Source: Asterochloris sp. CNOR1 (taxonomy: Eukaryota; Chlorophyta; Trebouxiophyceae; Trebouxiales; Trebouxiaceae). From it: 64,000 nt of DNA. Where the stretch lies: positions 62,001 to 126,000 of the forward strand of contig OZ017754.1 in the NCBI GenBank assembly GCA_963969365.1, given 5' to 3'. Below, piece by piece: positions 1-64,000 of this stretch; position 1 is the first letter of the stretch, and every line of letters starts with the position of its first letter. The notes under the pieces were generated by a model, which worked only from the letters and a program-made list of their open reading frames with translations, searched no databases and was not told where the DNA came from. Made by a program: the position numbers and the translations under genes.

Positions 1-3000
1 GACGCAATCCAGTGCTTGCCTGCGCACTCCAGTGCCGTTGGTGTTCTCCTCGATGTGCCTGCCCAAAGCTTCAACTGTGTCCCCGCTGTGGCACTCTGCT
101 TTGTAGTCGATTTCAACCTGCATGGCAAGTGATTTGGGGGTCAGCAGCCAGTTCCTCTGCCAGGTGTTGCATACTGTGATTCACTGAGGTCTCATAGCTA
201 GTCTTAACAGTGATGACCAGCCAGTATGGCTTGTCCCAATGCAATGCTTCGGTGGCTTCTCAGACAAAGTCAGTCTGTGATAACAAGCAAATCAGGCTGG
301 TTCAAACAAGCACAAGCAGCCTCTCCACATCCTTCTGCTTTGGATCCTGTGCCCTGGCAACTTCCGACAATGCACCTTCTCAGGCAGCATTGTCAGGCAT
401 GACCTTTCAACAGGCCAGCCACAAAGATACTTCTCAAATGCTCTCCAATGGTACCACCATCTCCATTTGCATACTGTGAACCTGCCCTGCTGCTCGTCCA
501 TGCCAAGTATGCTTTGTGCAGGCAGCCAGACACTGCACAGATCTCAGGTGCTTTACAGCAGACTCACATGCCAGATAACTGGAGCTAGACCACTGAAGCA
601 ATTCCCTACCATGCCTAGCCCTCTCCCAGCTTGTCATGTGGGAGACATCCAGCCGGCCCATTTAGATAGGCTATTAGCTGACATGCAGCCCAATCTGCAC
701 AAGTTCTGCATGCCACTAGTTGGCAGCCGCAACAGCCAACAGCAGGTACCACCTCACACATCCCATGACTTGTCCCCAGCTGCATACTAAACCCTGGAGC
801 ACGCTATCCTCTGCACCAGGGTCAGATCTGGCACATCTTTTGCAGCAACCCACCTCGCACAACTCGTTCATGTGGAAGACATCCCGCGGCACGGTCTCCA
901 GCGTCCATGCCAGATAGGTCACATTGTTGATGTGGCCGTTCATGTCCACGTCTGATCGGCGAGCTACCTGGGTGGGCCCCACAATCTGCAATAAGGGAGG
1001 TGAGAGGAAGATCGATGCCTGCTGTCAACTCAACTGATTACACACCCCTAGCAGGCCCCCACGACGGTATGGTATATTGTTGAAAACGCAGTAAGTAGTG
1101 CCGCAGGGCACCCAGCGAACTGGCCTGAGTACAGCAGCTGCATGCAGATGTCTGAGTGGAGGCCTTCGTCCTTGCACAGGCAAGCAGTCTGCGACTCTGA
1201 CAAATGCTGCTCACCTCGGCCGGCAGCTCAAAGGCCAACAATTTGTGCTTGGCCTGCTCCGGCGGCACAGCATGCCTGCAGGCCAGGAGGCACAGTCAGC
1301 ATCAGGTGTGATCACAAGTGCTGATGGCTCAGTCTTCTGTTCTTTCTCTTCTCTTTGCTCTTCATATGCCTATGAGGGCTGGTAGCTCAAAGGCTACCTG
1401 ATGCACTTTGAAGAGCAAGAGGAGTCACTGACAAGCACGCATGCACACACGACCTGCAGTAAGGCGCCCCACTACTGCACAACCATGGCTGACCCAGGGC
1501 CATCACTGCTGAAGCGGAGCAAGACAAGCCTTGTCACCTCTCTGGATCAGGCGCATACACCTCCAGCTTCGTGCGCATCTCGTCTGGAATCTTGGCCACC
1601 CGCCTTGTCTTGAGGTTCACCATCACCCACGTGCTGCAGGGCAGGATATAGGGTTCAGTGTGGAGGCAAATTCTGGTGCACGGTGTATGTAAGGGGGTCA
1701 ACAATCATGCCCAAGTACTACAGGGCAGGGCAGCATTGCACATTCACACAATGACAGCAGATAGAGGCCGCTTGTTGGGACGTGAGGCTGTGCACCTCTA
1801 GGTTCATGTTCACGTAAGCGTGCTCCATGCAGGTATGTAACTCACAGCTTCGTTGGGGCCCAACACCCACAGTGACACACTTAAGGGCTGCAGCACACAG
1901 CGGCAGACCCTGAGCATGCAGGCAGAAGCTGGCACCCACATCTTGGGGGACCACTTGGGCAGCACAGCACTTTCCTTGCCCCAATGCAGAGATGTGCAAG
2001 AAGGCCAGTCTGTGCCTTGAGGGTGTTGCCCGCAGCCAGGCAGGCTGAACTCATACCACGCCTAGCTTCATCAGTTGTGTCGCGAGCTGCTCACAAGCAC
2101 ATCATGACCTGCTGCACCTTGCTTGCCAGATGAACCCAGCACAAAAACAAGCCTGGTTTCGCTATGGGTGCTGACCTGGTGGCGCGCCCCAAGATCTCGC
2201 CAGAGGCTGCACTGCGAATGACCCAGTCACGCCGGGCCCCGACCCGCCCCTCCGCCGAGAAGTAGGTCTCGATCTGGACCAGGTCACCCCTGCAACAGGG
2301 GAGGCAACAGGCTGAGAGGCCTTCGTGCACAGGTCGGCAGGCCCCTGGTGTGCAGCAGCCGCCACCACGTGGACGTGAGGCAAGGCCTGTCATGCCGCAG
2401 ACATGACTTGGGGGCCGCAGCCTCCACCCTGGCTGCTGCCAGGATCCCACTGCAGCAGTGTGGCCAGGCCTTGGCAGAGGCTGACATCCAGGCTTTTACG
2501 AAGACGGGCTCCTGATGCCAAGCAGCCAGTCCCTGCAGTGCAGTGAAGGCTGTTGCCGCAAAGTTTTGAACAGTTAGTAACAGGGTGCTGCCCTGCAGCA
2601 CATGCCCAAATCCTGCCCCTTCAGCAGTGGGGCCTGTGCTGTCTGCAGCGTTTGCATGAGCCCCAATAAGGAGTTTGTGGAAGCTGCTGCACCGCAAGGA
2701 CAGGACACCGCTGGGTGCTCATGCTGTCACCGCTCCTATCTGGAAGCACCGGCTCTGCTTGACAGCACAGTGCATCAACCTGGTGTGCAGCTGCACCAAG
2801 ACAGCAGCCAGCAAGCTTGCAGAGCAGCTCGCAAGGGCTTTCAATGCGAACTGGATTGGTGGTCCCCAGGTGGTTCAGGGTTCAAGGTGTACCCATGCAG
2901 GGCGACTAAAGCTAGCAAGCCCGGGCTGCCCACCACATGTTGCAACTGGCCCCCACCTGCCAATGCTGTCAAAGCCAAACGGATGGTGGGGGCTTGCCTG

Positions 3001-3759
3001 AGGGGCCCACATTAGTCACCAATCAGCAGGACAGGTGCAAGTACAGGTGCAAGGCTGTGGGAGCTCTGCACCGTGGGGTCCCTGACAGCTCACCACTTGG
3101 GGTACTTCAGCATCTGAATCTGTATCCTGGTAGCAGCAAAGATGAGGTTCATGGCCACCATGATGGGGTCAGTGGCGAAGCCCTCCTCTGTCCTGCCCCA
3201 GAGGGCCACAGCATGGTTGCCTGACACCTCCTGCAGCAGATGGAGGTTAGATGTAAGGAGCCAAGCGCAGATGGTTTCCAGCAATGGCATGTTGCGAAAT
3301 TATTGCAAACAGGGCACTGGTGCCAGCAACAAGTGCCGATATGCAGAAGGGATGCCAGGACTGCTGCAGATCGGTCAGTAGGGGGTCCTTGCTTGCCTGC
3401 AAGAGGTTGGCAATTGTCACGATGGAAGTCTTCTGATCAGGGCCAACTTCATACGCCCTGATTTTGTGCTCCTCCTTGTAGCTGGTGCTGTTGTTGGCCA
3501 GGTAGCCTGCTGCTGGGGCAGACAGTTCTTTGTGCGACACCTTGACGCCATTGTTTGATGCTGCAGGTGGGATTTCCCTGATCTGTACTGCTGCACTGCA
3601 TACTGGGGTGGTGCTGGGCCCTGCCAGCCGAGGCCATGCACGGCTGGCGCCAAGGCTCCGGCCCAATAGTGGTGATTGCAGGAGGCGGGTCTGGGCTGCG
3701 GAGGAAGGCAGCAGCGGGCTGCCTGCCCCAAGGCGAGCCTGTGCAGGGCAGCCCATCAT
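1..3759 (-). CDS. FAT1: Fatty acyl-ACP thioesterase (plastid), 3' end beyond the window
   Basis: This enzyme hydrolyses acyl-ACP in the plastid stroma, releasing free fatty acids for export. Seven exons join in phase: 3397-3759, 3094-3230, 2176-2289, 1538-1633, 1215-1275, 854-985 and 117 to the left edge. Exon 1 starts at the ATG at 3759 and encodes a Ser/Ala/Arg-rich N-terminus typical of a transit peptide, then the thioesterase start (KIRAYEVGPDQKTSIVTIAN). Exon 4 has WVMVNLKTRRVAKIPDEMR. Exon 6 has RRSDVDMNGHINNVTYLAW, which carries the D-x-N-x-H catalytic motif, and exon 7 has DYKAECHSGD with the conserved Glu-Cys. About 340 residues are visible, so only the extreme C-terminus is missing. 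Intron 1 has a GC donor (GCAAGC at 3391-3396) and the other five are GT-AG. The algal single FAT type is a better description than FatA or FatB. Family assignment is firm; substrate chain length cannot be read from this. Confidence 0.95.
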
Positions 3760-5848
3760 GGTGATCTGTGATAACTCGCAGGCAGCTCACAGATTGCCTA
3801 ACGCAACTCAAGGACCAGCAGACTGCCTGTGGTGCAAAATGATGTAGCCAGCCCTCCGAATCAGGAAATTCAGGAAGGAGCGCCTCCACCGTTCAGAGTT
3901 TCCCCATTTATAGTCCCATGCATGTGCGAAGCCCTGTGGCTCTAGGCTGCCTGCTGCGAATGAGAAGCAATGCTTGCAGGCTACAGATGAGAGGGCAGAC
4001 AGCATACGATCTGAGATGTGCATGATAAGAACAGCTAAGAAAACAGCAGAGGCAACAGCAATGGCAGGGCACAACGGTAGAGGCGGGGCTGACTGGTGAG
4101 CTGTGCTAAGAGACTGAAGATGGGCTCGTTTGTCAAGGGTGCAAAGACAGCATGGTGGGTGCCTGCTCTGTGCATCACTAGTGGATCTGGACTGTTCATT
4201 GATGATATCAAGACTCTCTGCCTGCATAGCATTCTAGAATGTTGTCACTGCAGGACAAATATGGAGCTCGGCGGTCAGGCAGATTTTAGGATGGCAGGGG
4301 AGCGCCTCTGCTGGCCACATGGCAGCGGCAGGACCAGCATGGCAGTGGCACTGCAAATGCATGGCGCCCATGGCGTATGCAGGGCCCAGTCTCACCAGCA
4401 GTGCAGCAGCTTGCTGGATTGCAACCAAGCATCACACAGTCCAGCAGCACTGCCGACAGCAATGGCAGCAACCTCAGCTGCCAGCCTCAGCAGACCTCGT
4501 GGCACAGCAGCTCTCCAGCAAGACAGGCTCAGAAAAGGGGCTACGACGCATGAGGTGCTGCGGGGCAGTGGGAGGGCTCTGATGGTGGTGGTGCAGCCTT
4601 GTCAACAGTGGCAGGCGCTGTGCAGGCATCTGGGGGCCAGCCAGCAAGCAGCAGCCACTGCCCCTGCCAAACCTGCCATCAATATGCTGCTGGTGGCAGT
4701 CCTCAAAGGCGGCTGTGACAGTGACGTGTCTGATGCCGGGGCCCCGCCCAGGGCAGCCTAGGGAGCACCCCCAGTCCCAGCACTTGTGGACGTGGTGCCT
4801 GACTTAGCACCTGCTGCTGGCCTCGAGCCTGCCCTGGCAGACGCTGAATTTGCAGCTGCTGCGGTTGATGCCAATGCACGGACAAGAGTGGCCCAGCTCT
4901 CACAGGCCTGGGCCTGGGTCCCCTCACCTTACTGCCCAACTCACCGCCGGCCAGTCAACTCCTTCAGAAGCAGTACGGCAAGCGAGAGCGGCGAAGATAG
5001 AGAGGCTGCTCACTTGTTCACCAGCCTTTCCAAGAACCCTATGTCAACATGACGGCGCTCAGCATGTGTGCTGTTTTGAGGAGACAGAAGAGCTTAGGTG
5101 TACGCTTGTCAGCCGCACATCACATCCCCAGTGTTTCCTGAGATTGTCTGCAGCTTATAAAGTGCAGGCGAGGATGGCCTGTCGCTGACTGCTGCCAATC
5201 ATTTATCAACTGCATACATGACATAAAAGCAAGGCCTTTACACAGGCTTGGGAAGGAAGGCAGGCTGCATGGGCAGAGCAGTTCTGCAGCCGCGTGCAGG
5301 GCTCCTGCTGGGATTCCATGCATCTGGACAACTGCAGAGCCTAACGCTCAGGCAATCCTACAGAAATCAATACTGGCCCAGGCATTTGCTTGAAAGCTAA
5401 AAGGGAATATTTCAAGCACTTTCAATGGTGGGCGGCCCACATGGTTTTGTCAGCACTTAGCAGAGCATGAGCCCAGTCAGTACAACGCCAGAGAAGATTA
5501 CTGGCCACAAAGGTGGCAAAGAGGGTGCAGCCTGAGTGCTATCCATAGTGGAGTGCTGGCCATATGTCATTCCCAGGCATTGGAGGTGGCTGCGTGGCCC
5601 CTGGACTGCGGAAGGTGTCCAGTGTGGTCCCCTGCACACAAGATGCTCTTCCAATGAAAGACTGTGACAACAAGAGGTGTGGTCCTGCTGCAGCACACAG
5701 ACATGAGACGACAGGCTGCAAGGTATTGCAGATGCGTAGCCCAGCAGCAGAGACGTCCCAGCATTCCTGTGCTGCTTGGCGCAGGCAGGCAACCAGGCAG
5801 GCCGCTCTGAACCTTGGACCCAGCGCGAATATGTAGGACGCACCACCA
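3760..5848. other. Intergenic stretch, no supported gene
   Basis: This lies upstream of the thioesterase start. Open frames of up to 221 codons occur on both strands (for example 4096-4761 plus) but none resembles a protein family. Some use non-ATG starts, and I could not join them into phase-consistent exons. A coding-like Ala-rich stretch at about 4750-5052 (plus, ending in TGA) could be a terminal exon of an unseen gene. I would not annotate it. Confidence 0.5.
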
Positions 5849-5912
5849 GCGCACAACTGCGCCATCAGCGCACAACTGCGCCATCAGCGCACAACTGCGT
5901 CATCAGCCCACA
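5849..5912. repeat. 19-bp minisatellite, about three copies
   Basis: The unit gcgcacaactgcgccatca is repeated head to tail about three times. The last unit has a c-to-t change and then degenerates. No gene covers it. Confidence 0.9.
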
Positions 5913-7021
5913 AGGAATGCACCTGCTGGGGGCAGGCCCAGGCAGCATGTAGCAGGGCTAAGGGCTGCGTCCATGAGACAGGCCAAAGCTAGGGACCCAC
6001 CTAGATGGTGGCCAGATGCGAGCAGTGGTTGCCAGGGTTGATTGCAGGCTGACATATGGCCCCAGCAGAATCACCCAGACCAGTCAAGCAGTACGACTCA
6101 GCTACACCTGTGCTCAGATTCCAGTTACAGGCCCCTCAGCAAGGATGCAGTGGTACCACTGGGTGCAAGCATACGCCACAAGCTGCTAAGACGGTGATGA
6201 CTGCAACCAGGCAGCTCTCCTTTGGTAGCGTCGTGGCCGGCGTCGAGGGCGCCAGAGAGTGCACAAGGGGCCTCCTGCCCCTTTCTGAACTGGATGGCGC
6301 CCTTGTAGTTGGCCTCATTGCTCCGGAAGGAGGGCAACCTGGCCGTCATCATCACCTCAACCATTTCGGCCCGCCCAGAACTTGGCATGAGGTGCGGCAG
6401 CGCCCCCTACACGACCTGCAGCCAGGAACAGAGCATCAGCGGGGCAGCTGTAGGGGCAGCACATACAAACATGTCACAGAGCCAGGCAAGGCGCCCCACC
6501 AGACCTGGTGCCTGATCATGCAGGCACAAAGCTGATGCGCGGCAAGCGCAGCGCCCACAATAGGGTCAGCGCAGATGGTTCAGAGGGGGTGCAGACGATG
6601 AGTGACCTGCAGCATGATGTAAGATTCCAGCGGCTACAGCTATGCAGTGTCACACAGTTTGGGAAGGGCATGGTACTGCAGGCTGGCGCCTGACGCAGGG
6701 ACAGTACCGGTGATTGGCCTGTGGCAGGGTGCTAGAAGCCAAGAACTAAAGTTGCAGAGCACCCTGCAGTTTGTCAAGGCAAGCTGGTGCCTGGTACAGG
6801 GACAGCACGTTGTGAGTGACCTGCAGCATGGTACTGGAGTCCATGAGTGGCGCAAGCAGATCAGCATGAATCTCACAGTGTGCCAGTATTAGCGGGCACC
6901 CAGCGCAGTAGTGACATTCGTGCATGACCTGCAGAACAGCGGCAACAAACGTGATGATGCAGGGGCACACTGCCTTTATGCAGCCTGCACAAGCAGCACA
7001 AGTGTTGCACAAAGGCAGTAT
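5913..7021. other. Intergenic, one weak coding-like segment
   Basis: On the minus strand at about 6125-6390 a frame reads SFRSNEANYKGAIQFRKG within a longer open stretch. It looks more protein-like than the surroundings, but I recognise no family and find no joining exons. Short direct repeats containing gagtgacctgcagcatg occur near 6600 and 6815. It may be a gene fragment or relic. No function is proposed. Confidence 0.3.
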
Positions 7022-7061
7022 CTTGCCACCATGTTTCCTTACAGGGAATCATGGTGGCAAG
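7022..7061. repeat. Short perfect inverted repeat (12-bp arms)
   Basis: The arm cttgccaccatg at 7022-7033 pairs perfectly with catggtggcaag at 7050-7061. The spacer is 16 bases, part of which can extend the stem. It is a small cruciform or hairpin in unannotated DNA. Confidence 0.85.
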
Positions 7062-7864
7062 GCACACCAGCAGCAGCAGCACCCCATGCAGGACCAAGTA
7101 GGCAGAAGGGCAGATGGCGAGAGGCCGCCAGGAGATACACATATTGGCCCCCTCAGGGAGAGGGATGCCAGCTCCGCACGTCAAGGCATCATAGCAGCAT
7201 GGGAGCTGACGACTCCATGCAGCTCTCATGCGGCGTGCCAGATGGGTGCTGATGAATATTGATTCCTGCTGGGCGTGCTTGTTGGCTGCTCAGGCTACCT
7301 CCGCGTTTGCACCAAGATTTGAGGAAGGAACTGGTATACCAGCCCCAGCGCAGGCGCACCGTGCCATGGCTGACGAGGTCAGCCCGCTTTGGGCTGATTT
7401 GCCAAAGTCATCCCTCAAATCGGTGCTGCACCAGCTAAGGGCATGTCAGAACAGCTTTAGGGGTAAAAGTTGCCCTTCACATGCACTGGGCGTGCTTGTT
7501 GGCTGCTCAGGCCACCTCCACAGTTGCCTACAAGGGAGAGTTGGGTAGATCAAGGTGACGCTGTTAGCTCAGGCCTAGCAATTCAGACGCCAGTGTACCA
7601 CACTTCCATTTGCCAGTGCAAGCAACACATGGGCTGACCTTGACGTCAGCCATGGGCTTGATGCGCCTGCGCAGGTGGCGCAGCAACAATGAGGGAGGAG
7701 TGAGGTTCTTCAGGCCCAGCGCATGTTTTGCGACCGACAGTGTCATGCTGAACCATAGGTTGGAAACTGCAGTGTCAGTGCTCAGCGGCAAAGTGGAGCT
7801 GTTGCATTGCACTGTGCTGACCCATGAGTGACCCATGGACCTCTACCAAACGCATGAGACAATT

Positions 7865-7944
7865 CAGGGGCCTGAGTGACTTTATGCAACATCAGAGCTC
7901 CGACATCAGAGCTCTGAGGTTGCAAGAAGTCACTCAGGCCCCTG
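7865..7944. ncRNA. Near-perfect 36-bp stem hairpin, miRNA/foldback-like
   Basis: The left arm 7865-7900 and right arm 7909-7944 are reverse complements with about three mismatches in 36, closed by an 8-base loop. Arm ends are caggggcctgagtgact and agtcactcaggcccctg. The inner part also holds a direct repeat (catcagagctc twice). The geometry fits a plant/algal-style pre-miRNA or a small foldback element. No transcription evidence is available, so the RNA call is an inference; the inverted repeat itself is directly visible. Confidence 0.45.
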
Positions 7945-8059
7945 AGTCGTGCACAAAGTCAGAGCTGTGGTGTTCAATATCGAAGTTGCTCAGGCCTGGA
8001 TGTGCCACCACGTCTGGTAGGGGCTCAGAGCAGTGCCAGCAGCGATGTGTCCAAGTGGG

Positions 8060-8302
8060 TTGACACGGCAGGGGCACCTCCCAGCCCACTCTTCAAGACT
8101 CTTGCTAGAAAGCGGAAGTCAAAGGCCCAGCCGCAATTGACGAGCAGCATGGGTAGTGGCCCCTCAAGTTTGCAGCCTTTGTGCAGCCTGCTGTTTGAGT
8201 GGCCATATCCCCGTGCTGGTTGCCCACAACAGCCGCACAGTTGACTTCCGCTTTCTGCCAAGAGTTTTGAAGAGTGGACTGGGAGGTGCCCCTGCCGTGT
8301 AA
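8060..8302. repeat. Long inverted repeat (about 62-bp arms)
   Basis: Left arm 8060-8122 and right arm 8241-8302 match as reverse complements with about five mismatches. Examples are acggcaggggcacctccca against tgggaggtgcccctgccgt. The 118-base interior contains further imperfect complementarity (ggcccctcaag near 8158 with tttgagtggcc near 8194), so the whole 243 bases can fold into one extended hairpin. It sits directly left of the repeat array. It could be a MITE-like element or a hairpin-RNA source. Confidence 0.85.
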
Positions 8303-8339
8303 AGCTTCTTGGACACACTGCTGCTGGCACGCCGCTACC

Positions 8340-8645
8340 ACAGCAGCCCATGGGCAACCTGTCTGCAGCCAGGGCAAGGGCATCAAGTGAGGGAGGCGTC
8401 AGGCCGCGAACGCTGGGGGCCACCAGCACAGGGGTGCTCTATCTGGGAAACATCTCTGGACAATGGCTGCACAACCAAGGGCAACCTGTCTGCAGCCAGG
8501 GCCAGGGCATGACCATGAGGGAATCGCCAGATGTGCTGGACCGTCGGCGACCAGCACATGAATGCACCTGTCTGGGCAGCAGCGCTGGACAAAGGCTGTA
8601 ATCCCAAGGGCAACTTCCCTGCAGTCAGGGCAAAGGCACGGCATG
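8340..8645. repeat. Direct repeat, period about 127-130 bp, 2-3 copies
   Basis: Copies of ggcaacctgtctgcagccag begin near 8352, 8479 and (diverged) 8609. The intervening sequence is also repeated (ggccaccagcacaggggtgc and gcgaccagcacatgaatgc). On the minus strand one frame stays open through the copies and reads as a repeated Ala/Leu-rich peptide. I see no gene context for it. Confidence 0.8.
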
Positions 8646-8659
8646 AGAGAGGCCCCTGC

Positions 8660-11600
8660 ATCACGGTCAGCAGAGCTACTCGCAGAGCAAGCTGTCTGCG
8701 CACAGGCATTCAGAGCAGCGTACCCAGCTTGCTGAGTGTGCTCTGTGCTCGTGCGGGCGTGGCTCAGCACAGGTTGACCTTGTTGTTGGCCGATCTGATG
8801 CGGTTCAAGTGGTCGCAAGACTTGCCCATTGCAGTACTGCAGTGGTGAAATTTCTAACAGGATGGCCCCCCAGTGTCATGATAAAGAGACAGATGTGCCA
8901 GGCGAGAGATGTGGCCAGGAGACTCAGGAAATCCTGGTCAGCAGACGCGTGGCTGCTGACCAAACATCACCAGCCACAATAACTGCAGACCAGGATTCTC
9001 TCGGTCTCCCTCCACACCTTGCCGTACAGGTCTGGCTATGTATCACATCAGTGGTGGGCTATGCTGATGGAGTCAGGAGTGATCGAGACACACCTTGGTC
9101 CTTCTAAGATTGAAGGGCCCTGACCCAAAGCGTACAAAGTGCCTGCACCCTTGTAGCAGCGTCCACGGCTCAGCAGAGGTCCTGCGCGCCATGCACCAGC
9201 GTGAGATGAAGCGTTGGCATACTGTCGACTGCAATTGTGCCGGCTGTCAGGCAGCCGGCTGTGTACCACTTCCTGCAGCAGAACGCAGGGCGTAGCAGTT
9301 GTCGTGCATGCCCCTGCAGCACAGATGTCTGTGTGGCAAGACACACCTGCTGGCCATAGAGCACGCTAGCCAAGAGGACGGCCACGGGCACTTTGCTGCC
9401 CACATGCTCTTCGGGCAGACAGACTGACACACATATAGACTAGGTGCTTGTGCAAGCACGCTCTCCACATCCACATGCAGCCAGTGCCCCTCTGCTGGTT
9501 ACTTGCTTTTCACACATGCTACATGCCTGCACCCCTTGGTTGCTCACTTGCCCCTGGATACAGACTTCAAGCAGGGGAGAGTCAGCCTTGAGAACATCTT
9601 ATGGCACAGTGCTGCTGTGGGTGTTCAGGGAGAGTGCCCCAGAGGGCTGTGGGTGTTCATGCAGAGCACCCTTTTGATGCTCTGCTGTTTGCTCACCTCC
9701 CACCAGAGCTCCTAAGTTCCATTTCAAAGTCGACAGCCAAGGCTACTAGCAGGGCTGGGTGCCCACCCCTCAGTGTCAACGCACCAGGCTGCATATCTGG
9801 TTTTGGTTGAGCCTGCGCTCTGGTCAGAGCAGGTCCGACAACCACAATGACAACCTGCAGCGGGCCACATCCTTCTGTCAACTCACCAGGCTGGACATCT
9901 GCTTTGATTGTGCCTCCGCTTCAATGAGAGCAGGGGCACAGCCACGCAGTCCTCCAGTCTGGTGAGTTGAGATGAGGGTGTGGACCGCAACGGAGGGTTG
10001 TTGGTTTTGTCGCGCCTGATGCGGGTGCTGAGGCTGCAACTCTTGCCCTCTGCAGCCGTGCTGTGCAACTCTGTTGAGCAGGCGCTGTCCTGAAGTGTCT
10101 GTGCCCCTGAGCTGCTACAGACAGGGTGCACTGCTGAAAGGGCAGACCTGTGTGCACGGTTGCATGAGGCCAGCGCAGCTCTGATCTCACTGGGGCATTG
10201 GTCGTGGAAGGCCATGCAGAGCAGGAGATATACAGGCTCAGACACCGCCTTGTTTGCACCGCGTTCATTACACAACACCAAAATGGGATGTGCTCATGCG
10301 GCAACTGGCCTCCACACTTACTCATGCACTGACAGTCACACCAAAGATGCCAGTCACACCAAAGATGCCTGGATGCATTTTTGCTTGACCTGATCTGAAT
10401 TCGCCTGTACACACTCAGCAATGCTACTGGCAGAGCAGACTGTCTGTGTACAGGCACCCACCCAAAGCAATGTGCCCAGCTTGCTGAGTGTGCTCTGTGC
10501 AGATGAGGGCGTGGCCCAGCATAGGTTGACCTTGTTGTTGGCTGGTCTGATGCGGTTGCAGTGGTCGCAAGTCTTGTCCATTGCAGTACTGCAGTACTGC
10601 CGAGGGCTTGACAAACAACCAGAACAATTGCATCAGTGATGCGCAACAACAAATTGACGTGTCATGCTGTGCGAATCAAGTCTGTTGCGTGGGCGCTGCG
10701 CTGAAGTCTCTGTGCCCTTGAGCTGCTGCAGGCAGGGTGCATTGCTCAAGGCACACCTCTGCTGCAGGGATTCAGGACCCCAAAGCAGCTCAGGTCTCAC
10801 TGGAACATTGAAGAGAAACAGCCATGCAGACCAGGTGGTGTACAAGTCGCTTGGCCCCCCCAATAGTCGTGCGCTGAAAGCCATCCAGGCCAAGGCTGCT
10901 AGGGTGCTTGTGGCCTGGCTTGACCTGAACTTGTCTGTGCACACTCAAATGAGTGTGACTGGGTGAGTGCAGACCAGGTCAGGCAACAAGGAACTCGCAC
11001 CATGGCTGAGTGAACCAGCACTGCTGCTCCCATGGCACAGTGACTCAGCACTGCTACTCGCAGAGCATGCTGTGTGTGCACAGACACCCAGGGCAGTGTG
11101 CACAGCTCGCTGAGTGTGCTCTGCCTGGATGGCCACATGTGGCAAAAGATAGAGGGAGTCCCAACCAGTAGCCACATGGCTGCTAACCAGCCACAAGACC
11201 AGAACTCCATCAGTCTCCATTCACACCTTGCCGTCTAGATTTGCCTCTGTCTCATGATAGCAGGGGGCTGTGCTGATGTCACCAATCGATTGAGAGTGTG
11301 TGAGACGCACCTTGGTCCTTCTAAGGTGGGAGGGGCTATGATGCAAGCCTACAGTTGCTTGCGCCCTTAGGGCAGCATCCGCTGCTCAGGAGAGGTCCTG
11401 CACACCATGCACCAGCGTGAGATGAAGTGTTGACCTCATGTCAGCCAGATTGTGCCGGCTGTCAGGCAGCTGGCCGCGCATCAGTTTCCTGCAGCAGAAC
11501 GCTCAGCAGTCGCCAAGCATGCCTTGCATTACCAGTGTCTGTATGGCTATACACACATGCTGGCCATGCAGCACGCCAGCCAAGCAGACGGCCACGGGCC

Positions 11601-13250
11601 ACTTTGCTGCCCACATGCTCTCCAGGCAGACAGACTGACACACCTATAGACTAGGTGCTGGTGCAAGCACGCTCTCCACATCCACATGCAGCCAGTGCCC
11701 CTTTGCTGCTCGCTTGCTCTCTGCATGCACAGACTGCCAGCACCCCTGAGTTGCTCATTTGCCTCTGAAAGCAGACTCCAAGCAGGGGAAACTCAGCACT
11801 TGGGAGCATCGCATGGCAGAGTGCTTTAGAGCTGCAGGTGGTTATGCAGAGCGCAGTTTTGATGCCCTCTTGCCTGCTCACCTCCCACCAGAGCTCCCGA
11901 GTTCCACTTCAAGGTTGTTAGCCAACTCTGCTAGCAGGGCCGGGTGCCCACCCCTCACTTGTCAACTCACAAGGCTGCACATCTGGTGTTGATCAAGCCT
12001 GCGCTCTGGTCAGAGCAGGTCCAACCACCCCAAGGCCAACCTGCGTTGGGCCACGCCCTTCTGTCATCACCACGCTGGACATCTGCTGTGAATGTGGCTC
12101 CGCTCCAATCAGAGCAGGGGCACAACCATAGCAGTCCACCAGCCTGGTGAGTGGAATGGAGGGTGTTGCTCCGCCACAGGTTGTCCTTGCTGTTGTCAGA
12201 CCTGATGCGGGGGCATTGGTTGCAACTCTTGCCCTCTGCAGTCATGCTGTGCAGGATTGAATCTGCTGAGCAAGCGTTGTCCTGAAGTGTCTGTGCCCTT
12301 GAGCTGCTACAAGCAGGGTGCACTGCTGACAAGGCAAACCTTTTGCATGGTTGCAGGATCCCAATGCAGCTCAGATGCCACTTGGGCATTTGTCTTGGAA
12401 GGCTAAGCAGACCAGGTGATGTACGAGCCTGGACACCGCCTGGGTCTGCACAGCATTTGAGCAGTAACACCCATGCGTAATCCGCACAGCGGCATCTGGG
12501 CCCCATACTCATGCACTGAAATCATCTACAATCAACCACAATCAACTACGACTATACTCAGCAATGCTACTTGCAGAGCAACCTGTCTATGCACAGGCAC
12601 CCAGAGCAGCGTGCCCAGTTTGCTGAGTGTGCTCTGTGCTCATAATGGCATGGCATAGCTCAAATTGACCTTGTTATTGGCCGGTCTGATGTGGTTGAAG
12701 TGGTCGCAAGTCTTGCCCATTGCAGTACTGCAGGGGGCACGACGCCGGACCACATCAACTGCATCAGTGATGCGGTTACAACAAATTGACTGGTCATGCT
12801 GTGCAACCCAAGTCTGTTGAGTGTGCGCTGTGCTGAAGTCGCTGTGCCCTCAAGCTGCTACAGGCAGGGTGCATTGCTATCAGGATGTGCCGGTTGTCAG
12901 GCAGCTGGCCTTGCATCAGTTTCCTGCAGCAGAATGCTGAGCTACAGTGTCTGTGCCCTTGAGCTGCTACAGGCAGGGTGCGCTGCTGACAAGGCACACG
13001 CCTGTGTTGCAGGTTTGGAAGACCCCAATGCAGCTCAGATCTCACTTGGCATTGGTGGTTGGGCATGCACGCAGCTGCTGACCAGGATTCCATCAGTCTC
13101 CTTCGATACCTTGCCGTCCAGATCTGCCTATGTTTCACAATGGTGGGGCCATGCTGATGTCACACCCTGAGTTGTAGAGCGTGTGAGCACGCTCCTTGGT
13201 CGTTCCCAGATGGGTAGGGGCTTTAACCTAAAGCACTGTATCAAGGGTGA
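8660..13250. repeat. Complex satellite-like array of interleaved direct repeats
   Basis: Several block types recur in the same orientation. Block A (gctgagtgtgctctgtgc followed by ttgaccttgttgttggc and gtcgcaag) lies at about 8670-8845, 10430-10595 and 12565-12740, with a partial copy near 11045. Block B (accttgccgt with flanks) lies near 8990, 11200 and 13080. Block C, about 0.85 kb, lies at about 9077-9970 and 11300-12150. Block D (ctgtgcccttgagctgct) lies near 10100, 10715, 12290, 12840 and 12950. The higher-order spacing is about 1.9-2.2 kb. No intact ORF with a recognisable domain was found. It is either a satellite or the decayed product of repeated local duplication. Confidence 0.8.
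9077..9970. repeat. Large direct-repeat copy 1 (partner 11300-12150)
   Basis: This block aligns over its whole length with 11300-12150. Shared landmarks in the same order are caccttggtccttctaag, atgcaccagcgtgagatgaag, gtgccggctgtcaggcagc, gcaagcacgctctccacatc, ctcacctcccaccagagctc and gcctgcgctctggtcagagc. Differences are scattered substitutions and small indels, so this is an old tandem segmental duplication. Confidence 0.85.
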
Positions 13251-13554
13251 CTTCTTTGGACCATGGAGACTTGTTCATAAATGAATGACACTGGAGCAAT
13301 CGAAGGCTTGCAAACAGCCCAGCAAAGCTGCTTTCTATACGCGAGGGAAGTAAGTAATCAACGGCACACAGTAGAGGGCGGGTCCTCAAGCATGCATTCC
13401 GGACAGGAAGGAGCCAGGGAAAGGCACCAAAGCAGGCACTGGGACTGAGCAAGAACACAGGTCTGGCCCCTTCAGCTGTTCAGTGTGTCTGAAGGCCCAG
13501 CAGGTCATCATGGACAGGAGGGCCTGAGCTGGTGGTTGTGCTGTTGGCAGAAGC

Positions 13555-16500
13555 CTAAAAATCATTGTTGTCATGTCTCGCAACTAGCATCTCTTCCAGC
13601 CCGGGGGGTGGTGGCTCCTCTGCTGCAGCCAGCAGTGTCTGCACGAAGAAACAGCCTGTGTGTGGCCATGCCGAGATGCTTCTGGACCACAAACTCTGGA
13701 TTTGAGAGGCCATGCACCAGGCTGCATGAACCACATTTAAGAAGACAAGCTTGTCTTTTCCTTAAGGTAGTGCAGAGCGGGGGCTGGCATGGGCTTGCCT
13801 GAATCACCGCTTTGATGGGGGGTCTCCTGCTAGGCTTGGTGGCAGTGCATCGGTCAAAGAGGTCTGCAACTATCTCAGGACACTCAAAAGGAACCCTGCA
13901 GTCACATAAGCTGTGCTCTTGGTAACATGCAGTGCGGGACACCCGAGCAAGTTTTCACAGGGTGAACTGTCATCCGGAAGCCTTGAGCACAGGGGAACAG
14001 CATCTGCTGCCAGGGCACTGGCACGGGAGCTGCTGGCAAGTGGCCACAAGCTGCACACCAAGTCATGCACACCCATGAAACCCCTTAGTAGGTGTGCGGC
14101 TGCTGCCCTGTGTACTCCTGGACTCACTTGATGTCCCGCAGCTGGCCACGCCGCGGAGGCTCGCCGGTGAGCACCTCATGCATTGTGACCCCAAAAGAAT
14201 AGATGTCAGCCCGCGGGTCGCAGTGCTCCCCAAGGAGCATCTCAGGTGCTGCACAGAGGGTTTCACAGGGGTTGGGAAGCTGGCTGTTGAGACTGCTTGG
14301 GTGCAGACCCCCACATGCTGGGCAGAGTGCTGCAGAAGACAGCAAGACATGGGCTGCTCATGCAGTGATAAAAGGCTCAGCAACTGCGCCCTACCTGCGT
14401 ATGCGAATGTGCCAACAGCCCCCTGAAGGGTCAGGTGGGTGTTGCTGAGGACGTTTGCAAAGCCGACGTCAGCTGCAGGCAGCAGAAGCTGTGACAGGGC
14501 AGTTTGTGCTGTACATCTTGAATGGACAGCGTCAGAGGGCTTTGGCATGACACCGGGAGCCATGTAATGAAGTGTTTGCTTGTGTGTGAGGCAGGGGATA
14601 ATAATGTCAAGCGTATTGCAACAGTCTTGACTGGGTAATAGAAGCTGCTCACCAATCTTGGCAGTGCCATCACGGCCGAGAAGAACATTGGAGGACTTTC
14701 TGCAGGGCAAGGGAGGGGGTGTAATCATTCCCCAGCATCATCATCATCAGGCAGGCCAAACAGTCAATGACACCAACAGGCAGTATAACTTGATCAGCAG
14801 TGCAAAACCACAATTGCCGCTATGCACACAATGCTAAGCTCTTATGGGGCATGTGGTGGGCGCTGCATGCAGGCGCCCAAGCACAAAAGCTTGTGCTGTT
14901 GCCAGATTTTCACAGCCAGGGAAACCTACAGGGCTCTTGCCTCTGATGAGGAAGCAGGGCCCAAGGCATTGAGAGGTGCTTTGCTTACGTTTCAAAGATG
15001 CAGGAGGCACTGGTATAACTCACAGATCTAGATGCAGGATGGGCGGCCGAGACTTATGCAGCGCGTGAACGCCACGTGCAATGTCCAGTAGGATACGGTG
15101 ACCCCTGCAGCAGCAGGTGTGCAGATCAGCGCTGCCCAAAGGAACAGAGCAGCAACAACCAGACGATGCTAGCAGATGCTTGTCAAAAGAAAAGGGCAGC
15201 AAACACCTGGCGGAATCCAGGCAATGCTATCAGCGGCTGCCCAAGAGGACAGGGTAGCAAATACTGGCAGAATACAGACAAAATCCCAGCAACAGCTGCC
15301 TGCCTGGTGACTTCCCTCAATGCAGACCTAAGCAGCGGTTTGACCTGACCAGCAGGCAGGGATGCAGGTAACCTGACCAACAGGCAGGGATGCAGGAGAG
15401 GCAGCATGCTGTGCCTTGGCCTGGGGTCTGCACTTTGCAAACTCAGCAATCCTTGCCAGCTCTGAAGCCTCAAGCTGAGCAACTTGCGGAGGTCAGCAGC
15501 GCTGCTGAGTGCTGCTCACCGCTTGTACCAGGACAGCACCCCCTTCCTGTCACGCTGCATGGCCTGCCCCAGGTCGCCGTTCTCCATGAACTGCAGCATG
15601 GCAGTCAGGTGTGTGTGACTGTCAAGTTTGAACACAACTGTGCATCCAGCAGACAGTTGTCTTCACTGACCAGTCAGCCACTGGCTGCCTGTGCTGACTT
15701 GAGGCCAGTTGGGCAAAGGATCTGATGATGCCCCACCCCAACACTGAAACAGCAGATGCATGAATCCTTCAGGCCACGCAGCAGCACGCTTGCAGCCGCC
15801 TACCTCGGTCACAAGCATGACAGACTCTTGAGAAGCAGAGGCCCCATAAAACTGTACAATGTTAGGGCTCCTGCAGGGCATGGCATAGGCACTCAGCTCC
15901 TGATATAGAGGCTGCATCTGTAGGTGCTCACAGGCATTGAGGTGCAAGTGTGCATGGATTGCAAGAGGTAAAGCTCCAGCTCATGAAGCCCCTTTCAGTA
16001 TTGTGAAAGTGCTTCCGGCAGACAAAGCAAAATCAGTATTATAAATCAAATCCCCTGCCGGCCTGGAGAGAGAAGCCCAACCTGACATGCCAAGCATACC
16101 ATGCAAGCAGCTTGTGCTTACTTGCAACTCCGGAGGATGGCAACCTCTCGCATGATGCCCTTCTGCTGCCGCGCGTCTGCCACATTGTGGAAGATCTTGA
16201 CAGCCACCTCCTGCACGCCATCCCGCTGTGCCTTGAAGACTGTCCCATAAGCGCCTGCAGGGCACAAGAGCAACAATCTGATCCACAACGTGGACCACAG
16301 CCATGCGCAGTAACTCTTGACAAGGAGGAAGCTGCAGCTGGCCTTCTGTAGTTGGTGTCACTAAGAACTACTTTGCTGGATAAGGTGGCCTGGTATACAG
16401 TTAGCAATGCAACAATGGCACCAGCAGGTGCAATGTGGGGTGTGGGCCACCATCTCCCGTCTCGATGACCAGCCTGGTGCACAATGCAGAGCCGCACACA

Positions 16501-19500
16501 GCCTCCAGAGGCTCTTTCAGACCGCGAAATGAATTCTCCATGCTGGCACACAGCAATCATTGGTGGTACCAATTGGATCTGGTGCCTGACTGTCAGCATG
16601 GCAGCTTTGGGGCTAGGCGCACTTTTGTGGTGGTCCAGGCACACTGTGGCTGGCATGGCGCCCTGTGTGCCGCAATGTGCAGCAGACGCAGCTACAAAGC
16701 CCCAAAAGAGGTCAATGCCAAGCTGGTCCCAGCAACCCTGTAGCGTTATCTTTACGCACACTGCAAATCTCTGGGTCCAAGCCAGGTGCACCACAAATGT
16801 CTAAGCAGCAGCCCTTATCCGCCTGGAGAGCCTGCTGCCAACCCTTTTGCCACCTTTGCATGCAACAGCAACAAGGAAGACGGCCAGCTCAACCCCTGAG
16901 CGCAGCTTCCAATCTCGCTGTGACTGCACGTGCAGAGACTGACAGCAACCTCATTGCAGCACACCAGCAGCATGACACTGCAACCCACTTGAGAACGTCC
17001 ACCTGATCAAAGCTGCCATTGCGTATGTAGTGACTGCCGCAGGACAATGCGGATCACTTGGAGACGCCCACCTGGGCAAAGCTGCCATTGCTCATGCAGA
17101 CGTGACGGCCCTGTCGCTGAACCCTGACCCAGCAGCGGCGCCCCACCTGAGCCCAATCTCCACTGCTCGCCATTGTCCCGCTTGCAGATGACAATTTCCT
17201 CAGCTGGGATCTCCCAGTCATTCAGAGGGGACCCGTCCATCATGCCACTGATGGCCCTGCAAGCGGTCAGACGAGGATGCCTGGCACAGATGCTGGGCTG
17301 GACCTGACAGAACTAAATCTGACCTGCCATCAGCACAGCAGCTGCTGCGGCTGGTGTGTGCAGTGAGGCGCAGACATGTAACACGTGTGACCATGGCCAG
17401 ACATTGCTGCAGGAACAGGCGCAGCCAGGCCCAGGCCGAGACGTCAAGTGAAGATGACAGGACATAAGGCTTTGCTGTCTGATGCACATGCAATCATGTT
17501 GCTGAAGAGGTTGTGGCCGGGAGTCAAGTCCCCCACCTGGCAACATTGTCCTCCCAGCTCCCTCTGGTGCTGAGTACGTCATCCGAGCCACGACTGGTGC
17601 TGCTGGGGGTGCCCCCGCTGCCTCGGGGAGCCAGATTCCCTCCACGGGTGGGCAGCCCCGATCCGCGCAGTGCAGGCACGGAGACAGGCAGCGCAGCCTG
17701 TGGCGAGGGCGCCAGGAGAGCCCCCGGCTGGCTGTGGCCACTGCTGCGCTGGAAGAACTCGCTGGAGCTCGACTTGAGCGCTGGCAGGGTGACACCTGCA
17801 GGTGTTGCCTGGGGCCACCCCCTCCTGCCACCACTGCCCCCGGTGCTGCCGCCACCGCCCACCCCAGTCCCCGTTGGCGAGAAGGCAAAGGGGCTCACAG
17901 GGGTGGCCACCTCTGCCACGCTGCCCAGGGGGGTTGCGGGGCTGCCCCGCGGCTGCAGCGTCACGCTGGTGGCCGCAGACAGTGAGGCCTGCCCCTCAGA
18001 AGACCCCTTGCTTAAGACTCCTGCCAGCTGGGCGAAGCTGAGCTGGGATGAGCCCTTGCTGGAAGCGCCTGCCAGGTGGGTCAGGCTGATGGAGGTTGAT
18101 GCCGAGTCCAGGCTTGACCTGCTGGCCCTGGGAGACGGCGGCTGCCCGAACGCGGAGGCTGGCACAGCACGGGGCCCCTGCTGCCTGGGGGAGGACGGCT
18201 GCGCAAGCGCCGGCACTGGAGCGACGCCCGTGCCACCTGCGTCGCCCTGCTTCAGGGAGGAAGGCGGATGCACAGATGCCGGTGGTGCAGCGGCATCCCC
18301 GCTGCCCCAATTAGGTTTATGGGTTTTGTTATCTTGTTGGTCCTCTGGGGACTGCAGGTGGGCAGCGCCACTCCACGCGCTGCTGCCGCGGTGCTCGCTG
18401 GAGGACGTGTCTGTGGTGCCCCCCCACGATCCCCCCGGGAGCCCAGCGTCCTGGAAGGCATTGGGCGCCTCCCTGCCACGACCGCTGCCTGTGCTCTGCC
18501 GCGTGCCACGCAGGGGTCGGGCATCCCCAGAATCGTCCCTGTGCACATTGGCAGAGTCCTGTCCAGCTGGGCGCAGCGGCTCAGGGGTGCTGCCGCGGCG
18601 CGCTGGCGGCCGCTGCTCCCTGCTCCCCCTGCCCGGGGTGGGATCCCGCACCGCCGCCTCTACTGGGCCTGCCACCTCTGAGCTGCTGCCGCGGCGCGCT
18701 GGCGGCTGCTGCTCCCTGCTCCCCCTGCATGCTGGCTCTGGGGCGGCGGCCAGCTCTGGGTTGCTGCGCTTTCGGGTGGGCTGGGGGGAGGCCCGGGCCC
18801 AGGTGCCCAGGCTGGGCTCGGGGCCAGAGGCGCCGATCAGCTCTCCTAGGGGCGCCTGCGCCTGCACGGGGGGCGGGGCCCGCTCCGAGCCGCTGCTGTG
18901 CCGCGGCAGCTGGGCCTGCCGGGCTGCTGTGGGGCTGAGGGGCGCTGCTGCAGCCTGGTCTGCAGACGCCCTGCTCCTCGGAGCCTGCACACATGGCCAC
19001 ATGCAACCTGGGGGGACCACCAGCCGGTGATGCCAGAAAGCAAGTCAGCTGGAGGAGCATGATTCAGGATCTGCCTGCCAGTGAGGCTGCAGCAACCTGT
19101 TGACACAGTGGGGGAGGGGGAAGTTTCAGAATTTGGCACATGAAGGCGTCCTTGCAAGAGATGTTGAGTCATGATCCCAGCAAACAGGGTTCAGGGCCCC
19201 ACATCGGCCCCACATCTGCCGCCCTGATAGCAAGGCCACTGCGGTGCTCAGGTCTGTAACAACCCTTGGCAGCACCCTCTTCGTCAAATAAACTTTGTGA
19301 AACCTGGGGGTTGGCAGATGTTGGAACCCCCCGTTCCAGCTCTAGCAGCGCACTGTGAATACAGCTCAGGCCGGTCCCACATCCCATGAGCCTGCCTTTG
19401 CCGTTGGCAGGGGGCTCCTGCGATTCAACGGGTCTGGCCGCTCGCCCTGCTGAGGGTTGAGTGTGTGGTTGCCAGCGCCATCCTGGGAGCCAGGTACCCT

Positions 19501-19924
19501 CGCATAGTGCATCTTGTCACTGTCGCCGTCACGCAACTCTCGCGCCTTGGCCTCGCCGCCTGCATGTGACACACTGGTCTCAGCCCAAGGCCTATCCTCT
19601 TGCGGCTAACCTCTGCTGTGACCACCATGCGGTTCCCACGCCTTGGCCTCAATGCCTGCAAGCGACACAAAGGTTTCAGCTCAATGTGTGTGCTCCTTGT
19701 TTTTCCCTTTTCTGGGGACACAGCTGTCTGTGTGACGCTGCACAGCTTTGCTTGCTGCCAGTCTGTGTGCTGGTCAGCGGCACAAGCAGGCTGGGGGCTG
19801 CCTGCCCAGTCTCAGGAAGTGGCTTACCATGGGCCATGGCTTGGCCAGAGTGCCAGGTCTCCTGCTCATCAGCTCGGTAGTGTGACTCCCGCTTTGGCTT
19901 GCTGCTAAAGATGTTCCCGCACAT
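13555..19924 (-). CDS. TKL/Raf-like protein kinase with long disordered N-terminal region
   Basis: Thirteen phase-consistent exons give 870 aa: 19828-19924, 19381-19559, 17537-18984, 17147-17256, 16122-16254, 15804-15870, 15520-15590, 15024-15104, 14653-14699, 14395-14472, 14128-14248, 13799-13895 and 13555-13638. The start MCGNIFSS (ATG at 19924) has a Cys at position 2. Residues about 95-575 form one GC-rich Ser/Pro/Ala-rich exon. The kinase domain spans roughly 590-845: Gly loop LGSGAYGTVFKAQ, Lys in EVAVKIF, alpha-C Glu in IMREVAIL, catalytic loop HLDLKSSNVLL, ADVGFA in place of DFG, and APEMLLGEHCDPRADIYSFG. It is predicted to phosphorylate Ser/Thr, substrate unknown. HLD in place of HRD suggests no Arg-dependent activation-loop control. 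The last intron has a GC donor (13793-13798). Residual array DNA and untranslated sequence fill 13251-13554. Confidence 0.9.
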
Positions 19925-20285
19925 GGTCGGTCACCTGCAGACAGGGGAGCTCAGTCTTCATGCCCTGCTGTTGGAAGCAATGTTTGCTGACATCAATTGC
20001 GCGACCAGATGGCGCTTGCCTGCCCAGTTGTCCACCCCAGAAAGCCTGGAGGAGATCCAGGACTTTGAGCAGCCTGCTGTGGTGGCAGTGGTTGACTCCA
20101 AAAGGCTTCAGCTCGCCTGTGAGTTCACCTGCATTCCAGACATGGCACAGGTGGCGGCCGGAAAGCTCGTTTCAGTCAGGAGCACCGATGGGCACCCCGC
20201 TGTAGGCCTCTATGCAATCCCAGCTGGGCCGCTGTGGACTCTTTTGATGCACATGGCACAGCTGCAAGCTCCCCAGGACGCATAG
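19911..20285 (+). CDS. Unassigned ORF (about 124 aa), antisense to the kinase 5' end
   Basis: An uninterrupted frame runs from an ATG at 19911 to TAG at 20285. The composition is protein-like (segments ADINCATRWRLPAQL, EIQDFEQPAVVAVVDSKR and KLVSVRSTDGHPAVGLYAIP). I recognise no family. The first codons overlap the kinase start on the other strand by 14 bases, so an internal ATG (19923 or 19980) is more comfortable, or this may be the last exon of a longer gene. No joining exons were found. The stretch from here to 20649 holds nothing else that I can support. Confidence 0.35.
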   Translation: MFPHMVGHLQTGELSLHALLLEAMFADINCATRWRLPAQLSTPESLEEIQDFEQPAVVAVVDSKRLQLACEFTCIPDMAQVAAGKLVSVRSTDGHPAVGLYAIPAGPLWTLLMHMAQLQAPQDA

Positions 20286-20649
20286 ATGTGGATCATGCCC
20301 CTTTGGTTAGTGATTCACCTGCTGTTCAGCGTATGGCACGCCCAGTGAGTATGTGGGAGCGAATGACAAACATCTGACATGAGCTTCGAGCTCAGCTTCC
20401 AGGCTGCCTGGATGGGCTGATATCTGCGTGAGCAGTTGCTCCAGCTCTGCTCCGTTGTGGTTTCGAGTGCTGGAAACACCTCCAGGCAGCAAGGGGCCCG
20501 TGGGGCTGCAAAGAGAGCTGAGCTGTCAGGTAGGAACGAGCGCCTATCTTCTTTTTCATCATTGCTCCAAACAGAGTACAAAGGCCTGATATCGATCAGC
20601 CCAAGCAACAGCTTGTGTGTCCTGCCAGCAGGCGGACAGGGCAGGCGCT

Positions 20650-21065
20650 ATGTCCCCAGGGCGCCTGTCCCTGCAGGCTCTCAGGAACTGCAAGCCCAAA
20701 GCTGGAGGCCCCAAGGGAGGCTTCTTCTCAGACGGGGTCCAGTCAGGGCGCAATGGCTACCTGTTCAATGAGACACCCCCTCCACCAGGGCAGTCCAGGA
20801 AATGGGAGAGCTGGGAAGCTCCCTGGTGAGCGCAGGCGTATGTGGCACAGCTTGGCACTACAGCATGCAGCGATGCTGATACGCGCACTGCCAGACTCCC
20901 TCAAAATTGTTTCAAACCAAGCTTTCTGTTCGCAGGTATGGCATGCTGCTGGGCGCAGTACTGATCCTTGGACTGGGGCTGCCATCGCGGCCTGACACCA
21001 GCGTCATGTCGTGGGCACGCAAGCAGGCACGGCGTGAGCTGGCAGACGATCTGGCTGAGGATTGA
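20650..21065 (+). CDS. NDUFB11: NADH dehydrogenase (complex I) NDUFB11/ESSS-like subunit
   Basis: Two exons, 20650-20825 and 20936-21065, join in phase through TG|G to give about 101 aa. The conserved part reads GYLFNETPPPPGQSRKWE, then a single membrane segment (YGMLLGAVLILGLGLP) and a basic/acidic tail ending RRELADDLAED. This matches the plant-type ESSS accessory subunit of the mitochondrial complex I membrane arm, which has one helix and no catalytic residues. The start ATG at 20650 gives a short Arg/Lys-rich N-terminus, but a further 5' exon with a presequence cannot be excluded. It lies convergent with the transporter gene downstream. I recognise the family from memory of its conserved P-rich motif; a profile search would settle it. 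Confidence 0.8.
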
Positions 21066-22604
21066 AGCAAGCAGCAACCGCGGGCACTGTGCTGAGCTGA
21101 GCTGGCGCGCACGTGGGCATGATCCCCTGTGCAGATCCTCCTGTAAGTCGTGCCACAGCCCTGCGTACGCCTGAGATTCGCCCATGCAACACAAACACTT
21201 GACACGTGCGTGTTCCTTCACTGCCTCTCACATTGGGGCCCACAGGCCTTGAAATGAAATCTTCAAATGCACACTGTGATCTAATGAGGGTTCTCTGAGG
21301 GTTCTCCAGAGCTCAAGGTGGGGAGAGGTCATCCTGAATGTCATCATGATGCTGGTCGCTTTCACGAAGGGGGACCCCTGCAAACACAAAGTGCCTCAAT
21401 GTTCTGCTTGGCACAGGGCTGCACCCTCCGGCAGCAGTGCACAGCAGCAGGGGCTCACGTGAGAGGCTGATGCCAGAGGGTTCAGGCGCTGATGGCGCCC
21501 AGTCTTGCTCCAAGTGCTGCCTGCTAGTGCGCCAGGAGGCTGCAGGCCCCCAGCCAGCTGTCAGGGACAAGCATGGTGCCCTGAGAATGTACCGGGGTGT
21601 AGCAGAACTGTGGCATAGCGCATTCCATTCTAGCCAGAGTATGCTACGGCTGGGTGTGCAAGCAGGAGCCCTGATGTGCTTGGACATCGTCAAGAGAGTC
21701 AGGCCAAGGCAGCGGCCTTAAGGGTTGACCATCAGTACAGAAGCCAAGGTGGATGCAACCCACACAACAAAACCAGGCTGAGCCCTGAGCTTCTCAACAG
21801 GGGCATGGCCCACCAAGGATCAGAAAAGTGTAGTGCTGAACCCCGAGTCTGGCTGTAGCCAGGGCCAGCTCCTGGTGTATCATGCCCACCGAGGTGCTCT
21901 GGCAACCCTGTGCTGCTGCAGGAACGGCTGCATGGCTGCCCCGCACGCCTCCTCATGCATCATGCACAGCTCCACCGGCTGCACACAAGCTGCATGGCTA
22001 TTCACACTGTCCTGCTGCACTAGCTGCCCACAACCTGCGCAGCTGCGCACACCGCCCCAGCAACTCGCACCTGTGGCGTCGGTCCTTCCAGGCTGACTGG
22101 CAATCTGCCAACCCTGCGGTGCCGCAGCAGATGCTCCTGCAGTGCCGCTCCCAGGACCAGGCCCTTCTGCAGCCCATGTGATCTGGATGAACCTACACGA
22201 GATCCCCCACACATAATACCACATGGCAGCTGAAGCGTGCCTCCATATCCCAAGCAGGCAGCTCGCTGTCTCCAGTGCCACAGCAGCAGCACGCTGCAGG
22301 CATGCAACACAGCTGCGGCTAGGCTGCGTGGCAGCAAGATGGCCCCACCAGAAACGGCAGGTGTGACACCACACTGCAGCGTAAGTGAAGTGACGATGCT
22401 GCCTTGCCAGTGTCATCGTGGCTCAGTGCAGTGCAGGTGTGCGGCACAGCCGAACCTGTCCTGCCTGGCACAGGCAGCGCTGCGCACGGAAACGCAGCAG
22501 AGACATAGCACCACCCATCAACATCACTGTTTGCACATCTGGCCCTCACTGCGGTACCAAGCAGCACGGGCGGGGTGTGTGTGGCGGCAGCCGCCGCATC
22601 TGGC
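21066..22604. other. Intergenic between convergent genes, nothing recognised
   Basis: Both flanking genes end here (complex I subunit on plus, transporter on minus). Open frames on both strands are Cys/Ala/His-rich and unlike known proteins. The region probably holds the two 3' untranslated regions. Confidence 0.6.
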
Positions 22605-25600
22605 TCAGGCACCTGCTGCACAGGCGGCTTTACCTGGTCCGGGGGCAGGGCTTCTGCCTGCCAGGCTGCCCTTGGCGTGTGGCCTGTGCATCATGTGCCG
22701 CAGTGGCCCCAGCACTGGCACCAAGCGCCTCAGGAAGGGCACCCAGTCCACCTGTAGGTAGACAGCAAGAGCCTCCCTGACATTTGCTGTGCCAGAAGCC
22801 GGCGTGTTGTTGCCTCCTGAGTTGCACTCAGGCTCTTCTGCAGACAGTGAGCCCTGTGCAGAATGCCAGTGTGTTCCAGAACACCTTTGTGCAGACCTGC
22901 AGTGTGCCTTTGCGGTGTGTTGCAGCAGCGGGCAGCACCTCAGCAGCCTCCACACCCCCGAGCTACCTGCTGCATAGTCGCACAGCCGGCACAGCCACCA
23001 CCCCTGCCTCCTCGCAGCGCTTCCCTTCAGTCCTGCAACCTGCTATTGCACCCGCTGTCCGCCAGACAGCGTGACCCGGCTGCAGCCCCAGCGCACACTG
23101 CAATGCCTGACACCTGCCAACAGATCTTTACGACACTCCTGTTAAGCCCTGCGCGAGTGTCCTGTGGGCCAGCGGGGGTTTTTTTCACTTTGTTTGCTCA
23201 ACTGCCAGCCCCAGAGCACAATGCTGTTTGCTTGGGGATGCGGCACTGAAACCCACCCACAGCTGCCTGGGAGCGTCCTCGTCTCGTCCTGCAGCACGCT
23301 GCCCCAGGGCCTTGGCTGCCTTGATGCGCTGGATCAGGTCGGCGTGCTGTGCAAGGGCGCTGCGCCTGAGCTGCCGCGCCCCGTGCAGGCGCAGCAGGTT
23401 GACCGCAGTGCAGCAGGTGGACCCGCCGAAGAGGATGACGGCCACGATGGGGACAATGGCCCTGCAGCTCATGAGTTTGTGTCAGAGCAGGCTGCCACAT
23501 TCAGCATGATACAATTTATGCCTCTGTCTGCCTGGCAAACTGCTGTGCTGCTGCTCAGTGCACTTCCACTTTACGGCAAACGCATCCAGCCACATTTTGC
23601 CTCAAATTGCGTGGTGGACATACCTCAAGGACGAGTCCTTGGAATTGGATTAATGGTCAGGAGGCTGTTCGGCTCTGCGGCAGTGCCCCTTCACTACACA
23701 GCTACATTCAGAACAGCTGAAGTCCAGGAACGTGTGTGGGACTGGCCTATCCAGCACCTTTTGCTTCAAGAGGTGCTGTCAAATGAACCCTGCACTTGCC
23801 TGTGGCGGTCATTGATCCAGTGGAGGGTGCTCAGCAGCACAGCCAGCGTGGCCACCCAAGTGCTGAAGCCCACCAGGGAGAAGATGCCCATCTCAGCAAC
23901 AATGAAGTCAGCGTTGCCCGTCTGCAGAAGCCTGTCCAGACCTGCAGCAGAGCAGGTGGCCACTACAACACTGGTGTGGGGCTTGCCTGTGTGTGCAGGG
24001 GCTGCTAAGGGAGGGGTTTGACTGCTGCACATGAGGGCCTGACTGTGTCTGCAGCAGCCAATCTGGGGCCTGGCAAGGGATGCAGCGGCCATGAGGCTGG
24101 CAGACAGGCCACCTTGCAACAGCGCATGAGCAGCAGTGCCCAGCTGCCAGCAAACACAGCTGCAGCAGCTGTTGTTGTACCACATGAAGCAAAACATCCA
24201 TACATGTCAGCCACATGTAGTAGATGGAGCCTTATCACATGCGCTTGCTGGCCTGGCAGGCTGCCTGAAAGCAGGTCCCAGCCTGACGCATATCCTTCAG
24301 GCCCTGTAGCAGCAGCCTACCCAAGTCCAGAAACTGCAAAAGCTGGCCACTCACAGCTGTACGAGAAGTTCTCGTACACCCAGACGATGTCCTCCTCTGC
24401 TGGCGACAGCTTCAGGAGGCTGATGCTCTTGCCTGTCAAAGGGTCCACAGCAGGTTCCCCTCTGCAAGACACCCTCTGCACCACTGAGTAGCCGGCCAGG
24501 GCCGATCTGACGACACCACACAGTCCCCTGCTGAGCTGGCAGGTATGCTTGGGCGTTAGCTCCTGTGGCCGATGCACAGGCGAAGGATGAGCTGTGGTTT
24601 CGTGCAATGCTGTGCAGAGTACGCAAGCTGGGGAGGCAGCCATGCCCATGTCAGCCACTGGAGGCCGTGCAGGCGCAGCACACGGCACTGCTGGAGACCC
24701 ACAGCTGGTGGGCAGCGATGCCTTTAGAGATGCACTCGGAGAGCTCCTTGCGCTTGATGGGGAACCTGCAAGCCGGGCACACGATGCATGTGCGCAACGC
24801 CCTGCTTTACAAAACATGAGCGGAGCTGTGTTGGCCACAAGCAGCCCGGGTACTCATGGCAAATTTGCAAGCTTGACCACAGCCTGGAAAATGGCAGCAC
24901 ACTTGCGAAGAATGAGGGCGCATCAATCATCGCAAGGCGTGAACAGCAGCCGGTCTGCTAGCTGCTGCAGTACAGGGCTGCACCTCACCTTGACTTGACC
25001 AGGAAACTGCAGATGGCGCACAGGAAGGGCAGGATGACAAAGGTGAAGCGGATGAAGGCCTGCAGAGAGCGACATGCAGGCCAGGCTGTTGACTTCTCAT
25101 ACCCAGGAAGTTGCAGATGGCACACAGGACGTGCAAAATGACAAAGGCGAAGTGATTGATGACCAGGCCTGAGCACAGCTGCAGGCAGGCCAGGCGGCTG
25201 AGTGCTCCATGTGGGTTGCAGCCTGTGGCCTGCACTGCAGTCGAGGCGTGACAGGCACCATTCTGTGACAGGTTGGTGGCACATGGCTCCTGTGCAGGGG
25301 CGGTGGCCGCATATGGCCACGTTTGTTGTTGCCACCGCGCTGCCTTCTTTCAGCAATCCAACACGGGGCAAAGCAGCAGGGCTGCTGGCTCACCTTCACG
25401 CTGAAGCTCTGCTCCTGGGCCACACCAGAGACAGGCGGCACAAAGCCGATGAGGTTGATGAAGGCCAGGGGCAAGGCGGAGGCTGGAATGCTCACAAACT
25501 TGGGAATCAATGTAGCAAATACGCTGCAGGGAAGCACACACCCGGCTTGACATGGCTGGACCTGGAGACTGCAAAATGCTCCCGGGGCGCTTGAGAGGCT

Positions 25601-28600
25601 GTGCCTGTGCTGTGCAGATGCAGTTCTGCAATTAACCATCATAAGTGGTCTGCAGCACACCTGAAGGAGCCTTCGGATCTTGAGCCGTTGAGGAACTGCA
25701 GGAAGTCAGGCTGGCTTTGCGGCACACTCCAGTGGTCTCACATTGTGATGCATGGACGCAGGTTTTGGCCATGCCGCAGCTGGAACAGGCACCAGCACCC
25801 CGAAAGCAGCACGAGCCGCACCAGCCTCCTTGACTCAGGCAGCCACGCAATCGCAGCAGCCTTGCAGGAATGCTGCAAATGCCTCAACATTGTGTTGCGG
25901 AGAGCAATTGTTGCACAGTTGTTGAGCAGCAGTGAGTTGCAAAGCAACAGGCAGCCTCTTGCAGGCAGCACATCACGCACCTCATCATAGTCAATCACGT
26001 CTGCCAAGATTGAGTTGCTGAGGAAGTTCCCGCCCAGGGGCAACCCGTTCAGGACCATGACGCTGATAGCCTGGGCAGGCTGCCCCTCTGCAGTTTTCAC
26101 AAAAGGTTGCTTGCTTTGAGAGTTTTTCGTGAATGATCATCTGACATGCAGCTGGGTGCACTTCTGTCCAATGTGTCCTGCATGTGGCCAAAGGCGGGGA
26201 GGCATGGCAGCCTGTGCCTCATGGCAATGTGTCTTTGGAGTCTCACAGAGAGGCAAGGAAGAGCAAACTTTCTTTGCCCCTGCCCTAAGAAGAAGAATTC
26301 TGGCCCTGGTTGAGCTGGCTGGCCGCACCTTTGGGGATGACAAACAGCACTAGGCAGGCGGCTGACACCAAGTTGTACATCATCCAGGCCTGCAGTGCAG
26401 GGTGCGTGTCCATTGACACAACTGCAACTTAGGAACTACTTGTAGTCCAGGGAATTAAAGCCATAACATCAAGGAGCAGTATGTGATAGGGCATGGGGAG
26501 TGTGTGCTCTGGCATGCACTTCATTAGCAACCTGGCTGCAAAGGTGCACTGGGACTGGTCACAGCTGCACAACCCTGCTTTCCAGGGACTGCTTGCAGGG
26601 ATGCTGGTATCTGACATCATGCTGCAGCCAGCATTGCATGCAAAGCTTGCAGATGGCTGGCAGCGCTGAACCCACCTTGTACTTGCCGAAGCGGCCAGCG
26701 AGCCACAGCCAGCCAGGGGAGGATGCAATGGCGGCCAACAGCAGGCCCATCACCCCGAGTCCCATACAGACCTGCATCAACAAAGCAGCAGCTGCGGGGT
26801 TGAGGGCTGCCTCTGGAGCGCAGCAGCAAGCAGTGTGCAGCCCCCCAAGCCAAGTCTGCAGCAACTTCCGTCCCGGGGTCCACTGATCAAGCTGGTGTAT
26901 TTGGCCACTGCAGGCTCGTGCGGCAGATTCAGCCAGTGCAGCAATGCATTCTGGCATGTAACCAGGACACCACAGGCCAGCGGAGCTGAGCATCTGCACA
27001 GAACAACTGCTCAAAATGGTTGGGCAACCTTCATGGAGAAGCCATCCTTCAGCACCAGCACGTGCTCTTACGTGCAGCACCCATATCATGTCCAGCAGCA
27101 CAGGTGCCAAGGATGACTAGCACCTGTGGGTCCATGGCATAACCACTCTGCTGCGCCTTGGTGCCATCGGGGACCACAATGTAGCGCACAAAGAAGGGGA
27201 ACATTGTTACGAGCAGGCTCACTCCCAGGCCGTCCATGGACCAGGCAACCAGCATGGGCCTGCAGCCAGCAGCCCCAAGTTGCGCTTTCTTCCATGGATT
27301 AAAGTCGCAAATCACTGCTGGGCAGGTGCAGCTCCTGTCAGATTGGAGCCATGTGATCAGCATGTCGCCTTCAGACAGTGCAAGCAAGCATGCCAACTTC
27401 TACAGCAGCCAGCTGGGTGTGTGCAGGCTCCTGTGCGCAGGCAGCGCATGCAGTGCATGCAGTCACCTGAAAGCCCAGTTCTTCAGGGACCTCAGAATGG
27501 AGGGCACCAGCGGCACTGGCACCTCGGAGGTGCCCGTCCGCTGACGCTCCCTGATCACCAGCACGCAGTGCACCATGGCCAGGACATAGTAGACCCCAAA
27601 GCCTGCAGGTGGAAGGGAGTGATGACAGCACTCAGGAAGCGTCCTTGCACTCAACAAGATATGGCTACACCAGGATGACTGGGGTGCACACATATGCAGC
27701 ACAGTGTCCAGCACTGGCAGTGCAGCAGCGCCTGCCTGTGCCAGCTGCTTTCCCTGACAGCCTTGTTGCTGCTGATGGCATGCTCTCTCACGTGACAGGT
27801 AGTAACTGTTTGCGTGCAGGGCACCAGGCGTTGCTTACAAGCCTATTAACACCCCTCAGTAGCAGCAAGATGTTTTGCAATTCACGTGCGTACCATTTGC
27901 AAAGCACAATGAATGAGTTGGCAGGCAGGCGATGGGACTGGCAGGCTTTGATAGAATGCCTTTGAAAAGGTTGACAACTGCAACAGCAGAGAGCACTTCG
28001 ACTCCCCACCTATGGCCAGGGCTGTAAAGGCTGACCGCTCTGCGTCAAGCGCGCTCATGCTGTACCGAAAGAAGGGCACGCAGGCAGGGGAGGAAGCTGC
28101 TGTCACCTCATAGCTGCAGGGACATGATGGGCATAAGGCAGCATTGCCATGAGCGTGCCAACCGCCAAAGATAAGAGCACTGCTGCTGCTGCATACACAG
28201 CAGAGCAGCTGGAGCTCATGCGCGGGCTGAGGATGGTGCAGCATCTGCAGCAGGCTGCTGATTCGCTTGCCCAAACAAGCGGTGAGAATACTGTGCTGCC
28301 ACTGCGCCCACATTGCTTAAAGAGTTTGATTGGGAGGGCACTTGTGCAGGTCAACAATGTGCAGGTGCATGTAGGCTCAAGCTCCTTGTTTATGGACTGT
28401 GCAGGCACACAGGCAAAAGATGACCTGCCGTTTGAGTTTCGCAGCCCAAGCAGGGGTAAAGTGAATTGCTTTAGTGCCTCACTTGCAGACAGAGGCAGCG
28501 CGTTCTGTACAGTTGAACAGGTGGCCGCCCGCAGAGCCGCCGGTGCCAACAACAACCGCGTAGCCCTGCTCGATGAGCTCCAGAGGTGTCTCAAAGAAGA

Positions 28601-31600
28601 GGTTGAAGCTGTGGTGGGGCTGCTGGATGCTGCCAGGCTGGGTGTGGCGCTCCATGAAACAGTACTGCATGGCATGAAAGAGGCCAATGAGCAGAGAAAG
28701 GTACAGGGGATAGCTAGCCATTACAAATGCTGCCTGTGGACGCCTGGCATACCGACCAACATTGCTGTCTGTGAGGGGGAATAATATGTGAAAGCCTAGC
28801 CCTGTCTGCAGCTGGAACTTGCTGACCTCTGCTGGTCAGGCGATGAATGCGCTGAAGCAGCCTGTTGGCCATGCAGACCTCTGTGCAGCTCCTTCTGGCC
28901 ATGCTGCTAAACTCTGAGGCACTTCACCTCTACCCTGCTGCAGCAAGTCTCTGTGAACACCTTGATGGCTGAGCTGCAAAGCCTCACGGAGTAAGAGTAC
29001 AACCTTGTCAGTGGTGCTGTTGCACCCTGTTGCATCTCTGCAGACTGTGCCATCCAGCAAGGCTCCCACGCTCAAACCAATCTCTTGCAGACTGCGCCAT
29101 CCAGCAAGGCTCCCACGCTAAAACCGACCTCTTGCAGACTGCGCCATGCAGCAAGGCTCCCACACTCGAACCAATCTCTGGCAGACTGCGCCATTCAGCA
29201 AGGCTCCCACATCAAATCTGACCTCGCCGGTGGTGCTGTTGCACTCTGTCGCCATCCTGCAGACGGCGCCATCCAGGAACTGGGGCGGAACAGGGTCGGC
29301 TGCACCCCTGCTGGCCTCTGAAAACAGGCTGTGGGCGTCCACATGCACTGGAGTCAGGGAGTTGTGTCTGATCAGGTAGGCCACCAATGCTGGGCCGCCA
29401 GCAGCCACCAGCATGCCTGAACGGCAGCAGGCAGAGGTGAGGTGTGGGTTCTTGCCCCAGCTTTTGCAACACTGCCATGCAGAGTGTGGGGCAGGGAGAG
29501 CCTGCACACCTCGCATGCGTGCCTCAGCCAGGACCCATAGCCTCAGAGCACGCCTGCCGGCACAGCATGGCGTCAAGATCCACGCACACTGTGAGACCTG
29601 CTAGAAGGCGTGAGGAGCAGCTGCTGCGGTCACATCAGTATTGGGGGCAATTTTGGTGCGAGGGGTTTAGGTCAGCCACTCCCCTGCCCGGCGCAGCCCT
29701 ACACGCCTGCTGCCCCCATGCGTACAGGCAGCAGACTGTGCATTAGTCATATTGTGAGGGAAGGTAAGGGCGGCATCCAGTGCAAACTGCAGCTGTGGGG
29801 TGCATGCCGGCTGGACAGTGGAGCACCAACCTGCCATGTTGCACAGCTTGGCCACAAAGTATATGCGGCTGCGCTCCTCGTACGAGTCAGACAGCTCTGG
29901 CCCTAGGCTCTCATAGGGCACCTGCATGGATGAGAAGATCGGTTCCAGCTGTACTGAAGCTGTGAGTGACCCCAAAGCTGCAGCATATCTTGTCTGATGT
30001 CTCAAGGCACCAGTCTTTGGCAGAGGGTGAATGGAGAATTCGCAGGTCAGATTCTGCATTGGCATCTTTTGTGCATGCGCCACTGTCATGTGGTAGCACT
30101 GTGCACTGCATTTTGAGCCGAGTAGGAGAAGTCTGTCCAACACTGCACCACTTGGCCTGGGCACATGAGCTGGCCAGCCCATAACAGCAAGCTCATGAGG
30201 ATGAAGACGCCCAAGGGGTGCGCACACTCACATTTGCCACCGTGTCGCTAAAGTAGAAGAGGGTGTAGAAGATGCCGAACCAGATGGCTGCCTTGGTGTT
30301 GGCTGCAGAGAAGCGTGCAGTATCAGGTCTGGGCACATCAGTGGAGGCAGCACACAGGCTCAAGATTGCCAGGCATCAGCTGCAGCTGCGGGAGGCACTG
30401 TCTCCAATGGGATGAAGCAGCAAGCTGCAAAGAAGAGCCTAGACTTGTGACAGCAGCAGTGCATGACACAAGCTGAGACAGACAGAAGCCTTCTAACAAG
30501 TATGTTGTCAATCAAGTGACTAACAGACAGCAGAAGGCTTCTGTTGCAGGTGCTCACGGCTGCCGTCCTCTGGTGGTGCCGGCGGCGAGAACAGCAATGC
30601 GAACAGCACTGCATAGAAGGCGCAGGCGCAGAGCATGTAGGGTCGGCGCCGGCCAAAGCGGGTCCGCGTCCCATCTGAGCACCTGCAGCCGCATGGCTCC
30701 CTTTAAGGTCGCCGGTCCAGCCTTGGGGGCACTGGACGGCCTCTGCAGTGCTGCCAGCGGTGGGGGAAGCCCCTGAAGTGCATGTGTCGTCTTGCCTGGT
30801 TGTCATGTAGAGGTGCATAGCTGCCCCTGGCCAGCAGGGTCATGCAGCATCAACTTCAGCACGTGGACGCAGCACACCTAGCCAGCAGTGGGGAGCGGCA
30901 GGCAGTCAAGTCTCCAGTTGCATGCAGCTGCCGGCCAGAGTGCGGTCCAACATACGCAGCAAATGTGCCAGCACGTTGACCGTCTGCAGTCTGCCACCTG
31001 CTCTCTAGAGCAGCAGCGGGTCATAGTACAGCATACAAGAAAACAATCAGGATGTCTGTCACAGATAGATGGGGGGACAGGGAATCCATCAAAGTCAGGA
31101 CGCTGCACTCAAGACCAGCTCACCAGGCCATCAGGGGGTCAGTGACGATGTCGAAACTCCGCGCCAGCGCCATGAAGAAGCTGAGGAAGGCGAGGCTGGC
31201 GCCCAGCGACACAAAGAAGTCTGTCGCATAGACACTGATCAGGAAGGAGAGGGAGCTGGTGGCAAAGCCTGCAAGAAGCAGAAGGGTCCCAAGCTGGGGG
31301 GGAAATGCTTTTTGTGGTGGAAGCCCTGAGTTGAGGCTGGCTTGCTGCCTTGGCAAACCCTGCATGGCGGCACTTTCATGCTGAAGCACAGGCCAGCCGG
31401 CCGTCTTGCAAGTCATCGTCATCAAAGGCAGCAGGGGCACACCTGGGAGGCCATAAGCCAGCTTGTGATAGGTGGAGATGTGACCTGAAAGGCGTGAAGC
31501 AGTGCTCATGCTGATTGAAGCGCGAGTAGCAAGCTTTGCTCACAGCAAATTTCAAGATAAGTGTCTACTGTTTCCCAGCAGCTTGAGTTTTCTCACCAAC

Positions 31601-31732
31601 ATATCCAGCCTTCGCTGGAGTGCTGGCAGGCGGGCTCAACTCCTCCGGATCCCCATCAGCAGAGTCCTGTGGTCTCCTGGCCTTCACAGAGGGCCTCTTG
31701 GCCAGAGCTGGTGAGTCTGGTGGGCTGTTCAT
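22605..31732 (-). CDS. GPH/MFS_2-type 12-TM transporter (sugar or lysolipid cation symporter family)
   Basis: This is a polytopic transporter of the glycoside-pentoside-hexuronide:cation symporter superfamily. Supported exons: 31597-31732, 31443-31484, 31124-31268, 30558-30682, 30232-30302, 29831-29921, 29223-29416, 28010-28113, 27467-27602, 27124-27259, 26676-26771, 26329-26389, 25981-26087, 25661-25695, 25394-25523, 24989-25059, about 24682-24765, 24355-24461, 23800-23921, 23257-23461 and 22605-22751. Family marks in order are YHKLAYGLPG, FDIVTDPLMAW, RTRFGRRRPYM, NVPYESLGPELSDSYEERSR, LADVIDYDE, NGSRSEGSF and IPASALPLAFINLIGFVPPV. Total is at least 780 aa, longer than usual because of a disordered N-terminus and a C-terminal extension. 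The 23.9-24.4 kb and 28.1-29.2 kb junctions are unresolved. The intron at 23794 has a GC donor. Substrate is unknown; the plant and animal relatives carry sugars or lysophospholipids. Confidence 0.9.
25103..25168 (-). pseudogene. Decayed duplicate of transporter exon 24989-25059
   Basis: Located in the intron just upstream of the working exon. Both read through FAFVILHVLCAICNFLG (copy) and FTFVILPFLCAICSFLV (working). The copy carries an extra five bases near its start, so the incoming phase no longer reads that frame. It keeps an AG acceptor (CTCAG) and a GTATGAG donor, so inclusion would disrupt the protein. Confidence 0.75.
28149..28784 (+). CDS. Nested intronless ORF, 211 aa, unknown
   Basis: An uninterrupted ATG-to-TAA frame lies antisense inside an unresolved intron of the transporter. 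The start context is gccATGa, which suits translation. Segments such as YTAEQLELMRGLRMVQHLQQ and NRVALLDELQRCLKEEVEAV look alpha-helical, like a small coiled protein. I recognise no family. The opposite strand here also has an open frame (from about 28721 down), so this could be chance openness or a missed transporter exon rather than a gene. Confidence 0.35.
   Translation: MSVPTAKDKSTAAAAYTAEQLELMRGLRMVQHLQQAADSLAQTSGENTVLPLRPHCLKSLIGRALVQVNNVQVHVGSSSLFMDCAGTQAKDDLPFEFRSPSRGKVNCFSASLADRGSAFCTVEQVAARRAAGANNNRVALLDELQRCLKEEVEAVVGLLDAARLGVALHETVLHGMKEANEQRKVQGIASHYKCCLWTPGIPTNIAVCEGE
29040..29227. repeat. 47-bp tandem repeat (four units) derived from an exon end
   Basis: Units beginning gcagactg(t/c)gccatccagc start at 29040, 29087, 29134 and 29181. 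The flanks at about 29008-29039 and 29226-29258 share ggtggtgctgttgca with each other, so the 3' end of transporter exon 29223-29416 has itself been duplicated around the array. On the minus strand each unit reads like the exon piece FLDGAVC. Confidence 0.9.
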
Positions 31733-31991
31733 CAGGTATGCAGCAAGCAAAACTGCCCAGATGCCGTTCTATGGCATGTTGGTTGTCATTCGAGCACCTC
31801 AAGCTGTCCGATAATGAGTACAGCCACCTGAGATAGCTGGTTCTAGTGCTGCAAAGCACTGCCACCGCCAGTTCCACAGCTGCTCATGCAACCAACATTC
31901 GCAGTTGCAAGATCAAGCTCAGGGGAGTACCATCATTGCTAGCTGCCCAAACAAGCATCTTCGTTGAGGGCCTTGAGTCACTGAGTTGCAG
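31733..31991. promoter_or_regulatory. Shared divergent promoter region, transporter / J-protein
   Basis: The transporter ATG (31732, minus) and the first recognised J-protein exon (31992, plus) lie 260 bases apart. An upstream J-protein exon supplying the ATG must lie in or near this gap, so part of it is transcribed. No TATA box or motif could be assigned. Confidence 0.4.
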
Positions 31992-34900
31992 CCCTGGATC
32001 GAGTGTTCGATAGAGCCTTCAACAAGGCTGCAGCTGCTGCCAACCTAGAAGTTGAGAAGGAAGAGGCAGCTCTCAGGGCCCTTGAACCAAAAGTCAGGAC
32101 TCAGGTGAGTGACGTGCACCATCTGACTGCTGTGAAGCTCCTCTTTCAGCTGGAACATATCCCCTAAGCTGAGTAAGGCTGTCGCAAGTATGCGACCCCA
32201 AAGCAAGGCAGCCCTGTGTCCTGCAGGAAGATGAGGATGAAGAACTCCGCAGTATGGCCACCCCCATGCAGGTCAGCTGGTTGTTTAGTGTGGTTGCACA
32301 CCCACATGCCCCTGCAACAGGTTCCCCAGGCAGACCTGCCTGCATAATCGCTGCAGCACCCGCTTGCCCAGTTGACGCAGCCAGCAAGGGTCCCTCTCAT
32401 TCAATTTGCTCAATGCTGCATGATCTAGTCTTGCTGCATGACCTGTGCGATCCTGCATGACCTGCTTTTGCTTTTGCCCTGCTTGTACTGCACACTCTGC
32501 TGTGCTCCGCCAGGCAGCCGCGTCAGGCTCTCCTGTGCTGCGCTGTGCAGGTTCAGGATGCAGTGCAGCGCATCCAGCTGGCCTTCAGGGAGAAGGACTT
32601 CTTCAGGTAGGGTGTCTTGAACCTGCGCAGCTGCACCCCTGCAGTGCATGAGGCTGGACTCATCAGGCAGAGGGGCAGTGTGTGCCCCAGCTTCTGCGAC
32701 CCCTGCAGCATGGCCTGCTGCTGGTTGATGTTAACAAGTGGTCAACAGCCTGCTCAGCTGCAATGCCTCAAGCCCACGCCCAGCATCATCATTTCAGGAG
32801 CTGCATGCTGTTTGCAACTGAGCCCCAGAATGGGCACTGCACATGTGAGATCAGTAGGGTTGCTGCACCCAGCGGTGCCTGGACAAATCCTGCTCAAACC
32901 ACACAGCCTGCTGGATCCTGAGGCTATGCCACTGACCCACAGACTGTGCATCAGTGCCTTAACTTCTGGGAGGCCAGCCGCAGCGCAAGGTTGTTTGGCG
33001 CAGTCAACACCCACAGGAACCCCAGGTTTTTACTCTGGCACTGTGCACTGAAGGCTCATGGGCCTGCCGCAGCCGGAGGCAGATGAGCTGGGCAACCCTG
33101 TCTGGAGCTGCACCTCTGCGGATGTGAGCAAGGCCTACCGCCGCCTGTCCGTGGTGGTGCACCCCGACAAAAACCCTGGGGAGGAGGCCAGGACAGCCTT
33201 CGACCAGCTCAATCAGGCGCACAAGGCCCTCAAGGACCCTGGCCAGCTGGTGGGTCCTGGGCTGCTGCCCTGAGGTCTTCAGCCTGTGTGGGGGCTGCAG
33301 CTGCGGTGGTGGGAGTATGCTATGGGCTTGTGCACCCCGTCAAGACAGGGGTTGGATCTTCAGGCGTGCAAGGCTGTGAACAACTCAGGCCAGCTAGTGT
33401 TTTGGCAGGCTGCTGCCTGCCTTCAAGAGAAGCACTTGCAGAGGACGGCAGACCGTGCTTGTAAGGGCAGGGACGCTGCTGAGAGCTGCTCCTTGCTGCG
33501 CATGCGCGGTGAAGCTCACCAGCTGCTGCTACCTGCAGGAGGATCACTTGCGGAGGGCGGCAGATGGGGCTCGCAGGCGAAGGGACGCTGCTGAGGCTGC
33601 TGCAACACCTGATGAGCGCATCGCTCTCAATGCAGCCAAGGCGGAGCGTCAGAAAGCTCTGCGCAAGCAGCAGGCAAGTCAGGGGCTTGCGTGCAGGTGC
33701 CCATGTGGTTGCTTTCCTGCTTTTCCTGCAGCAGTCACGAAAGAGCACCAGAGGGACTCAAGCAGGCGGCCGGATTGCAAGGCTGGCGTGTTTCTGAGCG
33801 GCTGCAAAGCATCTGCAGCCTGTGCATGGGGGTCAGCGCCAACGTGCTCTGTGCAAATGACCAGTCGAGTCAGGGCTCTCTCTGAGGTCCAACTGGAATT
33901 ATTCCAAAGACAAAACCTTCTGTGAGCCGCTTAGTGATTTCGTCACCTATGACTGCTTCCCTCCTACCAAGTCAAGGGAGGCTTGAGCCTGCTGCTGTCC
34001 CTGCTCCTCATCACGCCGCTGGTGGACCACTTTGCAGGGGCTGGGCCAGTGAGGGCTGCTACCTACTTTGCTGACAGCAGCAGTAGCGACGAGTTGCATG
34101 TGCTGTGCTGTGCTGTGGATGTTGCAGGCAAAACTGTTAAATCAGTTTTGTGCAAACTTGTGCAGGGAGCCCAGTTTCAGGCAGAGATTGCACGGCAGCT
34201 GGCAGAGAAGAAGGCTGCGGCCAAGCGCAAAAGGGAGGTGGCTGCAAGATCCAGGTTGGTTCACTGTTCTGCCATGACGCCTTGGGCGGGCATCCCTTTC
34301 ATGCATAGGGACACACCTGTGCCGCAAACCCTGCACCCTATTCATGCATGACGGGCGCACCTGGGCTGGTGCTCTTGGCAACATGGTTTGGGGATGAAGA
34401 GGACCGTTCTCGTGCGTTTGCGTGAAGATCGCTTGTTGCTGCCCCCAAGTCTGGAAAGGGTGGCACACAGAAGAGGGGGTGGCAACTGAATGATCCAAAG
34501 GAGCCGTCCTATGTCCTTCCAGACAGATCCTGTGCAAGGCATGGCCTTCGCAAGAAGGCATAAGAAGTCAATCCTGTGCAACCCTTGCATTGCGGACTTG
34601 GCTGGTAGTTGTGAGGCTGACCGGAGGTGTGCAGCCTGGGTGCAGCACATTGTTGGGGAACACTCTGCACGCAAGCATTTGTTGCGCCAGTGCCTGAACT
34701 GATTGCGCGGTCACGCAGCCAAGCTGCAGGTGCAGATGGGGGCGGTGTGAGTCAAGTGGGACACTCTCGCACGTGACTTGGAGTGGCCACACTGGGACAA
34801 GAGCTGCACTCTTGCATGTGACTTGTAATGGCCACACCAGAACAGGAGCTGCACTCGGTAGACATCGCATCCAGGACCACAGCTGGCTGTGTGCACAGCA

Positions 34901-35127
34901 CTGTGTTGTCAGGACGTGCCTGGGGCCTCCTCACTGAATTATTGCCCCTCCCTTACAATGCTGTGGATTGGCTTCCCTGCAGGCAGCGAGCCGAAGAGGA
35001 TACAGGAGGGCTGTCAGAGGAGGACAGGCCCACAGCACCTCAAAAGGCACTGGCTGCTGGCAGTGATGACGATGACACCGTGATCATCCCTGTGCGCAAG
35101 CGTGGCAAAAAGAAAGCGATGCTCTGA
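31992..35127 (+). CDS. J-domain (DnaJ-like) co-chaperone; first exon not identified
   Basis: Exons 31992-32104, 32227-32271, 32551-32606, 33054-33249, 33539-33673, 34166-34254 and 34983-35127 join in phase. In order they hold an Ala/Glu coil (KEEAALRALEPKVRTQ), an acidic linker, a helix (VQDAVQRIQLAFREKDFFRL), then the J domain with helix II AYRRLSVVVHPDKNP, including the HPD triad that stimulates Hsp70 ATPase. After it come charged helices (RRRRDAAEAAATPDER, EIARQLAEKKAAAKRKR) and an acidic-to-basic tail (GSDDDDTVIIPVRKRGKKK). There is no membrane segment or zinc finger, so it is a type III J-protein, probably nuclear or cytosolic by its basic tail. The intron after 33673 has a GC donor (GCAAGT). 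The exon carrying the ATG, ending in phase 1, is missing. Confidence 0.88.
33428..33490 (+). pseudogene. Decayed duplicate of J-protein exon 33539-33673 (5' half)
   Basis: The stretch agcacttgcagaggacgg to gggacgctgctgagagctgc parallels the working exon's tcacttgcggagggcgg to gggacgctgctgaggctgc. Substitutions introduce an in-frame stop (tgt aag region shifts the frame). It lies in the intron directly upstream of the working exon. Confidence 0.75.
34771..34858. repeat. About 43-bp tandem duplication in a J-protein intron
   Basis: Two units share c(a/g)tgacttg, atggccacac and aggagctgcactc in the same order. They lie in the last intron of the J-protein gene. Confidence 0.75.
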
Positions 35128-36238
35128 CAGGCAGAGAGCAGAAAGACATTGGGGCGCTATGAATTCGTGTAATCAAGGTGACGAACATTGCCACAAAGAG
35201 TCCCCTAAACAAGTGCAAGCAGCTGCTGGAGGTGATGCTGGTTACACTCAGCAGGAAAAGATTTGGGGTCAGAACAAGAATTCGACTCAGATGGCATCAA
35301 GAGGGTGCTGTGATAGCATCACCACAAAATTGCTGTGAAGAGTCAAGAGCAGATAATGTCATGTTGGAGGTGACCGTGACGCTATCTCAAACGAATGTCA
35401 TATTTTCACGCCTTTTGCTGGCAGGATGGGCCACTCGCATAGGCGGCTAGGGGGCAGCACATCACACTGACACGCAATACAGTGCAGAGAGGATCTGAAT
35501 TGGCAGTTCAGACCAGTTGCCACAGTACAGAGATAGGCTGCAATCTGGCTATCACAGAACATGCAGTGGGTGGCATGAGGTTGTTGAATGACTTGCAGTG
35601 CAGCCTAACCACAAGAAGGAGCCCACAGACAGTGACAATCAGATCACGATCCGGCTGGTTGGACCATACTTGTGCCTGTGGCGGCTGAGGACCCAATAGT
35701 AATGAAGCAATGTTGTGGGCAGGCAACAGTAGAGCCTGCTGTGTTCTACAGGGCTCGCAGTCGGGTGCGCACTGCTAGCACCCTTTGCTGCAAGGGTCAT
35801 GAGGTGACCTAGTAGACACTGTGTGGTATACCGTAGTGGTTATGAACCGCTGCCACTGCTCCTCGTGCGCAGCAGCTCCTCCAGTGCTGCTGACTCCCCC
35901 CTGCAGGCCAAAGGGGCAATGCTGAGACAAAATCTCACAAGCTTTAGGTACATGCCACACAGGCAAGCAGCAATCACAGAATCTGCATGAGCACCCTGCA
36001 CTGAGCCAGATGACTCAGGCAACAGTCAAGCAGCACATGTGTGTCACAGCAGTTGTGTGCACATGCAATACACACAAGGGACAACAGGAGATGCAGCTGT
36101 GGATGTGTAAAACAGCTGCACGGCTAACCCTCACAGAAAAAGTGACAAGGCACCAGCAGTACCCTAGGTGTTGGCAGAATCAAACAGCCCGTAACGTGCC
36201 GGACCCATTGCAGGTCAGCCACCGTGCTGAGGCGAAAG
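35128..36238. other. Intergenic, convergent genes, nothing recognised
   Basis: This follows the J-protein stop and precedes the 3' end of the minus-strand gene at 36.5 kb. It contains a hydrophilic open frame at 35178-35450 (plus) with no family resemblance. It probably holds untranslated regions. Confidence 0.55.
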
Positions 36239-36480
36239 TCTTGATGCATGCAGCCAGCTGATGGAATCACAGTCCTGCTGCCCCAGCAGATAGTAGCCCC
36301 AAGGGCGATGGCCTTGATGCATGCAATCAGTGAAAGGCATCAAAGTGGTGCCAGGCAGGGCTGCAGCAAAAACCCTCGATGCAACAGCCTTGATACATGC
36401 AGTCAGCAGAAGGCATGAGACTGGTGCCCCAGCAGATCTGCAGCAATGATCAAGGCGACAGCCTTGCTGCACGCAGTCAA
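36239..36480. repeat. About 75-bp tandem repeat, four units
   Basis: The core cttgatgcatgcagtcag (with variants) begins at 36239, 36313, 36389 and 36463, a spacing of 74-76 bases. Between cores, ggtgccccagcagat-type sequence also recurs. It lies immediately 3' of the gene ending at 36525. Confidence 0.9.
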
Positions 36481-36524
36481 CGCATGACGTGCTAAGTGCT
36501 GCAGCGGTTTGGTTTGGGCGCAGC

Positions 36525-39500
36525 TCACCTGCAGGGGCTGTTCATGGACCCAGCAGCCGAGGTGGACAGGTGGAACTGCGAAGCCCCAGACGCGCAACTG
36601 GGCAGCTGGCTGGGCCAGTTGGGCGGCGAGGGGGTGGGGCTGCTGCTGCGCCTGCTTCTTTTGCCGTTGCTGGCTGCAGCCACCGTCCTCTGAGAGATAG
36701 GGGGAGACGCCCGTGCAACGCTGCGAGGCGTGGCAGCCAGGACACTTTCTGTTGGAGCAGAGTTGGCCTGAGGGCTCCTGGATGGCCTGCAGGGCAGCAG
36801 TTGCACAGGTCAGCAGCAGCAGAGTTTGTTAGTGGGCCAAAGCACCCACTGCCTCGGGGTGCCAGCGCCCAGGAAGCTCTCTTCCTGACCCAAGATGGGC
36901 TGGGGGCCTCTGAGCGGCCAGCAGGTGCAGGTCAGGTCAGCAGCAGCAGCAGTGCAGCAGCCACAGGCATCACAATTGCACACAGCAGCAAGAAATCCGG
37001 TCGACAACCTGCTGCAGGTCTTAGCCGTTGGATGTGTGCGACACCAGCAGGCATTCCACGTTTGCCCCTGCATGGACCTCCATGCAGCGAGCCCCTGACA
37101 GAGCACACCTGGGCCACACATGAGGCTCACCATGAGAAGGGGCTGGTGGGCACGCTGGGGAGGAGCTGGCACAGCTCTGGGTGCGAGGCAATGCGGGGGA
37201 TGCCCCCACGCACACACTTCTCCAGATCACCACTGCTGCCACTGCCCAGGCTGCTGTTCAGGTCGCTGAAGGCCTGCTCTGCCACCGCCGCCGTTCTGCA
37301 GGCAGGATAGGAGGGCCAGCTCAGCAAGGGAGGGATCAGCAAGGCTGCTGAGTGCGACATGGCAGCTGCAGCACGCTGCATCCCCCAGATCTGAGCTGTG
37401 TGCCCATCCTTGTGCAGCTGCCCTCCCCGCTGAAGCCACCTGTGTGGTGTCCATTGACCAGCCCTCTCTAAAGCAGGTGGTTGTCCTGTGTTTCCGAAGA
37501 AAGTTGACGCTGAGTGCAACAAAGGCCCAGAACTGAGGGCTGATGCTCTGTCACCTTGCATGCCACCCGAGCAGAGCATATGGGGCAGAGCAAGGGTGGC
37601 TCACTGCCGCTGAGCCTCCGCTCAGAGTACCTGTCCCACGGCAACAGGGGCCATGACAGGTGCCAGCCTGCTGCCTGACCATTGAAGCCGTTCATGCATA
37701 CCGAGTTTATAGCAGGAGCAACTGCTGGGCAACCAACCTGCAGAAGCCACAGGGCACAGCTGCGCACCTGCCGCCCGTCAGCACCGCCAGCAGGACCTGC
37801 TGCTGCTCTGTGGGGGGGGCCATGCCCTCGCCGACAACCGGAGGGCTCGATGTGACCTCCTGAGTGGGCATGCCCTGCGCCAGCTCGCCCAAGGGGTGCA
37901 CCTGCAGAAGGGCGAGGCGATGAACGTGGGCACGATGGATGGAATCAATGTGAGCAAGTATCCAACATTGCAGTGTCGTCCTAAGTTCAATCTGAGGTAC
38001 ATTTGCAATCTGGACGCAGCCCCCAAGATGGTGGAGCCCACAGGTACGCTTGGCAGTGCTGGGTCGGGGTTCCTGCTAGCGTGCTGTGCCTGGCCTCACG
38101 CCCCAACATGCGTGTTGGGGAATGACTGGCACATCCTTTCATTCAGCACTTGCCACACTCCAGGGCTCACGGAAGGGCTACTCATGTGTTGCAGCCCAGA
38201 TATCAAGAAAGACACATTATTTGCAGACAGGCTCCTTTCTTATGCATACGCCTGGGCGATCACCTTGTGAGGTGGCCACAGCAGGGCCAGCTCCTCCTGT
38301 GCAACCCCTTAGCACAGGTCTCCTGCCTCGCAGGTATGTTAGCTGGTGTGCAGCGTGCACACGCTCCAACCAGCCACAAGCTACCTGAGGCCGATACACA
38401 TTGCAGCCAGGCTATGTCTCAGAGCCTGTCTCAATGCTGACCTTTCGAATCGGCCGCAGCAGGGCCAGCTGCTCCTGAGAGGCGGAGGCGCTGCGATTAA
38501 GGCTCCCACGCCTCCCAGACTGCTCCAGGGGGTTGTCCTCCGGGATGGACAGCACCTGTGGGCGTTCAGAGCGCCCGCTGCTGCACAGCCGCGCCAGCTC
38601 GCTGGACACCAGTGACTGAAGTGCCTCCTGCAGCAGTGGGGGGGGCAGGTCAAGCATGCAAGGGGGTGCATCAAGCCTGCAGAGGCCTCAAGGGTGGGTC
38701 ATCTGCCGGGGGGGGTGGCACTGAGCACCTCCCAGAAGAGACGGCTCTCACAGCACAAGGCTGCTGTTCTTCACACGCATGAGTCATGTTTGTTGTGAGG
38801 CCATGCACAGGCTGATGCTTTCCGTGACTGATCGTGAGGAGCGCTGCCGATGCAGGCGGCCTGGCTTGCATCCGTCCAAAGCACCACGCCTCCAACTTTG
38901 CCCAGCCACATGGTGCCTGGCACCGGGTGGGAGAGCACGCCGCTCAGCATGAGGGCACCTCTGCCCAGACTGCAGTCCAGTGGCAAGACACCCCTTGGCT
39001 CACCGAGGCTGAGGACTCTGAGGCTGTCCTGCGCAGCCGTCGCCCCGGGGACCTAGGCGGCCGCGCTGCAGCCCCCAGGGGCCTCCTGGGGGAGACTGCC
39101 TCCTCCGAGAAGGGGTGCTGCCTGGACGCGGCGAAGGGGTTGGCCGCCTGCGCTCCAGCCGGCGGCGCGTCGCGCTGGACTGCGGGGGCAGCAGGTGCCG
39201 CTGCCACAGTCTGAGGGCGCTCCTGGCGGGGCGCAGCGCCGGTCCTGGCCGCGGCAGGTGCCGCTTCCGGGGCGCCCCGTGGCAATGCCGGAGCGCTGTG
39301 ATCGCATTTCTGTTGGAGGCGGACGCTGGGTAGTGCGGACGAGCTCCGGCTGGGCAAGACTGTCGGCTGCGGGGATGGGTGGTGGGGTGAAACCGGCCGC
39401 AGCAGCCATTGCTGACCTGGGGAGCTGAGCAGGGAATGCTCCCCGGAGCTGCGACTCAGCGGCAGGCTGGCGCTGGAGGGCAGGCTGCTCACGTCCCCTG

Positions 39501-41331
39501 CCAGCAGGTCCGGGAGCTGCTGCCTACAGGGCGCAACAGAGGTGGATCAGTCACAGCGGGTCAGTCAGACGACCTTACAAATCAGGCGCAAGGCAACGTT
39601 GGGGGCGCCCACCGGGAGCGTGACGTGTGATGGCTGGAGGCAGCAGCCTTGGCAGATTGCAGGGCGCCAGCGGGGGGGAAGGCTGCATGGCAGGTGACCA
39701 GCAGGCGCTGCAGTTGAGTCAGGGTGACTGTGTCTGTGGGGAGGAGTGGCGGTAGCGCAGCACCATCCTGCCCATACACTGCTGCGCAATGCCTGGCTGC
39801 CTTTGGCCGAGCTGGGGCCATGTCACAGCTGGACGATCAGGCAATGGAGCAGGCATGCCACATTGCTGTGACCTGCAGACCTTAGCCACCACAGGCATAG
39901 TGAAGTGACCCCGCCCCCTTCCCCTGGACGCTTCACTTTGTGGCCTTTGCAGAATGCTGACAGCACCACGCCTCCAACTTTGCCAAGCCACACAGTGTCT
40001 GGCACCGTTTGGGAGAGCACGCAGCCCAGCACAAGAGCATTTCTGCCCAGACTGCAATCCTGGGGAAAGAGGCACCTAGCTGGGACTGCCAGTGCGATCC
40101 CAGCCGCACCTGTCCAGCAGCCTGGGGCTCTCAGGCAAGCCCTCAGTCTTCTGCCTCTGCCTGCCGGGTCTGCCAATGCTGAAGGGGCTTTCTCGCACAT
40201 GCTGAGCCCCTGCCGCCTCCTCATTGACCCGCTTCTGCCGCGGCGCATATGCAGCAAGCTGGAGACCTGCAGACAGGGAGCAGCGTTGGCAGCAGAGTGC
40301 AGCTGCGCACGCCTCCGCGTCAAGCGCACGCCATGCTCTTGCCAGGACTGTCTGTATCAGCCCTGACTTGTGGCTGCACAGCAGCGGGTGACCTGGGTCA
40401 GCCCCGCATCGTTGCCACAGCCCTCAGCAGCTTGACAGCGTGGTCGACCACCAAACCTCGTACACTGTCCTGAGACGCAGCAGCTAGCTGTCTCAGCCTC
40501 CTGACTGGGTACAGGTAGTTTCTGTGGCCAGGGGCACCCACGCCTTGTCCGCATGGCACTCATCCTGCAGGGATGGTCGCTGTCCCCACCTGGAAGGGAT
40601 GACTCAGCCAGCGCGCCGCAGGTGGCGGCCATTCCCTGGTGCAAGTCCCCAGCTGACTTGCTGTGGACCAGCCCGTCAAGGCGGGCGGGGCTGCCAAAGT
40701 GCTGCATGATGAAGTACCGGGCGTGCAAGGTCTCACACATCTCAGGAGTGCCTGCAGGAGGGGCGGGGACGCCTTGGCAGGCCTGGAGCTTGCACTGTAA
40801 TGAGGGGCAGCTTGCACTGTAACAAGGGGCAGAACAGGACGGACCGCTTTGCTGCGCATGGCGCGCTTGGAGGCAGTCTGCTGGCGCTCACAGCATACCC
40901 ACGCCTGAAGCCAGTGGCTGGCGGCGCAGCTCTGGGCACAGCTTTGGGAGTATGGTGAGTCTGAGCTGCTACACATCTAGGCTTGCTCACACGTCACATG
41001 GGGAGCATGTGGTTTGTTCAAGTCACATTGAGCAGCTCCACTGAGGCCACCGCATGCTCAGGTGCCAGTGTGCAGACCTGATGCAAGTGCAGCAGCAAGC
41101 TGGAATCAAGGGATGAGGCCAAAGGTCCCTTTTTAGCACTAGGGCAGTAACGACAGATCTGAGCATGCTGCAGCCGTTGACACATACGGCAGACGCCCCC
41201 GGCAGCAGTACTGACCTGCGTAATGGTGTTAGCACGGTGGCTGAGGGCCCCTTCCGTGACCAAGCTCCCGTCGCGGTCCCTAGCTCTCAGACTGGACCGC
41301 TCCCTATGCTCGCTGCTGCTTCATGACAACT
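36525..41331 (-). CDS. Unrecognised multi-exon protein, Ser/Pro-rich in the middle
   Basis: Well-supported exons are 41216 to about 41331, 41027-41077, 40905-40965, 40590-40751, 40110-40266, a long Ser/Pro/Ala exon at about 38990-39528, 38442-38627, 37768-37901, 37131-37295 and 36525-36687. Readable segments are TLAPEHAVASVELLN, LRLTILPKLCPELRRQPLAS, EMCETLHARYFIMQHFGSPA, YAPRQKRVNEEAAGAQHV, SIGRPGRQRQKTEGLPESPR, IPEDNPLEQSGRRGSLNRS, EQQQVLLAVLTGGR and EQAFSDLNSSLGSGSSGD. The N-terminal part is helical and folded-looking, while the rest is disordered with Arg-x-x-Ser sites, like a signalling scaffold. The start codon, exons around 39.6-40.5 kb and some junctions are unresolved. I recognise no family. 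The protein may end at the TGA at 36525, or splice there instead, since the same bases form a GTGAGC donor. Confidence 0.6.
38888..38992 (-). repeat. About 105-bp duplicated segment (partner 39968-40073)
   Basis: Both copies encode the same hydrophobic peptide on the minus strand: GVLSHPVPGTMWLGKVGGVV here and CVLSQTVPDTVWLGKVGGVV in the partner. Each is preceded by GATTGCAG or GACTGCAG, usable as an acceptor. The partner fits the incoming phase of exon 40110-40266, so it may be the real exon. This copy runs out of frame with the long Ser/Pro exon before it. Confidence 0.8.
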
Positions 41332-41455
41332 CAGAGCCAGTGGCGCAGTTGCCACACTTTTCTTCTGACAGTTTTGTAAACATCTTGACTGATTGGCAGC
41401 AAATATCTCGAGGAGGCCTAGGCAGGCTTCAGATGAATGTCTCGAGCATTCTGTC

Positions 41456-44400
41456 TTATAGAAGGACCAGGCCAACACCAGAAGGCTCGATGTCCTTGCC
41501 CAGGACTCGCCAATTGTACAGATAGTAGCGCAGCTTGCCGTCCCCAATGCCAAATTTGAGCTCCTTCATGAAACTGGTGTTATCAAAAATGTCCAGCGCA
41601 TTAAAGACATCGTGGTCCCTGTGAGCAAACATGCAGGCTCAGCTAGACTGGCATGAAGACTCAATGTGCGCAGCCGCAATGATGGACAAGTCGGCCGCCA
41701 TGGCATAACACAAGCGGAAGCAGCCGCAATGACCAACAGGCCGACCTCCATGACAGAAGACAAATTACAGCAGGCATCCAGGCTCATGCATAGGGAGGGC
41801 CGCACCAGCAGCACAGCTCTGGCATCAGGGACTGCGGGAGGACTGCGTGACCAACATGCTGGCACCCACAAGCTGCACCACACAGTCTGCCATATGCAGC
41901 AAGACTGGCTTCCCACCCTTTGGCCCTTGGCAAGGCAGGACACGCCAGCCACCACACAAATCAACAAAGAAATGGCCTGCACCAACAACAATGCCCCAGG
42001 GTGACTTACGATTTCTTGGCCAGGATGAGGGCGTCCTGCATGAGTTTGTTCAGGGGGGTCTCGGTGGCCACTGTGTAGTACATATAGGCGGCTGTCAGGG
42101 TGTCATACTTTTCGTTGCCGATCACCGTGGAGGGCAGCGTGTAGAAGCTCAGAAGATCGGTGATGATGCCTCCTGCAGCAGTGTGGAGCAGAAGCATTGA
42201 CTGTGGTGCCTGTCATGATGATGGGGTTCAGCGTGTAGAAGCTCAGCAGGCTGGTGATGATGCTGCTCCCTGCAGCAGGGCGAAGCAAGCAGGTTGCAGC
42301 AGTGCATAGGGCAGCGTGGATGCCCCTGCCAAGCGTGTGCTCCACAAAACTCAGGGCTGCACAGAACACATGAGACCCAGTTACTCCACCAGGCAGAGAG
42401 GCCTCCAAATGGCTTCTGTAAGCTGTCAAGCAGCAGCACAGCAGCTGAGAGCAACGCAAGGCCAGCTGGCAGCCCTACCTGCCTACCCAGGTAGAGCGCA
42501 GAGCCCCTTCCAACTACCAAACAGCCCCAGCTGCGCTTCGACCTCCAAGTCAAGCAGCCTCTGGGCAGCCATTGCCAGCTTCCACCCTGCTGGCAACATC
42601 CCCCCACACTCACAGAGTCTTTCAACAGACGGGCTGCCACAAGGCTGGGACTCTGGCTGACCAGCAGGCCCATGCGCACGCTAGACCACAATGGCACACC
42701 TGGTGCAGAATGACTGTTCTGCCTGTCATCACACACAAAAAGGACAGCCACCTGCCACTGCCTGACCAACAGCCCACAGGTAGCAGGCAGTCCCCTGCAC
42801 CCTTGACCAAGAAAGCCCTACCTGCACTCTCTACCACAAAGGCTGATACCACCCCTGGCCGGCTCATCAGATAGTGCTCCACCTCCTCCTCTGTGAAAAC
42901 AGGGGCCAGCCCAAACCTGCCCAGGTAGGTGCTCAGCAGCTGCGTTACCTGCAGGCCATGGGACTTGTGGATTAGAGGCCAGCATGCCTCGCGAAGTTGG
43001 CAGCTCAACAATCTGTAGGGGCATCAAATCTGCTAGGAAAGGGCTGGTGTGAAGTTGGTAGGCCTCATGAACGCCGGGCCAGAACAGCTTTGCCCTGGTG
43101 GTTGCTCAGCAGCTGTGTCACCTGCAGGCAGAGAACACAAGGCAGGACAACAGGGATCTGCATGATCAAGGGCTCCTCTCACAGACATGTCTTGGCATGG
43201 TGGGGGTGTCTCCTGCAGGGGACGGGCAGTCATGACTCACAGGCAATGGAAGCTTGCAGCAGCTTCGTGTGCCACAAGGGCAGGAAGCACCATGGTGGTG
43301 GCATGGCCCGTGAGCAACGGGCCCAGCAGCTGCGTGCGCTGAAGGAGCCGAGCAATGGGCTCAGCAGTCGCCTGGCCGCACAAAGAGGGGCCAGTTTCGA
43401 AGTCATGTGCACACAGCCCCTCAGCAGCCGGGAGAGCACTGTGGTCGTGCCATCATTCGACCGTGCACAAATTGCGGGGGGAGACTGGAATCTGGTGATG
43501 CAGTGCAGTGCAGCAGCAAGCTGGTGTCCACGATGCACTGCTGCAGGCGGCGCATCAGCTTGGCATGGATGCTGCGCATGGGCGAACTTGCCTGGGCAGT
43601 GTCTCGCCTCTCCAGTGCCCGTATGCCTGGCGTCAGCGGCTCATCTGGCAGCTTGTACAGCTTCAGCGTCCGTGCCATTGTCATCCGAGACTGCAGGCGG
43701 CCAGGCAGGAGATGAACAGTCTGCAGCCATACCCTTGCAGATGAGGCTGCTAATGGGTGCAAAACGGGGGCAGCATGCTGACGTTAGGTCTGGCCTGTGC
43801 ACCCTGAAGCGGCTGTCATGGAGCTGTCAGCACTCGGCCAGTACTGCACTGGCTCCAATAGCCCCTCTGACAATGCAGTCTGCTTCAGCAGTGCGTCGAT
43901 GAGGAACCAACAACATGCCACATCAAGGGGTATGCTGAACAGCAGTCACATGACATGCTGCAAGCTGTGCTGACCTGCAGGCGCGAGAAGCCCACTGAGA
44001 TGAGCTTCTTGGGGTTCAGGGACCTGTGCCAGTACTGGGTGACGGCCACAGGTTTTGGCAGCACCACTCCTGCAGTGTAAGCTGCCTGCCAGATGTCATT
44101 GGCATTCACTCGCCGCGTGATCTCCTGCAGCGCACCAGCACAGGCATGTGAGGTGGGTCAGTTGGCATCGCCACTCAGACTGATGGGGGTGGCATGGTGC
44201 AAGATCCAGATGCATGGCAGGAGTCTGCACGGATCGCTTGCATGCCAGCTGGGATCAGGACAGACTGCTCGCTGCCCAGCTAAGCAGTTGCAACGAACAG
44301 GCAGCAGCACTGTAGGGGAGGCACATGGCTGGCTCCCAGTACAACAACCCTGCTCTTGGCCAGGGGTGGCCAGCCTGAGGAGGGCACCAGCCACGTGCAC

Positions 44401-47194
44401 GCTGCACTGCAAGAGAGGCAGCGGCTACAACTGGGCCCCCAAAGGTGGCTGGTGCATGAGCTGCAACCCCTGCAGTGCGCCAATCCTTGACCAACACAAC
44501 AGGCTGGTGCACCGGGCACAGTTCAAGCAGCCGTGCAAAGGCAGAGGCAGGCAGGCACACAAATGCAGCACATCATGTGACAGGAGCCTGAGTACTGAGC
44601 AGCCTCTGTGCAGCGTGCAACAAGCACGCACATCCCTGCACGCAGACAACCCCAGGGCCCACCTTGATCAGCACAGGTGCGAGGCGTTTGGAGCGAAGCT
44701 TCTTGTGCACGCACAGGAAGTTTATCTCCACCATGGCCACCGTGTTCTGCCTGGCACGGATTGTGGCTGGAACAGCAGTGATGAATCCGACCAGCTTCCT
44801 GTTGCTGGCCACGCGCACGCCCAGGTGCCATTCCGGCTTGAACCCTGGCGGCTGCAGCGCCCACTTCAGGAAGGAGTGGGAGTACTTGAACCTGCACCAG
44901 GACGAGCATGAGTGCATGTGGTGCGCTGCTGGAAGCAGGCTGTCGTTGATGCCTGGCTGCACCTCTTACTTCAGGAGGATTGCAGCCGTGCATCTGCAGG
45001 GAATGGAGGACTGGTAGTGCTGAGAGGCTGGGGGTCACAGCAGGCAGGGATGCCTGTTCAAGCATGGTTCCTATGTAACGCATACCCAGGGAGCCAGACT
45101 TCACACATCTTCAGCAGATATAACCAGCTTGACTTGCTGCAGCAGCAGCATCATTCCCTGACAGATGCACATTCAGGGCGGCAGAGCTGTTCTTGCATCT
45201 GTTCCTTAGACATTCCCTGTTGACATGCTGCAGGCTGCTTACTCTGTGAGTCTCCCAAAGCAGAAAACATCACGCGTGCCAGCAGCATCCTTGACCCTGT
45301 TTCACCTGAACATGGCATCATCGTCCTCCACATAGTTGAACATCAGCAGGTCATACACCTGCAGCAAGTCAGCCATGGCTGCAGAGTGCAGCTGCACAAT
45401 GCTTGCCGTTTCAAGGCTGCTACTCATGCTGCTCTGCACATTCAGTTTGCAGGTCCAACCAGTTTGCAGCCCCAGCTGGCTGGCGCTCATGCTGCTTAGC
45501 ACATCAGCTCGCAGCTGCACACGGTTGGCACCCCTTGGGCTGGTCTTCATGCTGCTTCGCACCAGCCTTGTAGCACTCAACCTGGCAGCTGTGCGTCAGG
45601 TGCATGCTGGCTTGGCTGCCAAGAGCACTCAATGTGGCCCCACCTCCTTGACAACCACCTCATCATTTATGTCACAGTCACACCACTCGAAACTGCACGG
45701 CAAGCAGCATCAAGTTGTCAGTGGCCCTTGTTATGCCAACAGCACATCGCTTGACTAACATTGGCACAATGCATGCCAGCACTAGGGCGCTCACAGGTCA
45801 GCCTGCAGTTCATTTAAACAGTGAGGTTCCCTGCTGCGCCACAAACTTGTTATTTAATCATGGTAACTGCAGTCCCTGGGCAATTTGATGTGCATGCAAC
45901 AGGAGCCAGCCTTGACGCAACAACCGCCCGCTGCGACGCCTGCCCCACCAAGCTCGATGGGTGATGTCCCCCAGACTGCTCACTTGGCAGGCAGATCGTA
46001 GGGCTCCTTCCGGATGTCTGCCACCGTCTTAGGCTTATCTATAGGGCCATCACGGTCCTGCACCGGGAGGCAGTCATACATGAGGGAACCACGATGTGTG
46101 TGAGCACTGCATGACAGGCAGGCCCTGTCACCAGCTGCCGCTTGCTGATCAGCAATGGGGGGTTTCAATCAAGGCTTTGGTAGTCCACGCACCGCAGTGT
46201 GTTGTCGTGAACGGCTCGACACTGGCCAGACATGGGTAACCTGGGCTGGAGGCAGCAGGCAGCAACTGCTGCTGGTTGGGAACATGCTCAGCTTTGAGGC
46301 AGATGTGAGCTGTGCACGTCGCGCCCTCTCACACGGTGGCTTGCCAGCATGCTTTTTGTGTGAATGGTGACCTGTGCCAGTTGCTGAGCCAGTGACACGT
46401 GGCAATGCACCAAATGATGGTGTGGTGGCGCACCACACAGGCAGTGTGCACTGCCACGCTCACCGGCATGTTCTCATCGAGATCGGTGAACTGCGCCACG
46501 GGCTGGGTCTCCCAGAAGGCGTAGCGATCTTTCATGCCCTCTCGCTGCTGGTTCACTGCCATGCTGGTTAGCATGCTCTTCAGCTCCTCCAGGTACCCCC
46601 GTTGCTGGGCTGCAGCATCGTTGAGCCATGTTGTGCATTCAGAGGATCAATGTGAATCCTTCAAGTGAAGGCAAGGCGCCTGCACTTTGCTGCAGCTGTG
46701 AGTCCCCCGATGCTGGGCTCCGTGAGCTGGGTGTTGTTTGAAGCATTGGCATGAGGGAGTAGCAGGGAGATTCACGGTCCAGAAAAGGGCCCCGTGCATA
46801 CCGGAACGGCAAACCCTCATCACCCGCATGCAATGCTTTTCCTATTTGCTGCCACCAAGTTCCCTAACCCATGTCGCATGGCACTGGCATCCAGGAACCT
46901 ACCGGCTGCGCCAGTGCGGGGCACCACCTGCTGGCTGCTGGAAGCTGTTGAGGTGCTGCCGCGGGCAGAGGCCTGGCTGGAGGGACCAGGCTCAGCTGTG
47001 CCATTTGCACGACTGCTGGGCTTCTCAGTCGAAGCAGCTGCAGCCTGTGCTGCTGCAGCGACAGCATCCTGTCCGCCAGGTGCTGCTGTGCCATTGGCCT
47101 TGACCTGCTTGCCACGCGCGAGGAACGGCGCGTGCTGCTCGCTGGTGGCGGATTGGCTGTCAACCTCTGCAGCAAGCGCTTGGCCATATTGCAT
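41456..47194 (-). CDS. NMT1: Glycylpeptide N-tetradecanoyltransferase (N-myristoyltransferase)
   Basis: This transfers myristate from myristoyl-CoA to N-terminal glycine of proteins in the cytosol. Eleven exons join in phase to 514 aa: 46903-47194, 46464-46609, 45984-46057, 45644-45692, 45306-45358, 44663-44891, 43975-44124, 43592-43690, 42822-42948, 42010-42172 and 41456-41618. An Ala/Ser-rich N-terminal extension (about 1-100) precedes [22 protein letters not shown], the signature [51 protein letters not shown] and the second signature [16 protein letters not shown]. The protein ends GLVLL, the C-terminal carboxylate being the catalytic base in this family. Exon 43592-43690 is followed by a GC donor. 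The start lies 280 bases from the divergent PAQR gene. All family landmarks are present and it looks functional. Confidence 0.96.
42205..42269 (-). pseudogene. Partial duplicate of NMT exon 42010-42172 (5' part)
   Basis: The copy begins after its own CTGCAG acceptor and reads [18 protein letters not shown], against [18 protein letters not shown] in the working exon. It enters in the right phase but has no convincing donor. It lies in the intron just upstream of the working exon. Confidence 0.8.
43070..43121 (-). pseudogene. Partial duplicate of NMT exon 42822-42948 (5' part)
   Basis: The copy starts after CTGCAG and reads [18 protein letters not shown] then a stop, against [18 protein letters not shown] in the working exon. 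One lost base breaks the frame. It lies in the upstream intron. Confidence 0.75.
45425..45570. repeat. About 61-bp tandem repeat in an NMT intron
   Basis: The motif tcatgctgct(c/t)(t/a/c)gcac recurs near 45426, 45488 and 45548, with gcagctgcac-type sequence between copies. It is confined to the intron between exons 45644-45692 and 45306-45358. Confidence 0.7.
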
Positions 47195-47474
47195 GGAACA
47201 GGGTCAGCTGGCAGCCAGTCCATGCAGATTGTGCCATGGAGGTTGTGCTTCAGCTTGAAGCGTGTGCAGCCTGTAGCTGTGGCAATCACCTTCAGTCCTG
47301 CCAGATGTGGAGGCTTGCTCAGATCCCTCACCCTCCATGCTGCTGGACGAGGCCAAGATCCAGCTCCTGCTCTGCAGCTTTTGATCTGACAGAGGCACGA
47401 AATAGTGATAAACGGCCTCTTGTGATCTATCAGACTCCTCCTAACCACATTAGCAGGCACTGAACCTGTGCCAT
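47195..47474. promoter_or_regulatory. Divergent promoter region, NMT / PAQR
   Basis: 280 bases separate the two start codons (47194 minus, 47475 plus). No core promoter element is evident. The spacing implies shared regulatory sequence. Confidence 0.5.
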
Positions 47475-50451
47475 ATGGTGGGCCACTTTCGGTCTTGTCC
47501 TGGCACTTTGACCCGTCCGGTTGATCGACGGCGCCGATGGGTTGGTGCTGCTCCTAGCATGCGACCTCGCAATGGTCGCAAGACCATACAGAAGCTTGCC
47601 AGGGGGCAAAAGCTGGATTGTGTTGGACAGCAGCTGCCCCCAGGCAAGCCAGATGACCTCTGTCTGTCAGATATGGTGCCGGTTGCTTCATCCTGCAAGC
47701 CAACAACGGCTAAAGCTGCAGAGGATGGTGCAGCCAGCAAAGAGGCGGCACCTCCACCATCGTGGGGCAGCAAGCGCCTGTACTGGGTGGATGAGTGCCC
47801 TTCAGTCCTGCAGTACAACAAGAATGTCAGATCAGGCTACAGAGCAGGTGAGCTCGGCCGTGCTGGCGCGCTTTGACTAGCAGAAGTGCCAAACCCATCA
47901 ATGCCTCACCATGCCTCTGCGCTGCAGGTCTGTCGCCAAAACAGTGCATCTGCAGCGTTGCCCAGTACCATAACGAGACAGGTGAGGCAGTGCCAACAGA
48001 AGCCCAGCAAGCCAGCAGGTTGGCCCCCTTCCAGGGCACACTCCGCATTGGGTTTCCCACGAATGCTTTGAATCTGGGGTGCATCAGCAGCCTGCCTGCT
48101 CTTTGCCGTTCCAGCACCAACGCAAGCTTGTGTCAGCTGCTGCGAGTCCTGCATGCCCTGCCTGTTGTCATGGCCCCTGCTTCATACGCACCATGCCTGC
48201 ATCATCCTAGCTGATCCATCCACAGGTGCACCTCCTGCCGTGCATCCAGCCTGCTCATGGTCCCACCTTCCGTTTCTTCCAAGCACTTATTCAACCATTC
48301 CCACAATGTCCAGCACAGCCCACAGAAGGGCTCCTGTGCACTCCCCTGCAGGCAACATCTGGGCCCACCTTCTGCCCATTCTGGCAATCCTGCTGGCTCT
48401 GTACTTCAACGCTCTGCGCATGTGGCCCAAGGCTCCGGTTGCGTTCCTAGAGAATCTGGTGCCCATCCTGCTGTGCCTCAGCGGCTCGGTGATGTACCAC
48501 TCCATGATGGCCCACCACTGGCACTACAAGAAGTTTCTGGCCTGCGATGTGAGTACCTGCATCCAGCCCTGGGCTGCAGCATGGGGCTTTGCATTTTGAG
48601 TCTGGTTAGATAGGGTGCATGCAACACGCCCTCAGCCTTTACTTATTATGTGGTGTGAGCTCTTTCCTGGTCTGTAGTGTGAGCTCGTTCCTGGTCTGTG
48701 GTGTGAGCTCACTCCTGGTCTGTGGTGTGAGCGGCTGCCTGCAGCGTGCCATGCAGTCTGCGGCGCTGTGTGGACCTAATTAAAGGTTCGTCCAGACCTG
48801 AAGCTGGGTGCCTTCACCCCCCTTTCCAGCTGCAGCCTGCTACTTGTGGGAGTTGTGCGCCTGGCAGCGACAGTCTAGGCATCCTCAAAAGCCACTGGTA
48901 GCTTGTCACACAGCTGGCAGCTCTGCAGTGTGTGCAGCTGGCCGCAGTGTTGCTGGCCAGCCCACAGGCAATGTGGTAGCTAGCTCATGGGTAGCAGCAT
49001 GGGTTCACAGCTGACCAGCCTTTGCTTGTATGTGTCAGTCATGTATCAGTAATGGCAGCACCAATTCGCATTTGAGCAGACATCAACTGCCTGCCCTGTA
49101 CAGTAGGGCGACGTGTCAGACTGCGCCTACTGTCAGTGCAGTGGTGTCCACCTGCTGCGCTGCAAACAGCTCGAGCGCCAGTCATGCATAGCAGCAACAA
49201 GCTGAAGTCGTGACACGCGTGACCAGAACAGATAGTGAAGCTACCTTGCAGCTGTAAAGGAAGGCACACACCAGGAGGTTGGCGATTTGCAGGGTGGAGA
49301 CAAGGGCACAGCTGCAAGGGTCAGAGCCAGCTACAATGTTTGTTGCTGATGACGCCAAGAAACAGCTGTGCAGCAATGCTGGTGAACCCAGGTGTGGGTT
49401 CAGGATGTTGTGTCTGCAGGTCTCCACAGCCTCTTCTGCTCTGCCTGCAGGTCTGTGGCATTTTTCTTCTCATGCTGTCGGGGATGCATCCCTGCCTGTG
49501 GTGGGGCATGCACGAGCATCCCCACGCCCGCATGTTCTTCATAGTCTCCTATTACCTGGCAGCCGCCGCGTGCGCTACCGCGGGCGTGGCAGCCACCAAC
49601 AAGACAGCACGCGCAGTGCCACTGCTGGTGCTCCTTCTGGTGCGCCTGGGAGCCATCCTTGTGCGCTGGGCCTGGGACCTTGGCTGCCAGGCAGCAGTGA
49701 TGCAGTATCTGGCCATGGAGGTGGGTTGACATGGCCTTCACTTTCCCCTTGCTGGAGACAGGCACTCCCCTTCCATGGGCAGGGGCCTCGTCATTGGCCA
49801 CGCTTGCCACCGCCACCTCCCTGGGCTTGCCCAATGAGAGCCGAGCTGGTGGCAGGCAGCAGCGGGCTCACTGCTTGCCCAGCAGGCACCTGTCTGTAAG
49901 GGCGGTGATGCGGTACCCGGACATGAACGTGGGTTATGGTGGCTATAGATTGCCAGGAGGGCCCTGTACATGGTGAAGACCATGGGCAGTGCTCCAGCAC
50001 ATCGTCGTGGAGTCTGGTGCGGATGCTTTCACAGCGCCGTGCGCATGTGCTGCAGTTTTGGTCGGGACAGGTGGTTGCTCGACACTGCCATGATGCATAG
50101 AGCCCTGAATGTGCTGGTGGGCTGGTGCCAGGCGCACTGGTGCTTGCTGTTTAGCCAAGTGTGATGCGCAGCAGCTGCAAGCAGATCCAGCTGTCAGCTG
50201 GAGGCTGCAGCCTGCTCTACCTTCACGCCTCCCTGCAGGTTCTGTCTGCAAGCGGCGCCATCATCAATGTGCTGCGCATTCCGGAGAAGTGGTTCTGCAG
50301 CCCTCACCCACGCAAGGCTGGGCCTTTCGACTACTGGCTGAACTCCCACCAGATCATGCATATTCTGGTGGTGTGGGCTATCTGGCACTACCACAGGGGC
50401 GCCTGTCTGGACTATGCCCACCACTTCGGTCCCATCTCGGCATCAGTGTAA
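47475..50451 (+). CDS. PAQR / adiponectin-receptor-like (HlyIII family) 7-TM protein
   Basis: Five exons, 47475-47847, 47928-47981, 48352-48548, 49451-49720 and 50239-50451, join in phase to 368 aa. An N-terminal cytosolic part (about 115 residues, basic) leads to VLQYNKNVRSGYRAG, the usual PAQR entry motif. Seven membrane segments follow, starting at NETGNIWAHLLPILAILL. The family's presumed metal ligands are visible: Ser and His in SGSVMYHSMMAHH, Asp in LACD at an exon end, and the paired His of LNSHQIMHILVVW near the C-terminus. Family members act as zinc-dependent hydrolases of lipid amides or as receptors. Which applies here is unknown, as is the membrane (plasma membrane or Golgi). It is complete, with no broken motif. 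About 300 bases separate its stop from the convergent cytochrome b5 gene. Confidence 0.93.
48650..48734. repeat. 24-bp tandem repeat, 3.5 copies, PAQR intron
   Basis: The unit gtggtgtgagctcnttcctg plus gtct repeats at 24-base spacing from about 48650 (next 48674, 48698, then partial 48722). Each unit contains gtgtgagct, a donor-like string. It starts about 100 bases after the true donor of exon 48352-48548. Confidence 0.85.
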
Positions 50452-50747
50452 TCTTTATCGGTCACTGAAACTCAAGACTCAGTCCCCTTGCTTGCAACAC
50501 AGTACAAAGCCCCTGAGTGCAAGATGTGCACCGCGCACGCCTCTGCTTGCAAGCAAGTCATGACTCTCGGCATTCAGTTATGACTTCTGTTGAACTCTCA
50601 TCATCATTCAGCCATCGTTGAACAATAGGCTTACGAGAGGGAGGAGGTGTGTCCTGAACAGTACATATGAACTACTTTCTTTTTGGCCTGAGGAAGGAGG
50701 GGGAGTTAAGACAGCACAGGTCAACGTTTGTTTGGCCACTGAGCAGG

Positions 50748-51125
50748 CTATTCTGACACTAAGCCAATAAAGAAGTCCTCGATCATGTCAAACACTTTGG
50801 GCGGGTGCTGGGGCCCATAAAAGCCTTTTGTGGAGTCGCCACCAGCAGAGTTCAAAATGGCCTGGCCACCAGGGTGTTCCTCAACATAATCTGTCAGGTT
50901 GTAGACGCGAGCCTGATTCTGGTGCTCTTGGCTCCTGATAATCACCCACAAGTCATCTGAAGTAGCATGGGCTGCCACTTCCTTGCGTGTGAACCTGCTC
51001 TTGCCATCTACGCTTGTTGCTTGGGTCTGTGATGGTGTGGGAGGGTCCTCTTGGGCTGTGAACCACTTGTAGATCAGCCACCCGCCAATGATGGCGAGGA
51101 GAGTGATCGGCCACGTGAAGTCCAT
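50748..51125 (-). CDS. Cytochrome b5-domain protein with N-terminal membrane anchor
   Basis: This single-exon gene (125 aa) is unusual among its intron-rich neighbours. The ATG at 51125 gives MDFTW followed by one membrane helix (PITLLAIIGGWLIYKWF), a short polar linker, then the b5 fold: FTRKEVAAH, DLWVIIR, the first haem ligand in VEEHPGGQAIL, and the second His in FYGPQHPPKVFDMIEDFFIG. The anchor is at the N-terminus rather than the C-terminal tail of classical ER cytochrome b5, which resembles plant b5-like/MAPR-type or organelle-anchored forms. HPGG argues for true b5. Predicted one-electron carrier facing the cytosol; the partner enzyme is unknown. An upstream GTG in frame is ignored because eukaryotic starts are ATG. 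Confidence 0.9.
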   Translation of the reverse strand: MDFTWPITLLAIIGGWLIYKWFTAQEDPPTPSQTQATSVDGKSRFTRKEVAAHATSDDLWVIIRSQEHQNQARVYNLTDYVEEHPGGQAILNSAGGDSTKGFYGPQHPPKVFDMIEDFFIGLVSE

Positions 51126-51948
51126 CTTCACCTTCCTATGGCGTTCCTGTCAGGGATCCTGGCCCCGCGAGGCCACGAGATGGTCGACTTTGACCAGCCA
51201 AGAAGGAGGAAGAATCTGTTTTGATGGCACACATTGATGGCTCAATCTGTAGCTAGCATTGGTGTTCATGAGCCGAGACGTAAGCCCAGGGGCTCAGCAC
51301 ATTTCAGACAGACAGGCAATGCCATGGGCATTCCAGCTTTGCATGGCCGGCGTCCCAGCTGCTTGCTGTTGTCATAGCTCATGCTGCTGGCCACAGCTGC
51401 AAATGGATGTGCAAGAGGTACAGCTCTGCTGCGCACCAGATCACCTCACCGGGCCAGAAGCTAAACGGAACCATCTTGACAGGGCTGCACTCTCACTGTG
51501 AGCGCCTGAGCAGGGTGGCGCTATTGCATCTGTAGCATCACCTGGGCGTGAAGGCTGCTGGCTGCCTGCTAGCCTGCCCACTGACTTGCTGGGCTGATGC
51601 CGGGCCCAGCTGGCCACCTGCTGACGCGCCGCTGCTGGGCCATATCCTGCACACATCATCATAAGATGGTGCTGAAAGATACTCCACTCTGCCCATCGCT
51701 GGCCCCATCTCTAGCTCACAGTGAACCATTGGCGTTTTGCGCAAGACAGGATGACATGCTGAAGAGCAACCCTTACGGGCAGCACTTGCAGCCCCCATCA
51801 AGCACAGACAATGCATGAGGGTCAGCTGTCCAGTTGCGGTCCGCAGGGTCAGCTGTCAGCCGGAAATGCGCGCGGTCAGCTTCATGCGGTAGTCTGTGTG
51901 GTCACTTGTCAATGTACACACTGAATGGAGGTGCACTGCACATCGTTC
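51126..51948. other. Intergenic, no gene recognised
   Basis: This separates the cytochrome b5 gene from the small unknown gene, both on the minus strand. Open frames are short and unlike proteins. It probably holds the b5 promoter and the upstream gene's 3' untranslated region. Confidence 0.55.
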
Positions 51949-52670
51949 TCAGCCATTGACCGCGGGGCAGGGCAGCACGAACTGCACTCCCTGCCTCCCC
52001 AAGGCGCCTACCTGATCCAGCGAGACAGCCCCGCTCAGCTGCGGCCGACTGGCTGCCAAGCGTGACAGGCCTGGCATTTGGGTTGAGGTCCCTGCACAGC
52101 AACGTGCTGCCGCTGACACTGGTCTGTAAAGGTCCTTCATGCCTGCCAGGCCCTACCTGCATGCATACTTTCATGAAGGGGGCCCCACCCCCAGCCTGCA
52201 TGCTGCAATGCCTGAGCATCTGATAAAGTTTAAGAGGGAGAATTTGAGCCTTGCTAACTGGGCTGGCAGCCATTCCCTGCACTGCCAGGCAGGAGGGTTC
52301 CCTCAAACCTGCCATGGTCCAGCAGGTCCACATATAAGCTGGCTGCTCGGCAATCATGCTGGGTCGCATGACACGCCCCAGCGACAGTGCGTGACAGTGC
52401 TGGGCATGGGCGAGGCTCACCTGCGCCGCTGCCTAGCAGGGGCGGGCCCCCAAACATGCTGGGCTCCAGCAGGTCCAGGCTGAAGTTGATGGGGCCATCG
52501 TGGTGGCTGTGCAGGGGTTGGCTGATGATGGTTTCCAGCACAGTGGACAGCTTGTCCCCCTTCCTCTTCTTCTGCGGCAGTTGACGGTCACTTGTGGGGC
52601 ACACAGGCGCACCAGGCTTGTTGCAGGCAGCAGTAGCAGCTGGACCAGCCCCACCATTCTGTGTTGACAT
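51949..52670 (-). CDS. Small unknown protein with NLS-like motif
   Basis: Two exons in phase: 52421-52670 (ATG at 52670) and 51949-52091, the latter ending in TGA, for about 130 aa. The N-terminus is Ala/Gly/Asn-rich. A basic cluster, LPQKKRKGDK, looks like a nuclear localisation signal. It is followed by LSTVLETIISQPL, NFSLDLLEPSMFGGPPLL and then SRLAASRPQLSGAVSLDQ. I recognise no family. Low complexity and the NLS suggest a small nuclear regulator, but this is only an inference. The region 52671-52987 upstream is unassigned. Confidence 0.5.
52274..52345 (-). pseudogene. Diverged duplicate of the 3' end of exon 52421-52670
   Basis: The copy reads LYVDLLDHGRFEGTLLPGSA, against FSLDLLEPSMFGGPPLLGSG in the exon. 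It lies in the following intron, so here the decayed copy is downstream of the working exon rather than upstream. Confidence 0.6.
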
Positions 52671-52987
52671 GAGATCTGTTGTGTAACGGGCCTGTGTCAG
52701 CCTCAAGGGTACTGCAGGTGAGAGGCTGGTCCTGCTGGCCGCGTGTTGTGGCCTTAGCATGACTCTGCATGATGCTGGGCTTAATGCAGCGGCAACGCTC
52801 CACAGGCCAGCACGAGGCTGACCCTGACATGCAGGTCAGCTTTCCAGAAGAGGACATGCCCCTACACTGCCACTGACGGATGCTCTGGTTGGCAACATGC
52901 AGGGGTTTGTGCTGCTTGCAAGGACACCAGCCGCAGGTGGGGACAGCTGCTGTATGCATCAGCAGATGGTGCAGCAAGTGGGGCCCG

Positions 52988-55900
52988 TCAGAGAATGCAG
53001 GGGATGGTGTCGTTCTCGAGCACAGGCAGTTTCTTTTCTTGGTGAAGCTCTTGCGCTTGGGAGTCTTGCTGCATGCAAAGACAGCTGCTGGTTGCAAAGC
53101 ATAGCATAGGTAACACTTGTAGTTACCCAAGAATTATAGGATCTATACCGATCCTCAGCGCATTGCACCCAACTCACGTCCCCTGTAGCAAACATGCTTG
53201 AAGCAAAGCTGATTTTGCTTCCTACGGAGCCAAGTGCGACATGGTGTGACAAGTGCGTCATGCAGGACAATGCCAGTCACCTTTTGCTTGGGCTCGGGTG
53301 GCACCACCAGGTCCCCAATCTCGCCAACACTGTTCGGGGGCAGGGCGGCTATCTGCTGGGCAACAGTGGGCGCGGCAGCATCAGCATCCTGCACAGGTGA
53401 CGTGTTTTATCTGACGCTTGAATTGAGGTCTGAAAGAGAAGCTGTGCGGGCTTGGGTCATGCAGGTAAACAATGCAGGCTTCCTTGCATTGTTGGAAAAG
53501 TTTTGCATGCACCCTTTGTTGGGGCATGGCCATCTTTTGGTGAGCTGCTGTGAAGCAGTGCTGTGAAGAAGTGCTGTGCCTCTTACAGGTGGCTTTCATC
53601 ATCAACTTCCACGGACAGGGGCAGGCTGGCTGCCCGTGGCAGCATCAGAGACTGGCCTTGTAAAAGCCTTGCAGGAGCAGTCATGCTGCCGGCTACCTCC
53701 AGCAGACAACACTCCCTGGCCCACCTGGCTGTCTGCCTCTGCCCCTGTGCTGTGATCGGCCTTGTGCCGGGCCATGCGGGCCCATAAAGCCCACTTTCCC
53801 TTCCTGGCGCGTGGTGCTGCAGCAGCTGATGGCGAGGCTGGATCATTGACCTCTGCAACCACGGGGGCCTCCTGCAGGGGTGGACCTGCACACACATGCA
53901 ACTCCTTGGCAGCTGCTGGGCCACAGGTTTGAAGGTTGCTGCAGCATGCTGCATGTGCCTGACGCCTAAGCCCCCCGCCCTGCCTGCTTGCCCAAAAGGT
54001 AGCCTTGCAAGGTTCCTGGCTTCTTGCCGTGACGGCATGGCATGCAGGCGCTGATGGTGATTTCTTGGAGCCATCAGAATGCAACCACCAGAGGGTGCAT
54101 GCTGATGCCAAGAGGCTGCACTTGCCTGTTTCTGGCTGTGCACCATCTGCAGCCTGCGCAGCACCAGCTACAGCGTGACCAGGTGTGCAGCTGCTCACCT
54201 GCAGCCTCCTGATGATGTTGTGCAGCTGCCCACCTGCAGCCTCCTTAGCACGATTGGCAGCCTGCCCAGCATCAGCAGCTGCCGCCTCTGCAGCGTGCTG
54301 CGCTCTGGCTGATGCCAGGATCCTCTGGGCCAGCGACCCCTGCTCCAGACCTCCCCCGGCAGCTCCACCAGCCCTGCGCTTTGCAAAGGCGCTACGCAGT
54401 CGAGCAGTGGCCTGTGCCATAGCTTCCTCCTCACTGAGCTGCTGCGCGCCTGCAGCCAGAAAGCAGCTGTGCTCAGACATGCAGGCTGAGGCTTCAAGCA
54501 AGCCTGGGCCACAGCTGCCGCTTTGAAGAGCTGCAGCGTGCCTGACATGCAGATGAGGTCCCAGGCAAGCCTGAGCCATAGCTGCCTCCTTGAAGAGCTG
54601 CTGCACGCCTGCAGCGAGGAACCAGCTATGCTCATACATGCAGTGTGCGGCATAGGCAAGCCTGGGCCATAGCTGCTGCTTCCCAGAGCTGCTGTTTGCA
54701 TGGCAAGCTGATGTCCCAGGCAAGCCTGCCGCCTACAGAGCTGCTGTGCACCTGCAGGCTGGACCGCACACACCCACTCCTGCTCCAGGAGCCAGTGCAG
54801 GAGGTCACCTGTTCAATCAGGGCAGGTGCTGCTGGTCCAGCACTGCTCCTGGGCAGCAGTCCACTGCGGGACATATAAAAGCAAAGCTGCTTGCAGAGGA
54901 ACATGGCAGAAAGTCCATGCGCATGTGCCATGCCTTGCTGCGCAATGACTGCACACTTCGTTGCACAAAGTGCCAGTCTCACCAGCTGATTCAGCTTTCA
55001 CCGAGGCAAGAACACCTCCTCCTGAGGCAACCCCTGCATTGCTTGGCTGTGCCTGAGCGTGCTCATCAATTTGTTGGCTTAGAGCGAGCTGCCCATCTAC
55101 TGCTGCACCTGCCTCCTCTAAATCTGATGCGGAGCCTCCATCTGACTCTGAATCTGAATCTGAATCTGACTCTGAACCTGATGCAGTGCTTGACCCGGCA
55201 CTTGAGCTGGACCCTGAGGTGGCACCAGAGCTTGAGCTTGCCCCTGAGGTTGAATGTGTGCCAGCAGGTGGCTGCCTGGCCTGGGCTGGTGTTGGCAGCG
55301 GCGGCACCTCCCCAGCATGCTGCATGGCCAGGGCTGCACCCTTTGCAGTGAATACGGCAGTGTCAGCCTGCAGCATGGTGGGTGTCTGTGCTGGCACCTC
55401 ACTGATGGCCGGCAGTGGCTGAGAGGAGACTGCAGCTGTCCCGGGCGCAGCAGCAGGTGCCCCTGCAGCAATTTGCTGGGATGTCATGGGGCCAAGCACG
55501 GTGGTCGCTTGTGCTGGCAGGCCCTGCAAAACTGCTCCAGCTGGCCAGGGTGCAGCAGCAGACGCCCCTGCAGCAGCCTGTTGGCCTGTCGTTGCCTGCT
55601 GGGGGCCAGGCATGGTGGGCGCTGGTGCTGGCAGGCCCTGCAAGAGAGCTGCTTTTGGCACAGCTGCCGACAGCAGGCCTGCTGCAGCTTTCTGGGAACT
55701 GACTGGTGCTGGCGAGGCCGGAGGTGACGAAAGCGGCACCACGCTGGACTGGCGGCTGAGTGGGCTGCGCCCCTTCACTTTTTGAACCATGCCCGACAAG
55801 AACCTCCCCAAGGACGATTGGCGTCCAGGGGACTCCTGTTGCGCTGCCTGGCTGCCGCTGCTGCACTGGGTGTGCTCCGATAAGGCACCTCCGGCTAAGT

Positions 55901-57859
55901 CCGTGCCAGGCCTGTCCTGAAGGGGGTCGAGGTCCCGCAGCGGCGATGGCAGTGTCTTCAGTTGGCCCTGCCCGCCCAGGAGCTGCTGCCGCATGCCAGT
56001 GCCTGGCGTGTTGACCACGAGCCGCTCCTGTGGAGTCCCCAGCCGCAGCAAGGGAGAGCTGGTGGGTGGCAACTGCTGCAGGTTCGTACCCCAGTAAGGG
56101 ACCTGCACCGCCACCCTCGGCAAACCCTGCGGCCACAGGTGCTGCAGGCCTGGCGGGCTGCCCTGCTGCTCCTTCTTCTTCTCCTGCAAGCTGGCCAGCC
56201 TCTGCAGCTCATCAGGCAGCAGACTGCGGCTGGGCCGCGCAGACAGGGCGCTGCGAGGCTGCTGCAGGGGCAGGCTGTGCGAGGCATGGTGGCGGGGCAT
56301 CGCTGCATTGGGGCTGTGCTGGTGCCCAGCCTGGGACTGCTGCAAGCTCCTGCTGAGCTCCTGCAGTGCAGAGCAGGAGTCCATGTGATGTGTTTAAGCC
56401 TGCAGGGCAGGGCAGGGGTTCATATGGTGTGTTTACGCCTGCGTGCAGTTGGGCAACTGCACACTGCAGTGACCAGCTGCTGACTCTGTATCACAGGCCG
56501 CAAGTATTGTCTTCAGCATGTTGCCCGCAAGGCTCCTTGCTGTTGGAACTGAAGGCTGTGAGGCACTCTTGGCACTGGAAGCTATGAGGTGCTCTGGTTT
56601 GTGAAGTGCAGCAAGGTGCACTTTGAGTGCAGTGTGTTGCAGTGCGAAGCAGGCACTCACTGGAGGAGCCGACCAACATCTTGTTGCTGCAGTCACACAA
56701 GCAATCCCCCCACCTGCCAGGCAGGTTGCCCCTGAGCAAGCTGGGACTCCGCTCCCGCCACATCATGCAGCCTGCCTCCAGGTGCAGGCTGAACTGCACT
56801 GTGACCCCAGCCGCTGTGCGTGGCCTGCCCAAAACGGCGCAGGGCAGCCACCTGCTCTGCCACACACACATCTGCCGCCCTCCGCAGGTCCTGGGCTGCC
56901 TTCTGCTGGCACGCCGCCAGCTGCTGCTGCTCCACCAGCAGTGCTCTGAGCTGCTGCAGTTCCTGATCCTGGGCTGCAGAGGTAGCGATGACTGCGACGG
57001 CCCCATCCAGCCACTCCGCTGCCCTCTCTGCAGCCTCATGAGGCGCCCCCAGGCTGCCTACCTGAGGCACGCCCGCCCCTTGCGACAGCTGGGCAGCTGC
57101 AGACTGCCTCTGTGCTGGTGCTGTACCAGCCTGTGGCAGGCCATGTCTGGTGGCAATACTGCCTACTGCAAGCCTGTCAGGGCGACTGTAGGGCTGTTGC
57201 CTCCACACCTCAGCTGCACCAATCAGGGGAGACCTCGCCGGCTGCACAGACCCCATGTTGACGGAGGCAGACGAACCTCTAGGACCGGCCTCCCCAGCAC
57301 CTCTCAGCCTGCCTGATGCGGGAGCGCCAGCATCAGCCCAGCGCTGCTCGCTTGGCCCCAGCTCCAGGGCGTTCTGCTGTGCATGGCCTGTGAGCAGCTT
57401 CTGTTGGGGGCTAGACTGAGGAAGCTGCCTGACATCAGGCGCAGTGGACCCTGGCGATAAGCTCCGCCTCTCTGCCTGGCGCTGAGCCGCCTCCCTGAAT
57501 TGATGAAACGTACTGCTTGCTCTGAGGGGCCCAGGTCCAGGCTGAGGCTGGCAGCTGGCTGCACTCCGCATGGCATCAGATTCCTGCAGCTGCAGGCTGC
57601 CAGAGGGCCTGAACAGCAGCTGTGGTGATGCCAGGCTGCTGCTCTGCGGCTGCAGGAGGGTGGCGCCGCTGCCAGATGAGCCCCCCAGGCCTGGCACCCC
57701 ATGCTGAAGCAGGGTATTGCAACTTGCTGGGGAGGTAAAGTCATCAGCGAAATGGCTGCTGCCCTGGAGGGTCTGCAGGTGCCACACAGCAAAGCAGGCT
57801 GCCAGCAGGCGCCACCTGCGGCGCAGGCAGGGGAGTTTTCTGGTGGCAGGCTGCTGCAT
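52988..57859 (-). CDS. Large low-complexity (Ser/Gln/Pro/Ala-rich) protein, unknown
   Basis: Terminal exons join in phase: 54983-56360, 54234-54449, 53725-53885, 53281-53388 and 52988-53068 (TGA). An upstream exon (about 56820-57859) holds another long open frame; its start and its junction to 56360 are unresolved. The protein is over 900 aa and mostly disordered, with a poly-Ser/Asp/Glu tract (SESDSDSDSESDGGS) and helical stretches (EEEAMAQATARLRSAFAKRR, DQELQQLRALLVEQQQLAAC). The C-terminus is EKKLPVLENDTIPCIL. It looks like a nuclear scaffold or chromatin protein. The acidic-serine run resembles BET-type tails, but I see no bromodomain or NET domain. I recognise no family. Confidence 0.65.
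54450..54770 (-). repeat. Array of decayed copies of exon 54234-54449 (5' end)
   Basis: The intron before that exon contains at least three degenerate copies of its start. The working exon reads cagcagctcagtgaggagg then gctatggcacaggc. Copies near 54540-54610, 54480-54540 and 54660-54770 keep cagcagctcttcaaggagg, gctatggctcaggcttgcct or close variants, several with a CTGCAG before them. Copy spacing is roughly 100 bases. Confidence 0.8.
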
Positions 57860-57902
57860 GAGGGGCCATCAGCTGGTGTGAGCGTCAGCAGGGCAACAGG
57901 TC

Positions 57903-57930
57903 CACATGCATGCATGCATGCATGCACATG
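57903..57930. repeat. (CATG)n microsatellite
   Basis: About six tetranucleotide units within a self-complementary stretch. It lies 45 bases upstream of the predicted start at 57859. Confidence 0.9.
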
Positions 57931-58783
57931 TGCTGGGACAGCAAATGAGAAGAAAATGACTCAGACATTGGTGGACACCCGTCAGGGCTTTTCAGGCTTG
58001 TGGACATCACCAGCCCCGGGAGATCAACATGTTACAGGTGAGGTTCCTCCGACGCTGCTGTCACCTGCAAGCTGCAACTGCAATGGCGTCCCAGACCAGT
58101 ACGACTCGGCGCTGCACTGCCACCTCATGCTGCGCAGTTGCAAGGGCGTTCTTGGCTGTGATCACACGACGCTGCAGAGCAGTGAGCCTGCATGCAGCAA
58201 GGTGCTGTCCAGGACTTACTTGCAAAGTATGGGGTACTCAACTGGCCTGGATGACACATGCAAAGCCAGGGCTCCCAGCAATCAGGGGCTCTGCCAATCT
58301 GCTGTACATGCTGGTGGCTCAGGACAGATGCTATGATGCTGGCAGTCCAGCAGCATCTGCCCAGCTCCTGGCATTTCAACTGCAGAGGCTGCCTCACCTC
58401 CAGGCAAAGAAAGTTTTGTGCCTCAAGACGTTCTGCCTGAAGCCTGTGGCAGCCTGCTGCTGCCTGGACACTTTTGCCATGCCTGCAATGTGTCCCTGCG
58501 CTGCTGCAGCCTGTGCAGCTTCATGTGCTTGAGCAGCTCTGCTGCCAGAGCCAGCACTGGAAGGTCATTGGGCCAGCCCCTGAATCTCCAGCATAGTAAC
58601 ATTCTGGCTTTAACAGGTCTGTTTGAATTGGATGTTCATCCCTGCAGCGTGGCCATGTCTGTCCCAGACTTGCGTGAGCAGCGATGGACAGCGTCATCTG
58701 GCATTCAAGGATGAAAGTCCGCGCCCGCAGAAGCAAGGTGCAATGCATGTCTTCAAACTCAAAAGACCGTTCAACAATAGGTC

Positions 58784-58854
58784 ATATTATCACAGGCCAT
58801 GTGACACCCCGCAACATGTCCTATTATCACAGGCCATGTGACACCCCGTAACAT
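58784..58854. repeat. 35-bp perfect-looking tandem duplication
   Basis: The unit attatcacaggccatgtgac plus accccg occurs at about 58786 and again at 58821, with almost no change. Its high identity suggests it is recent compared with the other repeats here. Confidence 0.85.
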
Positions 58855-59495
58855 TTTTCGCAGGCGGTTAGAATTGAACTGTAGCTCAGTTGTGCTTGAC
58901 ACTCACTCAGTTCGCAGACCCGTACCTCCTTGCAGAAGCAGTCAACTTCAGCCATGCCAAGTGCATTTGCCTGGACAAAAAACGGACACAGTCCAGCACA
59001 ATCCTGTGCTCCACAGTGTGGAGTCAAATGACAATGTCAGCTTGCTGCTGTGTTCAAACTCAAGGGTGTCAGACTGCTGCTGCTGCCACTTTGGGATGAT
59101 GCAAGGCATGGTACTTATATACAGCAAATTGTAAATGCTGCCACTGAAGGGTTCACAGGGTTATGCATGCTTTCATGTGTCAACTAGCACACCTAACTGC
59201 AGCAGCAGGTTCTGGGAGGAAGCCCTCCTCCTTGAGTAGGCATGCCGGCAGGTCCAGGGCCTCTCAACATGCACCTTATATGAGGCCAGCAGCTAGGTAC
59301 TTCGCCGCCTATTTGATGAAGAGCTGCATGCTACACTGGATGTGGTGCTAGATTGCGTTTGCAGGTAATTCTGGAAGGAATCGTCCTCTGCAGGTGATCA
59401 CTCATGCCGTTAGATGTTGCAATATGTCATTGTCTTGCTTGCATTTATATGCTTGCTTTCTGATGCTTTGTGCCTTTGTCAGTAGGTGAACTCAC

Positions 59496-61840
59496 CTCTG
59501 TACTTCTCAGAAGGGGCATATGATGATGCTCTGTCTCCTCTCAAAAGGGTTTCTTGCAGCTGCTTCTTTTGGTCCTCTGGGATGTCTGCCACATTGCCTG
59601 TGCTGTACAGCCAATGGAACACCTGCATGCTGGCGCACCCTCAGTGGTCTGAAGCGCCACTGCCACATTTGAGAGACAAGCAATGCCAAAATTCTTGACA
59701 GTGCGCCACATGCCTGTTGCTGCAGCTGGTAGTGTGCTATCAAGGACCCTTAGCAATGTGCAACAAGACGGTGCAACAGATGATGCATCCAAGGCAAGTG
59801 ACTGGTTGTCCAGTACTTTCCTGATGGCTTACGGAGATGCTACGCTGGATGAAGCATGCGCACCTTCTCTGCCCCGCTGACGTGATGCTGCAGGATAAGC
59901 TGCGAGGCGTCGGCATACTTTTCTTCTGTTATGAAGCCGCCTTTCTTCCACGCTGCTAATGACAGTCGTGCAGCCACGGCAATGATCTGGCGTGAAGGGT
60001 GCCTGTGACCTTCAAATTTTGTGAAAAGGGGCCGCCCATGCAGCGAGCCAAAGGTCTGTTGCAACTCTGGCGCGCTGGGCGCTGCAGACGCAGGCTGAGC
60101 CGAGCCAGCTGACCTTGTACGTGGGAGACCTGCCAGAGGCGGCGGGAGCATATCAGTGTTGGGACCTGGCCACCATCTCAAGTATGGTATGCTGGCACTC
60201 AAGCCCATGTAATATTGCTCTCACACAGAGGCAAAAGCAACAGAGGTAAGGTAAACAGGCAGACAGCTGTGGCTAGCTGACTGCATGCCGCAGGAGCTCA
60301 CCAGGAGGCGGGCCAGGGCCGCTGGACAAGCTAGGAGCACCTTGCTTTTTGCGGCGGTTCTTGGCAAACTGAGGGTAGTCTGCAATGGTGACACTGGTGA
60401 GGGTGTCGTCCAGCAAGTAGAACACCAGGCCAGGGGGCTGCAGCTGGTCGTCCCAGTGTAACATGAAGCATCTGTGGGTCCAAGCCTCCTCAATCTCCGC
60501 TGCATGGCAAGAGGGTGATGGGGTCTCAAAGGATTGAGAAAGGGACAATATGAAGTGTTTACAGCGGGCAAGGCGCGGCCCTGCTTGTGCAAACAACAAA
60601 CTAACTCAGGAGGCAGGCAGTGCGATGTCGAAGCAAGTGATAGTGATGAGAAGCAGGCCACTAGTAATCCAGACCAACCTGCCCAGAGCATGCCATTCCA
60701 TACATCCAAGTGGGTCATCCCAAGCTTGCCCTCCAGCATGTAGCTGTATCTAGCATGGTCAGCAATGCCCAGAATGTGGGCAGCTTTCACTAACTCTCTG
60801 GACAGCTGCGCGCCTGTCACCATGCAGCGCAGCATCTTGCCAGAGCAGCACACAGCGTGATAGCGCTCGACAAGCTGCTGCTTGAAGGTCTGCTGGGGCT
60901 TGCTGGCAACTGAGCGGCTCAGAGGAGGCTCGAGGTGGGCCAACTCTAATTGAGCAATGCTGATCTGCAACTGTCTCATCTGCGCCTGCAGTGCGCCTTC
61001 ACCTAAAATGCAGCAATTCAAGGAAAGTGATGATGATGCAGCTGTCTATGGCGCAAAATACTTTTGCAGCCCTGTGCAGATGCAGCATCTTTTGCCTGGA
61101 AGCCTGGCTCAGTTGGGGAGCAAACCGAAAAGGCACACTCAGAGGCGCTGGGCCCATTCTGAAGCGGTCGCCCAGTCAGCAGGGGGCCCAGGCACAATAC
61201 CCTCTGACTGGCAGGGCCAATTGATGCAGCGTGGGTGGCATACTTGCAGGCGCTGCAGGCAGCTGTCCCTGCAGCAGGATCTCACCTGCGCGCTTGGACC
61301 AGTGTCAGCCCAGACCCGATGTGTCATTTAGGCACTGCCCAGCACATGGATGCCATAGTACCACTTAACACCACAACCCCCAGCCCAGCAACTGCGGTTT
61401 TGTGCACTGACAGACCACTGCAAACAACCAAACCGGGCAGGTGGAACACAGCACCTTCAAAAGTCACCTGTGGCCCACAGCTTTCATGAAGCATGCTTGC
61501 TGATGCTGATTCATCAGGCAAGTGATGGTTTACAGCAGCACAGCCCCATGATGTTGAGCCTCACCTGATGCCTGCTTGATTTGCGCAAACAGATTCTCCA
61601 CCCGTTTTTCGTACTGCGCCACCAGTTCCTTATCACAGAGCGCGCCTTTGCGGAGCTCTTGGCCTGCCATATTGTTGAAGTGGTCCAGCTCCTCCTGGAG
61701 CACATTCTTTGTTGAGGAAGATGGCCCTACCATGTTGACGGGGGCTGTAGGCAACAAGGACAGAAGGATAGTCAGGCTCTCATCAGCTACTGCCGACATG
61801 AAAGAGTACAGCTGAGCAGACAGGCAGTCAGGTGCTTGAG
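59496..61840 (-). CDS. HNH_2-type endonuclease-like protein
   Basis: Exons about 61840-61565, 61002-60679, 60499-60302, 60129-59864 and 59622-59496 join in phase (about 340 aa seen). The N-terminal coil (QEELDHFNNMAGQELRKG, EKRVENLFAQIKQASG) is followed by a basic stretch and the HNH core. That core has paired Cys and Thr-Gly in MLRCMVTGAQLSRELVKAAH, whose final AAH is the first catalytic His position, and LDVWNGMLW, giving the Asn of HNH. Next come EIEEAWTHRCFMLHW and VFYLLDDTLTSVTIADYP, the usual C-terminal part of eukaryotic HNH_2 proteins. Predicted DNA nuclease. The start codon is uncertain (possible internal ATG at 61799 or a missing exon), and one or more C-terminal exons near 59.2-59.35 kb are unresolved. 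It is divergent from the recombinase at 62.0 kb. Confidence 0.72.
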
Positions 61841-62024
61841 ACAGCTGTCCTGCATGCCTGCACACATTGGTTCCGGGTGCGTGTGTTGTGAAGTGGTGTG
61901 CGGCTTACTGCTAGTCTCTGCTGCAACTTGGTGGTTTCGTCCGACAACTTACACATCCGGCCTCCCGACCTAATTGCTAGGTCAAATAACCCTAGCGCGC
62001 CAAACCAGATCGACCCACCCCTTC
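61841..62024. promoter_or_regulatory. Divergent spacer, HNH gene / tyrosine recombinase
   Basis: A gap of under 200 bases separates the two predicted 5' ends and is noticeably less CTGCAG-rich than its surroundings. It may hold a shared promoter and, if the pair is a mobile unit, an internal regulatory site. No terminal repeat was seen. Confidence 0.4.
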
Positions 62025-64000
62025 ATGCAGCACTATCAGGTGCCATCTGCTGAGTACAGCAGCTACATCAACCATGTCATCAGTCTGGGGCTGGCTGGGG
62101 ACTACATAGCACAACTACATGGCAGCTGCTCCCCAAACAGCCCCCCTGCCCTCAGAGCGGCCATTGATCAAGCCTGCAGACACTTGTCTGGAGTTGTGGA
62201 TGATCTCCAGCCAGTGCCGGCCTCTGCTCCTGGTGTGCACAGTTTAGAGACTTTGGGCCAGCAGGATGGAGCACCAGTCTCAGACGCAGCAGTTGGCTTG
62301 GCAGCAGCCATGCCTAACACTCCTGAGGAGGAAGCTCGTATCCTACAGCTCACCCAGCTCATCAATGCCCGTCATGGTGCGGCTAAGCCACAGAACACAG
62401 TCCAGGCGGAAAAATCAGCTGCCAAGCTCTGGAGGGTAGGCACTGCATGGCCTTTTCTCCTGTTCTTATGGCTTCCTTGAGGCTTCCAAGGCCATGTCAC
62501 TCACACACATGTGGTCCTGCAGAGATACTGTGAGCAGGAGGCGCACCGTTACCCTGATGGCGACCTCATGTCTCAGGCCAAGATTCTTGAGTTCTCGGTG
62601 TGGCTTGTGGATGTGGCAGTGCAGCAGAATGGTGCTCGCTACTCATTCAGCAGCGTGGGGTGAGAGGCCCCTCCACTGCTGTGTCTGAGCTGCGCTCACG
62701 TCCCTTCCCAACCCTTGGCCTGGTGCATGCAGTGATTATCTATGCCACCTCAAGGAAGTCCGCAGAGAGCAGTACTCAGAGGGCCGCATCACCTCAGATG
62801 TACCTGCACCCCTGGAGATTCAAGCAGTCAGGGACTTGCTCCGTGCACGTGGCAGGGAGATGCAGGCTGAGAACCTCAATGCGCAAGTGGCAGCTCAGGT
62901 GGGTACCGGCCTGGTCAGAGCGTCTTGTGCAAACAGAATGATGGTGTGTCTGACCCCAGCTTGTTGCTTGCATCTCCAGGTGGATGCCGCACTGAGCGCA
63001 GGGCAGCTTCGCCAGTCCCTGCAAGCAGCTTTCCAGCAGAAGCAGTGGCAGTGGGCGTATCTGCTGAGGATGGCAATGACATTCATGCCAGCCACACTGG
63101 GTCGCTCTGATGACCTGCGCAAGCTTCCCTGGAGCTGCCTGGCACTGAGAACACAGGATAATGTGGGCCCAGTGCCCTCTGTGGCAATCTTGTTTGGTAG
63201 CATGCAGGGGAAGACTGTGAAGCCTGGGCAGGTGGATATTCCTGGTGTCGTCAGGTATGCGCGTTCAAGCTGTCAGACGTAGTTGAGCTGTGTGCTGCCG
63301 TGTGTTTTCACTTGTATGCCTCCTCTGCCACAGGTACAGAGACCATCGCATCTGTCCTCAGGCAGCGCTTGCCGACCTGGCTGTCGCCACCTTCCACAGG
63401 GGCATCAAACTTGAGGATCTGGCCAAGTTCATTGTTGCCGCCCCTAGCATGCAGGGGAACCAGCCCATGAGTGGGGAGACTCTCAACGTTCACCTTCGGC
63501 AGGCTTTTGAACTTGCTGGTGAGCCAGTGCATCAATGCTGCAGCTTTTAGACACGGCTGTCGGTGACATCTGTGGCTTATTACACTGCAGGCGTGCCCTG
63601 TGGCAGGCTTGATGGGTACTCAGCTAAAGGGGAGGTCAGCCACAAATTTAAGAAGCATGGTGTGGAGGCGGCTAAGAGCATGGGCATCAACAAAGCGGAG
63701 ATCAAGATGGCAGCGAGGTAGGCAATACAGCCCATGGCATGCATTCTGAACAGTATTGTCTCCAGCTGGCTGACCATTGTTTTGCCTGTGCAGGCATGAG
63801 TCCGACACCACAGACCTGTATTGCATCTTTGACCCGGACACAGCACACAGGCTGGCTGGTTGGGGACGGGACTGGCATGAGAATCATCGTTTGGGCCAGG
63901 CTGATTACAAGGTACGGTAACTGTAGTGCCAGTGCTTCTCACAAGAATCACCAAATTCTGGGGAGGGGGTGACTGATCCAAATGTGTTCTGTAGGCTGAG
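62025..64000 (+). CDS. Crypton/Ndc10-type tyrosine recombinase, 3' end beyond the window
   Basis: Exons 62025-62435, 62523-62659, 62733-62898, 62980-63254, 63334-63518, 63591-63717 and 63794-63911 join in phase; an acceptor at 63994 starts another. After about 120 variable residues comes a core-binding-like helical region (LWRRYCEQEAHRYPDGDLMS, FSVWLVDVAVQQNGARYSF), then the catalytic part. Arg is in ATLGRSDDLRKLPW, Lys in FGSMQGKTVKPGQ, followed by RYRDHRICPQAALADLAVAT, typical of the fungal Ndc10/Crypton subgroup. The C-terminal box reads ARHESDTTDLYCIFDPDT, giving the late Arg/His and the probable nucleophile Tyr of DLY. Such enzymes cut and join DNA through a 3'-phosphotyrosine. The catalytic set looks complete. 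Seven introns show it is nuclear-adapted rather than bacterial or phage. Confidence 0.8.

Follow-up and report, generated by a model that had tools for sequence, protein, structure and literature searches.

Several introns in the 64,000-nt window analysed here (the whole stretch of Asterochloris sp. CNOR1 DNA; positions below refer to it unless stated otherwise) appear to hold partial, decayed copies of the exon next to them, as a sequence-only reading had claimed. This raises the question whether such copies are real and how they came to lie there. Many introns here do hold decayed copies of a neighbouring exon edge, and in its core the observation is real and general.

Exon copies in adjacent introns

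Every usable exon boundary of the window (n = 136) was compared with its own intron, using up to 70 exon bases and 12 intron bases and 200 dinucleotide shuffles per boundary. At 14 boundaries an adjacent-intron copy was found at p = 0.005, the floor of the test (0.7 expected), and at 24 boundaries p was ≤ 0.05 (6.8 expected), bearing out the claim of partial, diverged copies of adjacent exons. The 14 boundaries belong to (i) the transporter (two), (ii) the J-protein gene (two, on the acceptor and the donor side), (iii) the PAQR-like gene, the gene at 36.5-41.3 kb, the exon 5' of the kinase and the acyl-ACP thioesterase (one each), (iv) NMT (one clear at 43.1 kb and one of 16 bases only at 46.7 kb), and (v) the low-complexity model (four, of which two bound the same coding repeat at 55.4-55.6 kb). 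The transporter, the J-protein, NMT, the low-complexity gene and the 36.5-41.3 kb gene (Table 1) had also been named in the sequence-only reading, which gave no coordinates for its single cases; the thioesterase case lies outside the range of that reading.

Table 1 Working exon edges and their intronic copies in the window (the slash marks the splice junction)
Gene	Exon segment	Intronic copy	Span	Strand	Evidence
Acyl-ACP thioesterase	exon end + donor, 853-887	downstream relic, 620-653	620..887	-	80% over 35 columns, z 6.7
Kinase	exon end + CAG/GTG donor, 17,120-17,195	two weak downstream copies, 17,043-17,112 and 16,974-17,043	16974..17195	-	three-way alignment
Exon 5' of kinase	acceptor + exon start, 19,543-19,588	upstream relic, 19,639-19,684	19543..19684	-	80% over 46 columns, z 7.6
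Transporter (MFS_2)	acceptor + exon start, 24,999-25,098	upstream relic, 25,103-25,207	24999..25207	-	76% over 105 columns, offset 104, z 21
Transporter (MFS_2)	exon end + donor, 29,221-29,279	downstream relic, 29,002-29,060	29002..29279	-	83% over 60 columns, z 23
J-protein	exon end + donor, 33,213-33,252	downstream relic, 33,360-33,399	33213..33399	+	75% over 40 columns, z 5.6
J-protein	acceptor + exon start, 33,522-33,601	upstream relic, 33,409-33,490	33409..33601	+	79% over 82 columns, z 19
36.5-41.3 kb gene	exon-end segment, 38,452-38,477	downstream relic, 38,274-38,299	38274..38477	-	92% over 26 columns, z 11.7
NMT	acceptor + exon start, 42,135-42,190	upstream relic, 42,229-42,287, CTGCAG/G kept	42135..42287	-	83% over 59 columns, alignment
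NMT	acceptor + exon start, 42,918-42,956	upstream relic, 43,091-43,129, CTGCAG/G kept	42918..43129	-	87% over 39 columns, z 14.6
PAQR-like gene	exon end + donor, 49,694-49,727	downstream relic, 49,902-49,935	49694..49935	+	79% over 34 columns, z 5.0
Low-complexity merged model	exon end, 52,429-52,477	downstream relic, 52,282-52,330	52282..52477	-	76% over 49 columns, z 7.5
Low-complexity gene	acceptor + exon start	upstream copies, tandem periods 67 and 159	54410..54728	-	80% over 164 columns, z 13.7

In the 36.5-41.3 kb gene the matching block stops short of the junction, and in the transporter a 47-bp-period array (29,034-29,210) overlaps the downstream relic and sits between it and the exon end. 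The two weak copies in the kinase match each other (75% over 64 columns), and their likeness to the exon end is visible in the alignment, where GCA.TGG and CAGGTGG are common to all three; however, the 34 best boundaries listed from the boundary test do not include the donor side of exon 17,147-17,256, and single weak cases such as this pair may be due to chance.

Exons were those of home-made gene-finder models, called without RNA by a finder started from TGCAG and CAG/G-type splice words; Pfam names seven of the eight window proteins tested. The copy taken to be the spliced one is a presumed one, with outside support for NMT only. Two NMT relics are insertions relative to the solved structure of NMT2, whose reference chain we take to be human: that at 43,091-43,129, read as a 42-base exon, adds 14 residues, and model residues 422-442 (over the 42,229-42,287 relic) fall between two domains aligned to NMT2. 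The finder took both, as well as one further 24-base stretch without NMT2 counterpart, as exons, and because of this the 42.2 kb case lies outside the boundary test. NMT has two clear cases, one from the boundary test (43.1 kb) and one seen in the pair search, the alignment and the NMT2 comparison (42.2 kb).

The wider sample comprised 324 kb from 21 places of the genome, with some searches run on 264 kb. Exon-to-intron pairs are 1.8-fold in excess of a shift null (264 kb), and the excess of exon-to-adjacent-intron likeness over random introns, on which the sequence-only reading had made its claim depend, is present in the 324 kb sampled. A relic is found in 61 of 395 introns. Relic-bearing introns have a median length of 516 as against 312, longer introns also being larger targets. 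The aligned blocks (quartiles 34/47/64 bases) occupy the short end of the 40-110 bases proposed earlier. The pairs are partly dependent, the first 71 forming 52 clusters; listing the best pair per exon reduced these 71 to 52 cases.

Orientation, locality and splice side

Local repeats at <400 bp are direct in 158 cases and inverted in three (324 kb, 21 places), the inverted count leaving out 18 self-pairing palindromes of <100 bp; a shuffled control yielded four direct and three inverted repeats (one shuffle each, first 20 places). In a bit-score search of 264 kb, exon queries gave 33 matches in adjacent introns and one in the minus-strand control, and the same queries gave none in introns of the same place that lie within 2 kb but are not adjacent. 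A looser exon-to-intron search was dropped, since its threshold was far too low (101 adjacent direct as against 64 reversed matches).

The position of the copies depends on the splice site. Among 86 exon-intron pairs, 34 copies lie upstream and span the acceptor, 35 lie downstream and span the donor, 17 are internal and none is on the wrong side, whereas random local copying would predict ~10% on the wrong side and 62% internal. With the gene models frozen, 60 fresh kb yielded 15 pairs, involving 13 exon edges, and all 15 obeyed the same side rule. The earlier statement that most copies lie just upstream is contradicted by these 86 pairs as well as by the balance of acceptor and donor cases in the window (7 and 7 of 14) and in the exon-only search of 264 kb (16 and 17).

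Copying is mostly partial: of the 52 best cases, 43 cross a single boundary and include 11-70 exon bases, and nine cross none, while whole-exon copying, as for tandem or mutually exclusive exons, was not found among these 52. An exception to partial copying is L012:6183-6987, where acceptor and donor are present in both copies. Arrays also occur, as in an intron at another sampled place (L017) that holds three relics of CTGCAG plus exon start; an exon and three relics with a ~145-bp period share some intron flank. Among local repeats, 44 of 174 are intron-intron and 22 of 174 intergenic, and since these classes are common, the process is not specific to exons.

An introner or transposon should be present in many dispersed, similar copies. 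Three relic loci, among them those of the transporter (24,999-25,207) and the J-protein (33,409-33,601), were compared with the 56.4 Mb genome, and none of the three had a second match there, which speaks against such an element, a missing match being no proof of rarity.

Decay and splice-site retention

The relics are without coding constraint: differences by codon position are 0.174/0.149/0.223, and of 23 exonic gaps 21 break the frame. By these differences and gaps the pairs do not have both copies coding and constrained, as mutually exclusive exons would.

Among the 19 best acceptor cases for which the alignment has sufficient columns, 12 retain an unbroken TGCAG, in agreement with the claim that the CTGCAG acceptor is often kept; a 13th seems whole in one alignment and is split by an insertion in another. 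CTGCAG columns are somewhat better preserved, at 125/142 as against ~0.80 elsewhere (relic insertions not counted), the better retention of splice words being partly due to the alignment that was required there. TGCAG is near-invariant at called acceptors and CAG/G frequent at called donors, the finder having been seeded with such words. At least the score of the lowest tenth of working acceptors is reached by 21 of 33 relic acceptors (random intronic AGs, 9.6%), and for relic donors the figure is 14 of 34 (5.9% at random). No preference of the relic sites for in-frame distances was found, 19 of 51 being divisible by three (acceptors 12/26, donors 7/25).

In fixed windows at 67 junction pairs, identity is 0.71 on the exon side (50 bp) and 0.53 on the intron side (8-50 bp), with mean z of 6.1 and 1.9, respectively; z exceeds 2 for 25 of the 67 intron flanks. 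Within BLAST alignments, intron flanks differ at 240 of 1343 positions (0.179) and exon parts at 529 of 2907 (0.182); this equality is unexpected for two unconstrained copies, but alignment trimming may hide a difference. Judged by eye, the exon-derived part of the L017 array seems better preserved than its intron flank, also when relics are compared with each other, a pattern not predicted by plain neutral decay.

The ratio of exon-intron excess is about constant over identity bins (1.76, 1.88 and 1.72; 264 kb), with no concentration in low-identity pairs.

Origin of the copies

The orientation, the locality, the arrays and the side rule speak for tandem duplication followed by decay, as the sequence-only reading had proposed for acceptor-spanning units; its acceptor bias has to be given up, donor-spanning copies being equally common. 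The relics are probably traces left by short tandem duplications that spanned splice sites, the copy in use being preserved by purifying selection. A stretch of ~70-300 bp straddling a splice site would be duplicated head to tail. In case of an acceptor-straddling unit (intron tail plus exon start) the upstream copy would become intronic and the downstream copy stay in use; in case of a donor-straddling unit (exon end plus intron head) the downstream copy would become intronic and the upstream copy stay in use. Since the spare copy would land inside the intron, the mRNA need not change; the intron would lengthen by one unit, and the intronic copy would then decay as non-coding DNA, presumably neutrally. 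With the used copy under purifying selection, exon-intron pairs should outlast intron-intron pairs, making exon relics conspicuous. The near-constant excess over identity agrees with such longer survival, a prediction reasoned after the result. By analogy with published work, the molecular cause may be break repair with fill-in, or slippage.

In simulated tandem duplication, the exon-intron share of exon-intron plus intron-intron events was 0.56-0.57 with constraint and 0.44 without, as against 49/68 = 0.72 observed (147 pairs reduced to 93 events for this comparison); the simulation accounts for part of the exon excess, not all. Exon-exon events made up 0.108 as against ≤0.027 simulated, a comparison depending on a chosen acceptance rate, and the block was a median 0.39 of the offset as against 0.64-0.94 simulated. 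A homologous unit as long as the offset is favoured by the arrays and by the intron flanks above z 2, and disfavoured by these short blocks. Neither the simple tandem simulation nor a version with indels and BLAST detection reproduced the block lengths or the full exon share.

The short blocks would suit local templated insertion, in which the repair of a break would use a nearby segment as template and insert the copy at some distance, so that there never was a tandem unit. Many spacers are without clear homology, residual spacer homology being present in 32 of 117 short-block pairs (control 8/117); a side-by-side version was weaker (intron-side z > 2.5 in 2/17 acceptor, 0/18 donor and 2/9 internal cases). 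Young pairs with 134-184 bp spacers exist, e.g., 7,269-7,310 versus 7,486-7,527 (90%, 175 bp spacer), and proximal duplications are reported for human in the consulted parts of Pace et al. 2009 (PMC2671141). We nevertheless regard templated insertion as rather unlikely, since it should ignore splice geometry, contrary to the side rule, and should yield inverted copies, which are 3 of 161, while at least one array is evenly periodic. Placement independent of splice site and orientation, by which strand annealing would be recognised (a yardstick derived here and unpublished), was not found.

Duplication machinery targeted to splice sites, be it by CTGCAG/CAGG words, transcription-linked breaks or an RNA template, could explain why the exon-intron share exceeds the simulated one and would fit the near-invariant TGCAG and frequent CAG/G. 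Such targeting is unlikely in view of the common intron-intron and intergenic repeats, and false exon calls could inflate the share. With similar reserve one may speculate on a steady ratchet in this lineage, in which straddling duplications would lengthen introns in units and stock spare strong sites, the choice among which would drift or be regulated; if so, the better-kept CTGCAG core and the high exon share would reflect targeted duplication or spare-site use.

That the copies are functional, as alternative or poison exons or as decoy splice sites regulating the gene, appears improbable: the well-scoring relic sites and somewhat better-kept CTGCAG columns are in its favour, but the lack of coding constraint and of divisible-by-three distances is not, and the retained splice words are partly a product of the alignment requirement. 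An artefact, in which splice words common to many junctions, low complexity or errors of the gene finder would make chance matches resemble copies, and for which the RNA-free exon calls and the miscalled NMT stretches could be cited, is refuted for the pattern as a whole and very improbable, the inverted, shuffled and non-adjacent controls being almost empty, the held-out block repeating the side rule, and Pfam and PDB comparison backing the exons of the named genes.

Comparison with known duplication processes

The preferred reading, tandem duplication across splice sites, has several relatives. Schimmel et al. 2021 (PMC8355091), in the parts consulted, describe short tandem duplications at DNA breaks, which are called the commonest short (<100 bp) human insertions, and cite work on natural insertions in humans and plants. 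As here, these duplications are small, local and direct, and the copy would sit beside its source; however, they are mostly <100 bp and studied fresh, whereas here offsets are mostly 70-300 bp and the copies old, standing out because an exon edge still in use is one member of the pair.

Repair-mediated duplications are treated by Pace et al. (PMC2671141), who cite the 'doublets' of Thomas et al. 2004. According to the consulted parts of that paper, proximal copies likewise include exons and splice sites, but those within 50 bp of each other had been filtered out as tandem, an exon was copied in opposite orientation in one case and partial exon/intron donors are 4 of 824 proximal ones, while in the present pairs the orientation is direct and the placement follows the splice side. 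Exonize (PMC12343006) catalogues exon-to-intron matches and names degenerate exons; in 20 eukaryotes, genes with partial, inter-boundary or intronic events outnumber those with full-exon ones. In the consulted parts of this tool paper, the side rule, splice-site retention and the survival argument are absent.

Intron gain by tandem duplication (Gao and Lynch 2009, cited in the consulted part of PMC4974935) shares the intragenic tandem duplication using splice words, but there a new intron arises between two exon copies, whereas here an existing intron gains a spare junction. Junctions occur in both members of four pairs, and no such gain was found among these; three pair like with like, and at 55,430-55,643 of the window the acceptor lies 33 and the donor 51 bases from the block starts.

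The sequence-only reading did not know of it as a described genome-wide pattern. The component processes are already in print, but two-sided splice-junction relics were not found described in the literature searched (titles and abstract openings, subscription papers lying mostly outside). The process is partly known (short tandem duplications, repair duplications, intron gain, intronic exon matches), and the two-sided variant appears to be new.

Implications

Automatic gene models can mistake relics for exons, as happened twice in NMT, which is a warning for annotation. If the sample is typical, ~15% of introns would carry a readable record of a duplication spanning one of their splice sites. 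Since the exon serves as a preserved reference, one genome would suffice to measure how often short tandem duplications arise, how splice sites decay neutrally and how introns grow, and splice-site choice among homologous decoys would become directly testable.

Sample and gene models

From the 56.38-Mb genome (21 contigs), the window (64 kb, C9:62001-126000), eighteen 10-kb stretches (one each from C1-C18), 20 kb of C1 and, as held-out test DNA, 60 kb of C5 were analyzed, amounting to 324 kb in 21 places once neighbours were joined. The gene finder was trained on the first 264 kb (i.e., without the C5 test DNA) from the genome's own sequence only, save for the starting splice words, and converged on donor CAG/GT and acceptor TGCAG/G. 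About 13 % of the called donors in these 264 kb carry C at the second intron base. Exon and intron calls (exon score at least 5, introns of at most 1,500 bp) are the finder's, without RNA support, and the finder fuses neighbouring genes. Pfam named seven of the eight window proteins: MFS_2 transporter, protein kinase, DnaJ, N-myristoyltransferase (NMT; both domains), HlyIII/PAQR, cytochrome b5 and acyl-ACP thioesterase; the remaining protein, encoded at 62-64 kb, gave no match.

Exon copies in adjacent introns

Local repeats are overwhelmingly direct: the window compared with itself yielded 25 direct and no inverted pairs at offsets <200 bp, and below 400 bp the first 264 kb held 131 direct and 3 inverted pairs (4 and 3, respectively, in a control with one dinucleotide shuffle per place), all 324 kb 158 and 3. 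When window exon boundaries were compared with their own introns, 14 of 136 reached the p-value floor of 0.005 (0.7 expected), seven each on the acceptor and donor sides; one of these matches comprises just 16 bases and two are the edges of one coding repeat. Classification of the 147 local pairs within 600 bp (264 kb) against a circular-shift null assigned 71 to exon or boundary versus intron (null 39.7 ± 5.9, equalled in 0 of 300 shifts), compared to 38 intron-intron (49.1), 11 exon-exon (22.0) and 27 involving intergenic DNA (36.2). With the window left out, 55 exon-intron pairs remained versus 29.0 under the null.

The sequence-only reading had proposed that introns hold decayed copies of their neighbouring exons, which is borne out for the sampled DNA: exon-only queries (at least 32 bits) gave 33 matches in adjacent introns (16 upstream, 17 downstream) and one in the reversed control, versus none in introns not adjacent to the exon but lying up to 2 kb away in the same place, despite the larger search space. 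Such relics occur in 61 of 395 introns, spread over 16 of the 21 places. Their frequency rises from 1/89 (<200 bp) and 13/141 (200-400 bp) to 31/113 (400-700 bp) and 16/52 above that, a trend compatible with intron growth by duplication as well as with a larger target.

Position relative to splice sites

Of the 71 exon-intron pairs (52 clusters) in the 264 kb, 27 had an upstream copy across the acceptor and 27 a downstream copy across the donor; neither opposite combination occurred, and the other 17 pairs were internal. The frozen model applied to the new 60 kb recovered 15 pairs at 13 exon edges (null 7.6 ± 2.4, P 0.004), seven upstream-acceptor and eight downstream-donor, with no other class. 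The pooled 86 pairs thus comprise 34 upstream-acceptor, 35 downstream-donor, 17 internal and 0 wrong-side cases, compared to about 10 % wrong-side and 62 % internal expected from random local copying with matched lengths and offsets. This rule is partly geometry, since an intron is present at the mirrored place in just 23 of the 69 spanning pairs. The spanning counts are also generous, because alignments tend to extend into the common splice word; demanding at least 10 bases on either side of the junction leaves 40 of 86 pairs.

Arrays and possible tandem structure

One intron (stretch L017) contains three relics with acceptor spacings of 84, 92 and 139, each consisting of CTGCAG and roughly 35 bases from the start of the following exon. 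At L020/L021, three relics with spacings of 152, 146 and 132 come after an exon end and its donor, the intron flank being partly repeated as well. Mean z across 67 junction pairs was 1.9 for intron sequence 8-50 bp from the junction (25 pairs above 2) versus 6.1 on the exon side; in a stricter side test of the 44 best cases, z exceeded 2.5 in only 4. Three relic loci searched for further genomic copies each matched themselves alone. The duplication in L012 is possibly one of a whole exon, since both copies carry acceptor and donor. The intron called across the coding repeat of the low-complexity gene may be false or may be duplication-born.

State of the copies

Exon and relic differ at 168/964, 145/973 and 216/970 sites by codon position, and 21 of 23 exonic alignment gaps disrupt the frame; from both, the exon looks constrained and the relic unconstrained. 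Intron flanks within the same alignments differ at 240/1343 sites, not above the exon parts, although faster decay had been expected. Measured in windows of fixed size, decay is greater on the intron side (identity 0.53 versus 0.71). By weight matrix, 21/33 relic acceptors and 14/34 relic donors score no lower than the bottom-decile cutoff for working sites, a level that 9.6 and 5.9 %, respectively, of random sites in introns attain. CTGCAG columns are retained in 125/142 cases (insertions uncounted) versus about 0.80 for adjoining columns, which is not taken as selection, because alignment there is a precondition. Distances from relic to working site revealed no frame preference (19/51 divisible by three).

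The NMT model took in two relics as exons, in error. Relative to its best solved match, NMT2 chain 9ndp_NA, the first (42 bases as called) forms a 14-residue insertion and the second covers residues 422-442, between the two domains aligned to that chain. A third insertion (8 residues) equals a called 24-base exon, taken as a finder error. The NMT2 comparison supports, as external backing, the exon-proximal copies as the real ones.

Simulated survival of duplicates

If duplication were uniform and constraint acted on the used copy alone, exon-intron pairs would outlast others. With the 147 pairs collapsed to 93 events, the share of exon-intron events among exon-intron plus intron-intron events was 49/68 = 0.72, versus 0.44 simulated without and 0.56-0.57 with constraint; survival therefore accounts for part of the exon excess, not all. 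Block length relative to offset was 0.39 in real versus 0.64-0.94 in simulated data, and spacers with residual homology occurred in 32/117 pairs versus 8/117 in the control. The shortfall of the model may reflect extensive decay by indels, insertions at a later stage, a contribution of non-tandem copying, or exons called falsely.

Other repeats

The local copy of the 42-bp segment at window 7269-7527 looks young and non-tandem. The multi-copy element has at least 44 matches (40 of 132 candidates scored), at least 38 of them, including itself, near full length with 86-100 % identity, introns included, on at least 15 contigs. Pfam gave nothing for its protein at 0.001 (top NDC10_II, E 0.15); the multi-copy unit may represent a tyrosine-recombinase (Crypton-type) element.

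Features in the window and in sampled stretches outside it
Feature	Location	Strand	Description
Repeated segment	window 7269-7527		42 bp; second copy 90 % identical beyond a 175-bp spacer
Nested repeats	window 8340-13230		degenerate, local and longer-range; 14 relatives on other contigs (69-86 % identity), 9/14 in C17:155-165 kb
NMT exon call	window 44,970-44,993		24 bases
Coding repeat	window 55430-55643		105 bp, low-complexity gene; called 123-bp intron crosses both copies
Multi-copy element gene	window 62025-63911	+	six introns, short and of even length (72-87 nt in the gene model)
Tandem duplication	L012:6183-6987		423 columns, 81 %
Exon end with GC donor	L024:289		CAG/GCAAGC; two relics, both retaining GC

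Relation to published work

Short direct duplications are described as a recognised mutational class (PMC8355091), proximal repair duplications, splice sites among them, are reported for human (PMC2671141), and Exonize is presented as cataloguing exon-to-intron matches, degenerate exons included (PMC12343006). Tandem duplication is likewise described as an accepted route of intron gain. Our literature search found no account of splice-junction relics in this two-sided form, of how frequent they are in an alga, or of the survival argument. Exon-edge relics are real and general in the sampled genome; the process is ordinary in kind, and its novelty lies in the form, i.e., two-sided splice-junction copies.
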